From: a virus
Reading direction: 5' to 3' (one strand)
Length of the DNA: 34,331 nucleotides
Virus record (IMG/VR): IMGVR_UViG_3300002145_000105
Coordinates: 1 to 34,331 of that record
Shown here: positions 1-34,331 of the stretch, one piece after another
Position numbering within the stretch: the first letter of the stretch is position 1
How the letters are laid out: every line of letters begins with the position of its first letter
Program-made: the position numbers and the translations under genes
Notes under the pieces: generated by a model
Databases searched by the model: none
What the model was told of the DNA's origin: nothing
Seen by the model: only the letters and a program-made list of their open reading frames with translations

Positions 1-2463
1 GACGACGGCCTAACAGGAACTCTTCGTGGTCTGTTGGACGTCCTTACTGCAACTGCCCGAGAGTTCTTAGGGTTTGCCGAAGCAACGGATAGGGCGTACT
101 CAGCCGGGCAGATTCTTGCTAATGCAATCCGTGGAGCGACTATCGGCTACGCAGCGTTCTTAGCACTAGGTATCGCTGTCAAGGTTCGAACAATCACTAC
201 GAGTGTTTGGGCGATGGCTGCTGCGACGCATGCTATGAATGCTGCAATCGCGGCTAACCCTCTTGGTCTGTTCGCCGCAGCTATCGGAGTTACCGCCTTC
301 GCTATTTATCAGTTCACTGACAAGGCAAAGAGGGCCTATGTAAGTCTTGATCTACTGACAGAATCTACAGGTCGGTTCGCTACTGAGAACGAACGACTTG
401 ATAAGTACCTCAATGTCTATGACAAGCTCATAGACCGAGGCAAGACGGCCGAAGCAGTCGAGCAACTTGATAAGGTTTCTTCTGCTATCTCAGTCCTCAA
501 AAATGAGGTGTTGGAGAGCAATGATGAAACTTACAAGCTCTCCGACTTTCAGTCTTTGTTTGGTCAAGACACTGAAGGAGGCTTTGCAGCACTCAAAGCA
601 TACTACGATCAACTCTATCAAGAGTACGTGGCGCAACGTGCTAACTTCAAAAAACGTCTTGATCAAGTTTCCACGATCGAAGGGAAAATGTTCCTCTTCG
701 ATCAAGACGCAGCTGAAGGTAAGGCGATCTTAGATGCTCAGAAACAAGTTCAAAACTTCAAAGAGTTACTAGACTCTATTGGGGAAGATGACGGTTGGGT
801 CACTAGCGTTGAGAGTAAAACTGAAGCCATCCGTCAATTCTTTATCGAACTTGGCCCACAATCTCAAGAACTTAGCTCGGATTCTGCACTCCAGCTGCTC
901 GAGAGGTTCCAAGAAGAGCTTGAACTCAAGAAGCAGATTATTCCGATTGTAGCGAAACAGATGGACAATCTCTGGAAGGTTGTTTTCAAAGGACCTTCCG
1001 GCCTTGAGATTATCTCTGCAGAAGAGCTAGAGAAGATGGTAGAAGCAACTGATAAACTCAGTTCGTTTGTTGACCAACTAGAGTTTGAAAACACGCTTAT
1101 CCTTAAGAACGAGGAAGCTAGAGCGCAAGCTATTGCATCGAGGAAGATCGAGCAAATCGCGATTGAAGGTGGGATCACAGACTACCAAAAATTCGCTACT
1201 GCTGTAAAAGAGGCCATCAAGACTCAGTTTGAACTTAAGAAAGAGTTGGCTGATTCAGACGCAAAGATTGCTGCGAAAAGTAAAGATAGACAGCAAGGTA
1301 TGGAGGACTACGCTGACACCTTGAGCTCCTTTACTGCTTTCGGTATCAAGGTCTACAAAAACTTCACAAACTCCGTAAATGAGTTCAGCGAAGCTCAGGT
1401 AAAGAACCTCCAAAAAGGCGAAGAACTGCTAGAGTTCTACAAGACTGAACTAAGTCTTGTAGACGCTACGAATGCTGAAAGAAAGAAGGCCATCGCGCTG
1501 AAGCAGTATGATGCTTTGATCGAGAAAGATGCTACTGGTTCACTGGCAAGTAAGCGTGAAGAGCTTGCAGATACCCTAGACCTCATTGCTAAAGATGAGG
1601 TTAGGAAGCGCGGTATGGAGGATTACCGCAATACACTGGAATCTGTAACTGCTTTCGGCATCAAAGTCTATGGCAACTTCACGGAAGCAGTAGAGAAGTT
1701 TGGTGAAGCTCAGTTAGACAATGCTGAAAAAGGTATTGGTATGCTGGAGTTCTACAAGACTGAGCTTAGTCTTGTAGGTAAGACGAATGCGGAAAGAGAG
1801 AAAGCTATTGCTCTCAAGCAGTACGATCTACTTATCGAGCAAGATGCTACTGGTCTGTTGGCGAGTAAGCGAGAAGAGCTTGTAGCTACGTTAGATCTCA
1901 TCGCTAACAATGAGGCGATTGATGCCTTCTCTAACAAACTAGCGGATGCTATTGTCGACCCGTTTGAAGCTGCAATCTTCAGTGGTGCGAGACTTATTGA
2001 TACGCTTGAGCAGGTCTACCTTGCAGTTATCAAACTGACTCTGCAAGAAGCAGCTATCAATCCGTTCAAGCAGTTCCTCTCCGCCGGCATCTCAGCTATG
2101 ATCGGTGGAGGGCCCAAAGTGGATCCCAACTTCGTTGGTCCTCCGGCTCCTACGGTTCAGAACTCTTTGGGCAATGTTTACAAAGACTCCCACTTCGTTC
2201 CTTTCAGTCTAGGCGGTGTGTTCAGCGGCCCTACTAAAATGGGAGTCAATGGAGGTCAGTCGACTGGCTTGTTTGGTGAAGGAGGCTTAGAGGCAGCCGT
2301 CCCTCTCACAAGAACAAAAGGTGGTCAGCTAGGCGTACGTGTAGAAGGCCAGTCTTTTGGCAACACTTACAACTTCAACTACAACTTCAATAACACGGAT
2401 GAGAAAGGGTTTCGTAAAACTCAGAACCAACTCCTTAGCGATGCTAAACGCATCATGAAATAA
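1..2463 (+). CDS. Tail tape-measure protein, C-terminal part (5' truncated)
   Basis: The frame is open from the first base, so the gene begins outside the window; the first possible internal start (TTG at 34) is not a real start. About 820 residues are visible. Tape-measure proteins set tail length and line the tail tube. The near-terminal segment (GGVFSGPT...GLFGEGGLEAAVPL) is the Gly-rich C-terminal signature of lambda-type tape-measure proteins. An Ala-rich hydrophobic stretch lies near the visible N-end (nt 106-320), followed by a long helical, charged region. Nucleotides 1297-1917 encode two tandem copies of a roughly 105-residue unit beginning GMEDY. The stop TAA shares its last A with the ATG of the DUF2460 gene, as expected for a co-translated tail operon. 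Placement directly upstream of the DUF2460 and DUF2163 genes matches gene transfer agent tail order. Confidence 0.88.
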   Translation, partial: DDGLTGTLRGLLDVLTATAREFLGFAEATDRAYSAGQILANAIRGATIGYAAFLALGIAVKVRTITTSVWAMAAATHAMNAAIAANPLGLFAAAIGVTAFAIYQFTDKAKRAYVSLDLLTESTGRFATENERLDKYLNVYDKLIDRGKTAEAVEQLDKVSSAISVLKNEVLESNDETYKLSDFQSLFGQDTEGGFAALKAYYDQLYQEYVAQRANFKKRLDQVSTIEGKMFLFDQDAAEGKAILDAQKQVQNFKELLDSIGEDDGWVTSVESKTEAIRQFFIELGPQSQELSSDSALQLLERFQEELELKKQIIPIVAKQMDNLWKVVFKGPSGLEIISAEELEKMVEATDKLSSFVDQLEFENTLILKNEEARAQAIASRKIEQIAIEGGITDYQKFATAVKEAIKTQFELKKELADSDAKIAAKSKDRQQGMEDYADTLSSFTAFGIKVYKNFTNSVNEFSEAQVKNLQKGEELLEFYKTELSLVDATNAERKKAIALKQYDALIEKDATGSLASKREELADTLDLIAKDEVRKRGMEDYRNTLESVTAFGIKVYGNFTEAVEKFGEAQLDNAEKGIGMLEFYKTELSLVGKTNAEREKAIALKQYDLLIEQDATGLLASKREELVATLDLIANNEAIDAFSNKLADAIVDPFEAAIFSGARLIDTLEQVYLAVIKLTLQEAAINPFKQFLSAGISAMIGGGPKVDPNFVGPPAPTVQNSLGNVYKDSHFVPFSLGGVFSGPTKMGVNGGQSTGLFGEGGLEAAVPLTRTKGGQLGVRVEGQSFGNTYNFNYNFNNTDEKGFRKTQNQLLSDAKRIMK
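1297..1917 (+). repeat. Tandem 315-bp (105-residue) repeat inside the tape-measure gene
   Basis: Unit 1 starts at 1297 and unit 2 at 1612; both begin GMEDY and share FYKTELSLV and the pattern NAER-KAIALKQYD. The DNA copies have diverged at many third positions, so the duplication is not recent. Such repeats in tape-measure genes can change tail length in whole-unit steps. Confidence 0.9.
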
Positions 2464-3428
2464 TGTCATTCCATAACGTACTGTTTCCAGAAAATATTAG
2501 CTACGGCTCTCGTGGAGGTCCGAAGTTCAACTCTAACGTAGTTCAACTTCCTTCAGGTAAGACCTATGCTGAAAGCAACTGGGAGTTCCCTCTACACACT
2601 TTCGATGCAAAGTACGGAGTAGCCTCCCAAAGCCAAATGAAGCAAGTCATTGACTTCATTATTGGAAGAGAGGGACCTGTACACTCTTTCAAGTTCAAAG
2701 ACTGGCGAGACTATGCCTCCACGGCTTCTAATACTACCCATCTTTCTACTGATGACGCAGTGGATGAGGAAGATGTCGTCATTGGTGTTGGGGACAACTA
2801 TGAGATTCACTTCCAAGTCATCAAGAAGTACGTATCGGGTTCAATAACTCGTACGAGAAACATCTACTGTTTAGCAGCAATCATTGTAGCTCTAGATGGA
2901 GTTCTGCAAACAGAGACTACAGACTACTCAGTAGATTACAATACTGGAGTCATCACGTTTGTGACTGCCCCAGCATATAGTGTAATCGTTTCAGTAGGCT
3001 ATGAGTTCTACGTGAAATGTAAGTTCGCTCCCGATATTGATAACGCCTTAGAAGTCGTGATGGAGGACTTTGATAGTCAGTCTCTCCCTAGTATCCCCAT
3101 CATTGAAGACCCGGATGGTACTGTAACTGAAGACGAGTTCTTCTATGGCGGAGGAACAGACTTTGGAGACATCGCAGGAGGCATGGTTTCTTTGAGTAAG
3201 GCGAATGGCTTGGCGCAAGTGTTCAACCCTACGTCAGGTCTCACGGTTTTGAAGCTTCCGTTATTGGCTTCAGTCCAAGACGGTGGACCCCACTTTGTCA
3301 TCTCCCATGCTGGAGGGGCTGGAAGTTTAGGAGTCAAAGATAACGCTCTTGCGAGCACTTTGAAAACTCTTACGTCTGCTGCCACCATCATGATCTATAA
3401 AATGGGGACGAACTGGTATGTTATCTGA
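2463..3428 (+). CDS. DUF2460 (TIGR02217-type) distal tail protein with added C-terminal beta domain
   Basis: The first ~215 residues match the DUF2460 family, equivalent to gene 12 of the Rhodobacter gene transfer agent, a distal tail (Dit-like) component linking tube and baseplate. Supporting motifs are the N-terminal FPENISYGSRGGPKF block, the REGPVHSFKFKDWRDY block and the late segment YEFYVKCKFAPD. Family members are usually near 200-215 residues; this one has 321. The extra C-terminal ~85 residues (from about GGMVSLSK to the end, ...NWYVI) resemble the whole of the next small protein and look like a phage decoration or fibre beta-domain. It overlaps the tape-measure stop by one base. Confidence 0.85.
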   Translation: MSFHNVLFPENISYGSRGGPKFNSNVVQLPSGKTYAESNWEFPLHTFDAKYGVASQSQMKQVIDFIIGREGPVHSFKFKDWRDYASTASNTTHLSTDDAVDEEDVVIGVGDNYEIHFQVIKKYVSGSITRTRNIYCLAAIIVALDGVLQTETTDYSVDYNTGVITFVTAPAYSVIVSVGYEFYVKCKFAPDIDNALEVVMEDFDSQSLPSIPIIEDPDGTVTEDEFFYGGGTDFGDIAGGMVSLSKANGLAQVFNPTSGLTVLKLPLLASVQDGGPHFVISHAGGAGSLGVKDNALASTLKTLTSAATIMIYKMGTNWYVI

Positions 3429-3753
3429 ACAGAGGTTTTACGGAAATCGCAAGGCTGTCAGCTTGTCTACTACGTTCAAGATCCAGCCCTTGCAGTCTAT
3501 CCTGTGGGACGTCACTGTGACTACTTCAGGTACGTCTTTGATCATGCCAGACGCACGGATCCTTACTCCAGGGTTAGTCTCAACTATCTTTTTGACTGGA
3601 GCCAATAGTACAAATATCAAAGACGTTTCCGGAGGTACAATCTTAACATTTTTTCTTCCGGGGTTTTTGTCTTTCGTACTTTTGCTAGACAACTCTACAG
3701 CTGCTGGACAATGGTACGCCCCGATTCGCTCTTACGCTAAAATCTCCGAATGA
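3418..3753 (+). CDS. Small beta-rich virion protein, related to the C-terminal domain of the upstream tail protein
   Basis: A 111-residue protein whose ATG overlaps the preceding stop by 11 nt and whose own stop overlaps the next ATG, so it is embedded in the tail operon. I do not recognise a named family. By eye it aligns with the C-terminal domain of the preceding protein: both have a TSG-type turn, a (L/M)P strand, a Gly plus hydrophobic strand, an (I/V)KD motif and a Trp-Tyr near the end (QWYAPI versus NWYVI). It probably decorates the tail tip or fibres. No signal peptide or membrane segment is evident; the hydrophobic run FFLPGFLSFVLLL fits a beta-strand pair as well as a short buried helix. 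Confidence 0.65.
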   Translation: MLSEQRFYGNRKAVSLSTTFKIQPLQSILWDVTVTTSGTSLIMPDARILTPGLVSTIFLTGANSTNIKDVSGGTILTFFLPGFLSFVLLLDNSTAAGQWYAPIRSYAKISE

Positions 3754-4652
3754 TTACCTTACCTCCAGCTTTAGACGCTCTTTGGAGACAATCGCTTACG
3801 TCTTCTAAGAAAGCGATATGCATCAAAATCACTCGTACAGACGGTGTGATTTTCCGGTTGACGACTGCAAGCTATAACGTAACATTTGAAGGAGAAGAGT
3901 TCGAAACAATGGGAGGCGGAGTAGTTCTGTCTAACATTCGAAAAGAAGTCGGCATGAAAGGCCACTCTTCTAATGCTGCGGGTTACGTTTCTTCTGATGA
4001 CATTACGGCTGAGGATATCCTTGCAGGTCGGTTCAACCGGGCCTCCGTAGAACACAACGTCATAAATCCTAAGTATCCTTGGGTCGGTGGGTTCAAGATT
4101 TCCGAGTACCGATTAGGTGCGATCGAGTTTACAGACCAAATCTGGAGTGCCGAGATTATCAGTCTAGCGTCTTTGCTGCAAAAGAAGACTGGTCATACTT
4201 TAGAGATTAGTTGTGAAAATGATCTAGGTGATACGGCCTGTGCTGTAAACTTATCTCTTTGGACTATCACCCCAGTCACCGTTTCCGGCTCTTTGAGCCG
4301 TTACAGTTTCGATGCCATTGACGTTGATATTGGTTCAACTTTGAATAGTCAAACTATTGATGACGGGTTCTTTGACCTTGGTAAGATACTTTGGCTAACT
4401 GGAAACAATGCAGGAGTGTCTTCACGTATCTCTTCTTACTTTCATACTGATAGGGTGTTCACTTTATTTCGGAGTACACCATTCACGATTCAGTCTGGCG
4501 ACACTTTCACCCTTACCCGTGGGTGTAATAAACTGTTCGATGAAGAAGGTGTAGGGGACTGTGTCAATATTTATGACAACGCAGAAAACTTTATTGGTCA
4601 ACCATGGATCCCGGGCGCAGACAAAGCATTTCAGACTCCGCCGCTCTCTTAG
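3750..4652 (+). CDS. DUF2163 / phage BR0599-type tail hub protein
   Basis: This 300-residue protein has the two-part architecture of gene transfer agent gene 13: an N-terminal DUF2163 domain (to about residue 160) and a C-terminal BR0599-type domain. Diagnostic sequence includes the Cys pair in ISCENDLGDTACAV and the end motif GCNKLFDEEGVGDCVN followed by NFIGQPWIPGADKA. The four cysteines match the pattern proposed in this family, and in lambda gpL, to hold an iron-sulfur cluster in the tail hub; cluster binding here is inferred. It lies between the distal tail protein and the NlpC/P60 peptidase, its usual neighbours, and overlaps the peptidase gene by 49 nt. Confidence 0.87.
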   Translation: MITLPPALDALWRQSLTSSKKAICIKITRTDGVIFRLTTASYNVTFEGEEFETMGGGVVLSNIRKEVGMKGHSSNAAGYVSSDDITAEDILAGRFNRASVEHNVINPKYPWVGGFKISEYRLGAIEFTDQIWSAEIISLASLLQKKTGHTLEISCENDLGDTACAVNLSLWTITPVTVSGSLSRYSFDAIDVDIGSTLNSQTIDDGFFDLGKILWLTGNNAGVSSRISSYFHTDRVFTLFRSTPFTIQSGDTFTLTRGCNKLFDEEGVGDCVNIYDNAENFIGQPWIPGADKAFQTPPLS

Positions 4653-5038
4653 TCGCAAGAGGCTTTCTAGGCACTCCTTTCCGTCACCAAGGGCGGCTGC
4701 CCCGTGTAGGGCTGGATTGCGTAGGACTCCTTGTAGCGACTGCAAAAGCCTTCGGCATGTCACCTAGCGACTGTACAACGTACAGTCTTATTCCTAAGGA
4801 AGGGGTGCTAATCCCATACCTTGAGAAAAACTTAGTAAGATCAGAGAGGGGTCTAGTCGCTTCTTTCTGGATACGTCGCCCTACAGACCCGCCCTATCAT
4901 TGTGCTATCATTGACTGGGAACGAAACACGATGATCCACGCATTCACCTCAATCGGTAAAGTTGTGGAACAGACTTACAGCCCATTCTGGCAAAAACGGA
5001 CAACAGACTTATGGCAACTATCGCTTTCGCAGCTCTAG
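4604..5038 (+). CDS. NlpC/P60-type tail peptidase
   Basis: A 144-residue NlpC/P60-fold cysteine peptidase of the tail-tip type (gene transfer agent gene 14 equivalent), thought to cut cell-wall peptides during DNA entry. The catalytic Cys39 is in GLDCVGLL, the family's usual G(V/L)DCVGL motif. His99 (PYHCAII) is the expected catalytic histidine, and the following MIHA motif with His112 is also typical. The start at ATG 4604 makes a 49-nt overlap with the upstream gene but places the conserved FLGTPFRHQGR segment near the N-terminus, as in homologues. The end overlaps the next gene by 28 nt. Confidence 0.86.
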   Translation: MDPGRRQSISDSAALLVARGFLGTPFRHQGRLPRVGLDCVGLLVATAKAFGMSPSDCTTYSLIPKEGVLIPYLEKNLVRSERGLVASFWIRRPTDPPYHCAIIDWERNTMIHAFTSIGKVVEQTYSPFWQKRTTDLWQLSLSQL

Positions 5039-7707
5039 GCGCAGGCCTCGGAGGAACAGGACTTCCCATCATGATAGCTGGAAGTGAGTTCCTTCTAGGC
5101 CAAGCTATTGGTGCGACTGTTGGCTCTATCATTGACGCCAACTACTTGATGCCAGCCTTGTTCCCGCAAGATGAGCTGAAACCAGAGACTCTAGACAGCT
5201 TGCAGATTACAGGTTCCCAAGAAGGGGCTACTACTTGGCGAATCACTGGAGACTCTACCCGTGTCTCTGGAACATGGATCTACCTCAGTGATCTTTTCAA
5301 GATCGAGGATTCGATAGGTGGAGGTAAAGGTGGTGGCGGAGCTCCTGAGACCACCACCTATGACTACTACATCCATGCAGTGTGTCATTTTGGGTTTGCG
5401 GATATCGTTAGATACCGTAAAGTGTTCATGGACATGAAACTGGTATACCAGCACCCGGAGGAGGCTCCTCTTTCTATAACCTCAGATGAGATCAGTTCTG
5501 TCCTTGTCGGTCAAGAGTTCAAGATACGTATTCTACGTTCTGCAGGTACCACTGTCGACCTAACCGATGTTTTCAAAATAGGGTTGGATATCCAAGTCTC
5601 AGGTTTTGCGGAACCTCTTCTAAATGGAACGTTTCGAGTTCTGAACGCAGTTACTTATTCTGACGGGACTTCAGAGCTTGAGATCTTTGACAATGGATAT
5701 GAATTCGGTGAGTTGGCTGGCCAAACTATCACGATTACTCAAGCTGCCTCTGGGTGGCTTCCGTGGGTCGTGAACAACGCCTATATGTATACTGGGACAT
5801 ATGTCCAAACTCCAGACTCTTTCTTGGAAGGTATCTTTGGTGTAGGTAAAGTTCCAGCATTTCATAATCAGCTCTATATAGTTTTTGATACGCTCATGTT
5901 AGAGCGCTTTGGAAACCGAGCCCCTAACATTGAAGCGATTACTAAAAACGGTTCAAACGTAAAGATCTCAGATACCATTGAAGACATCATGAGCTGGAGT
6001 GGTATCACTAACTACTCTGTTTCAGATGCGATGCTTACGACGTCTTCATATGGCTTCAAGTACCTAGGGTTGATGACGGCTACGGACATGTTGACTCCTA
6101 TCATCCTTTCTCACAACTTGATGATCAGGGAGACTGATGGAGAGCTTCAGTTTCTTTTACGTGAAGAGTCAGACGTCGTTGAAATTCCAGCAACAGACTA
6201 CCCTGCCACTGAAGTTGGGGAACCTGCAAAGGCGCGCCCTTTCAAACAATCTGTCATGGATGAGGACATGCTTCCTCGCTCTGTACAAGTCAGGTTCTCA
6301 AACTTAGAGGCTAACTACCAAAATGGAAGTCGGCGATTCATTGTAGAAGAGGCGACTGGGTCTGAGGACTTGCAGATTGATCTGAGTATGGTGTCCCTGG
6401 ACTCTATCACTGCAAAGTCTCTAGCTACTAGACTGGTCTATTCTGCTCTAGTGAACTCTTTGAAGTTTGATAGTCTGTTTCTACCAGCTTACTACTTCAC
6501 TTTGCAAGAAGGAGACCTGCTTCGCGTAACTCACCTTGGCGAGACTCGAGATTTCATGGCCCAGTCTCTGGACTTTGGTGCGAATGGTCTTATCGAGATC
6601 AAAGGGTTTTTGGAGGAAAGCCAGTTCTTCGACATCACTTTGTTGGGAGGCACCTCCACCCCTCCAGCTACAAAGCCGCCGTCTGTCGGGGTCACGTTTG
6701 GTCAAGTATACCCTTGCAGACCGCTGCAATTCGGTGTCACACAGGATCCATTCAACACACTTTGGAAAGCCTACTATGCTTTTGGTCCCCAAGGAACAGA
6801 GTATATAGGCGGCTCTATTTGGGAAGACAACGGTTCTGGGTATACTCTTCTCGCCAAGAACGAGGTTCCTGGAACTGTCGGGTATGCGAAGTCTGTTTTA
6901 GGCGAACCAGTTGATCCACTATTTTGGGACTATGTGTCTACAGTAGACGTCTACTTGTACCATGGCACTTTGTCTTCAGCTTCAGAAAATGAGGTCGCAG
7001 GCCGAGAGCGTAACATCGCCATCATTGGTAACCCTCCGTACCATGAAGTCATCGGCTTCGTAGATGCAGAGTTGATCGATACCAACACGTATCGTTTGTC
7101 GCAGCTACTTCGCGGCCTACGCGGTACTGAAGGGGCTATGGACGACCATAAGATAAACGAAGACTTCGCCCTAGTCTCTGGACTCCAAGTGATGGATGTT
7201 GGTAGTTCTACCAGCGAGAGATCATATAAGATCTTAGGAACTGGAGACGAACTTGCAGATGCAGATGAAATCAAATTCACAACTGCAGAAAAGTTCAACT
7301 ATGGAGTTCTATCTAACGGCTATGCAGCGGCGATGCCAGTTACTGACTTGCAGATATCACGTGATTCATCCAACAATATCCGAATCACTTGGCAATATCG
7401 CCATATCTCCCTCTTCCGTGTTCTGTTTGAAGAACCTAATTTTCCTAGCGGTGGATCCGCTCAAGTGAGGCTTATGTTCCCAGGTCCAGTGATCTTCACA
7501 ACAATCGGTACTATGCTGACTAAATCGATTGGTAACCAGACAGAGATAATCTTTACTGCGGCCGAAATCTCGGCAGCAGGTAGTAACCCTGCTCTTCAGC
7601 AGAACTTTCTTATCTCTGCTACTTCAGTTCTTCAGACAGACAACATATCACAACCTGGATTCTATTATGATGCTTCCCTTTCCACCTTCGTTTCAATCTC
7701 TGTCTAA
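5011..7707 (+). CDS. Large tail-tip / host-contact protein (phage_tail_3, GTA gene 15-like)
   Basis: An 898-residue baseplate protein. A hydrophobic Gly/Ala-rich N-terminus (GAGLGGTGLP..., to about residue 45) resembles the membrane-interacting start of lambda J-like and gene-transfer-agent megatron proteins. A glycine loop (GGGKGGGGAPET) followed by a Tyr-rich strand and IVRYRKVFMDMKLVY is characteristic of the family. The later segment YRLSQLLRGLRGTEGAMDDH matches the conserved LLRGLRGTE motif of GTA gene 15-type proteins. The C-terminal third has fibronectin-like beta character. Gene transfer agent homologues are often longer (about 1200-1300 residues), so the TIM-barrel part may be reduced. 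It probably forms the tail-tip spike and host contact. The stop is followed directly by the ATG of the DUF2793 protein. Confidence 0.83.
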   Translation: MATIAFAALGAGLGGTGLPIMIAGSEFLLGQAIGATVGSIIDANYLMPALFPQDELKPETLDSLQITGSQEGATTWRITGDSTRVSGTWIYLSDLFKIEDSIGGGKGGGGAPETTTYDYYIHAVCHFGFADIVRYRKVFMDMKLVYQHPEEAPLSITSDEISSVLVGQEFKIRILRSAGTTVDLTDVFKIGLDIQVSGFAEPLLNGTFRVLNAVTYSDGTSELEIFDNGYEFGELAGQTITITQAASGWLPWVVNNAYMYTGTYVQTPDSFLEGIFGVGKVPAFHNQLYIVFDTLMLERFGNRAPNIEAITKNGSNVKISDTIEDIMSWSGITNYSVSDAMLTTSSYGFKYLGLMTATDMLTPIILSHNLMIRETDGELQFLLREESDVVEIPATDYPATEVGEPAKARPFKQSVMDEDMLPRSVQVRFSNLEANYQNGSRRFIVEEATGSEDLQIDLSMVSLDSITAKSLATRLVYSALVNSLKFDSLFLPAYYFTLQEGDLLRVTHLGETRDFMAQSLDFGANGLIEIKGFLEESQFFDITLLGGTSTPPATKPPSVGVTFGQVYPCRPLQFGVTQDPFNTLWKAYYAFGPQGTEYIGGSIWEDNGSGYTLLAKNEVPGTVGYAKSVLGEPVDPLFWDYVSTVDVYLYHGTLSSASENEVAGRERNIAIIGNPPYHEVIGFVDAELIDTNTYRLSQLLRGLRGTEGAMDDHKINEDFALVSGLQVMDVGSSTSERSYKILGTGDELADADEIKFTTAEKFNYGVLSNGYAAAMPVTDLQISRDSSNNIRITWQYRHISLFRVLFEEPNFPSGGSAQVRLMFPGPVIFTTIGTMLTKSIGNQTEIIFTAAEISAAGSNPALQQNFLISATSVLQTDNISQPGFYYDASLSTFVSISV

Positions 7708-8391
7708 ATGACTACTCCAAAAGGTTTAAGAACTCTCGCTGGAGCCCAAGCTTCAGCGCACTTGACATTCAACGAAGACGTTGTCTTGTTAGAAAACGGT
7801 GTAGGTGCGCTTTCCGTGTTAGATCGCGGACTGACGACTCCTGCAAGTCTCACTCCTTCAGAGGGTGACGTGTATATCCTTGCAGGCACCTCAGGCGACT
7901 GGGGTACTGCGACAAACAAAGTCCCTGCTACTGGAGACATCGCTGTCTATCAAAACGGTGGATGGATCTTTTACACTCCAGCTAGCGGGACTCTAGCCTA
8001 TATCGAGGATGAGAAGTTGTGGCTTGGGTATTCGCAAGACGCATGGCATCTGTTTTTAGACGATTGGCCTACAACTGAGACTTGGACCGGAAAGTATATC
8101 GGCTCTGAAAAGATCTATCGAAAACGAGTAGATTGCGGAGCTGGTCCTAATGCCACAACGAAAACAGTAGCTCATGGTACAGGCATGACGGCGGATACTC
8201 CTTTGCGAGCTTTCGGTTGGATGGGCACGACAACAGGAACTGTTATCGCCTTTCCTCTTCCTATCGCTCAGCTTGGCGGCCTAGGCCCAATCGTTGTTGA
8301 GTTCACTGTCCAAGCTACAAACATTGTTCTTCGCGCAAACACCAACGTCTCTATCTTCAACGTGTACATCGACTTGGAGTACTCCAAATGA
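7708..8391 (+). CDS. DUF2793-type tail protein, copy 1
   Basis: A 227-residue protein starting at the base after the preceding stop. The segment from about residue 42 (TTPASLTPSEGDVYILAG, a Gly-Asp-Trp turn, IAVYQNGGWIFYTPASG, then a Trp-ended strand) matches DUF2793, common after the host-contact gene in alphaproteobacterial phages and gene-transfer-agent-like regions. The C-terminal ~100 residues (from about WTGKYIGSEKIYRK) are a second beta-rich domain also present in the next gene. A role as tail fibre or receptor-binding subunit is inferred from position. The end overlaps the next gene by ATGA. Confidence 0.75.
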   Translation: MTTPKGLRTLAGAQASAHLTFNEDVVLLENGVGALSVLDRGLTTPASLTPSEGDVYILAGTSGDWGTATNKVPATGDIAVYQNGGWIFYTPASGTLAYIEDEKLWLGYSQDAWHLFLDDWPTTETWTGKYIGSEKIYRKRVDCGAGPNATTKTVAHGTGMTADTPLRAFGWMGTTTGTVIAFPLPIAQLGGLGPIVVEFTVQATNIVLRANTNVSIFNVYIDLEYSK

Positions 8392-9005
8392 TTAGTTTGT
8401 CTGCACCTTCAGTAATTGATACGATCGTAACTCCTCCGGGAAGCCCAGCAGAAGGCGATGCGTACATTGTCGCAGGAACTGGTACAGGCGATTGGTCTGG
8501 CTTAGATCAAACGATCGTCACCTACAATAGCGTTTGGCCAGCGAATAACGGATGGGTATCTGTCGTTCCTGCAAATGGTATGGCAGCGTGGAACGAAGCT
8601 GGTCGCTCTAGCAATGGCGAACTTATTGTCTACTCTGAGACCGAAGATGAGTGGTATCCTTTGCAGGATCGTTGGGACTACTCAGAGCATTGGACTGGTC
8701 GCTACTACCCTGGTGGAGAAAAGATCATGTCGAAAGTTGTCACTATGAGCACTTGGCCTAATGCGACGTCAAAGACTTGGTCTATTGGAGCTTCAGGAGC
8801 CATTGACTATACTGTGCCAGTCAACATCCAAGGTTCTTTGCGAACCACCAGTTCACCAAATGTTGCTTTCCCTATTCAGATCGCGTACTTAGCTTCTGGC
8901 ATACACTACGAGTTTCGTGTAGATAACGGAAATCTTCGCGTCGTAACGGTCTTTGACATGACAGCCTACCATGCAGAAGTCAGAATCGAATACGCTCTGG
9001 CTTGA
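8388..9005 (+). CDS. DUF2793-type tail protein, copy 2 (paralogue of the preceding gene)
   Basis: This 205-residue protein repeats the layout of its neighbour: a DUF2793 core (TPPGSPAEGDAYIVAGTGTGDW, then NNGWVSVVPANG and EWYPLQDRW) followed by the shared C-terminal domain (HWTGRYYPGGEKIMSK, WPNATSKTW). The first ~40 residues of copy 1, which carry the GAQASAHLTFNE segment usual at the DUF2793 N-terminus, are missing here. It therefore looks like a duplicated and trimmed copy, perhaps a second receptor-binding subunit. ATGA overlap with copy 1; last gene of the tail operon. Confidence 0.72.
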   Translation: MISLSAPSVIDTIVTPPGSPAEGDAYIVAGTGTGDWSGLDQTIVTYNSVWPANNGWVSVVPANGMAAWNEAGRSSNGELIVYSETEDEWYPLQDRWDYSEHWTGRYYPGGEKIMSKVVTMSTWPNATSKTWSIGASGAIDYTVPVNIQGSLRTTSSPNVAFPIQIAYLASGIHYEFRVDNGNLRVVTVFDMTAYHAEVRIEYALA

Positions 9006-9103
9006 TCTTGTTGCAAAATTCGGTATAAATAAAGTTCGTTTAGAACTGGCAAGGGCCTCCGGCTTTGCGATACCTAACAGCACCCTAACGCGCCTTATGA
9101 CGA

Positions 9104-9116
9104 GCCCCTATGGGGC
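9104..9116 (+). terminator. GC hairpin after the tail operon (possible terminator)
   Basis: A 5-bp all-GC stem with a 3-nt loop, about 100 nt after the last tail gene. There is no poly-T tract, so intrinsic termination is uncertain; the same GCCCCTATGGGG string recurs near 30480. Confidence 0.35.
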
Positions 9117-9183
9117 CCCCTGCTACCTTATTATAGGGCTACGGGCCGCTAGTGTAAAACTACAGTAAAGCCCAGCTTTGGCC

Positions 9184-9212
9184 TTGCTAGGGCCCCCAGC
9201 GTAGGGTACAAT
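9184..9212 (+). promoter_or_regulatory. Sigma70-like promoter for the 9273 gene
   Basis: TTGCTA (9184-9189), 17-nt spacer, TACAAT (9207-9212). The predicted start is near 9219, about 54 nt before the ATG at 9273. A TACAGTAAA motif sits 38 nt upstream of the -10. Confidence 0.5.
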
Positions 9213-9272
9213 GGGGGGCCAAACAGTGGCAAACGGCCACTAACCTACCTTTTACCTTTTAGGAGCCCACAA

Positions 9273-9713
9273 ATGGCAAAACAGAAAGAAGCAGAAACTG
9301 CAATGACTGACGAACCCAAACGCCGACAGACTTCCGAAGAGAAGCCGAAGAAAGAGCGCAAACCGCGCAAAGTCAAACCGACTTTCGGTGCCGATCACGG
9401 TGTCCAAGAAGACGGCAAGTTTACGGTCGTCCCCAATCCGGGTGAAGAGAGCTTCACCACTTTTGCGCGTCTGAAGAAAAAAGACTTCGCCACTGAGGCC
9501 ACCTACTTCCGTTATCAGGCGGCTCTTGTCCAAGAGCGTGCCAACACTCTCCTCCAGGAAGTGCAAGAACTGCAAGAACTGGCAACCTTGGAAGAGAAGT
9601 TCGGCAACAGCGATGCCAAGAAGAAAGCACGTTTGCTCGCCAAGCGCCGCAAAGAGATGGCGAACCTGGAGAACGAGCTCAAAGAGCTTGGTGTCGACAT
9701 CGACGCTATCTAG
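9273..9713 (+). CDS. Small basic/acidic coiled-coil protein of unknown function
   Basis: A 146-residue protein with a clear Shine-Dalgarno (AGGAG at 9261-9265) and its own promoter. The first ~35 residues are lysine/arginine-rich and low in hydrophobics (KPKKERKPRKVKP). The middle is a short beta-type segment. The C-terminal half, from about residue 75, is a predicted coiled coil rich in Glu, Leu and Lys (EVQELQELATLEEKFG, KRRKEMANLENELKELG). Codons are more GC3-rich than the neighbouring genes, suggesting high expression or a different origin. The profile could suit a nucleoid-like, scaffold or DNA-binding accessory protein, but I recognise no family. Followed by a hairpin-rich gap with an intrinsic terminator. 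Confidence 0.72.
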   Translation: MAKQKEAETAMTDEPKRRQTSEEKPKKERKPRKVKPTFGADHGVQEDGKFTVVPNPGEESFTTFARLKKKDFATEATYFRYQAALVQERANTLLQEVQELQELATLEEKFGNSDAKKKARLLAKRRKEMANLENELKELGVDIDAI

Positions 9714-9765
9714 GTTACGCACAAACGAAACTGTGCGCGGCCAATACCGGATTGCTCAGTTTCAC

Positions 9766-9792
9766 ACACGGGGAGTTTTGGTCTCTCCGTGT
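9766..9792 (+). other. RNA hairpin 1 of three in the 9714-9916 gap
   Basis: Arms ACACGGGGAG (9766-9775) and CTCTCCGTGT (9783-9792) pair over 10 bp with one G-U, enclosing loop TTTTGGT. No T-run follows. Possibly a transcript-end stabiliser or processing site. Confidence 0.6.
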
Positions 9793-9800
9793 CCCTACAC

Positions 9801-9824
9801 CCTGAAGTGGTAGGACACTTCAGG
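9801..9824 (+). other. RNA hairpin 2 of three in the 9714-9916 gap
   Basis: A perfect 9-bp stem, CCTGAAGTG (9801-9809) with CACTTCAGG (9816-9824), and a 6-nt loop. It lies 8 nt after hairpin 1. Confidence 0.6.
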
Positions 9825-9856
9825 TCCCGACGGTTAGTTTGCGGTTTGTTACGAAC

Positions 9857-9901
9857 GACCCTCTTAGAGTAAACGGGATAGCTCTAAGAGGGTCATCTTT
9901 T
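9857..9901 (+). terminator. Strong intrinsic terminator
   Basis: A perfect 13-bp stem, GACCCTCTTAGAG (9857-9869) and CTCTAAGAGGGTC (9882-9894), 12-nt loop, followed by ATCTTTT. The arrangement is that of a Rho-independent terminator and should isolate the 9273 transcript from the helicase operon. It is the best-formed terminator in the window. Confidence 0.85.
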
Positions 9902-9909
9902 ACAGTAAA
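9899..9909 (+). promoter_or_regulatory. TTTACAGTAAA palindrome before the helicase gene
   Basis: An 11-nt palindrome (central base free) directly after the terminator and 7 nt before the ATG at 9917. The same sequence occurs at 21736-21746, with variants at 26066-26076 and 33272-33282. It is a candidate operator or phage-specific promoter element. Confidence 0.45.
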
Positions 9910-9916
9910 CAATACA

Positions 9917-11914
9917 ATGACAAAATACAGCGAATCTACACTCCAGTATTGGTCAAAACACCAAAAGAGAGATAGCATTTATCTGAAGATCGAAATGTCG
10001 ATGTTTTCAGATAACTGGTTCTTGCTCTCGATGTTTGTTTTGCGCGAGAAGGCTTCTCCTATTGCAGGGGAAACTTTTCACACTGATAAGGAAGGAGTCG
10101 AGTACGTCCTCCACCCTTATGAAACTCTGAAAGGCGAAGAGCTAGAGTTTCTAGATCGACCACTTGAGTTGAACCTCAAGAGCCAAGAGCGCAAACGAAA
10201 TCGTTCTGTCGCTGCGGCTACAGACACGACTGTCCTGCTTATTGAAGAAGCTTGGGGCAGAGATCGTGTCATCTTTGGCTCGGAAACTGCCGAGCTACGT
10301 TATCGCCACCTACTTATTCAGTTCCGCGCTTTAGAAGCTCGGGCTGAGCATCAGGCACAATGGAAGCTTGAAGGCAAGAAAGTGGAGTATCGCAAAGGGT
10401 TCATTGATCACCCTGACTTCCCTCTTGCAGACTACCAGAGGCTTGCAGTCAATTTGAGTATCAACCTGCCTGGATATGCCTTATTCATGGATAAGGGTAC
10501 CGGGAAGACAGCTACGACTATCTGCCGGGCCATGAATGAGTCTAGCAAGATGTCGAGGACTGCAAGGATTCTCGTTGTCTGCCCAAACCAAGTCCGCCAT
10601 AACTGGAAGAAAGAGATTCAGCGGTTTAGCACGTTGAAAGGGCGGACTACAATCTTGCGTGGAGGTATTCGTACCCGCGTGAAGAACATGGTGATGGGTA
10701 TCAAAAAGGACCTGTCCAATAAATGGAACATCATCATTGTCGGGTATGATACTGCTCGAGCAGATGTGGATCTTATCACCAGGGTTCCGTGGGATCTTGT
10801 AGTGTTGGATGAGTCCCACTATATCCGCTCGACTGGCCGTAAACGAACCCAGGCTGCAATGGCGATTCGGGATATTTCTGCTCAGCGACTTATCTTGACT
10901 GGCTCTCCTATTTGCAACTCAGCGGTTGACCTATTCAACCAGCTTGAGTTCTTAGGAACTGGAATGTCCGGCTTCCTAAATCAGAAGAACTTTGCGAAGT
11001 TCTTTGGGGATTATGAGACATCTGAAAACGGTATCGAGAAGTTGGTAGGCGTGAAAAACGTCCCAATGCTGCAAGAGCGACTCTCCCGTATCAGCTTCCA
11101 AATCACTAAAGAAGAGGCAGGTCTAAACTTGCCAGCGAAGCTCTACTCGACATACGAGGTAGAGATGTCTGAGGAACAAGAAAAGGTCTACAAAGACTTG
11201 GCGAATAAGCTCCGTGCGGAAATCGAAGCAGAACGAGCTTCTTCCACTATGGTCCGGTCCCTAGAAGTCAACCACGTGTTGACCAAACTGTTGAGACTCG
11301 CCCAAGTCACTTCTGGCTACATGCACTTGAATGCGGTCGTTGACCTTGACACTGGTGAGACCCTTGCAGAAGAGGAGTTTATGCACTTTGTGCCGAACCC
11401 TAAGATTGAAGCAGTTCGAGAGATCCTGCAAGAGACTGACAAAAACTGCAAGACTATTATCTGGACCAGGTTTCGCCAAAACATTTACGACCTTGAGAAG
11501 CTCCTAACCGAAATGGGAGTGAAGTTCGGTAGCTACTACGGGTCTACGTCTGAAGCTAAACGTCAAGAGTACGTGGATAGCTTCAACTGTGATCCGGAGT
11601 TTACTGTGCTCATCGCACAAATCTCTACAGCTGCCGAGGGTCTCGACCTTCTAGGCTACGACAAAGAGAACCCTGAAGCATCTAAAACCTACTGTGGACA
11701 AGAAATATTCTTCAGTCAGGGATGGTCAGCAGTTGAGCGTTCTCAAGCAGAAGACCGAGCACACCGAAGAGGCACTCGAAACTCTGTATCCATTATCGAC
11801 TTGATTGTTGCAAACACAATCGATGAAGAAATCACCAACCGTGTCCAAGGCAAGCTAAAAATGGCTGCTGAAACATTGGACATTGACGAGATCCTAAGAA
11901 ATGTCCTCGGCTAA
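9917..11914 (+). CDS. SNF2-type superfamily 2 helicase
   Basis: A 665-residue DNA-dependent ATPase of the SNF2/HepA class. Visible motifs: Walker A DKGTGKT (residues 192-198), DESH box (298-301), motif III LTGSP, and motif VI QAEDRAHRRGT (from 610). Phage SNF2 proteins are thought to remodel or unwind DNA in replication or recombination, and it opens the replication operon. I chose ATG 9917 (MTKYSEST) because the frame upstream runs through the terminator at 9857-9901; no good Shine-Dalgarno precedes it. The segment before Walker A (about 190 residues) is not obviously conserved. It overlaps the next gene by 14 nt. Confidence 0.9.
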   Translation: MTKYSESTLQYWSKHQKRDSIYLKIEMSMFSDNWFLLSMFVLREKASPIAGETFHTDKEGVEYVLHPYETLKGEELEFLDRPLELNLKSQERKRNRSVAAATDTTVLLIEEAWGRDRVIFGSETAELRYRHLLIQFRALEARAEHQAQWKLEGKKVEYRKGFIDHPDFPLADYQRLAVNLSINLPGYALFMDKGTGKTATTICRAMNESSKMSRTARILVVCPNQVRHNWKKEIQRFSTLKGRTTILRGGIRTRVKNMVMGIKKDLSNKWNIIIVGYDTARADVDLITRVPWDLVVLDESHYIRSTGRKRTQAAMAIRDISAQRLILTGSPICNSAVDLFNQLEFLGTGMSGFLNQKNFAKFFGDYETSENGIEKLVGVKNVPMLQERLSRISFQITKEEAGLNLPAKLYSTYEVEMSEEQEKVYKDLANKLRAEIEAERASSTMVRSLEVNHVLTKLLRLAQVTSGYMHLNAVVDLDTGETLAEEEFMHFVPNPKIEAVREILQETDKNCKTIIWTRFRQNIYDLEKLLTEMGVKFGSYYGSTSEAKRQEYVDSFNCDPEFTVLIAQISTAAEGLDLLGYDKENPEASKTYCGQEIFFSQGWSAVERSQAEDRAHRRGTRNSVSIIDLIVANTIDEEITNRVQGKLKMAAETLDIDEILRNVLG

Positions 11915-12224
11915 AGTTTTTCTAGTTCAAAACACAAGACTGAATTCTGCAAACCTAAGCGAGTTCGGGGAGTGTGTAGCTCTTCTCGGTAAGAAAGTGC
12001 CGATGAAGGATCTAAGTGGTACAGCTCTTCTAATGGCGAAACGCTTGAAAGAAGAGGAGTTCAACTGCGACTCAGATTACATAGCGATAAGTGGGAACAT
12101 CGCCTTAGTGTCTATCCTATCTAGCATTGCCCTTGCAGGGTTTCCATCCATCAATGTGCTGATGTTTGATGCACATTCTTCACGTTATCGCCCTCACACA
12201 ATCATCAATCCATTCATGCTATGA
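11901..12224 (+). CDS. Hypothetical protein, 107 aa
   Basis: Overlaps the helicase end by 14 nt and the next ATG by 4 nt, which supports translation. I do not recognise a family. It is a compact, mixed alpha/beta-looking sequence with a hydrophobic middle (ISGNIALVSILSSIALAGF) that could be a buried helix; the flanking charged residues make a membrane segment less likely but not excluded. The segment LSGTALLMAKRLKEEEFNCDSDYIAISGNIALV has the feel of a nucleotide-binding or regulatory fold, but no motif is decisive. Confidence 0.65.
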   Translation: MSSAKVFLVQNTRLNSANLSEFGECVALLGKKVPMKDLSGTALLMAKRLKEEEFNCDSDYIAISGNIALVSILSSIALAGFPSINVLMFDAHSSRYRPHTIINPFML

Positions 12225-13585
12225 ACAAACAACAACAGATAGCAGCAGCGAATCAGGGTTTGCAGAACGCAATCGGCCATTTGTTAGATAACGCTGCCAA
12301 ACTGAATGCCAGTGTAAACCAAGTCGTGTATGAGTTCCACAAGTTTGGCGCTCTGCTGGTCTCTCTTGCCCCCGCACCTCCCGAGCCTGTTCCCGAGCCT
12401 GTTCCCGAGCCTCTTCAGATCATTGAAACTCTTCGTCCTGAGTTTCAAGAAGCCATCTACGTCCCTGAAGGGACGCCGATCTTTGACTACTTGAAAAAAT
12501 ATGGAAAGCTAGTCAATCCGAGTGTTACTGTCTACTTTTCCGGATACGGTGGTAAACTCAGCATTGGCGATGGATACAATGTCAACGGCTGTATCTCTGG
12601 AGATCGCATCAACCTGCAGATCATTGGACTTACAGGCTCAAATGGTGTAGTCCCCAGCCTTGAAATCGTCCACCTTGGTAACAAACACGGGTTCGTAGAG
12701 TACCTTGAAATCCAAGATACTGATATCTATGACCACGGTGATTCGTTTATCATCCGCCAGACTGGGCGAGTTGGTACAGTCGTTTTCAATGGCTGGCGGT
12801 GGAATGCTTCGAAACCAGCGGGGCAGTATGTCACCTCCGGTATCAGTATGGATCACGGGTGGGATACTCTTATCTTTGCCAATGAACGCCCTGCAGAAAT
12901 CTTTTTCCGTGAGCACGACCGCTACTTGAAAGGTGGTGGAACGGTCTACATCTTCAAAAACGCTAGCGAGGGCATGAATCGAACTGCAGAGCAGATCCGT
13001 CCTCACAAAGCATACCAAGACTCAGGAGCGGCTGCCCAGCCTGCAACTCCTGGGATTGTCGGAGATATCCATATCCTGGATAACATCACTACTCACCCCA
13101 AAGAACATCCACTTCCTCCATCTGGAGGTTCTCTACACACTGTGTGGAGCTGCCCGGATAACACCGTGTACGTCGAGCGGAACACAGAGCTAGGTGGACG
13201 CTACGGGTTTTTCGCAGCAGTCGGCCAAGCAACTAATCGTGCCTATGTCAACGAACGTGGGTACCAAATCTTTCAAGTAATGTTTGAAGACAATACTTCG
13301 ATTAGCGAGATCAATGATCGAGTTCCTGTGGAGTTCTCGAGTGTTGAACAGGTTTATATCGGGGACAACGTCATCAGTACAAACCAAGAGTTTGACATCA
13401 TTCTAGGCTCTAAGTTTGCGTTCCAAAGTCATGAGAACTGGCAACCAAAGGAAGTCTATATCCTCAGGAGTGCTATGGAGAAGCATCAATATCGCATCGG
13501 CCGCTACTCCCCAAGCGAAGACAGAGTCGTCGAAGCCGAAGAAGGCTACCATTACACCCTAGTTGAGAATCCTCTGCAATGGTAG
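12221..13585 (+). CDS. Large beta-rich protein of unknown function (possible beta-helix)
   Basis: A 454-residue protein in an ATGA overlap with its neighbour. The first ~45 residues look helical. A Pro-Glu spacer follows (PEPVPEPVPEP, encoded by three 12-nt repeats around 12376-12415). From about residue 75 to the end it is rich in Gly, Asn, Asp and beta-branched residues, with phrases such as GNKHGFVEYLEIQDTDIYDH and FNGWRWNAS typical of right-handed parallel beta-helix proteins such as tailspikes or polysaccharide lyases. No catalytic motif is clear. The fold suggests a virion or secreted depolymerase, yet it sits among replication genes. A role cannot be assigned. Confidence 0.7.
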   Translation: MNKQQQIAAANQGLQNAIGHLLDNAAKLNASVNQVVYEFHKFGALLVSLAPAPPEPVPEPVPEPLQIIETLRPEFQEAIYVPEGTPIFDYLKKYGKLVNPSVTVYFSGYGGKLSIGDGYNVNGCISGDRINLQIIGLTGSNGVVPSLEIVHLGNKHGFVEYLEIQDTDIYDHGDSFIIRQTGRVGTVVFNGWRWNASKPAGQYVTSGISMDHGWDTLIFANERPAEIFFREHDRYLKGGGTVYIFKNASEGMNRTAEQIRPHKAYQDSGAAAQPATPGIVGDIHILDNITTHPKEHPLPPSGGSLHTVWSCPDNTVYVERNTELGGRYGFFAAVGQATNRAYVNERGYQIFQVMFEDNTSISEINDRVPVEFSSVEQVYIGDNVISTNQEFDIILGSKFAFQSHENWQPKEVYILRSAMEKHQYRIGRYSPSEDRVVEAEEGYHYTLVENPLQW

Positions 13586-14142
13586 AACGTACAGAGTGTC
13601 AGGATCTTACTGACCGTCTTTTTGCTGAGTGGAAGAAGCTTGAAGAGCAATACTTGCAACTCTACTCAGTTTTGATGGAAGTTGGTCCGCTAGTGAAAGA
13701 CAACAAATCCGCATTGCCAGATCTTGTAGATTTAGGCTTCGTATGTCGAGAAGTGGCAAAAGGGTCTGATGATATCCGCAAGGATGCTACATCCCACCAA
13801 GATCTTATCGGCAAAGTCATTGCAATGCGGCACACAAGAGACTCCATTGGCAAGGTGAACCCTGATATGAAGATCGTAGGGGAACTCGCCACTGGAAAGC
13901 CCGATGTCAAGCAACGGGCAGCTATCCCCAAAAGGGGCACACAAGAATACTCTGACTTATGTGCTCATTTTGGCGTGACCGAGGAGGCAGTGTCTTCCGG
14001 TCTCGTTTCTTTCCACTTTGTCAAAACCAGGGATTACGTAAGTGATCTCATGGCGGAAGGGCTTCCCCTTCCGAAAGGACTAGGTGGGATCACCTCAGAG
14101 TTTTCAACATCTTTCATTCGAAAATCAAATGGCAAAAAGTAA
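13579..14142 (+). CDS. Hypothetical protein, 187 aa
   Basis: Overlaps the upstream gene by 7 nt. The N-terminal ~95 residues are strongly helical and charged (AEWKKLEEQYLQLYSVL, then DDIRKDATSHQDLIGKVIAM). The C-terminal part contains a segment with helix-turn-helix-like spacing (EYSDLCAHFGVTEEAVSSGLVSFHFVKTRDY) and ends in a basic tail (RKSNGKK). It may be a DNA-binding accessory of the following putative ssDNA-binding protein and primase, but this is inference from composition and position only. Confidence 0.68.
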   Translation: MVERTECQDLTDRLFAEWKKLEEQYLQLYSVLMEVGPLVKDNKSALPDLVDLGFVCREVAKGSDDIRKDATSHQDLIGKVIAMRHTRDSIGKVNPDMKIVGELATGKPDVKQRAAIPKRGTQEYSDLCAHFGVTEEAVSSGLVSFHFVKTRDYVSDLMAEGLPLPKGLGGITSEFSTSFIRKSNGKK

Positions 14143-14152
14143 AAGGACTGAG

Positions 14153-14941
14153 ATGTCTACGGACATTGTGGAAGTGGACCCCGAATTCGCTTTCCTCACG
14201 GAGTACCAAGAAGAGGATAACTCTCTTGATAACTTGCAGCAGTATCGTCGTCCGCCAATCCTCAAGGTGATTCAAGGACTCACGTCTGATGACCTGAAAC
14301 TTGGTCGACCCAACGGCACCGTTATCAAACTTCCGGGTGCGGAAACGATCTGCAAGTTTGGCGACTCTTTCAAGGTTGTCCCGGTGTTCTCGTTTACGGA
14401 GTACCAACTCCGCCGAGATCGCAATGACAAGAGTGGCGGCCGAGTTATTGAGCGCAGCTTTGATCCTGGTTCTGAACTGGCGATGATGTGCAAAGGGCTG
14501 AAGACCAAGAAAGAAGGCGAGTATGAGCACGCCTTCAAAGAGGTTCTTTGCTTTGCCATTCTCATCTATGCTGAAACCGAGAAAACTGAAGAACTGGAGC
14601 CAGCACTTGTTACTTTCATGGGTGGAGATTTCACGACTGGCACCAACTGGGCCGGGATGATCTCTTCACGACGCATCGGTGGCAAGCCAGCTCCGCTTTG
14701 GAGTCAAGTTTGGGAGGCATCGGTACACAAGCAGCCCGGTAAGAAAGGCGACTGGATGCAGCTCGGCTTCTCCAACCCGGAAAGTGGCCCGTACATCACT
14801 CAAGAGGAAGCTCCTCTGTTCCGCGAACTGCATCTCCGTCTTGCGGAAGAGTTCAAAGAGAAGCGTATCATTGTCTCCGGTGACAATGATAGCGAAGGTG
14901 ACAGTGGCGAAGACAACGGGAAATACTCCGGCAATAACTGA
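14153..14941 (+). CDS. Putative single-stranded-DNA-binding / replication accessory protein
   Basis: ATG 14153 is chosen because AAAGGA at 14142-14147 gives it a good Shine-Dalgarno; ATG 14129 in the same frame is possible but has none. The product has 262 residues. The body is beta-rich with a conserved-looking aromatic core (FGDSFKVVPVFSFTEYQ, FMGGDFTTGTNWAGMI). The C-terminus is a short, strongly acidic, disordered tail (DNDSEGDSGEDNGKYSGNN), as in phage T7 gp2.5, T4 gp32 and bacterial SSB, where the tail recruits polymerase and primase. It sits directly before the primase-helicase gene. The assignment rests on the tail and the context, not on a recognised family. Confidence 0.6.
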   Translation: MSTDIVEVDPEFAFLTEYQEEDNSLDNLQQYRRPPILKVIQGLTSDDLKLGRPNGTVIKLPGAETICKFGDSFKVVPVFSFTEYQLRRDRNDKSGGRVIERSFDPGSELAMMCKGLKTKKEGEYEHAFKEVLCFAILIYAETEKTEELEPALVTFMGGDFTTGTNWAGMISSRRIGGKPAPLWSQVWEASVHKQPGKKGDWMQLGFSNPESGPYITQEEAPLFRELHLRLAEEFKEKRIIVSGDNDSEGDSGEDNGKYSGNN

Positions 14942-14950
14942 TTGACTTAG

Positions 14951-14984
14951 GAGGGGCCGGGTCGCTCCCGGTCCCTCTATTTCT
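14951..14984 (+). terminator. Hairpin between the putative SSB and primase genes (terminator or attenuator)
   Basis: GAGGGGCCGGG (14951-14961) pairs with CCCGGTCCCTC (14967-14977) with one G-U, loop TCGCT, then TATTTCT. It ends right at the primase ATG (14985). The Shine-Dalgarno-like AGGAGG at 14949-14954 lies partly inside the stem, so the structure could also gate primase translation. Confidence 0.65.
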
Positions 14985-17816
14985 ATGATTGAACAAATCC
15001 AAGCTCTGGCCGAACTAGAAAGAATCGGCATCACTTTCCAGCCAACATCTGAGAATGAGGTTCGCCTAAAATGCCCTGTTCATGAAGATAAATCGCCGAG
15101 CTTGAGCCTAAACACAGAGACGAACCTTTGGATTTGCCAAGCTTCGTCCTGTAAGGCAAAAGGGGACATCATCAGCCTCCTCTCTCACTTCCTAAAGTGT
15201 AGCAGAAATACAATCAAAGATGATCTTAGCACTCGATATGACCTAAAGCAGGTCAAAGAGATTCGGCCCGAGACCATCGAAAAATACCACGCAGAAGTTT
15301 TCCACGCCGGACCACTCCTGCAAGCCCTTCGAGACCGTGGAGTAACTGATGAGATGCTCTACTACTCACGGATAGGGTTCTGGGCTGGGCGAATCACCAT
15401 TCCGGTGCGAGACTTGCAGAGTCGTGTCGTAAACGTTCGACGCTACCTCCCAGGTGCGCCAGGACCTGAGAAGTTCAAGAACACTCCAGGGTACGGTAAG
15501 CCTCAGCTTTATCAAATTGAGGACACTCAGTTCCCTGACATCTGGCTATGCGGCGGCGAGCTAAAAGCTCTGGTCGCAGGCTTCCTGCTCCGGCCTAACA
15601 ACTCGGGTGCCCTTGCAGTATCGGCAGGCGAGGGTGCATGGGTCTCAGAATGGAACCAGCTCTTCGTGGGTAAGCGCGTCTATATTTGTATGGACGCTGA
15701 CAAAGCGGGAGTCACAGCGTCTTACAAGCTCGCTATGCGGCTATACCGTACGTGTGAAGTCTTTATTATTAGGTTGCCACTGGACCTAGAAAAGCATCCA
15801 AAAGGTGATCTAAACGACTACATCGCTACTGAAAAGGCGACAGCTCAAGACCTTCTTCGTTTGCAAGAAGAAGCTGAGCCTTTTATCCCCAAAGAAGATG
15901 CAGAGATTCCAGATGAAGCCGTAGAGGTTCACGTCTCTGATGCGCTCAATCAGCACAATATCGGTAAGCGTGTGAGGTTCTCTGCTGTCGTCGCAATGAA
16001 GGCACAAGACCCACACTTGATCCCTAAAGAGGTGTCTTTCACGTGCTCTAAGAACGAAAAGAACTGCACGAGTTGTCCTCTATATCTTATTGAAGGACCC
16101 GATGACGACTCGCCCGCAAAGGTGACTCTTAGCCCAGTTTCGCAAGGGCTACTTTCGCTTATCGATACTCCTGCAAGTCAACAGCAGAACGGTATCGCCA
16201 GCGCCTTGCGAGTTCCTAAGTGTAGGTCTGTAGAGTTCTTTCCTCTTTCCTACAGTTCAGTACGGGATGTAAGACTTACTCCGATTCTATCTATCTCAGA
16301 ACAGTCTGGTAGTGACGTGCTTTTGCCAGGGTTCTGTGTCGACACAGAGATCGAGCTAAACTCTCCAAACATCTTTGAAGCTGCCCTTTGGCCTCATCCT
16401 AAAGACCAAAAGGCAACGCTTCTAATCTGCAAGGCAGAGCAGACCGCGGACTCCATGGTGAACTACGTCCCTAGAGACTTAGAAGATCTGGAAGTTTTCC
16501 AACCGAAAGAGTGGACTAAGGCGTCCTTGCAAGACAAACTAAAGAACATCTATGATGATCTAGTCTACAATGTGACGTCTATTCGCCAGCGACAAGACAT
16601 GCATCTTGTCATTGACTTGACGTTCCATTCAGTGCTGTTTTTCAAGTTCGATGGGCGTATCAGAAACGGTTGGTTGAATTCGCTAATCGTTGGCGATTCA
16701 TCACAAGGCAAGACAGAAGCTTCAAGCCTGCTGAAGGACCATTACGGTCTAGGCATACGAGTGGAGTGTAAGAACGCTTCACTTGCAGGTCTAGTAGGCG
16801 GGCTTCAGCAAATCGGAACTCGTTGGTTTGTATCATGGGGTATCATCCCTACACAAGACCGTCGTTTAGTAATCCTTGAAGAAGTGAAAGGTGCTCCTAT
16901 CGAGCTGCTCGGTAAACTTACGGATATGCGCTCTTCAGGCATTGCAGAGATTCCAAAGATCGAGCATCGGAAAGCTTCTGCAAGGACCAGGCTTCTATTC
17001 ATCAGTAACCCTCGCTCTACAAAACGGGTGACAGCTTATCCGTTTGGTGTATCTGCGATTACTGAGCTTATTGGAGGATTGGAGGACGTACGTCGTTTTG
17101 ATATCGCCTACATCGTTTCAGCAGATGAGGTTAGTGCGGAAGAGATCAACCGAAAAAATACTCTGAAAGAGGCTGTAGAACACAAGTTTACCTCTTCGCT
17201 CTGCCGTAGACTAATCCTTTGGGGCTGGACCCTTAGCCCTAATCAGATCGAGTTTAGCGACGAAGCAGTTGATGAGATTTTGCGAATCTCTAACGTCGCT
17301 TGTGAGAAGTTTACAGAAGCTATCCCGCTCATCGACCGAGGAACTGTACGTTTGAAACTAGCGAGGCTATCTGCGGCCCTTGCAGTTCGTACCTTCAGTT
17401 ATGAAGGAGATAAGCTGCGGATCCGAAAATGTCACGTAGAGACAGTCTGGGAGCTACTAGACGAAGTGTACTCCAAACCGTTGTTTGGGTACCTAGACTA
17501 CTCCCAAGCCCAAAAGCGGTCTTCTGTCATGGGGGACCGCTCTAAGATTGTCAACTTTATCAAAGACCTTCGCTATCCTTCTGGCTTCGCAGAAAACCTT
17601 ATGCTACAAGATGAGGTTGTTATGCAAGATATCATGGACTGGGAGGCTGTTGAAAAAGACCAAGCACACACGATTCTCTCTTTTCTGGTAAGAAATCGTG
17701 CGTTACACCGTAAGCGAAACTCCTACCAGAAAACAGCACCCTTTATCCAGCTGCTCAAAGAGCTGGAAGGAAAACTTTCAGAAGAAAATGAGAGAGAATC
17801 TAAATACGAAGGCTAG
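14985..17816 (+). CDS. Fused DNA primase (CHC2-TOPRIM) and MCM-like AAA+ helicase
   Basis: A 943-residue multidomain replication protein. Residues ~28-70 form a CHC2 zinc-binding domain (C30, H33, C51, C56). A TOPRIM domain follows, with the GGELKALVAG segment and the acidic motif MDADKAG (D237, D239). From about residue 325 there is an OB-like region with a Cys cluster (C354, C361, C364). The C-terminal half is an AAA+ ATPase: Walker A GDSSQGKT (570-577), Walker B LVILEE (628-633), then LTDMRSSGIAEIPK and a sensor segment RLLFISNPRS, which resembles the MCM order (start, DEF-type Walker B, KAG-type hairpin, ANP sensor). It would unwind DNA and prime synthesis at the fork. Phage primase-helicases usually carry a RecA-fold (DnaB/gp4) helicase, so the MCM-like half is unusual. 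Confidence 0.85.
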   Translation: MIEQIQALAELERIGITFQPTSENEVRLKCPVHEDKSPSLSLNTETNLWICQASSCKAKGDIISLLSHFLKCSRNTIKDDLSTRYDLKQVKEIRPETIEKYHAEVFHAGPLLQALRDRGVTDEMLYYSRIGFWAGRITIPVRDLQSRVVNVRRYLPGAPGPEKFKNTPGYGKPQLYQIEDTQFPDIWLCGGELKALVAGFLLRPNNSGALAVSAGEGAWVSEWNQLFVGKRVYICMDADKAGVTASYKLAMRLYRTCEVFIIRLPLDLEKHPKGDLNDYIATEKATAQDLLRLQEEAEPFIPKEDAEIPDEAVEVHVSDALNQHNIGKRVRFSAVVAMKAQDPHLIPKEVSFTCSKNEKNCTSCPLYLIEGPDDDSPAKVTLSPVSQGLLSLIDTPASQQQNGIASALRVPKCRSVEFFPLSYSSVRDVRLTPILSISEQSGSDVLLPGFCVDTEIELNSPNIFEAALWPHPKDQKATLLICKAEQTADSMVNYVPRDLEDLEVFQPKEWTKASLQDKLKNIYDDLVYNVTSIRQRQDMHLVIDLTFHSVLFFKFDGRIRNGWLNSLIVGDSSQGKTEASSLLKDHYGLGIRVECKNASLAGLVGGLQQIGTRWFVSWGIIPTQDRRLVILEEVKGAPIELLGKLTDMRSSGIAEIPKIEHRKASARTRLLFISNPRSTKRVTAYPFGVSAITELIGGLEDVRRFDIAYIVSADEVSAEEINRKNTLKEAVEHKFTSSLCRRLILWGWTLSPNQIEFSDEAVDEILRISNVACEKFTEAIPLIDRGTVRLKLARLSAALAVRTFSYEGDKLRIRKCHVETVWELLDEVYSKPLFGYLDYSQAQKRSSVMGDRSKIVNFIKDLRYPSGFAENLMLQDEVVMQDIMDWEAVEKDQAHTILSFLVRNRALHRKRNSYQKTAPFIQLLKELEGKLSEENERESKYEG

Positions 17817-18219
17817 AGCATTCCACAAGAAACTAGGACTCCTTACGGATTACCCTAGTTTTGATGGATACATGTTCACTACTTTGATGGGACCCGTGTT
17901 CAATGTCCTTACACAGTATGCTGAAAATGCAAAACACTCAGATGAGTTCATTGAACGACGAACTAGCCTCCTTGCTGAAGAGCTTGCAGAGTTTATGGAG
18001 GCCCTAGTTGATGGAGATCGGGAAAAGATCGCCAAAGAAGGTGCGGATCTCATGTACGTCATCGTCGGTACTTTAGATATTCTAGGTATCGATGCAGAAG
18101 CAGCGTTCGATTTAGTCCATAAGTCGAACATGACAAAGTCTTACGGATACGACATTACAAACCGAGATAAAGGACCGGACTATCAAGAGCCGGACATGAA
18201 GCAATGCATCATCAAGTAG
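17788..18219 (+). CDS. MazG-like nucleotide pyrophosphohydrolase
   Basis: A 143-residue all-alpha NTP pyrophosphohydrolase. The metal-binding signature is EExxE (E64, E65, E68 in AEELAEFME) followed by ExxD (E84, D87 in EGADLMYV), and the C-terminal segment SNMTKSYGYDI...KGPDYQEPD is typical of phage MazG-like and PRA-PH-like proteins. The enzyme would hydrolyse dNTPs or (p)ppGpp-type nucleotides and could remove unwanted canonical nucleotides. ATG 17788 is chosen because earlier in-frame codons are deep inside the primase gene; the overlap with the primase is 29 nt. It opens the nucleotide-metabolism run. Confidence 0.82.
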   Translation: MRENLNTKARAFHKKLGLLTDYPSFDGYMFTTLMGPVFNVLTQYAENAKHSDEFIERRTSLLAEELAEFMEALVDGDREKIAKEGADLMYVIVGTLDILGIDAEAAFDLVHKSNMTKSYGYDITNRDKGPDYQEPDMKQCIIK

Positions 18220-19022
18220 TCTCTACAACACAGATCTGGGAAGAAGCAGTTCAAGCGATCATGCACGAAGGCGGGGAAGTCCCGTCTCGCAATGGTCCCA
18301 CAAAAGAACTGCAAGGGTTACTGTTCCCGGAACTGGATCCAACAGCGCCTTTCATCTATACCCGAGGGATGAGTTTCAAGTACGCTTGTGGTGAGACTCT
18401 TTGGTACTTGATGGGGTCTGATCGGCTCCACTGGATTGAAAAGTTTGCACCTTCGTACGGCCGATTCAGTGATAACGGTAAGACGCTGAATGGTGCCTAC
18501 GGTCCTAAGATCCGAAAAGGTATCCCGATTGTAATCGCCATGCTGAAGCAAGACCCAGCTACTCGCCGGGCCGTAATCCCGCTTTACGACATGACAAATC
18601 TAGGGCAAGACTCCAAGGACATCCCGTGTACGTTACACTTGCAGTTCTTGATTCGCGGAAGTAAACTGTTCATGATGGTTCACATGCGCAGTAACGACTT
18701 GTTTCTTGGATTCCCCTACGATGTTTTCGCCTTCTCGGTTATTCAGTGCCTGATTGCAAAGTACCTTCACATTGAAGTTGGGACTTATGCACACTTTGTC
18801 GCTTCTGGACACCTCTACGTTTCTGACTTCAAGAAACTGGCCAACACGCCTCTGCAAACTCCTCCGCCAGACATGCCGTACCACTTCGTAGAGGATGGTG
18901 TTCTTCATGACATCAGCTCTCAGTATAATGACTTTGAAGCTGACGCAACAAAGCTTGAATGTGGGGATACGACAATCATGCCACCTATTTGGCGATGGCT
19001 TATGGAGGGCGCGGAGCTGTGA
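18204..19022 (+). CDS. Thymidylate-synthase-fold enzyme, probably a dCMP-type hydroxymethylase or methylase
   Basis: A 272-residue member of the thymidylate synthase/pyrimidine hydroxymethylase family. The nucleophile is Cys142 (IPCTLHLQF), the phosphate-binding Arg162 lies in HMRSND, and the late GHLY motif holds the conserved His and Tyr. At the base-recognition position, thymidylate synthases have Asn (E. coli N177, GLPFN); here it is Asp173 (GFPYDVF), as in T4 dCMP hydroxymethylase (GFRND), and the MRSND/GF context also matches T4 gp42. The family knowledge is that Asn favours dUMP and Asp favours dCMP. The E. coli Trp80 position appears to be Tyr. The product would be 5-hydroxymethyl-dCMP or 5-methyl-dCMP; dTMP remains possible. 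It overlaps the MazG gene by 16 nt and the kinase gene by 28 nt. Confidence 0.85.
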   Translation: MHHQVVSTTQIWEEAVQAIMHEGGEVPSRNGPTKELQGLLFPELDPTAPFIYTRGMSFKYACGETLWYLMGSDRLHWIEKFAPSYGRFSDNGKTLNGAYGPKIRKGIPIVIAMLKQDPATRRAVIPLYDMTNLGQDSKDIPCTLHLQFLIRGSKLFMMVHMRSNDLFLGFPYDVFAFSVIQCLIAKYLHIEVGTYAHFVASGHLYVSDFKKLANTPLQTPPPDMPYHFVEDGVLHDISSQYNDFEADATKLECGDTTIMPPIWRWLMEGAEL

Positions 19023-19474
19023 TTATCATTGAAGGGTCTGACCATCTTGGTAAGACTACTTACTCACAGAAGGTGCAGAAGAACGGGTTCAAATATCGTC
19101 ACATGAGTAAACCGGAACCAGACTTCGATTATCGAAGTTATTCTTGGGGAGGGAACTATGTGTTCGACCGGCATTTTCTTGGGGGCTACGTTTACGGATA
19201 TGTGTTAGAGCTGCATCCTGTAGTGCCAGATTTCACTGACGCTTTCCGCATGAACTGTGACTTATTGAAATCTTCTAAATCCCAACTTGTGATTATCTAT
19301 ACCACAGACTTGTCTTGGTACTCTGATCATCTAGATAAGGGTAAGCCGGAGATGTTCAACAAAGAGCAGATCATGGCGGCTAATGATGTTTTCCGTTGGC
19401 TGGCCCAACACTATCTGGCAAGAAGAAGTCTTGCCATCGACATCCGTAACGGGAAATTCTATAATGCTCATTAG
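18995..19474 (+). CDS. Deoxynucleoside monophosphate kinase-like P-loop protein
   Basis: A 159-residue thymidylate-kinase-like protein. The P-loop EGSDHLGKT is at residues 13-21, directly after a hydrophobic beta strand (AVIIIEG). A DR-type motif (VFDRHF) at about residue 57 matches the conserved DR(Y/W/H) of dTMP kinases, and a hydrophobic Walker-B-like strand (LVIIYTTD) follows. It is shorter than host dTMP kinases (about 210 aa), as is usual in phages. Located just after the TS-fold enzyme, it could phosphorylate the modified dNMP. ATG 18995 is favoured because it places the P-loop near the N-terminus as in homologues; ATG 18959 is an alternative. Confidence 0.8.
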   Translation: MAYGGRGAVIIIEGSDHLGKTTYSQKVQKNGFKYRHMSKPEPDFDYRSYSWGGNYVFDRHFLGGYVYGYVLELHPVVPDFTDAFRMNCDLLKSSKSQLVIIYTTDLSWYSDHLDKGKPEMFNKEQIMAANDVFRWLAQHYLARRSLAIDIRNGKFYNAH

Positions 19475-19844
19475 GGAAAAATTGATGAATCGCCTCCTCC
19501 GCTTGCAGTCGATGGTCCATACAGACTGCAAGCGGAAGCTCGTTATCGCCATAACAGACCAACATGAGGCCCCTAAAGTGAATCGTGCCAAAGGGGAGTG
19601 TAAGAATATTGTCGGCGGTTGTGGCTGTACCCATGCAGAAGAGCAGTTCCACTACGATGATAGAGTCCAAGTAGTTGGGGTATCGTACTGGCCTTGCCTG
19701 GAATGTGCAACTCACATGTTGAAAGTGTTCCCTAACCTGGAGGCAGTTTTCTATCTTCACGGAGCAGAGCATCACCCAGATGGCCCTGAAATTCTTAGAC
19801 ACAATGGAGTCAAATGCGAACTCTTCATAACGGCCACCTCTTAG
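19464..19844 (+). CDS. Zinc-dependent dCMP/cytidine deaminase-like enzyme
   Basis: A 126-residue member of the cytidine/deoxycytidylate deaminase superfamily. The zinc and catalytic motif HAE is at residues 57-59 (CTHAEEQ, proton shuttle Glu59) and the second zinc motif PCLEC at 77-81 (C78, C81). Extra cysteines (C22, C46, C53, C55) recall the second zinc site of some phage dCMP deaminases. Typical dCMP deaminases convert dCMP to dUMP; in a phage carrying a dCMP-modifying enzyme it may instead remove unmodified dCMP. ATG 19464 is preferred over the more upstream ATG 19383, which lies deep inside the kinase gene. It overlaps the polymerase gene by 31 nt. Confidence 0.82.
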   Translation: MLIREKLMNRLLRLQSMVHTDCKRKLVIAITDQHEAPKVNRAKGECKNIVGGCGCTHAEEQFHYDDRVQVVGVSYWPCLECATHMLKVFPNLEAVFYLHGAEHHPDGPEILRHNGVKCELFITATS

Positions 19845-21700
19845 CTGAGACTGTAGAGGACCTGCCGAATACAGCAGGCTACAAAACGCTCTTCCTCGAC
19901 TTTGAGACAAGCGGTTTAGATCCTTACATGGGATCTATTGTCTGCGGAGTAGCATTAGTTTGCGATTCAGAGAAGCAGGCTATCTATGTCCCTGTAAATC
20001 ACCATTTTGGACCTAAGCTCCCTAAAGAAAACTTCGACCGCTGGTTGGAAGAGACCTTCCAAGGTAAAGAACGATGGGTGAATCATAACGTCAAGTTTGA
20101 CGCCCATTTCGCAACAAAGAACGGTGTGCCAGTTGAAAAGATTCCTCAGCTGATTGACACTTTACCTCTTTCGCGTATGCACTACACCAATCGTAGAACA
20201 TACGGATTGAAACCTCTTTGCAGAGATTGGCTTAGAATGCCGATGGATGAAGAGCGTGCCCTACAACCTTATTTCAAACAGTACGGGAAGAAGTTTGGAC
20301 ATGCTCCTGTGCCTTCAGATATTGAGGCTCCGTACGCTTGCATGGACGTAATCGGAAACCGTCGGTTGATGTCCTTCTTAGTTCAAAAGCGAGACCCAAG
20401 ACTGAAGCTAGTTTGGGATATTGAGAATCAGCTAACGTCTACGTTGTTTCGTATGGAGCAACGCGGGATGCGTATTGACATTCTTGAAACTAAGAAACAG
20501 TACCTGAAGACCTTACGAATTCTTGTGGAGCTTCAAGAGCAGCTTGCAGAATTCACTAACGGTGAGGAGTTTGTAGACTCGAACAAAATCCTTTTGGAGA
20601 TGCTCGTTATTCAATGGGGTCTACCTATTGTCGGGTACAATGAGCAAGATGATGGAAGAAAGACCCCTTCTTTCGACAAAGAAGCTTTGGCCCTGTATGC
20701 AGTCCATCCGCAAGTGCTTGGCGAACCTAAGCTGAAACGGCTTATTGAACTCATTAGAGAGTATCGCCACCACTCTCAGTTGAGTTCTTTGTACCTGGAA
20801 CCGTACCAGAACCTTGCAGATGAGAACGGTGACCTACACACGAGTTACACCCAAGTGATTCGTACTGGACGGATGTCTGCAAAGCATCCTAACGCTCAGC
20901 AACTCAATAAGTGGGCGAAGAGCCTCATTGTTCCTCGCCCTGGACGTGCGTTTATATCTGCAGACGCTAGTCAGTTGGAGTATCGCTGGATTGGGGATAC
21001 AATCGAGGAAGAGAAAATCATCCATGCCTACCAGACGGATCCTAAAACAGACTTCCACACGCTTGCAGCACAGTTGATTCAGTCTTCCCGTAGCTCGGGT
21101 AAGACCATGAACTTTACTCTTAGTTTCGGTGCCGGTAAGGCTAAGGTTATTTCGTACTTGAAAAAGGACAAAGAGATTCTGGAGCGAATCAGCAAGCAGA
21201 CTTCTGACCCTAAAGAGTTTGAGGAACTCTGCAAGAAGGAGGCAGAGCGAATCTGGAGCACTTATCACCAAGAGTTCCCTAACCTGCACAAAGAGTCGAA
21301 AGCTGCAGAAGGGGCTGCTCGTAAGAACGGCTATATCGTGAACAAGTTTGGTCGCATTCGCCACTTGTTCCGTGATGAAACCTACAAGGCTTTCAACACG
21401 TACATTCAAGGTACAGCCAGTGACTATGTCAAATCTAGACTCGTTGCCCTGGACACGCAAGAGTTTTGGGATCTAGGGGTTTGGCCTCTTATCACCGTCC
21501 ATGACGAGATTGTTATGGAAGGTGATGTTGAAGCGATCGAAGATCCTTATGTTCAAAAACGGGTGCGAGAAGTCTTACAAGAGTGTCCTATCCCTTGTAA
21601 GATCCCACTTCTTTGGGATATCGGTTCTTCCCGCCTCAACTGGCGACAGGCTACGGTCAACTCAGACCATAACAAAAACGACGACCCTGTGCCGACCTAG
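19814..21700 (+). CDS. Family A (T7/Pol I-type) DNA polymerase with 3'-5' exonuclease
   Basis: A 628-residue replicative polymerase. Exonuclease motifs: ExoI FLDFETSGLD (D29, E31), ExoII VNHNVKFDAHF, ExoIII YACMDVIGNRRL. Polymerase motifs: A ISADASQLEYRW (D384), B RSSGKTMNFTLSFGAG (R426, K430), C TVHDEIVME (H563, D564, E565). There is no 5' nuclease domain, as in T7-type enzymes. At the position of E. coli Pol I Phe762 (T7 Tyr526) it has Phe434, predicting discrimination against dideoxynucleotides; the Pol I Tyr766 position is Phe438. It begins inside the deaminase gene and ends shortly before a GC hairpin, so it closes this operon. Confidence 0.95.
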   Translation: MRTLHNGHLLAETVEDLPNTAGYKTLFLDFETSGLDPYMGSIVCGVALVCDSEKQAIYVPVNHHFGPKLPKENFDRWLEETFQGKERWVNHNVKFDAHFATKNGVPVEKIPQLIDTLPLSRMHYTNRRTYGLKPLCRDWLRMPMDEERALQPYFKQYGKKFGHAPVPSDIEAPYACMDVIGNRRLMSFLVQKRDPRLKLVWDIENQLTSTLFRMEQRGMRIDILETKKQYLKTLRILVELQEQLAEFTNGEEFVDSNKILLEMLVIQWGLPIVGYNEQDDGRKTPSFDKEALALYAVHPQVLGEPKLKRLIELIREYRHHSQLSSLYLEPYQNLADENGDLHTSYTQVIRTGRMSAKHPNAQQLNKWAKSLIVPRPGRAFISADASQLEYRWIGDTIEEEKIIHAYQTDPKTDFHTLAAQLIQSSRSSGKTMNFTLSFGAGKAKVISYLKKDKEILERISKQTSDPKEFEELCKKEAERIWSTYHQEFPNLHKESKAAEGAARKNGYIVNKFGRIRHLFRDETYKAFNTYIQGTASDYVKSRLVALDTQEFWDLGVWPLITVHDEIVMEGDVEAIEDPYVQKRVREVLQECPIPCKIPLLWDIGSSRLNWRQATVNSDHNKNDDPVPT

Positions 21701-21708
21701 GGCTCGTT

Positions 21709-21725
21709 GGGCCCCCTAGGGGCCC
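21709..21725 (+). terminator. GC-rich hairpin after the polymerase gene
   Basis: A perfect 7-bp stem, GGGCCCC (21709-21715) and GGGGCCC (21719-21725), loop CTA, starting 8 nt after the polymerase stop. Only TT follows, so efficiency is uncertain, but the position fits a terminator. Confidence 0.5.
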
Positions 21726-21735
21726 TTACATACGT

Positions 21736-21779
21736 TTTACAGTAAAGGTGGCCCCATAGCGGCCCCTAGGCCGTATAAT
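21736..21779 (+). promoter_or_regulatory. Promoter region with TTTACAGTAAA palindrome and TATAAT
   Basis: TTTACAGTAAA at 21736-21746 and a consensus TATAAT at 21774-21779. No good -35 hexamer lies 16-18 nt upstream of the -10, so the palindrome 27 nt before it may be an activator site. The predicted leader (21786-21853) has repeated GGGCCCAT and CCCATAGGGG elements and no Shine-Dalgarno before ATG 21854. Confidence 0.5.
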
Positions 21780-21853
21780 AGGGCCCATGGGGGCAGCCTA
21801 CAGCCCATAGGGGCCCATAGGGGGCCCATAACCTATAAACCCGCAAACCTACC

Positions 21854-22192
21854 ATGAACACACAAGAAAACGACCTGGAATATGCTCTTGCTGCACTACG
21901 CTACTACCGTGACCTTCTTGAAGGAGGCGCTGAAGCAAGAATCTCGCTGCTGAAACGCGAGATGGCCCCCATTGTCAGGGCGATCCACAAGATCCGCAGA
22001 GACAAAGAAGAGGCCCCAGAACACATTGCAAACCTTCGCAACAAGATGACCCAGCTCCACTTAGGGTTTTCAAACAAGACAAAAATCTCACGCTTGACAC
22101 GCTTGCGCGCCGAAACCGAACAGTTGGAAGGGGTCCTTAGTGAAGAAGCCCTAATGGGTATCATGGAGGAACTCGATTGTTTGGACAACTAA
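21854..22192 (+). CDS. Hypothetical helical protein, 112 aa
   Basis: First gene of a new transcription unit, with a leader that ends in A/C-rich sequence (CCGCAAACCTACC) and has no Shine-Dalgarno. The product is almost entirely helical and charged, likely coiled coil (SLLKREMAPIVRAIHKIRRDKEEAPEHI, RLTRLRAETEQLEGVLSEEAL). I do not recognise a family. It overlaps the ligase gene by 16 nt, which suggests co-translation. Confidence 0.7.
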   Translation: MNTQENDLEYALAALRYYRDLLEGGAEARISLLKREMAPIVRAIHKIRRDKEEAPEHIANLRNKMTQLHLGFSNKTKISRLTRLRAETEQLEGVLSEEALMGIMEELDCLDN

Positions 22193-22959
22193 CCAAACTG
22201 CGACCCAAAGTTCATACTTACGATGGTCAGGACTATGTCCGGGCTTTTCGTAAGTATGACGGGCATCGCATCGGGGTGGTCAGTGACCGTGGTGTGCCTT
22301 TCTTCTTCGGTCGCAAGTCCCACGAACTGCTGCTTGGCGAGTTTGACTTTGCAGAAGCTCTGTTCAAGCTGCCTCACGGCACCATCTTGGATGGGGAACT
22401 GTTCTTACCTGGAGGTAGGTCTACTGACGTTCCTCACTATATCGCACAAGAGAAGCCGGGACTTGTTTATCGAGTCTTTGGAATCTACCAGTGGGGTGAC
22501 CAACTCATTAGGCACTGGGAAGACTACGACCGAATCTGCAAGGAAGCAAGGTTCAACGTTCAAGAGCCTGAGAAAATGCGAGACCGAGAAGAGTTACTAG
22601 ACTTAGCCAAAGAACTAGGTATCGAAGGTTTTGTTCTCAAGAACTGTCCTAGCCGAGAGTGGTATAAGTTGAAGCCGACTGAAACTGTCGATGCTGTTGT
22701 TGTCTGCCCTCTTTACGGGACTGGTCGCAACACCTACCGAGTAGGCTCAGTCGAGGTGACTTGCAGAATCAATGGGCGGCTACTCGCTGGTACCGTGAAA
22801 CTGCAAAGCGCAAAAGACCGAATTCCCTTCAAAAGTGACGCTTATGTTGGGCGTGTCTTAGAACTCCAACATGAGGGTATCACAAAACACAACCGATTCA
22901 AGTTCGCCCGTTTTATGCGATGGCGTGACGACAAACCTGCGGAGGAGTGCTACCAATGA
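22177..22959 (+). CDS. ATP-dependent DNA ligase
   Basis: A 260-residue nucleotidyltransferase/ligase. Motif I is KYDG with the AMP-accepting Lys26, motif III-like LVYRVFGIYQW lies near residue 105, motif IV is EGFVLK and motif V WYKLKP. The final ~75 residues (VDAVVVCPLYGTGRN to FMRWRDDK) form the OB-fold expected for a minimal phage ligase. It would seal nicks during replication or repair. The start is TTG 22177: GGAGGA at 22165-22170 is well spaced for it, and no in-frame ATG exists before the conserved motif I. Overlaps the next gene by ATGA. Confidence 0.88.
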   Translation: MFGQLTKLRPKVHTYDGQDYVRAFRKYDGHRIGVVSDRGVPFFFGRKSHELLLGEFDFAEALFKLPHGTILDGELFLPGGRSTDVPHYIAQEKPGLVYRVFGIYQWGDQLIRHWEDYDRICKEARFNVQEPEKMRDREELLDLAKELGIEGFVLKNCPSREWYKLKPTETVDAVVVCPLYGTGRNTYRVGSVEVTCRINGRLLAGTVKLQSAKDRIPFKSDAYVGRVLELQHEGITKHNRFKFARFMRWRDDKPAEECYQ

Positions 22960-23345
22960 AAACCTTGCTCCTTATTCGTGGAATCCCAAGTTCCGGCAAG
23001 AGTGAACTTGCCCGAGCTTTGGAAGGCCTCGGTGCAAAATGGTTTGAAGCCGACAAGTTTTACCCTGACAAGTTTGAACTTGGTCTTCTTGAAGAAGCGC
23101 ATCAATGGTGTGAAAAAGGTGTCAAAAAGGCGATGAAAAAGAGCCATCCTTTCATTGTCGTCTCTAACACTTTTATCAAGATTTGGTGGATGAGTCCTTA
23201 TAAAGAGCTGGCTGAAAAGTATGGCTATCGACTCCAAATCGTGGTCAAAGAGAAGCACCATAAAGGTCGCACTAAGTGGCCGATTCCTAAAGCAAAGCTC
23301 ACTGAGTACATTGACGGGTTCGAGTCCCGTCCCTGGAGTTCCTAA
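22956..23345 (+). CDS. P-loop (polynucleotide-kinase-like) kinase
   Basis: A 129-residue single-domain kinase. The Walker A GIPSSGKS is at residues 9-16, a FEADKFY motif (D35) follows, and the strand plus motif VVSNTFIKIWWMSPYKELAEKYGY matches the VVDNTN...W...PY..LA pattern of N4BP2/T4 PNK-type P-loop kinases. It sits one base before a gene whose product resembles the helical domain of 5-hydroxymethyl-dU DNA kinases, where P-loop kinase and helical domain are normally linked; the two may together phosphorylate hydroxymethylated bases in DNA (inference). ATG 22956, preceded by GGAGGA, is chosen over GTG 22947. Its 3' end contains a sequence identical in form to a tRNA T-arm (23314-23330). Confidence 0.78.
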   Translation: MKTLLLIRGIPSSGKSELARALEGLGAKWFEADKFYPDKFELGLLEEAHQWCEKGVKKAMKKSHPFIVVSNTFIKIWWMSPYKELAEKYGYRLQIVVKEKHHKGRTKWPIPKAKLTEYIDGFESRPWSS

Positions 23346-24172
23346 TGGGAAAAACTAACTACACCAATGGGAGTGCGACAGTAGATGACCTATTCTACTG
23401 GATGAAAGAACGTCACAAGATTTACCTTGCTAAAAAGGTGGGTGAACCTTGGCCTTGGACAGAAGACCCGATCCTGCAAGAGTGGAAGTTCACCAACGTG
23501 TTCCGCCAGTTGGATAAGGGTACGGTCGCTTTGATTGATATGTTGGCGGGAGCGACTAACTACGAGTTGATCCTCGCCAATACCGTTTGGTATCGCTTGT
23601 TCAACCGTTATGAGCATGCGACTGACATTGGTTTCTGCAACTCTTTTGAGGAGCTTCAATCACGTATGCGTGCTGTGCGTGATTCCGGTAAGAAGGTCTT
23701 TACGGGAGCTCACATGACGTGGGCTCCAGCCAAAGTCTGCAAGGTTGAAGCTTACCTTGGAAGCTGTAAACTCTTCTTTGATGGGCACGGTAGAGACTAC
23801 TGTATGAACATCACAGATGAAGGCTTTGTGCAAGAACTCAAATACGCCTTTGACCAGCTCTTAGCCATGAAAGTACCAGGGATTGGTCCTTTCATTGCTT
23901 ATGAGATCGTAAGTGATCTGCGCTGGACTTTGCTTACAAAAGCACATGACATCAACACTTGGGCCAATATCGGTCCAGGCTGCAAACGTGGGTTGGAACG
24001 TCTTGGGATGGAAGTACATCTTGACAGCCTGCGACATTTACTTTCAATAACCCCAGACCTAGGTCGTCCCCTAGAACTTCGTGAAATTGAGCACTCCCTT
24101 TGTGAATTCGACAAATACCAACGAGTCAAAACGGGCGCCGGAAGGCCTCGAGGAAGATATCAACATGAGTGA
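23345..24172 (+). CDS. HMUDK helical-domain-type / aGPT-pyrophosphorylase-like DNA modification protein
   Basis: A 275-residue protein whose N-terminal segment FYWMKERHKIYLAKKVGEP and PWPWTEDPILQEWKFTNVFR (about residues 17-55) is the hallmark of the family called 5-hmdU DNA kinase helical domain, grouped with putative alpha-glutamyl/putrescinyl-thymine pyrophosphorylases. A helix-hairpin-helix-like VPGIGPFIAYEIVSDLRW lies near residues 175-193. Proteins of this group work in phage pathways that build hypermodified thymidine from 5-hydroxymethyluracil after replication. Its ATG shares a base with the stop of the P-loop kinase. Whether it is an enzyme or a DNA-reading partner of the kinase cannot be told from sequence. 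Confidence 0.78.
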   Translation: MGKTNYTNGSATVDDLFYWMKERHKIYLAKKVGEPWPWTEDPILQEWKFTNVFRQLDKGTVALIDMLAGATNYELILANTVWYRLFNRYEHATDIGFCNSFEELQSRMRAVRDSGKKVFTGAHMTWAPAKVCKVEAYLGSCKLFFDGHGRDYCMNITDEGFVQELKYAFDQLLAMKVPGIGPFIAYEIVSDLRWTLLTKAHDINTWANIGPGCKRGLERLGMEVHLDSLRHLLSITPDLGRPLELREIEHSLCEFDKYQRVKTGAGRPRGRYQHE

Positions 24173-24398
24173 AAAAGCTAAGCCGAGTAAATCGATCGAC
24201 GTCGCCCAAGCCAAAATTGATGGAGTCCCTAATATTGAGATCATCAACGCTTTGAGGGCGCGATTCAGTTGGGACCAGCTTGACACAGTCACCTTTGACG
24301 GCGCTTGTGAAAACTGTGGATTTGGGTACGTAGAAAGTGCAACAGCACATGAATCAAACGGAGGTCCCTGCAAAGGTGAGTACTTATCTGTTAGTTGA
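24165..24398 (+). CDS. Small hypothetical protein, 77 aa, with Cys pair
   Basis: ATG 24165 follows GAGGAAGAT, a plausible Shine-Dalgarno, and overlaps the upstream stop by 8 nt. The protein has a basic, flexible N-terminus and a helical middle (NIEIINALRARFSWDQL). A C-terminal CENCGFG motif, with one more Cys near the end (GGPCKG), may bind zinc. No family recognised. Confidence 0.6.
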   Translation: MSEKAKPSKSIDVAQAKIDGVPNIEIINALRARFSWDQLDTVTFDGACENCGFGYVESATAHESNGGPCKGEYLSVS

Positions 24399-24780
24399 AG
24401 ACGGTATTCTCGTCTTGAAGAACGATACTGAAACAATCGAACAGCTGGACTTTGTTGGGGATCTTATCCTACGACATCCTAAAAGCCGGGATTTCTTTAT
24501 CGAAGAGTACCAAGCGGGTTACTTAGTATCTCGCTTCGGTCTTATCACTAACCCGGAGATTTTCAATACAAAAGATGAGGCTGAATTCGGGTTGACCTGT
24601 GCAGTAGCGACTTTAGACCTTGTAGAGGGTAAGTCACTTTCCAGCTCTTTCACCAAAGATAATGGTGAACAGATTTTCATTCTACGTTCAAAACTAGGAC
24701 ACATCTATGTCTATTCAAAAGGAAGTGGTCGCTATGGCTACACAAAGGATCTTAATGAAGCCTGGACAAAAACCGATTGA
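24376..24780 (+). CDS. Hypothetical protein, 134 aa
   Basis: GTG 24376 is favoured since GGAGGT at 24360-24365 is well placed; ATG 24349 in the same frame would lengthen it by nine residues. The sequence begins STYLLVEDGILVLKND and is mixed alpha/beta with no Cys pairs or membrane segment. The C-terminal part (FILRSKLGHIYVYSKGSGRYGYTKDLNEAW) is aromatic and basic. No family recognised. Its 3' end overlaps the glycosyltransferase-like gene by 47 nt. Confidence 0.6.
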   Translation: MSTYLLVEDGILVLKNDTETIEQLDFVGDLILRHPKSRDFFIEEYQAGYLVSRFGLITNPEIFNTKDEAEFGLTCAVATLDLVEGKSLSSSFTKDNGEQIFILRSKLGHIYVYSKGSGRYGYTKDLNEAWTKTD

Positions 24781-25519
24781 GGTTTTTATCCCTACACGGG
24801 GACGTCGAGACAATCAGATCACCATCAATGAACTGGACTGCTCCAAGTTCAAAGTATGGGTTGTGCATGAACCTGAAGAGCGCCCATATGACTTGCCGGA
24901 TCATGTAGAGTCATTGGTCTACCACGGCGGAGGCGGTCTCAGCGCCAAGCGGGACTTCATTTACGCTTTCGCCAAAGATCGAGATGTCATCTGTGTCCAG
25001 ATTGATGATGATTGCAGGATCTACCGCCGAGAGGATGGTGCTGGCAGCTATCTGCAAAAGCAGAGCGACATCAGCGAACTGCTTTGCATGATTCAGTTGG
25101 CCGTTAGTGAAGGATACCTCCACGGAGGCATTAGCCAACGAGCTGGAAACAATCGCGAACCTGCAAACATGAAGGAGAACGCGAAAGTAGTATGCTTCAT
25201 GTGGCATTACGGAGTAGACGTCTTCTTTGGCGAGACTCTTGTTATGGCCGATTACAACACGACTCTCGCTTTGCTGACTTCGGGCTACCCAAATCTTGTG
25301 TTTTTCGAGTGGTGTTGCAACCAGAGCTCTGGATACAAAGGTGGATGCGCTCTTTACCGTACAAAAGAGATGGTGAAACAAGTTGCCGAGTACCTAGAGA
25401 AGAAGTACCCTGGGATTGTCACAGCGGAGGTGAAGTACACCAAAGGTAAAGGAGTCTTTGGAGGGAAAAGAACTGACGTCCGAGTTCAGTGGAAAAAGGC
25501 TTTCAAGGAGTCTCGCTGA
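24734..25519 (+). CDS. GT-A-fold glycosyltransferase-like protein (TET-associated glycosyltransferase type)
   Basis: A 261-residue putative nucleotide-sugar glycosyltransferase. The N-terminal IEVFIPTRGRRDNQIT strand-loop, GGGLSAKRDFIYAFA segment and acidic IDDDC (D91-D93, the DxD-type metal site) give a GT-A Rossmann half. GGISQRAGNNR, MADYNTTLALLTSGYPNLVF and GGCALYRT plus the end motif TDVRVQWKKAF match my recollection of the TET-associated glycosyltransferase family, proposed to put sugars on oxidised or hydroxymethylated bases in phage DNA. The start at ATG 24734 has AGGAAG nearby; ATG 24707 and 24755 are alternatives. With a hydroxymethylase-like enzyme upstream, glycosylation of 5-hydroxymethylpyrimidine is the natural hypothesis. 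Confidence 0.72.
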   Translation: MATQRILMKPGQKPIEVFIPTRGRRDNQITINELDCSKFKVWVVHEPEERPYDLPDHVESLVYHGGGGLSAKRDFIYAFAKDRDVICVQIDDDCRIYRREDGAGSYLQKQSDISELLCMIQLAVSEGYLHGGISQRAGNNREPANMKENAKVVCFMWHYGVDVFFGETLVMADYNTTLALLTSGYPNLVFFEWCCNQSSGYKGGCALYRTKEMVKQVAEYLEKKYPGIVTAEVKYTKGKGVFGGKRTDVRVQWKKAFKESR

Positions 25520-25525
25520 CAGGCT

Positions 25526-25720
25526 ATGAAACGCTGGCCTGCTTCTAAAGTCTGCCATTGTGACTGCGAGTGTCATGCAGAGCACTCTTGCAGTGACGTG
25601 GCGATGCAACTCACTTACAACCGCCAAGACGAGATTGTTGGAATCTGCAAAGAATGTTGGGAGTGCGCTCCTAGCGAAGAAGATGAATGCAAACGAAACC
25701 CATTACCTTCCGTTCAATAG
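25526..25720 (+). CDS. Small Cys-rich (zinc-binding-like) protein, 64 aa
   Basis: Starts 6 nt after the upstream stop. It has eight cysteines in 64 residues, arranged as CHCDCECH near the N-terminus and CKECWEC near residue 40, with two histidines, so it probably binds zinc. Such small zinc proteins are common in phage early regions, where some modulate host enzymes. No family recognised; no strong Shine-Dalgarno. Confidence 0.55.
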   Translation: MKRWPASKVCHCDCECHAEHSCSDVAMQLTYNRQDEIVGICKECWECAPSEEDECKRNPLPSVQ

Positions 25721-25886
25721 AACCCTCTTATACCAATGCAAACTCCCAGCCCTGAGTCATCACACCAGTCGGAAGAGTCTAGTGACTTGCCCAAAATGTC
25801 TCGAAGCACTCCATGCGCAATCTGCAAAGGACAGCCTTGGCGAACCAAAAACAAGATCTGTTGTGAAGACACCTCCTGCCCGATGA
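25683..25886 (+). CDS. Small zinc-ribbon-like protein, 67 aa
   Basis: ATG 25683 lies after GAAGAAG, overlapping the previous gene by 38 nt. The order of a THYLP start, a lone Cys (YQCKLP), HHTSRKS and VTCPKCLEAL resembles tiny phage and actinobacterial proteins with a Cys, His, CxxC zinc site. It overlaps the next candidate gene by 91 nt, so at least one of the two may be untranslated. Confidence 0.45.
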   Translation: MNANETHYLPFNRTLLYQCKLPALSHHTSRKSLVTCPKCLEALHAQSAKDSLGEPKTRSVVKTPPAR

Positions 25887-26053
25887 GTAAGGTCAAACTC
25901 TCACCGTTAGACTGGATGATGTTGAACGGTAAGATCAAAGCTCGCATTGCCAGGGTCTTCAACTTGTCTAGTCAGCTTCTCGAAGCCGCTAACGACGGGG
26001 ATTTGGACTTGTTCGAAGAACTTCATACCGCAATCATGGCCGAGGCCGATTAG
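25796..26053 (+). CDS. Small Cys-containing protein, 85 aa
   Basis: Read from ATG 25796 (MSRSTPCAICKG). ATG 25736 in the same frame would add 20 low-complexity residues. It has a CAIC pair and a CCEDTSC cluster, a possible zinc site, then a helical C-terminal half (LDWMMLNGKIKARIARVFNLSSQLLEAANDGDLDLFEELHTAIMAEAD). No family recognised. The stop is followed by the promoter region at 26066-26108. Confidence 0.55.
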   Translation: MSRSTPCAICKGQPWRTKNKICCEDTSCPMSKVKLSPLDWMMLNGKIKARIARVFNLSSQLLEAANDGDLDLFEELHTAIMAEAD

Positions 26054-26065
26054 GTTTACATAGGT

Positions 26066-26108
26066 TTTACACTAAAGTCCTTGCCCTTGCCTGCCCTTGT
26101 GTTATAAT
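26066..26108 (+). promoter_or_regulatory. Sigma70-like promoter with upstream TTTAC-N2-TAAA element
   Basis: TTTACACTAAA (26066-26076), -35 TTGCCC (26081-26086), 16-nt spacer, consensus TATAAT (26103-26108). The predicted transcription start falls at about 26115, which is the A of the ATG of the next gene, so the mRNA may be leaderless. Confidence 0.7.
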
Positions 26109-26114
26109 AAAGGC

Positions 26115-26378
26115 ATGAAAACCCGCAAACTGTTAGCATTTATAAAACGCTTGGATTTTGAAGCAAGCTCCTGGGATGGCAAGTCTAGCTATCGACTCGA
26201 ATTCACTTCAGAGCCTCTTCAGCTTTCAGGAGTAAATATCCTGCAAGACTTAGTAGAGAAGTTCAATGACACCAACAGCAGGCTCTCTTGTGATATCATC
26301 ATCCAAGTGTGTGAAATCCTGCAAGACCACCTGGAAACCAGCCTCAGTCTGGAAGGAGACGAATCATGTGTGAAGTAA
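26115..26378 (+). CDS. Hypothetical protein, 87 aa, possibly from a leaderless mRNA
   Basis: ATG 26115 follows the -10 box by 6 nt and has no Shine-Dalgarno; a longer frame back to 26097 would start inside the promoter. The protein is mixed alpha/beta with a basic N-terminus (MKTRKLLAFIKRLDF). No domain recognised. It overlaps the next gene by 13 nt. Confidence 0.62.
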   Translation: MKTRKLLAFIKRLDFEASSWDGKSSYRLEFTSEPLQLSGVNILQDLVEKFNDTNSRLSCDIIIQVCEILQDHLETSLSLEGDESCVK

Positions 26379-26695
26379 AACTGTTTGAGCTTCGTGACAG
26401 AGGAACCTTTATCGAAATTTACATGACGAAGATCCGTCCAGTAAGTCTGCGAGAACGGGGACTAATGCGTCGCGCCGGGTGGAGAGTTGAAGATCCCCTC
26501 TACACCATGACACGACTAGACCTTAGTGAAACCATGATGTCTGAGTATCAAGCCGATGTTGCCAACTCTCGCACTTTTGGCGTGGCCTTCAAATGGATTG
26601 TCAACAACTGGGATATGCTGACTTCCGGAGATCTTGTCTGTGTAGAGTATATCCTTGGGGAGAGAGCTGAACCTAAGCCCACGGAGTTGTTTTGA
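26366..26695 (+). CDS. Hypothetical protein, 109 aa
   Basis: ATG 26366 is preceded by AAGGAG, a good Shine-Dalgarno, and lies inside the end of the previous gene. The product is mixed alpha/beta with a basic first half (RPVSLRERGLMRRAGWRVE) and no Cys pairs or membrane segment. The segment LMRRAGWRVEDPLYTMTRLDL looks like a short beta-alpha unit. No family recognised. The stop TGA overlaps a TTG start (TTGA) for a tiny hydrophobic reading frame. Confidence 0.62.
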   Translation: MCEVKLFELRDRGTFIEIYMTKIRPVSLRERGLMRRAGWRVEDPLYTMTRLDLSETMMSEYQADVANSRTFGVAFKWIVNNWDMLTSGDLVCVEYILGERAEPKPTELF

Positions 26696-26766
26696 TTTTC
26701 CAAGCCGCCCTGATTGTTTTCACCATTTTAGCCGTCGCACTGTTCTTTTGGGAGCTTTGGAAGTGA
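26692..26766 (+). CDS. Single-span membrane microprotein, 24 aa
   Basis: A 24-codon frame starting TTG 26692, coupled to the upstream stop (TTGA) and to the downstream start (GTGA at 26763-26766). GGAG at 26683-26686 is a possible ribosome site. The peptide is one hydrophobic helix (FQAALIVFTILAVALFFW) ended by ELWK, ideal for a one-pass inner-membrane peptide. It fills a 67-nt space that would otherwise be a gap in a tightly overlapping operon. Confidence 0.5.
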   Translation: MIFQAALIVFTILAVALFFWELWK

Positions 26767-27011
26767 ACGCATCAGAAAAGCTGGCCCGGAGGATTTTAGA
26801 AGAGTGCCCTGACCTGACACATGTCACCTTCTACCCTAAGCGGAACTCTAAAAGCGACCTAGACTCATCATGGGAGGCTACGTTTTCAAGACTTCCTCTA
26901 CCAAGTTACGTCAAAATCAGCAGCGACTACTCTATCTCTGCTTGTTTGAAAGCAAAGACTCTCCTTTTCAGTAAGGTAGACTTAGCCCACTACAAAATCA
27001 AACCACAATGA
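26763..27011 (+). CDS. Hypothetical protein, 82 aa
   Basis: Read from GTG 26763, which overlaps the microprotein stop (GTGA) and has GGAG about 8 nt upstream. The longer frame back to 26655 runs antiparallel in sense to the better-supported neighbour genes and is not used. The product has a helical start (ASEKLARRILEECPDL) and beta-rich remainder with no recognised motif. It overlaps the next gene by ATGA-type spacing (27008). Confidence 0.58.
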   Translation: MNASEKLARRILEECPDLTHVTFYPKRNSKSDLDSSWEATFSRLPLPSYVKISSDYSISACLKAKTLLFSKVDLAHYKIKPQ

Positions 27012-27415
27012 AATTCCATCAAAAACTTGAACAGCGGATCAAAAAAGAGTTCCCTGACGTTGCCTCCGTTCGTTGTCTGCTAGGTGTCCAAAAGGACTCT
27101 CGTTTTGTCGACTACTATGACAAAAACTCCAATAAGCATACCATCCATTTTCATGTAGACGTCGACAAGGCGCTGAAAATGGAGAAGTGGTTCTACTTGA
27201 CAGGCTGGGACCATGTTGTGGAGTTTGATCCTAAAGAACTTGCCAAGATTGAAGGCGAGGACTACGTCACTGTGTCGGTGTCCCGTCTGCAAGAGCTAGT
27301 TGGAGAGCTTGAAAAGGCTAAAGAACTGCTTGCAACAGCTCTGATCATGTACCCAGGCTTGAAAGTCTACGAAGGCTGGTACAATGAATACGTCAATCGG
27401 GTGGCGAACAAATGA
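27008..27415 (+). CDS. Hypothetical protein, 135 aa
   Basis: ATG 27008 overlaps the previous stop. The first ~65 residues alternate strands and a helix with His-rich HTIHFHVDVDKAL; the C-terminal half is a helix (VSVSRLQELVGELEKAKELLATALIMYPG) typical of a dimer or scaffold coiled coil. I do not recognise a family. The stop overlaps the glycosyltransferase-like ATG (ATGATGA). Confidence 0.62.
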   Translation: MKFHQKLEQRIKKEFPDVASVRCLLGVQKDSRFVDYYDKNSNKHTIHFHVDVDKALKMEKWFYLTGWDHVVEFDPKELAKIEGEDYVTVSVSRLQELVGELEKAKELLATALIMYPGLKVYEGWYNEYVNRVANK

Positions 27416-28293
27416 TGAAAATCGCCCTTATCACCAAAGGTCACATCCCGCGCATCAAAGCGATGGACTGGATTCAGGACCTTGGACGTGAAATCATCAT
27501 CTTTGTCCACAACGACATCGATATTGTGAAACTCCGCCAAGTTTGGCCGAATCATACGTATGTCGCCCACCAAATCAATGAAGGAATCAGCTCTATTGCG
27601 CTGATTAGAGACTTTGTTGACGACTACATGGGCGATTGGTACATCACGGTTGATGATAACGTAGAAAAACTCACTGGACTTAGTCCTTTCAGCGACTGGG
27701 ACCCGAAAGAGTGGAACTTTGACTTCAGGGAGTTTGAGAAAGTACTCACTCCGGACGAAATCAATGAGTACCTTGACGAACTGTATGAACAATGCATCTA
27801 TTTTGGCAACACAATGGGTGGATTCACCGACATGCGAAACGGCTTTTTTCGCAAAACCAAGTGGAACTACTGGAACTACATCAAGACTCAGGTCGCCGTC
27901 GTCAAAGGTGGCATCCCTTGGTGTCAATGGAGACCAATAGTTTCTTCTGACCTCGTTAGGTCAGTTTCAGAAGTTGTTCAAAACGGATCCATTTGCATGA
28001 ATAAATGGGTCTGTACTCACAAAGCATTCTACCAGGAGGGTGGAATCGGCTCTTTGGCCGATCGCCTCCCCACGATGCTGCAAACTTATGATAGACTCCT
28101 TGAACTCTACCCTGACCTATTGAAGGTCAAACACTCCTCGACACATGGCAGACCAAAACTCTACTTCGCAAAGCAATCCTGGAACACAGTCAATCGTTGG
28201 CGTAAAGAAAAGGACTGGACAGATCGTACCATTCGACCATCAGAGAATTCATTCGGCGGTGCAAAAGGCTATTGGGACTCCACTCCCTTCTAA
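27412..28293 (+). CDS. Second GT-A-type glycosyltransferase-like protein
   Basis: A 293-residue protein with a GT-A-like N-terminal half: IALITKGHIPRIKAMDWI, the strand GREIIIFVH, then ALIRDFVDDYMGDWYITVDDN, where D81-D82-N83 stands in the DxD metal position after a hydrophobic strand. Later motifs (MGGFTDMRN, AVVKGGIPW, CTHKAFYQEGGIGSLADR) recall phage DNA-modification glycosyltransferases, but similarity to the 24734 gene is limited to general layout. It may add a second sugar or act on another base. Its last 149 nt are also the first part of the ribonucleotide reductase gene in another frame, an unusually long overlap. Confidence 0.6.
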   Translation: MMKIALITKGHIPRIKAMDWIQDLGREIIIFVHNDIDIVKLRQVWPNHTYVAHQINEGISSIALIRDFVDDYMGDWYITVDDNVEKLTGLSPFSDWDPKEWNFDFREFEKVLTPDEINEYLDELYEQCIYFGNTMGGFTDMRNGFFRKTKWNYWNYIKTQVAVVKGGIPWCQWRPIVSSDLVRSVSEVVQNGSICMNKWVCTHKAFYQEGGIGSLADRLPTMLQTYDRLLELYPDLLKVKHSSTHGRPKLYFAKQSWNTVNRWRKEKDWTDRTIRPSENSFGGAKGYWDSTPF

Positions 28294-30142
28294 CGTCTTA
28301 GTGTCCATGGTTGGCCACCTCAACACTGTTTTCAAAGGCCAAACTCCATCCGTTGAGGAGATCAGTGACGTCGTTGAACGTCTTCTTATCAAGTACAGTT
28401 ATCCTGACGCTGCAATTCGATTCGCCAAGTACCGAGAAAGTCGCTCCCGCCTGCACGAGGTTCGTCCGGATCCTTCAGCGCTTACCGATTACATCATTCA
28501 CTCTAAATACACTCGAGAAGGTGAAAACTGGATGGCCGCAGTTGGGCGAGTTGAAGGAATGCACATTCGCCGCTTTCCGCATTTCGAAGAGGAGATCCGC
28601 TCAGCTTTCAACTTTGTTAGAGAACGCCGAGTTCTTCCGTCGATGCGCTCCCTCCAGTTTGGAGGAGTGGCTATCGAAGTCAACCATGCGCGAATGTATA
28701 ACTGTTCTTTCGCCAACATCACAGACCGAAGCTTCTTCAGCAACTTGATGTTTCTTCTTCTATCGGGGTGCGGAGTGGGTTACTCGATTGTCAAAGCCCG
28801 AGGTCTGTTCTCCTACCCTGATAAGGCGGAAGTTCGCCACCATCAAGTTGAGGATACGATCGAAGGCTGGGCGGACGCTATCGATTTTCTTATGGACCCT
28901 CGCTACTACACCGAGTTCGACTACAGCCAGATCCGCCCAGAGGGATCGCCTCTAGTTGTCGGTGGTGGATTGGCTCCTGGCCACCTTCCGTTGAAAATCG
29001 CTATTGAGAAGATCCGGCCACTGCTGAAGGGGACTCTCACCGCATTTACGGTCCACCGAATCTGCTGCATCATTGCTGAGGCCGTTGTCGCTGGCGGAGT
29101 TCGACGAAGCTCGCTGATGTGTCTCTTCCGTGACGAAGAGACGAAGGTCTGCAAGGCTAACACTACGTGGTATAGGGATATGCCTGAACTCGCGATGGCG
29201 AACAACAGCTATGTTGTCTATCCTGGCGAAGAGGTGGATCGTGAACTCTTCGACCACATGAAGAACTATGGCGAACCTGGGGTCGTTCACATGGAACCGG
29301 GCTGGGGGACTAACCCTTGCGGTGAAATCGGTCTCCACCCTGATGATGGAACTTTCGCTTTCTGCAATCTTACCGAGATTGTTGGAGAACCTGATGAGGA
29401 CACCGTCTGGGCTGCCGCTTTCATTGGTACGCTCCAGGCGACTTACACCGATGTTGGCGTCCCGGTCAGTGACAAGTATCTTCTCGGCATCTCGGTAACC
29501 GGGATCTTGGACAACCCCGATATGAAGCTCTTCGGGTGGAAACCGTTGATTCATACGGTCAACAAAGAGTGGGCGGCAAAGTTTGGTATCGAACCTACGG
29601 AGCGACTCACTACCGTGAAGCCGTCGGGAACTGCAAGCCTTCTGGTCGGGTGCTCCAATGGCGCCCACCCTGCTTTCGCCAAGAGAACCATCCGTAGGAT
29701 TATCGCGAACGCCAACGAACCCGCCGCCATCGAATTCGCCGCCGCCAATCCTCATGCAGTGGAAACTCGGCCAAACGGTCGCATGGCTCTCCTCTTCCCG
29801 ATGTACTCGGAAGGTCTTACGAAAAAGGACCTTTCGGCTGTTCAGCACATGGACATCGTGAAGCGAATCGGCCAAGAGTGGGTGACTCATCCGCATAATG
29901 TTTCGGCCACTATCACTGTGCGGATGGATGAATGGGACGATGTCTACGAATGGGTGAAGGCGAATCGCCCACGAGGCATGAGCTTCTTGGCGGAGTTCCA
30001 CTCGTATGAGGGCGCTCCGTTTAGTGAGAATGATACGTTGTGGTATGAGTTGGTTTCTAAGTATCGTCCGGTGCGATACTCTGCCCATGCTACGGATCTT
30101 GGTTCGGCTTGCGAAGGAGGAAGCTGTGAAATTCTACATTAG
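28145..30142 (+). CDS. nrdJ: Class II (B12-dependent) ribonucleotide reductase
   Basis: A 665-residue adenosylcobalamin-dependent reductase making deoxyribonucleotides. Residues ~18-110 form an ATP-cone (VKKRTGQIVPFDHQRIHSAV to FAKYRESRSRLHE). Active-site cysteines are C187 (YNCSF), the radical Cys392 in NPCGEI and C407 (FAFCNLTEI). The C-terminal CEGGSC (C656, C661) is the redox-active tail used for re-reduction. GGVRRSS and KPSGTASLLVG are also family motifs. Class II enzymes are oxygen-independent and common in marine phages. There is no alternative start after ATG 28145 before the ATP-cone, so the 149-nt overlap with the upstream gene appears real. Base composition is more GC-rich than its neighbours, a hint of separate origin. 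Confidence 0.93.
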   Translation: MADQNSTSQSNPGTQSIVGVKKRTGQIVPFDHQRIHSAVQKAIGTPLPSNVLVSMVGHLNTVFKGQTPSVEEISDVVERLLIKYSYPDAAIRFAKYRESRSRLHEVRPDPSALTDYIIHSKYTREGENWMAAVGRVEGMHIRRFPHFEEEIRSAFNFVRERRVLPSMRSLQFGGVAIEVNHARMYNCSFANITDRSFFSNLMFLLLSGCGVGYSIVKARGLFSYPDKAEVRHHQVEDTIEGWADAIDFLMDPRYYTEFDYSQIRPEGSPLVVGGGLAPGHLPLKIAIEKIRPLLKGTLTAFTVHRICCIIAEAVVAGGVRRSSLMCLFRDEETKVCKANTTWYRDMPELAMANNSYVVYPGEEVDRELFDHMKNYGEPGVVHMEPGWGTNPCGEIGLHPDDGTFAFCNLTEIVGEPDEDTVWAAAFIGTLQATYTDVGVPVSDKYLLGISVTGILDNPDMKLFGWKPLIHTVNKEWAAKFGIEPTERLTTVKPSGTASLLVGCSNGAHPAFAKRTIRRIIANANEPAAIEFAAANPHAVETRPNGRMALLFPMYSEGLTKKDLSAVQHMDIVKRIGQEWVTHPHNVSATITVRMDEWDDVYEWVKANRPRGMSFLAEFHSYEGAPFSENDTLWYELVSKYRPVRYSAHATDLGSACEGGSCEILH

Positions 30143-30518
30143 TTGCGGAGTGGAGTATGTCGAGTGGGCGAAGGCTATTCGGATTCAACTCTTGGACAAA
30201 GGTTATGAGGTAATCAGCGATTGGATGCTGGATCCAAAGCTGGGCTACGGAGTGTCCACTGAAGAGGAGCTGGAAGGGAAAGCGCTCAAAGATATGCGGC
30301 AAGTTGCTGAGTGCGATGTCCTTGTTACTAACGGTTCTTCTGCTCATGGTGGGGCCCACGTCGAGCTCGGGCTGGCGTTAGCGTACGGTAGGCGGGTGCT
30401 GTTGGTGGGGGCCCCTAGCAACGTGTTCCACCGCCTTGTGCGGCCCTGTGGCTCGTTGCAGGCCGGGCTGGCGGGTTTGGCCCCTATGGGGGGCCCTGGC
30501 GAGCCTACGGGCCTGTAG
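30126..30518 (+). CDS. Nucleoside 2-deoxyribosyltransferase-like protein
   Basis: A 130-residue Rossmann-like protein. GTG 30126 has AAGGAGG at 30114-30120 and overlaps the reductase stop by 17 nt. Matching features of the deoxyribosyltransferase/DNPH1 group: MKFYISCGVEYVEWA, GYEVISDWM, AECDVLVTN and the catalytic-type Glu in GGAHVELGLALAYGRRVLLVG, then the NVFHR end. It could trim or exchange deoxyribonucleosides, or clear (modified or host) deoxynucleotides. The last ~25 residues (RPCGSLQAGLAGLAPMGGPGE) are encoded by GC-rich DNA containing GCCCCTATGGGG-type elements, so the original C-terminus may be extended or overwritten. Confidence 0.75.
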   Translation: MKFYISCGVEYVEWAKAIRIQLLDKGYEVISDWMLDPKLGYGVSTEEELEGKALKDMRQVAECDVLVTNGSSAHGGAHVELGLALAYGRRVLLVGAPSNVFHRLVRPCGSLQAGLAGLAPMGGPGEPTGL

Positions 30519-30825
30519 GACGGTTGGCACGGTAGTTGCAGCGTAAATGTTCCCGCCGTAGGGCCAGTTCAGGCGGAATGGGCTGGGCCCCACCCATACG
30601 GCAAGGTGTCGTCGTTTTAGTTTGTTAGTGTTTTGTTAGGGCCATTAGAAATCACACACTATGATCTGAAAGGGGGCGGCCTGGGGCGGGCGACAAGGAA
30701 CCGGCCCTACGGCGGGAACATATATTTTGCAAGTTTTGCCAGTTTAGGCTTGCAAACGTCGTCTACGGGGATGTAGGCGACACTTTTTTGACCGAACCGG
30801 TGGTTTTGGGTTTGAGTAGGAGTAA
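30519..30825. other. Intergenic DNA with a 19-bp inverted repeat
   Basis: A 307-nt gap. It holds a perfect inverted repeat (30547-30565 and 30703-30721) around 137 bp, GC-rich stretches, an AT-rich centre with TTGTTAG repeats near 30627-30641, and the start-proximal TAGGAG at 30817-30822. I see no reading frame with coding character inside and no convincing promoter. Confidence 0.6.
30547..30721. repeat. Perfect 19-bp inverted repeat enclosing 137 bp
   Basis: Left arm ATGTTCCCGCCGTAGGGCC (30547-30565) and right arm GGCCCTACGGCGGGAACAT (30703-30721) are exact reverse complements. This could be a small mobile-element remnant, an invertible segment, or a long-range hairpin in RNA. Confidence 0.85.
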
Positions 30826-31419
30826 ATGCGTAAAATGGATAGGATAACTTACTTGCGAGAGGTGGCGTCGCGTGATTCAGGGAAAGGGTCATACTTTGAA
30901 GAAGGGATCCAAGTTAGGCTGCGTCCCTTCGAGCGATGGGAGCTTCAAGAGTGGGAACTCACGACTGCTTGCAGCGGGTGCGGAGGAGGGCGTCCTTGCA
31001 GATCTTGCGCGTGGGGCAGCGGTCCTGTGCGAGTTCGGTGCGTCTTCTGGCCGGAGCTGAACGGATTCCAAACTCGGCGCGTCCGAGCTCTGCGGGAGCG
31101 TTCTGGGCGGACTCAAGAGTGGCTTTCTTATGAGCTCGGTGTGAACCGCAGTTTCGTGAGCCGATTGGAAACGAGTTCTAAGGCGGTTTCATCGTTCCTC
31201 GGAGGGCTTTTGCGCGAGGTTTTGGGTTGCGAATCAGTCTCTCCCATTTTCGTGTGGCGGTTTGACTCGTCAAATCTACGAAAAGCCCTCGAAAACGTGT
31301 CGAAACGACGATTTGCACATGAATCAGGCTTGTCTAGGAGTCAGTTGGACAAGATGCTGAGTGGACAGACAAAATACATCACACAAGAAACCTACGACAA
31401 CCTATATGAAAGAGAATAA
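30826..31419 (+). CDS. Regulator with Cys cluster and two helix-turn-helix units
   Basis: A 197-residue protein. Cysteines C49, C52, C58, C61 and C72 form a probable zinc site. Residues ~84-122 (VRALRERSGRTQEWLSYELG then VNRSFVSRLE) are a clear Xre/Cro-type HTH. A second, similar HTH spans ~150-185 (ALENVSKRRFAHESGLSRSQLDKMLSG). A role as phage transcription regulator is likely, perhaps of the palindromic sites found in the window. The start is uncertain: AGGAG at 30818-30822 is only 3 nt from ATG 30826 and 12 nt from ATG 30835. Composition is GC-richer than the tail module. It overlaps the nuclease gene by 14 nt. Confidence 0.75.
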   Translation: MRKMDRITYLREVASRDSGKGSYFEEGIQVRLRPFERWELQEWELTTACSGCGGGRPCRSCAWGSGPVRVRCVFWPELNGFQTRRVRALRERSGRTQEWLSYELGVNRSFVSRLETSSKAVSSFLGGLLREVLGCESVSPIFVWRFDSSNLRKALENVSKRRFAHESGLSRSQLDKMLSGQTKYITQETYDNLYERE

Positions 31420-31765
31420 GTTCCAAAGCCGCGTAAGTGACCTGATGTCAAGCTGCGGATTCTACACTTTGAACGTCCATGGACACATGATGCAAGCCTC
31501 CGGGTGGCCGGACCTCATGGGATTTCACCGACGAGGAGCCCTCCTTGCAGAACTCAAGGTGGGCCGATCACCGTTGAGGGCGTCGCAGAAGGTCGTAGCA
31601 GACAACCTAGAACAGAGAGGGTGGCGAACCGTCGTGTTCCGTCTTGTCAGCGAGAAAATCATGGAGTGCGAAGGAGCGAAATTTCATCTCGAGTCTTCAC
31701 CAGTGCAGTTCCTTGAGTGGGTCACTCCGTTCCTAAATAAAACGCAAAAAAGTATTGCACCCTAG
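31406..31765 (+). CDS. VRR-NUC-type (PD-D/ExK) nuclease
   Basis: A 119-residue nuclease. ATG 31406 is used because upstream in-frame sequence belongs to the regulator's frame overlap. The core has GWPDLMG (Pro35-Asp36), then LLAELKVG (Glu49, Lys51) and SQKVVADNLEQRGWRTVVFR, matching the VRR-NUC order of G-PD, ExK, then Q and W residues. Small VRR-NUC proteins in phages act in DNA repair, recombination or on branched DNA. Lies after a DNA-binding regulator; followed by a promoter (31755-31782) that overlaps its 3' end. Confidence 0.78.
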   Translation: MKENKFQSRVSDLMSSCGFYTLNVHGHMMQASGWPDLMGFHRRGALLAELKVGRSPLRASQKVVADNLEQRGWRTVVFRLVSEKIMECEGAKFHLESSPVQFLEWVTPFLNKTQKSIAP

Positions 31766-31782
31766 GCGGGCTGTAGTATAAT
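31755..31782 (+). promoter_or_regulatory. Sigma70-like promoter for the 31817 operon
   Basis: TTGCAC (31755-31760), 16-nt spacer, TATAAT (31777-31782). Spacing and hexamers are near consensus; the predicted start is near 31789. The A/C-rich leader (CTAACCAAAACC) has no Shine-Dalgarno before ATG 31817. Confidence 0.7.
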
Positions 31783-31816
31783 GGGGCAGTAAACCGCTAA
31801 CACCCTAACCAAAACC

Positions 31817-32281
31817 ATGCAACACATAACAGAAACTCCATTGATCAAGTCCGTTGTCCACGACAACTTCCGCTTTGACTTTTACGGCTACTGGCCGTGC
31901 AAGATCGTCCAAGACGAGGAGGGGAAGCTCTACTTGGAAACCAAGCACATGAACAAGGTCGCGTTCATCGACACAGAAACCGGCAAGAGGTGGTACAGTA
32001 CCGGAAGTCGCTATGCCGCATCTTGGGAGGCGGGAGTTGATGTCATGATCCCCATGCGCCGTCCCGTAATCGAGCCTTACACCAGGAAGATCGTTGACGT
32101 GAATGTCATCGAGCAAGACAACTTTGTTGAGATCATCGGTGGTGCCGGGTTTGCTTATGAGCACTCGCTGTACCAAAGCCAGTACGGTGAGATGTGGGTC
32201 GTGTTCCTCAACGGGGACGGCGATCAGGTGACACGGTCTGTTGAGCGTACGGATGGCCCCTTGCCCTGCAAACTGTCATGA
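31817..32281 (+). CDS. Hypothetical protein, 154 aa
   Basis: First gene after a strong promoter, without a Shine-Dalgarno. The product is beta-rich with many aromatics (NFRFDFYGYWPCKIV, FAYEHSLYQSQYGEMWVVFLNGDGD). No recognised motif. Codon use is more GC3-rich than in the tail genes, as in the rest of this right-hand region. It overlaps the next gene by ATGA. The beta-rich aromatic make-up could suit a host-interaction or anti-restriction protein, but nothing specific supports this. Confidence 0.65.
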   Translation: MQHITETPLIKSVVHDNFRFDFYGYWPCKIVQDEEGKLYLETKHMNKVAFIDTETGKRWYSTGSRYAASWEAGVDVMIPMRRPVIEPYTRKIVDVNVIEQDNFVEIIGGAGFAYEHSLYQSQYGEMWVVFLNGDGDQVTRSVERTDGPLPCKLS

Positions 32282-32691
32282 GGCACATTCATACAGCCCT
32301 GTTTGTGAAGGGCGGCGAAAAGGTGAGATGCCAAGGCGATCTTCCGGACGGGTACTATCCCCAACACTCTGGAGCGTTTCTGCTCTTGATGTTAGGACAG
32401 AACCCGCGATGGAAAGTCTTGCTGGAACAAGACTGCGGCGAGGAAAACTTCGACGAGGAACTCTACTACGAGCAAAAGGCCAACATCCTCTGGTTTGGCC
32501 CCGGTCAAGGCATGAATCCCGTGATTGATATCACTGATGCAGGCCCCTCACAAGTAACGTCATCCATCCCGTATGAAGAACTCCCTTCCGTGTTCTATGA
32601 CTCATCCGGGCAACTCTGGCTGAATGCTCCTGTGGGCAGGATCGGCTACCTGAGGAAACCGAACTCCGGGGAACCGTACTACGTCGTGTGA
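32278..32691 (+). CDS. Hypothetical protein, 137 aa
   Basis: ATG 32278 overlaps the previous stop (ATGA). The product is acidic in the middle (EQDCGEENFDEELYYEQ) and has a compact beta-strand C-terminus (GQLWLNAPVGRIGYLRKPNSGEPYYVV). No family recognised. Its stop codon TGA is itself part of a GTGTGATTCAC element, one of the GTGATTCA repeats of this end of the window, and a hairpin follows at 32699-32725. Confidence 0.63.
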   Translation: MRHIHTALFVKGGEKVRCQGDLPDGYYPQHSGAFLLLMLGQNPRWKVLLEQDCGEENFDEELYYEQKANILWFGPGQGMNPVIDITDAGPSQVTSSIPYEELPSVFYDSSGQLWLNAPVGRIGYLRKPNSGEPYYVV

Positions 32692-32698
32692 TTCACAA

Positions 32699-32725
32699 GC
32701 GCCGGGCTGAACGAAAGCTCGGCGC
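32699..32725 (+). terminator. Hairpin terminator candidate after the 32278 gene
   Basis: GCGCCGGGCT (32699-32708) pairs with AGCTCGGCGC (32716-32725), one G-U, loop GAACGAA; then ATTGTGTG. Weak T content makes strength uncertain. Confidence 0.5.
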
Positions 32726-32791
32726 ATTGTGTGATTCATAGCGAAGTTTCTGCGCGAAGTTGGTCGGCGAAGTCGGGTGGCGATCTTTCGG

Positions 32792-32896
32792 TCCTCCGAG
32801 CTTCGCGCGAAATGTCGGGCGATCTTTCGGGCCGAACCGAAATGTCCCTCCTCCGAGCTTCGCGCGAAATGTCCCTCCTCCGAGCTTCGCGCGAAC
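32792..32896. repeat. Direct repeats with TTCGCGCGAA palindrome, copies at 32792, 32849 and 32876
   Basis: The unit starts TCCTCCGAGCTTCGCGCGAA and is followed by ATGTC in the first two copies. The last two are tandem with a 27-nt period. Each contains the 10-bp perfect palindrome TTCGCGCGAA. Confidence 0.85.
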
Positions 32897-32915
32897 TTTC
32901 GGTCGCTACATGCAA

Positions 32916-32933
32916 CACCGGCATTTGCCGGTG
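32916..32933 (-). terminator. Hairpin downstream of the minus-strand gene
   Basis: CACCGGCA (32916-32923) and TGCCGGTG (32926-32933) form a perfect 8-bp stem with a 2-nt gap, 10 nt beyond the stop of the minus-strand gene. No T-run follows on the minus strand. Confidence 0.4.
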
Positions 32934-32942
32934 CTGTGCGAG

Positions 32943-33212
32943 TTATCGGTTTAGCTGCGCTAGGGTTTGCGGGTTTTGTACGGGCATTTCGGCCTTGTGC
33001 ATGCGTACCCAAACTTCGTAAGGCCGCGCGTAGTAGGCTAACCCTACTTGCATAACGCGGCGCGCACCTTCCTCGGCCCCTTCGGCACCAATGTAAATGT
33101 GGCCAACGGCACCGCTAACATCGATGCAAATGTCGTGCAGCAGTTCGTCGTCCCATTCGTCTATGCCTTCGTCTATATTTGCGTTGTACCAACTTTGCAG
33201 TTCGTCCAACAT
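32943..33212 (-). CDS. Hypothetical protein, 89 aa (only convincing minus-strand gene)
   Basis: Encodes MLDELQSWYNANIDEGIDEW..., an acidic, Trp/Tyr-containing protein with a well-formed predicted helix-strand pattern (DELLHDICIDVSGAVGHIYIG, EEGARRVMQVGLAYYARPYEVWVRMHKAEM). Codon choice (GAC, GAA, GGC) is similar to the 33359 gene, which it faces across a shared upstream region with a GCGGGTA/TACCCGC palindrome. No Shine-Dalgarno. No family recognised. The opposite-strand frames over the same bases are low-complexity and are rejected. Confidence 0.6.
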   Translation of the reverse strand: MLDELQSWYNANIDEGIDEWDDELLHDICIDVSGAVGHIYIGAEGAEEGARRVMQVGLAYYARPYEVWVRMHKAEMPVQNPQTLAQLNR

Positions 33213-33245
33213 TCGCAGGGTAGCGCATAGGTTAGTTTGGGTTTG

Positions 33246-33263
33246 GCGGGTACCATTACCCGC
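33246..33263. promoter_or_regulatory. Operator-like palindrome between divergent genes
   Basis: GCGGGTA (33246-33252) and TACCCGC (33257-33263) are exact reverse complements around CCAT, midway between the minus-strand start (33212) and the plus-strand start (33359). TTTACCCTAAA follows at 33272-33282. This is a plausible regulator site for both genes. Confidence 0.5.
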
Positions 33264-33358
33264 ACCTAAACTTTACCCTAAAAGCGGGGCTTGCAACCTT
33301 ACTATATGGTAAACTTAGCGCGGCCCTAATAGCGGGGCCCAAACCAAAACTAGCAAAC

Positions 33359-33781
33359 ATGCAAAACCACAACATTTACACCAAGTTCTTTGCGGCAAAC
33401 GCAAACAAAACCTTCCTCGTCTTTGCCAGCGGGCGCAATTCCGGCGAAAGCCTAACGGGCGCACAGTTGCTTGAAAGGTGCCAACTGCATTGGGACGAAT
33501 ACCCCAACCAAAGGTGCACCGAAAACCCCAACTACATTTACATGCACCAAGGCATGGTGTTTATGTCGGGTGAACACTTCGACGATCCTTTCCCCGAAGC
33601 TTGCCAAGCAAACTGGGGCGAAACTGGCGTTACGCTACGGGTTGCCAAAGGCGTGGCGCACCAAAGCGTTTTCGTGTGTGGCACGCAAACGTGGCTAGTA
33701 TGGCGAATTTACGGTACGCTTATGTGTACCGTACACGGCGGCTGGCACGAAAACTACCTGTGCAACATTGTGCAATGGTAG
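33359..33781 (+). CDS. Hypothetical protein, 140 aa
   Basis: ATG 33359 after an A/C-rich leader (CAAACCAAAACTAGCAAAC) without Shine-Dalgarno, like the genes at 21854 and 31817. The protein is aromatic and His/Cys-rich in its second half (WETGVTLRV..., HQSVFVCGTQTWLVWRIYGTLMCTVHGGWHENYLCNIVQW), with five cysteines; a small beta-sheet fold is likely. No membrane span or known motif. It overlaps the start of a tiny membrane protein by 7 nt. Confidence 0.65.
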   Translation: MQNHNIYTKFFAANANKTFLVFASGRNSGESLTGAQLLERCQLHWDEYPNQRCTENPNYIYMHQGMVFMSGEHFDDPFPEACQANWGETGVTLRVAKGVAHQSVFVCGTQTWLVWRIYGTLMCTVHGGWHENYLCNIVQW

Positions 33782-33879
33782 TCCTCGGCTTTATTCTGGT
33801 AGTAGCAGGCTACCACACTTTCGGCGGCGCCATAATGCTAGTGGGCACAGCACGCTACTTCTTCAGAAAGTTTCGCTAG
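33775..33879 (+). CDS. Single-span membrane microprotein, 34 aa
   Basis: ATG 33775 lies inside the end of the previous gene. The peptide begins MVVLGFILVVAGYHTF, continues GGAIMLVGTARYFF and ends with basic RKFR, so it is a hydrophobic one- or two-pass hairpin with a positive C-terminus. The longer frame back to 33601 is a shadow of the upstream gene. A role at the membrane (holin-like or superinfection-related) is possible but unsupported. Confidence 0.5.
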   Translation: MVVLGFILVVAGYHTFGGAIMLVGTARYFFRKFR

Positions 33880-33892
33880 CTTAGCAACGCGT

Positions 33893-33908
33893 AACGCCTT
33901 CGGGCGTT
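33893..33908 (+). terminator. UUCG-tetraloop hairpin after the 33359 operon
   Basis: AACGCC, loop TTCG, GGCGTT: a 6-bp stem closed by the very stable C(UUCG)G loop, 13 nt after the microprotein stop. No T-run follows. Confidence 0.55.
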
Positions 33909-33932
33909 GCGTGATTCATAGGCCCGAAGGTT

Positions 33933-34068
33933 CGCGTGATTCATCGGCCCGAGCCCTTGCAGAAGTTTCGCGTGAATTGTCGCGTGATCTTTCGCGTGAA
34001 TTGTCGCGTGATCTTTCGCGTGAATTGTCGCGTGATTCATCGGCCCGAGCCCTTGCAGAAGTTTCGCG
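33933..34068. repeat. Direct repeat block: 40-bp repeat flanking three 24-bp tandem units
   Basis: A 40-bp sequence beginning CGCGTGATTCATCGGCCC occurs at 33933-33972 and exactly again at 34029-34068. Between and overlapping them lie three tandem units starting TTTCGCGTGAATTGTCGCG at 33966, 33990 and 34014, two exact and the last differing at its final base. Confidence 0.9.
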
Positions 34069-34194
34069 CGACGCTCGGACGGCCGAACTTTCGGGCCGAA
34101 CTTTCGTGAAGCCCCGTGATTCAGTGAACTGATCGTCACGTGATTCTTCGCGTGATTGGCGACCGCGAAGGTGAAATGCGAACTTTACGACGAT

Positions 34195-34331
34195 GTTAGG
34201 GGCCTGTTAGGTGTTACGGAAACGTAACGTTAGGGGCCTGTTAGGGTTACGGAAACGTAACGCCGTTTTGGCAGTTACGGAAACGTAACGCCGTTTTGGC
34301 AGTTACGGAAACGTAACGCCGTTTTGGCAGT
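34195..34331. repeat. Tandem array with GAAA-loop hairpin in each unit, running off the window
   Basis: GTTACGGAAACGTAAC (6-bp stem, GAAA loop) occurs at 34213, 34246, 34274 and 34302, and the next copy begins at 34330 where the window ends. The first two units (34 and 33 nt) include GTTAGGGGCCTGTTAGG; the later ones have a strict 28-nt period with GCCGTTTTGGC between hairpins. Confidence 0.92.

Follow-up and report, generated by a model that had tools for sequence, protein, structure and literature searches.

Glycosylated 5-hydroxymethylcytosine predicted for an uncultured phage whose modification cassette pairs a HMUDK_hel family protein with a TET-associated glycosyltransferase

Which base does a phage modify, and how is it decorated, when a predicted cytosine-type hydroxymethylase is encoded close to a protein of the HMUDK_hel / aGPT-Pplase1 family ("HEL"), a family known from phages that modify thymine by way of a kinase? 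We addressed this question in IMGVR_UViG_3300002145_000105, a 34-kb fragment of an uncultured phage, called here the window; further genes may lie outside it. The window holds a genuine nucleotide and DNA modification cassette (Table 1). A preliminary description had proposed that it makes a hypermodified pyrimidine by mixing parts of the T4 pathway with parts of the ViI/M6 pathway. The evidence for synthesis of such a pyrimidine is strong, and from Asp173 in the hydroxymethylase we predict that cytosine is the base concerned. A megablast search with positions 12000-34331 of the window against 50,697 phage records gave no match.

Table 1. Genes of the modification cassette and its surroundings, with positions in the window and principal evidence
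Feature	Positions	Strand	Evidence
MazG/PRA-PH-type nucleotide pyrophosphohydrolase	17788..18219	+	PF01503 5e-14; PF03819 4e-5
TS-fold pyrimidine hydroxymethylase, predicted dCMP type	18204..19022	+	PF00303 2e-26; residues
dNMP-kinase-like P-loop protein	18980..19474	+	PHROG thymidylate kinase 0.0014
Zinc deaminase-like protein, HAE...PCxxC	19383..19844	+	motif in sequence
Family A DNA polymerase with 3'-5' exonuclease	19814..21700	+	PF00476 3e-39; PF01612 4e-9
ATP-dependent DNA/RNA ligase	22177..22959	+	PHROG ATP-dependent DNA ligase 3e-25
Polynucleotide-kinase-like P-loop protein	22947..23345	+	PF13671 (AAA_33) 2e-7, over cut-off
HMUDK_hel / aGPT-Pplase1 family protein (HEL)	23345..24172	+	PF18723 8e-42
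TET-associated glycosyltransferase (TAGT), GT-A type, DDD motif	24707..25519	+	PF20691 5e-8
Possible second glycosyltransferase, WYITVDDN motif	27412..28293	+	slot preceding the ribonucleotide reductase
Ribonucleotide reductase with ATP cone	28145..30142	+	phrog_367 1e-84; PF03477 3e-10
Nucleoside 2-deoxyribosyltransferase-like protein	30006..30518	+	PF05014 2e-4, below cut-off

Nucleotide metabolism and polymerase genes

The MazG-like hydrolase and the family A polymerase both score over the curated cut-offs of their families, as the preliminary description had assumed. The hydrolase gene holds the same place in related phages, and by analogy with T4 gp56 its product is a candidate for the removal of dCTP. 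Other assignments could be kept in part: the dNMP kinase has relatives in the same gene order, with a weak PHROG match and no Pfam family over cut-off, and the deaminase likewise has relatives in the same gene order and no Pfam match of its own over cut-off. One relative of the latter (in L068, 1e-4) is a dCMP deaminase in Pfam (PF00383, 2.8e-8), and the window protein is probably a dCMP deaminase as well; its only matches in the PDB were to APOBEC proteins at chance level. The proposed class II reductase is a ribonucleotide reductase, its match to the class II insertion domain being just 0.007. The deoxyribosyltransferase-like protein, whose assignment falls short of the Pfam cut-off, has relatives that sit after the reductase gene in L024, L007, and L071, and shows a faint similarity (0.06) to the CMP N-glycosidase 4jen.

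A TS-fold enzyme predicted to act on dCMP

The TS-fold protein scores over the curated cut-off for its family and retains the catalytic residues of the fold (Cys142 and Glu64). Its Asp173 (codon 18720-18722, in the motif PYDVF) corresponds to T4 Asp179 and MilA Asp186, the position that reads cytosine, and aligns ungapped with MilA and with the Asn of TS; since the enzyme carries Asp here rather than Asn, cytosine is the predicted base. Asp139, three residues before Cys142, corresponds to T4 Asp145, which is required for hydroxylation, and the residues that favor deoxyribose over ribose are also present, namely Ser163 and Arg121 (Arg121/122). The reference residues are those of PMC5175136 for the deoxyribose Ser/Arg and PMC6400193 for the hydroxylation Asp. 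The equivalent of Asp139 is common to all aligned TS proteins of HEL phages, uracil type included. The best PDB match is MilA, a CMP 5-hydroxymethylase (4e-34). From these residues, we predict a dCMP hydroxymethylase with T4 gp42-type activity. Used as single queries against IMG/VR, neither this protein nor the possible second glycosyltransferase found a relative.

HEL has a predicted DNA-glycosylase fold and tracks base type

HEL is a clear member of PF18723, over the curated cut-off, and its structure is predicted with a pLDDT of 94. A PDB sequence search with HEL found no match, and Foldseek alone found no significant neighbor for the model. DNA glycosylases make up most of the structural-neighbor list, with Z up to 10.0, a value that is only moderate for a helical protein; the comparison with MjOgg (VIA Z 10.0) covers 175 residues at 4.2 A. 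The model thus predicts an HhH-GPD DNA-glycosylase fold.

Among 166 HEL loci, 30 have an M6-type kinase, 63 a TAGT, and none both, and 50 whole records divide in the same manner (17 kinase, 20 TAGT, 0 both). A Fisher test of this exclusivity gives p 1e-7, which we do not take as proof because the loci are not independent; the better argument is the count of changes on the HEL tree, where the kinase/TAGT decoration needs 13 changes. On the same tree, the hydroxymethylase changes between cytosine and uracil type once (12 rows, SH-aLRT 98), and as the cytosine-type phages form one related clade, the match between HEL and base type may be mere descent. HEL mostly lies within 1.2 kb of a kinase or TAGT gene, the latter in 56/64 cases, and in Bacillus phage SBSphiC it forms a single 652-aa frame with the kinase. 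Where both partners are missing, a large downstream-adjacent cluster (25 loci) encodes a GT-B glycosyltransferase (PF00534). HEL is therefore modular, common to sugar-adding and phosphate-adding phages.

A glycosylase fold could also belong to an active base-excision enzyme that acts on host DNA or on incompletely modified phage DNA and removes pyrimidines lacking the modification or bearing the wrong one; such removal would explain why HEL follows the identity of the base and not its decoration. In keeping with this, Asp202, found in at least 90% of 74 alignment rows, lies by eye where the catalytic Asp is expected after the HhH. However, an invariant Phe (Phe183) occupies the position that, by our reading, holds the catalytic Lys in bifunctional glycosylases, and both the frame shared with the kinase in SBSphiC and the usual proximity to a decorating gene argue against excision, which we regard as unlikely. 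We infer instead that HEL recognizes the hydroxymethylated base, or flips it out, on behalf of the decorating enzyme, be it kinase or glycosyltransferase.

Fifteen contigs combine an Asp-type TS with HEL: 10 (the window included) have a TAGT, 4 an M6-type kinase, and 1 neither. The pairing of cytosine hydroxymethylase and M6-type kinase, absent from the window, occurs in the relatives L068/L069, L070, and L143, the last of which adds an amino-acid:DNA transferase (PF18724) to its cytosine-type TS, HEL, and kinase. Such phages are predicted from their gene content to bear hypermodified cytosine. A broader proposal is that, despite its name, the "5-hmdU DNA kinase, helical domain" family is no part of a kinase but serves generally to read or flip hydroxymethylated pyrimidines in DNA, in separate uracil and cytosine forms, and that the sister cytosine phages L069, L070, and L143 make an undescribed kinase-activated hypermodified cytosine; we put this forward tentatively, at somewhat less than even chances. 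HEL would then be a component that phages combine with a kinase or with a glycosyltransferase of GT-A or GT-B type, and the window would pair its cytosine-reading form with a glycosyltransferase.

The P-loop protein beside HEL probably serves repair

The preliminary description had placed a P-loop kinase next to HEL. Both families are borne out, but the P-loop protein is not an HMUDK kinase: PF18748 is absent from the 34-kb window in a search that detects it in M6 and ViI, the M6-type kinase profile (A7) does not match the protein, and its relatives include polynucleotide kinases. These relatives come from 585 phage records, several of them adjoining an RNA ligase or themselves annotated as polynucleotide kinase; a PDB sequence search found no match. 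The ligase gene of the window had been missing from the first gene list.

The P-loop protein and HEL might still together phosphorylate 5hmC in DNA, with the glycosyltransferases acting on the product or independently. Their genes have a single base in common, the P-loop is intact, and SBSphiC joins kinase and HEL in one frame. Against such a 5hmC-DNA kinase stand the lack of a kinase-family match just described, the polynucleotide kinases adjoining RNA ligases among its nearest phage relatives, the position of the gene directly downstream of the window's own ligase, and the failure of phmmer to find a homologue in other cytosine-type HEL phages; a literature search of limited coverage found no 5hmC DNA kinase. 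We consider this reading improbable, and the protein probably serves repair rather than base modification.

Equally improbable, in our estimate, is a route in which the 5-hydroxymethyl-dCMP made by the Asp-type TS is deaminated to 5-hydroxymethyl-dUMP, giving glycosylated 5hmU in the final DNA. The deaminase-like gene is close to the TS gene, and the uracil type is in the majority among the HEL phages found here. The route would nevertheless be roundabout, as hmdUMP is the immediate product of Asn-type enzymes; a dCMP deaminase commonly accompanies a dCMP hydroxymethylase, as in T4, and the HEL of this clade differs from uracil-type HEL at 22 positions.

Glycosyltransferases

Two GT-A glycosyltransferase-like proteins had been proposed, the first of which is established as a TAGT. 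It scores 33.5 bits on PF20691 (curated cut-off 27.5), matches phrog_842, "beta-glucosyl-HMC-alpha-glucosyltransferase" (9e-24), and has the invariant residues D100 and D101 in the family alignment; a PDB sequence search found no match. The second is less certain: its partial match to PF20691 is weak (0.037, below cut-off), profile comparison gives an hhalign probability of 2%, its predicted structure has a pLDDT of 32, and one relative, ~30% identical, occupies the same slot in L077. The alpha-GT and beta-GT families have no match in the window.

Judged by its family, the TAGT would transfer a sugar to 5hmC or to glycosyl-hmC in DNA. In L073, genes for a UDP-glucose dehydrogenase, an epimerase, and an FkbM methyltransferase lie between HEL and TAGT, which fits a supply of nucleotide sugar. 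Phages do encode glycosyltransferases for other targets, such as the capsid or host envelope, and the TAGT assignment is one of family, but in function the family nearest to it is that of the T2/T6 HMC glucosyltransferase (PMC13216743), and TAGT genes keep close to HEL, making a non-DNA target highly improbable.

Predicted pathway

Hydroxymethylcytosine most likely takes the place of cytosine in the DNA of this phage and then receives a sugar. In the pathway we envisage, the MazG protein and the deaminase-like protein would lower dCTP, with dCMP and dUMP supplied, and the TS-fold protein, as its catalytic residues predict, would make 5-hydroxymethyl-dCMP. Phosphorylation to the triphosphate would fall to the dNMP kinase together with a kinase of the host, and the phage polymerase would insert the product into DNA. 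After replication, the TAGT would place a sugar on the hydroxymethyl group or on a first sugar, and a further sugar may come from the possible second glycosyltransferase. HEL, to judge from its model and from the comparison of phages, would bind the hydroxymethylated base, probably in a flipped-out state, and present it to the decorating enzyme or pick the sites, the TAGT here replacing the kinase. That the cassette yields glycosylated 5-hydroxymethylcytosine DNA, with HEL presenting the base to the TAGT, is jointly the best explanation and one we consider fairly likely.

Because the P-loop protein is not a 5-hmdU DNA kinase and the TAGT is confirmed, the window represents a T4/T6-like route, in which 5hmC receives a sugar, to which HEL is the one addition; the kinase arm is not mixed in. 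Of the mixture first proposed, the helical protein of the kinase route remains, and the PF18748 kinase does not. The amino-acid:DNA transferase PF18724 likewise had no match among the ORFs scanned in this fragment.

These results predict that sugar decoration of cytosine and kinase-activated decoration of uracil are interchangeable modules around a shared protein of DNA-glycosylase fold. If so, HEL would bind hydroxymethyl bases and shift where the TAGT or kinase acts, and the cytosine-type kinase phages would contain new modified cytosines. Modified bases are relevant to escape from restriction and CRISPR, and are useful as reagents in cytosine modification chemistry.

Comparison with known systems

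MilA, of mildiomycin, is the closest solved relative of the window TS, far closer than T4 gp42. Both it and the window TS have the cytosine Asp, whereas MilA has Ala176/Lys133 in place of the Ser163/Arg121 of deoxy-specific enzymes. The glycosyl-5hmC system of T4/T2/T6 shares with the window a dCMP-type TS-fold hydroxymethylase whose key residues agree, an enzyme of the TAGT family, and a dCTP-removing hydrolase, dNMP kinase, and deaminase, for which the window has candidates. The window differs in its family A polymerase, in having no alpha-GT or beta-GT family match, and in HMUDK_hel, which is not found in T4; since T4 glycosylates 5hmC without it, HEL is not required for sugar transfer in general.

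Thymidine hypermodification in M6, ViI, and phiW-14 proceeds from 5hmU with a PF18748 kinase, HMUDK_hel/aGPT-Pplase1, and an amino-acid:DNA transferase. The HMUDK_hel of M6 is ~33% identical to HEL of the window, but the hydroxymethylase of these phages is of the uracil type (Asn), in contrast to the predicted cytosine type of the window, and the TAGT stands in their kinase's stead. Pelagiphages carry TS, aGPT-Pplase1, and TAGT-type (HMC-glucosyltransferase) genes in one region (PMC9599517), near PolA as in the window; these regions were reported as thymidine hypermodification, whereas the window hydroxymethylase is predicted to be of the cytosine type. In Brevibacterium phage LuckyBarnes (NC_047851), the genes for TS, two TAGT, and HEL are consecutive. 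Its TS, labeled a dCMP hydroxymethylase (PMC6588365), has Asn at the deciding position, unlike the Asp of the window. LuckyBarnes is a cultured phage that combines HEL and TAGT as the window does, and the part of its sequence that was read contains no M6-type kinase.

HEL is a module that exchanges its predicted decorating partner

From IMG/VR scans and local profiles we assembled 166 loci encoding the HMUDK_hel/aGPT-Pplase1 protein (PF18723; HEL), of which 30 carry an M6-type kinase, 63 a TET-associated glycosyltransferase (TAGT), none both, and 73 neither; exclusivity also holds for the 50 whole records scanned (17, 20 and 0). Directly downstream of HEL in the group with neither partner lies a GT-B glycosyltransferase cluster (25 loci; PF00534, 2e-7), and a second cluster, in 18 loci, matches PF00534 weakly. 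HEL and kinase are encoded far apart in ViI, and a single 652-aa frame holds both in Bacillus phage SBSphiC. TS, two TAGTs and HEL are consecutive in Brevibacterium phage LuckyBarnes, whose TS, named a dCMP hydroxymethylase in PMC6588365, carries Asn at the base-reading residue (GINSF), so that dUMP is its predicted substrate. In related locus L073, genes for UDP-glucose dehydrogenase, an NAD-dependent epimerase and an FkbM methyltransferase separate HEL from TAGT, suggesting that this phage may make its own nucleotide sugar and decorate its DNA with a methylated sugar.

A phylogeny of 105 HEL proteins requires 13 changes between kinase and TAGT and a single change of hydroxymethylase type, cytosine or uracil. 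The 12 cytosine-type rows cluster together (SH-aLRT 98), and 22 HEL positions distinguish the two types, including Gln55 (13/15), where Glu is otherwise common; because this group is a single lineage, descent alone could yield these positions. The same argument does not apply to the repeated switches of decoration, and only two positions, both weak, distinguish HELs by kinase or TAGT partner.

The window combines a predicted cytosine-type hydroxymethylase with TAGT

The preliminary description proposed a hypermodified-pyrimidine cassette mixing T4-type and ViI/M6-type parts, and the open reading frames it named are present where it placed them. Pfam and PHROG searches bear out MazG/PRA-PH, family A polymerase, RNR, the TS fold, HEL (8e-42) and TAGT (PF20691, 5e-8; phrog_842, 9e-24), with scores too strong to arise by chance. 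Taken singly, the dNMP kinase and deaminase assignments are weak, but both genes fit an order that recurs, in whole or part, in relatives: primase, MazG, dNMP kinase, deaminase-like, polymerase, ligase, TS, HEL, TAGT, a further gene, RNR and NDT-like.

Among solved structures, MilA-type CMP 5-hydroxymethylases match the TS protein best (4e-34), and thymidylate synthases score lower (5e-20). Asp173 of the window protein aligns ungapped with MilA Asp186 and with the thymidylate synthase Asn; published work links Asp at this position to cytosine and Asn to uracil (PMC5175136, PMC6400193). T4 Asp179 fell one column off in the automatic alignment; re-counted from the common RSND motif, it and Asp173 both lie 10 residues beyond the Ser. 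Alignment further identifies Ser163 and Arg121 as deoxyribose-type residues and Asp139 as the counterpart of T4 Asp145, needed for hydroxylation. Among the 27 other TS proteins aligned, Asp occurs in T4 gp42 and related loci L006, L007, L024, L004 and L005 (PYD), and Asn (GAN or similar) in M6 and all other HEL phages.

In M6, gp54 matches PF18748 (5-hmdU DNA kinase) and gp55 PF18723. The P-loop protein beside HEL, earlier read as part of such a kinase arm, follows a ligase and belongs to a family in 585 phage records, several members adjoining RNA ligases or named polynucleotide kinase. As neither PF18748 nor the M6-type kinase profile matches any protein of this 34-kb fragment, we reject it as the HMUDK kinase; the kinase arm thus appears to be missing, and TAGT is the predicted decorating enzyme.

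Of two proposed GT-A-like proteins, one is this TAGT; the other, with a DDN motif, is a possible glycosyltransferase that profile comparison does not support, and its single relative (L077) likewise lies just before RNR. Its gene overlaps RNR by about 150 bases in two frames, making the RNR start or the first gene's end provisional. Different proteins fill this slot in other cytosine-type phages; one such family (L024, L006, L073) has a motif read as GT-B-like and no Pfam match above cut-off.

The deoxyribosyltransferase-like (NDT-like) protein scores under its Pfam cut-off, its closest PDB entry being, faintly, the CMP N-glycosidase 4jen. Given the MilA-like TS, the two proteins might form a MilA/MilB-like pair acting on nucleotide pools.

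The short repeated units near the right end (RASREMS..., SRELSRDL...), in overlapping frames, are probably tandem repeats, not genes.

Coordinates of features in the window and in related loci
Record	Feature	Positions
Window	SNF2-type helicase with Pam3 gp32-like and gp34-like proteins	9839-14941
Window	TS protein	18204-19022
Window	Ligase	22177-22959
Window	P-loop protein	22947-23345
Window	HEL	23345-24172
Window	TAGT	24707-25519
Window	DDN-motif protein	27412-28293
Window	Overlap with RNR	28145-28293
Window	NDT-like protein	30006-30518
Window	Repeated units	32731-33055, 33911-34132
L069	HEL	8998-9873
L069	M6-type kinase	14713-15849
L143	Kinase-branch genes	10059-16764
L073	Genes between HEL and TAGT	10006-12539
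L101	GT-B-like gene directly downstream of HEL, frequent in HEL phages without kinase or TAGT	9822-11150
L165	As in L101	10660-11697

A kinase branch among cytosine-type relatives

In the full records of related loci L068/L069, L070 and L143, an Asp-type TS is accompanied by an M6-type kinase (PF18748 above cut-off in L068 and L143). Radical SAM proteins are encoded in L069, L070 and L143, and L143 additionally has an amino-acid:DNA transferase (PF18724, 7e-16) and a PLP enzyme. These gene sets predict a kinase-activated hypermodified cytosine in these relatives of the window phage.

The predicted HEL fold resembles DNA glycosylases

A HEL model from 74 sequences is confident (pLDDT 94, pTM 0.91). 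Foldseek returned no significant match with it; its candidates, once realigned, place HhH-GPD DNA glycosylases on top (MjOgg, Z 10.0 across 175 residues; AGOG, 9.8); another near neighbour is the queuine-salvage protein DUF2419. Judged by eye, the nearly invariant Asp202 sits where the catalytic Asp is expected, and the place of the Lys that acts in bifunctional glycosylases is taken by an invariant Phe183. We infer a role in base recognition or flipping; base excision is a less likely alternative.

Comparison with known systems

Glycosylated 5hmC and TAGT are already known. In the literature accessible to search we found no description of a cytosine-type hydroxymethylase with HMUDK_hel, nor of a kinase-glycosyltransferase swap around HEL. 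Against an annotated phage collection, the best among the matches listed for HEL is only ~35% identical, and scanning bacterial and archaeal genomes gave only two loci, one of which, in a Robiginitomaculum MAG, has the same gene order. Manatee Spring phage MW202657 resembles the window in its helicase and replication block, its Asp-type TS, and the placement of TS after MazG, unlike the recurring order; it has no HEL, TAGT or M6-type kinase. Pelagiphages carry TS, aGPT-Pplase1 and TAGT-type genes in one region, which has been interpreted as thymidine modification (PMC9599517).

Follow-up and report, generated by a model that had tools for sequence, protein, structure and literature searches.

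Genes of the locus

The window, i.e. the whole 34,331-nucleotide stretch of DNA analysed here (IMG/VR virus record IMGVR_UViG_3300002145_000105), is a fragment of a tailed phage with tail genes at its left end. These are followed by genes for a SNF2-type helicase, a primase, a MazG-type hydrolase, P0001, a dNMP-kinase-like protein, a deaminase-like protein, PolA, DNA ligase, a small P-loop protein, a PF18723 protein, a TAGT glycosyltransferase and ribonucleotide reductase. The genes discussed below are:

17698..18219, plus strand: P0005, MazG/PRA-PH-type nucleotide pyrophosphohydrolase, overlapping the start of P0001 (PF01503, 1.1e-13; DR2231 MazG-like family, 1.9e-9)
18204..19022, plus strand: P0001, thymidylate-synthase-fold protein, predicted dCMP 5-hydroxymethylase (PF00303, 2.3e-26; best PDB match MilA, 4.2e-34)
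18959..19474, plus strand: P0006, P-loop dNMP-kinase-like protein (sequence motif EGSDHLGKTT)
19383..19844, plus strand: P0007, dCMP/cytidine-deaminase-like protein (motif HAEE...PCLEC)
19814..21700, plus strand: family A DNA polymerase, PolA (PF00476, 2.9e-39)
22947..23345, plus strand: P0003, small P-loop kinase/ATPase (PF13671 AAA_33, 2.4e-7)
23345..24172, plus strand: P0004, PF18723 HMUDK_hel / aGPT-PPlase1-type protein with a DNA-glycosylase-like fold (PF18723, 7.8e-42)
24707..25519, plus strand: P0002, TAGT-family glycosyltransferase (PF20691, 5.4e-8; phrog_842 beta-glucosyl-HMC-alpha-glucosyltransferase, 8.6e-24)
27412..28293, plus strand: P0008, possible second glycosyltransferase-like protein (PF20691 only 0.037; BLASTP 1e-40 to an ORF of contig L096)
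28145..30142, plus strand: phage ribonucleotide reductase (phrog_367, 1.3e-84)

P0005 is predicted to supply the dNMP substrate of P0001, and P0006 to be the kinase for the modified dNMP. P0006 has no Pfam match, and the homologous ORF in L098, a contig whose own enzyme has Asp at the position of Asp173 in P0001 (Asp-type), matches Thymidylate_kin at E 0.001, under the Pfam cut-off; the L098 homolog of P0007 matches PF00383 (2.7e-8), and the true start of P0007 is probably internal to the ORF. The profile matches of the two putative tailoring proteins exceed the curated cut-offs (144 bits vs 25 for PF18723 on P0004, 33.5 vs 27.5 bits for PF20691 on P0002, in which the DDD motif is conserved). 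P0003, whose stop codon overlaps the start of the P0004 gene (TAATG), is a possible DNA-kinase partner; we considered it as a 5-hmdU kinase and rejected this assignment, as it matches AAA_33 only, with no match to PF18748, and its similarity to the kinase of Microbacterium phage Golden is limited to the Walker motif. Elsewhere in the window, the region 30006-30518, after the ribonucleotide reductase, shows a weak match to nucleoside 2-deoxyribosyltransferase (PF05014, 1.8e-4, under the cut-off), and two adjoining ORFs at 7708-9005 match the same PHROG families (unknown/tail-fibre type) and are perhaps duplicated.

P0001 is a divergent member of the thymidylate synthase superfamily

The ORF at 18204-19022 is complete, encodes 272 aa and contains no internal stops. 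Its match to PF00303 (93 bits vs a cut-off of 24.3) places it in the thymidylate synthase superfamily, and a profile search found no other PF00303 gene in the 34,331-base virus record, which is a fragment, so that a second hydroxymethylase could sit outside it. P0001 retains the full catalytic set of the family (E64, Y99, R121, C142, R162, S163, D165, H203, Y205), with only about 31-42% identity to any relative. A profile search of genome contigs returned no relatives of P0001, and those in viral contigs were gathered by searching with alignments of closer proteins; the ThyA and T4 gp42 proteins used for alignment were taken from GenBank records.

The AlphaFold model of P0001 has a pLDDT of 82.5 and a pTM of 0.83, with C-terminal residues 227-248 of low quality. 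Its top structural match is MilA (Z 26.7, rmsd 2.8 A, 259 residues aligned, 33% identity), above both the thymidylate synthases (Z about 22-23) and the RB69-type structures 9iqc (Z 22.9, 22% identity) and 9iqu (Z 22.3). In a tree of 60 enzymes, to be taken with moderate weight owing to its long branches, P0001 groups with MilA and with phage enzymes that share its Asp173 (support 87 and 88). In the comparison with ThyA, T4 gp42 and MilA that the preliminary description had proposed, the register of Asp173 held, and T4 gp42 fell on a separate branch of the tree. The divergence of P0001 and its poorly modelled residues, like the fragmentary state of the contig, count against the dCMP hydroxymethylase reading developed below.

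Asp173 occupies the pyrimidine-selecting position

The segment of P0001 that carries Asp173 reads HMRSNDLFLGFPYD. The diagnostic codons of the gene are:

18564..18566, plus strand: Arg121 (MilA Lys133), with Ser163 a deoxyribonucleotide signature (PMC5175136)
18618..18620, plus strand: Asp139, three residues ahead of the Cys and equivalent to T4 Asp145, a signature of hydroxymethylation (alignment; PMC6400193)
18627..18632, plus strand: catalytic Cys142 and Thr143 (ThyA Cys146-His147)
18690-18692, plus strand: Ser163 (MilA Ala176), deoxyribonucleotide signature with Arg121
18720..18722, plus strand: Asp173, the pyrimidine-selecting residue (ThyA Asn177, T4 Asp179, MilA Asp186; from alignments)

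The GFPYD motif had initially been aligned with GLPFN of ThyA (N177) and GFRND of T4 gp42 (D179). This register is secure because the spacing from the phosphate-binding Ser/Ala to the selecting residue is identical, exactly 10 residues, in all four enzymes compared (counted from S163 in P0001, S167 in ThyA, S169 in T4 gp42 and A176 in MilA), which puts Asp173 in gapless register with T4, MilA and ThyA. One MAFFT alignment placed a one-column gap in T4 at the selecting position; the constant spacing and a second alignment settle the matter. The resemblance of MRSND in P0001 to T4 gp42 is likewise a real match.

That Asp selects cytosine in this family, as the preliminary description held, agrees with the literature: the cytosine-nucleotide enzymes T4 gp42, MilA and BcmA keep the equivalent Asp, and uracil-type enzymes have Asn (PMC5175136). 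The substitution D179N in T4 gp42 lowers kcat by up to about 3600-fold (PMC6400193), and the MetaGPA study of 433 environmental sequences found that positions 177 and 147 distinguish cytosine-modified from unmodified contigs, being the two positions most strongly associated with the former (PMC8670742). Among 175 relatives collected here, a set that takes in overlapping loci of the same contigs as well as related sequences, the catalytic Cys is followed by Thr in 32/32 sequences with Asp at the selecting column, and by Asn in 137/139 of those with Asn. Removal of duplicates left 21 Asp-type and 111 Asn-type sequences with the 173/143 pairing unchanged. Because D173 and T143 covary in all 32 relatives, Asp173 is not a chance substitution. 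The Asn/Asn pairing is broken in L200 (contig of L083), where Thr follows the Cys of an Asn-type enzyme (GASGIN). The Asn/Asp rule itself is already known at metagenome scale (PMC8670742), and P0001 as such adds one enzyme to a known type.

At the positions where canonical thymidylate synthases have Asn (ThyA 177), His (147) and Leu (three before the Cys), P0001 has Asp173, Thr143 and Asp139, so that a plain thymidylate synthase label would indeed mask a probable role in dCMP metabolism. The dCMP substrate first predicted from Asp173 is now supported by the cytosine-type residues 173 and 143, by the deoxy-type pair S163/R121 and by MilA as the nearest structure, and we consider it very likely that P0001 uses dCMP.

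Sugar preference and reaction product

MilA raises the alternative that P0001 is a CMP 5-hydroxymethylase giving a ribonucleotide-derived product, as MilA is nearest to it in both sequence and structure. This is hardly credible: the ribose-preference residues Ala176/Lys133 of MilA are replaced in P0001 by Ser163/Arg121, the deoxy-type pair; a MilA double mutant carrying Ser/Arg prefers dCMP (PMC5175136); and the gene context of P0001 is that of DNA replication.

The product is addressed by D139, an acidic residue three positions before the catalytic Cys, where E. coli ThyA has Leu. The equivalent Asp145 of T4 gp42 activates water, and D145N abolishes 5hm-dCMP formation (PMC6400193). Exchange of Asn for Asp is enough to convert thymidylate synthase into an enzyme that methylates dCMP (Liu and Santi 1992, as cited in PMC8670742), so that formation of 5-methyl-dCMP, as for phage Xp12 or the N229D variant of L. 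casei thymidylate synthase, has to be weighed; we give it very little credence in view of the hydroxymethylation residue D139 and of the TAGT enzyme encoded nearby, which requires a hydroxyl to glycosylate.

The Asp/Asn rule alone cannot tell hydroxymethylation from the reaction of RB69-type phages, in which a thymidylate-synthase homolog acts as dCMP hydroxylase and gives rise to 5-hydroxy-cytosine (PMC13390438), and other residues are needed. The RB69 enzyme, ORF048, shares both the selecting Asp and the Thr that follows the Cys, and the structures 9iqc and 9iqu, which contain FAD and dCMP, match the P0001 model well (see above). At P0001 positions 139, 165, 169 and 205, however, ORF048 (the one RB69-type sequence compared) has Glu, Asn, Val and Phe, whereas P0001 has the folate-enzyme residues Asp, Asp, Gly and Tyr; of these, D165 corresponds to the cofactor-pocket residue Asp169 of ThyA. 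Moreover, P0001 is nearer to MilA than to 9iqc in both Z-score and identity. Because of these folate-enzyme residues we retain hydroxymethylation as likelier, and regard an FAD-dependent dCMP 5-hydroxylase (5-hodCMP synthase) with 5-hydroxy-dCMP as product as very unlikely.

One feature of the T4 enzyme is missing: P0001 has Gly97-x-Tyr99 in place of Ser94-x-Tyr96, and T4 Ser94 is counted in the hydroxymethylase signature (PMC6400193), which speaks against the hydroxymethylase reading. A Ser/Thr two residues ahead of the catalytic-pocket Tyr defines T4-type enzymes, but Gly is usual at this position among the phage hydroxymethylases compared, including other PYD-type enzymes and the Asn-type enzyme of M6, a phage with 5hmU-derived bases. 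Because Gly97 replaces Ser94, we assign P0001 to the MilA/PYD branch rather than to that of T4 gp42, as a predicted dCMP hydroxymethylase. The fold, the catalytic set, the cytosine-, deoxy- and hydroxymethyl-type residues and the gene set can be read directly from the sequence, and a hydroxymethyl product appears likely.

Neighbouring genes and the possibility of a uracil-based pathway

In the MetaGPA study, PRA-PH, dCMP deaminase and DNA ligase domains are associated with modified contigs or co-occur there with thymidylate synthase (PMC8670742), and all three kinds are present in the window. In contigs L098 and L099 the MazG gene is likewise followed by those for an Asp-type enzyme, a kinase and a deaminase, and a homolog of P0008 adjoins the Asp-type cassette of L096. 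The PF20691 protein of T6-like phages likely adds a second glucose to glucosyl-5hmC (PMC13390438). We nevertheless rejected TAGT as proof of 5hmC, since in phages LuckyBarnes and ctUhy936 it accompanies Asn-type enzymes, and the TAGT set consists predominantly of Asn-type loci. As both TAGT and PF18723 also adjoin Asn-type enzymes, the gene context of P0001 is mixed and not simply cytosine-related.

P0001 could accordingly be read as a dUMP 5-hydroxymethylase despite its Asp173, with the PF18723 protein, kinase and TAGT tailoring 5hmU as in M6 or, by prediction, LuckyBarnes. PF18723 takes its name from the helical domain of 5-hmdU DNA kinase, and in M6 the related protein is encoded within a hypermodified-thymine cassette, as described for the M6-like phage SN1 (PMC9476957). 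The PF18723 protein of M6, whose thymine is hypermodified, is 33% identical to P0004; LuckyBarnes combines an Asn-type enzyme with two TAGTs and a PF18723 homolog; and 80 of 148 deduplicated loci are Asn-type with PF18723 and TAGT. This predominance of Asn-type (dUMP-type) enzymes beside PF18723 and TAGT counts against the cytosine reading. So does the MazG structure nearest to P0005, DR2231, a dUTPase-type enzyme. Yet M6, LuckyBarnes and the other enzymes beside PF18723 proteins of the Asn lineage have Asn, not Asp; the loss of activity in T4 D179N shows that the residue matters (PMC6400193); and the PF18723 partners of Asp-type enzymes form a clade of their own. A search of 19 whole records also yielded no PF00303 gene besides that of the Asp-type enzyme, so that a second enzyme of the uracil type on the contig does not account for the PF18723 neighbour, with the caveat of fragmentary contigs. 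We therefore hold the dUMP alternative to be unlikely.

A separate clade of PF18723 proteins accompanies Asp-type enzymes

To survey the partners, four viral-contig scans were reduced to 148 deduplicated loci, in which the hydroxymethylase type and the neighbours were read. Most PF18723 loci are Asn-type: besides the 80 with TAGT, 9 Asn-type loci have PF18723 with an M6-type kinase and 17 have it with neither; PF18723 accompanies an Asp-type enzyme in 12 loci, with TAGT in 9/12. The commonest arrangement is PF18723, TAGT and an Asn-type hydroxymethylase, usually without PF18748 (e.g. L085 9959-13399, L060 1215-4649). Asp-type enzyme, PF18723 and TAGT stand close together in that order in eight contigs (gaps of at most 2.8 kb) and are spread across 7 kb in the window.

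The PF18723 partners of Asp-type enzymes form one clade that includes the window, with Golden as a separate second case, which implies 2 changes of type vs 11.5 with shuffled labels. Contigs L013 and L018 carry PF18723 proteins resembling the Asp-type group, and their Asp-type enzymes are located elsewhere on the contig. In the final tree, which includes these two and omits Golden and other long-branch rows, all 13 rows of the clade are Asp-type (support 100/96), amounting to 12 distinct sequences, since L012 duplicates L098. An Asp-type hydroxymethylase is thus combined with a PF18723 protein in the window and in 12 further contig rows. The TAGT tree does not place the window protein with the main Asp-type TAGT clade, but its starred branches force only one change.

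A homolog of the PF18748 5-hmdU DNA kinase occurs in two of the Asp-type records. In one of these two (L012 12316-16432) a Radical SAM/SPASM protein, a B12-binding radical SAM protein and a PF18748 kinase lie near PF18723. No PF18748 match was obtained in 31/37 whole records searched, a set that includes M6-type loci. As PF18748 is missing throughout the record in the majority of contigs that carry both PF18723 and TAGT, a fixed link between PF18723 and this kinase is improbable. PF12851 (TET/JBP) gave no match in 15 records, nor in the control.

The model of P0004 (pLDDT 90.9) gave no significant match with Foldseek alone. Its closest structural match is the PaMx11 5-PmdU glycinyltransferase (Z 11.1, a moderate value for a helical protein; rmsd 3.8 A, 211 residues aligned), followed by archaeal 8-oxoguanine glycosylases. 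The PF18723 protein may present the base to the glycosyltransferase, or may transfer an amino acid. A Glu-to-Gln change at residue 55 of PF18723 seemed at first a base-recognition switch (Gln in 11/11), but was discarded, as the Asp-type contigs L013 and L018 keep Glu. His91 of P0004 (window 23345-24172) is shared by all 13 PF18723 proteins of the Asp-type clade and by one Asn-type locus; it is possibly a base-specificity residue, as a single-lineage trait.

A comparable arrangement occurs in cultured Microbacterium phage Golden (L009, NC_042117), whose gp47 (13892-14698), annotated as ThyX thymidylate synthase, matches the PDB entry 1b49 (9e-29) and is, judging from its sequence, a dCMP hydroxymethylase of the T4 gp42 type. 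It is matched in 191 Microbacterium phage records, those listed being annotated as thymidylate synthase. The Golden genes for gp55, a P-loop kinase (PF18751), and gp54 (PF18723) share 8 bases (L009 16819-18289) and adjoin the Asp-type hydroxymethylase, i.e. a kinase and a PF18723 protein occur together in a cultured cytosine-type phage.

The consistent pairing of Asp-type enzymes with their own PF18723 clade is an association only, seen in one main lineage plus Golden. It suggests a cytosine branch of hypermodification, and is the new element of this work, for which we found no description in the available literature. As a tentative proposal, which we rate at somewhat less than an even chance, one PF18723 clade has moved from 5-hydroxymethyluracil to 5-hydroxymethylcytosine in step with the exchange of Asn for Asp in the hydroxymethylase, and builds hypermodified cytosines together with TAGT or a DNA kinase. 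A literature search, judged by title and abstract, returned no report on such a pathway, be it cytosine hypermodification or a 5hmC DNA kinase.

Proposed pathway and its implications

P0001 is probably a 5,10-methylenetetrahydrofolate-dependent dCMP 5-hydroxymethylase feeding 5hmC into the phage DNA; the substrate, the product, the order of steps and the protection we infer as follows. The MazG-type hydrolase would lower dCTP and supply dCMP, whose C6 would be attacked by Cys142, with Asp173 binding and protonating N3 of the cytosine. Folate would deliver the one-carbon unit, and a water held by Asp139 would add to the exocyclic methylene, yielding 5hmdCMP instead of dTMP. The dNMP-kinase-like neighbour P0006 could then raise 5hmdCMP towards the triphosphate, PolA would incorporate the 5hm nucleotide into DNA, and the TAGT glycosyltransferase and the PF18723 protein would further modify the 5-hydroxymethylcytosine and thereby shield the genome against restriction enzymes. 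That the tailoring steps act on cytosine we judge only slightly better supported than the contrary.

Under a thymidylate synthase annotation, the probable replacement or decoration of cytosine by this phage would go unnoticed. Hypermodification genes, known chiefly from work on thymine, here include a distinct clade that accompanies cytosine-type hydroxymethylases. From this pairing one would expect novel DNA bases, and novel enzymes that transfer glycosyl groups or amino acids to 5hmC, of interest for how phages evade restriction and for the labelling of DNA. The pairing also yields a checkable rule: the modified base should be the one indicated both by the residue pair 147/177 of the hydroxymethylase and by the clade to which its PF18723 partner belongs. 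As Golden is cultured, the question of a cytosine branch can be tested without uncultured phages.

Comparison with known systems

The pyrimidine hydroxymethylase of ctIqW946 (MW202657) is 42% identical to P0001, shares the PYD motif and lies in the same order of genes (MazG, Asp-type enzyme, kinase-like ORF, deaminase, PolA); ctIqW946 differs in that the record has no PF18723, and TAGT was not found within the stretch read. RB69 ORF048 and the 5-hodCMP synthase of phage HY126 (9iqc, 9iqu) share with P0001 the thymidylate synthase fold, the selecting Asp and the predicted dCMP substrate, but ORF048 is an FAD-dependent hydroxylase with different residues at positions 139, 165, 169 and 205. Phage M6, whose enzyme has PF18723/PF18748 kinase partners, resembles the window in the Asp three before the Cys, the PF18723 homolog and an annotated dCMP deaminase; its enzyme, however, has Asn both at position 173 and after the Cys, and it makes hypermodified thymine.

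T4 gp42 shares with P0001 the equivalents of Asp179 and Asp145, the Cys-Thr pair and the MRSND motif, and the T4 genome likewise encodes a dCTPase and glycosyltransferases. The similarity of the two enzymes is nevertheless short (35% over 71 aa), they lie on separate branches of the tree, T4 Ser94 is Gly in P0001, and the tailoring genes of T4 differ from those of the window. MilA, the CMP/dCMP 5-hydroxymethylase of mildiomycin biosynthesis (5b6d, 5jp9), is the nearest enzyme of solved structure in both sequence (4.2e-34) and fold, and has in common with P0001 the selecting Asp (D186), Thr after the Cys and Asp three before it. The two differ in the sugar-selecting pair, Ala176/Lys133 in MilA vs the deoxy-type Ser163/Arg121 in P0001, and in context, which is an antibiotic cluster for MilA and phage DNA replication for P0001.
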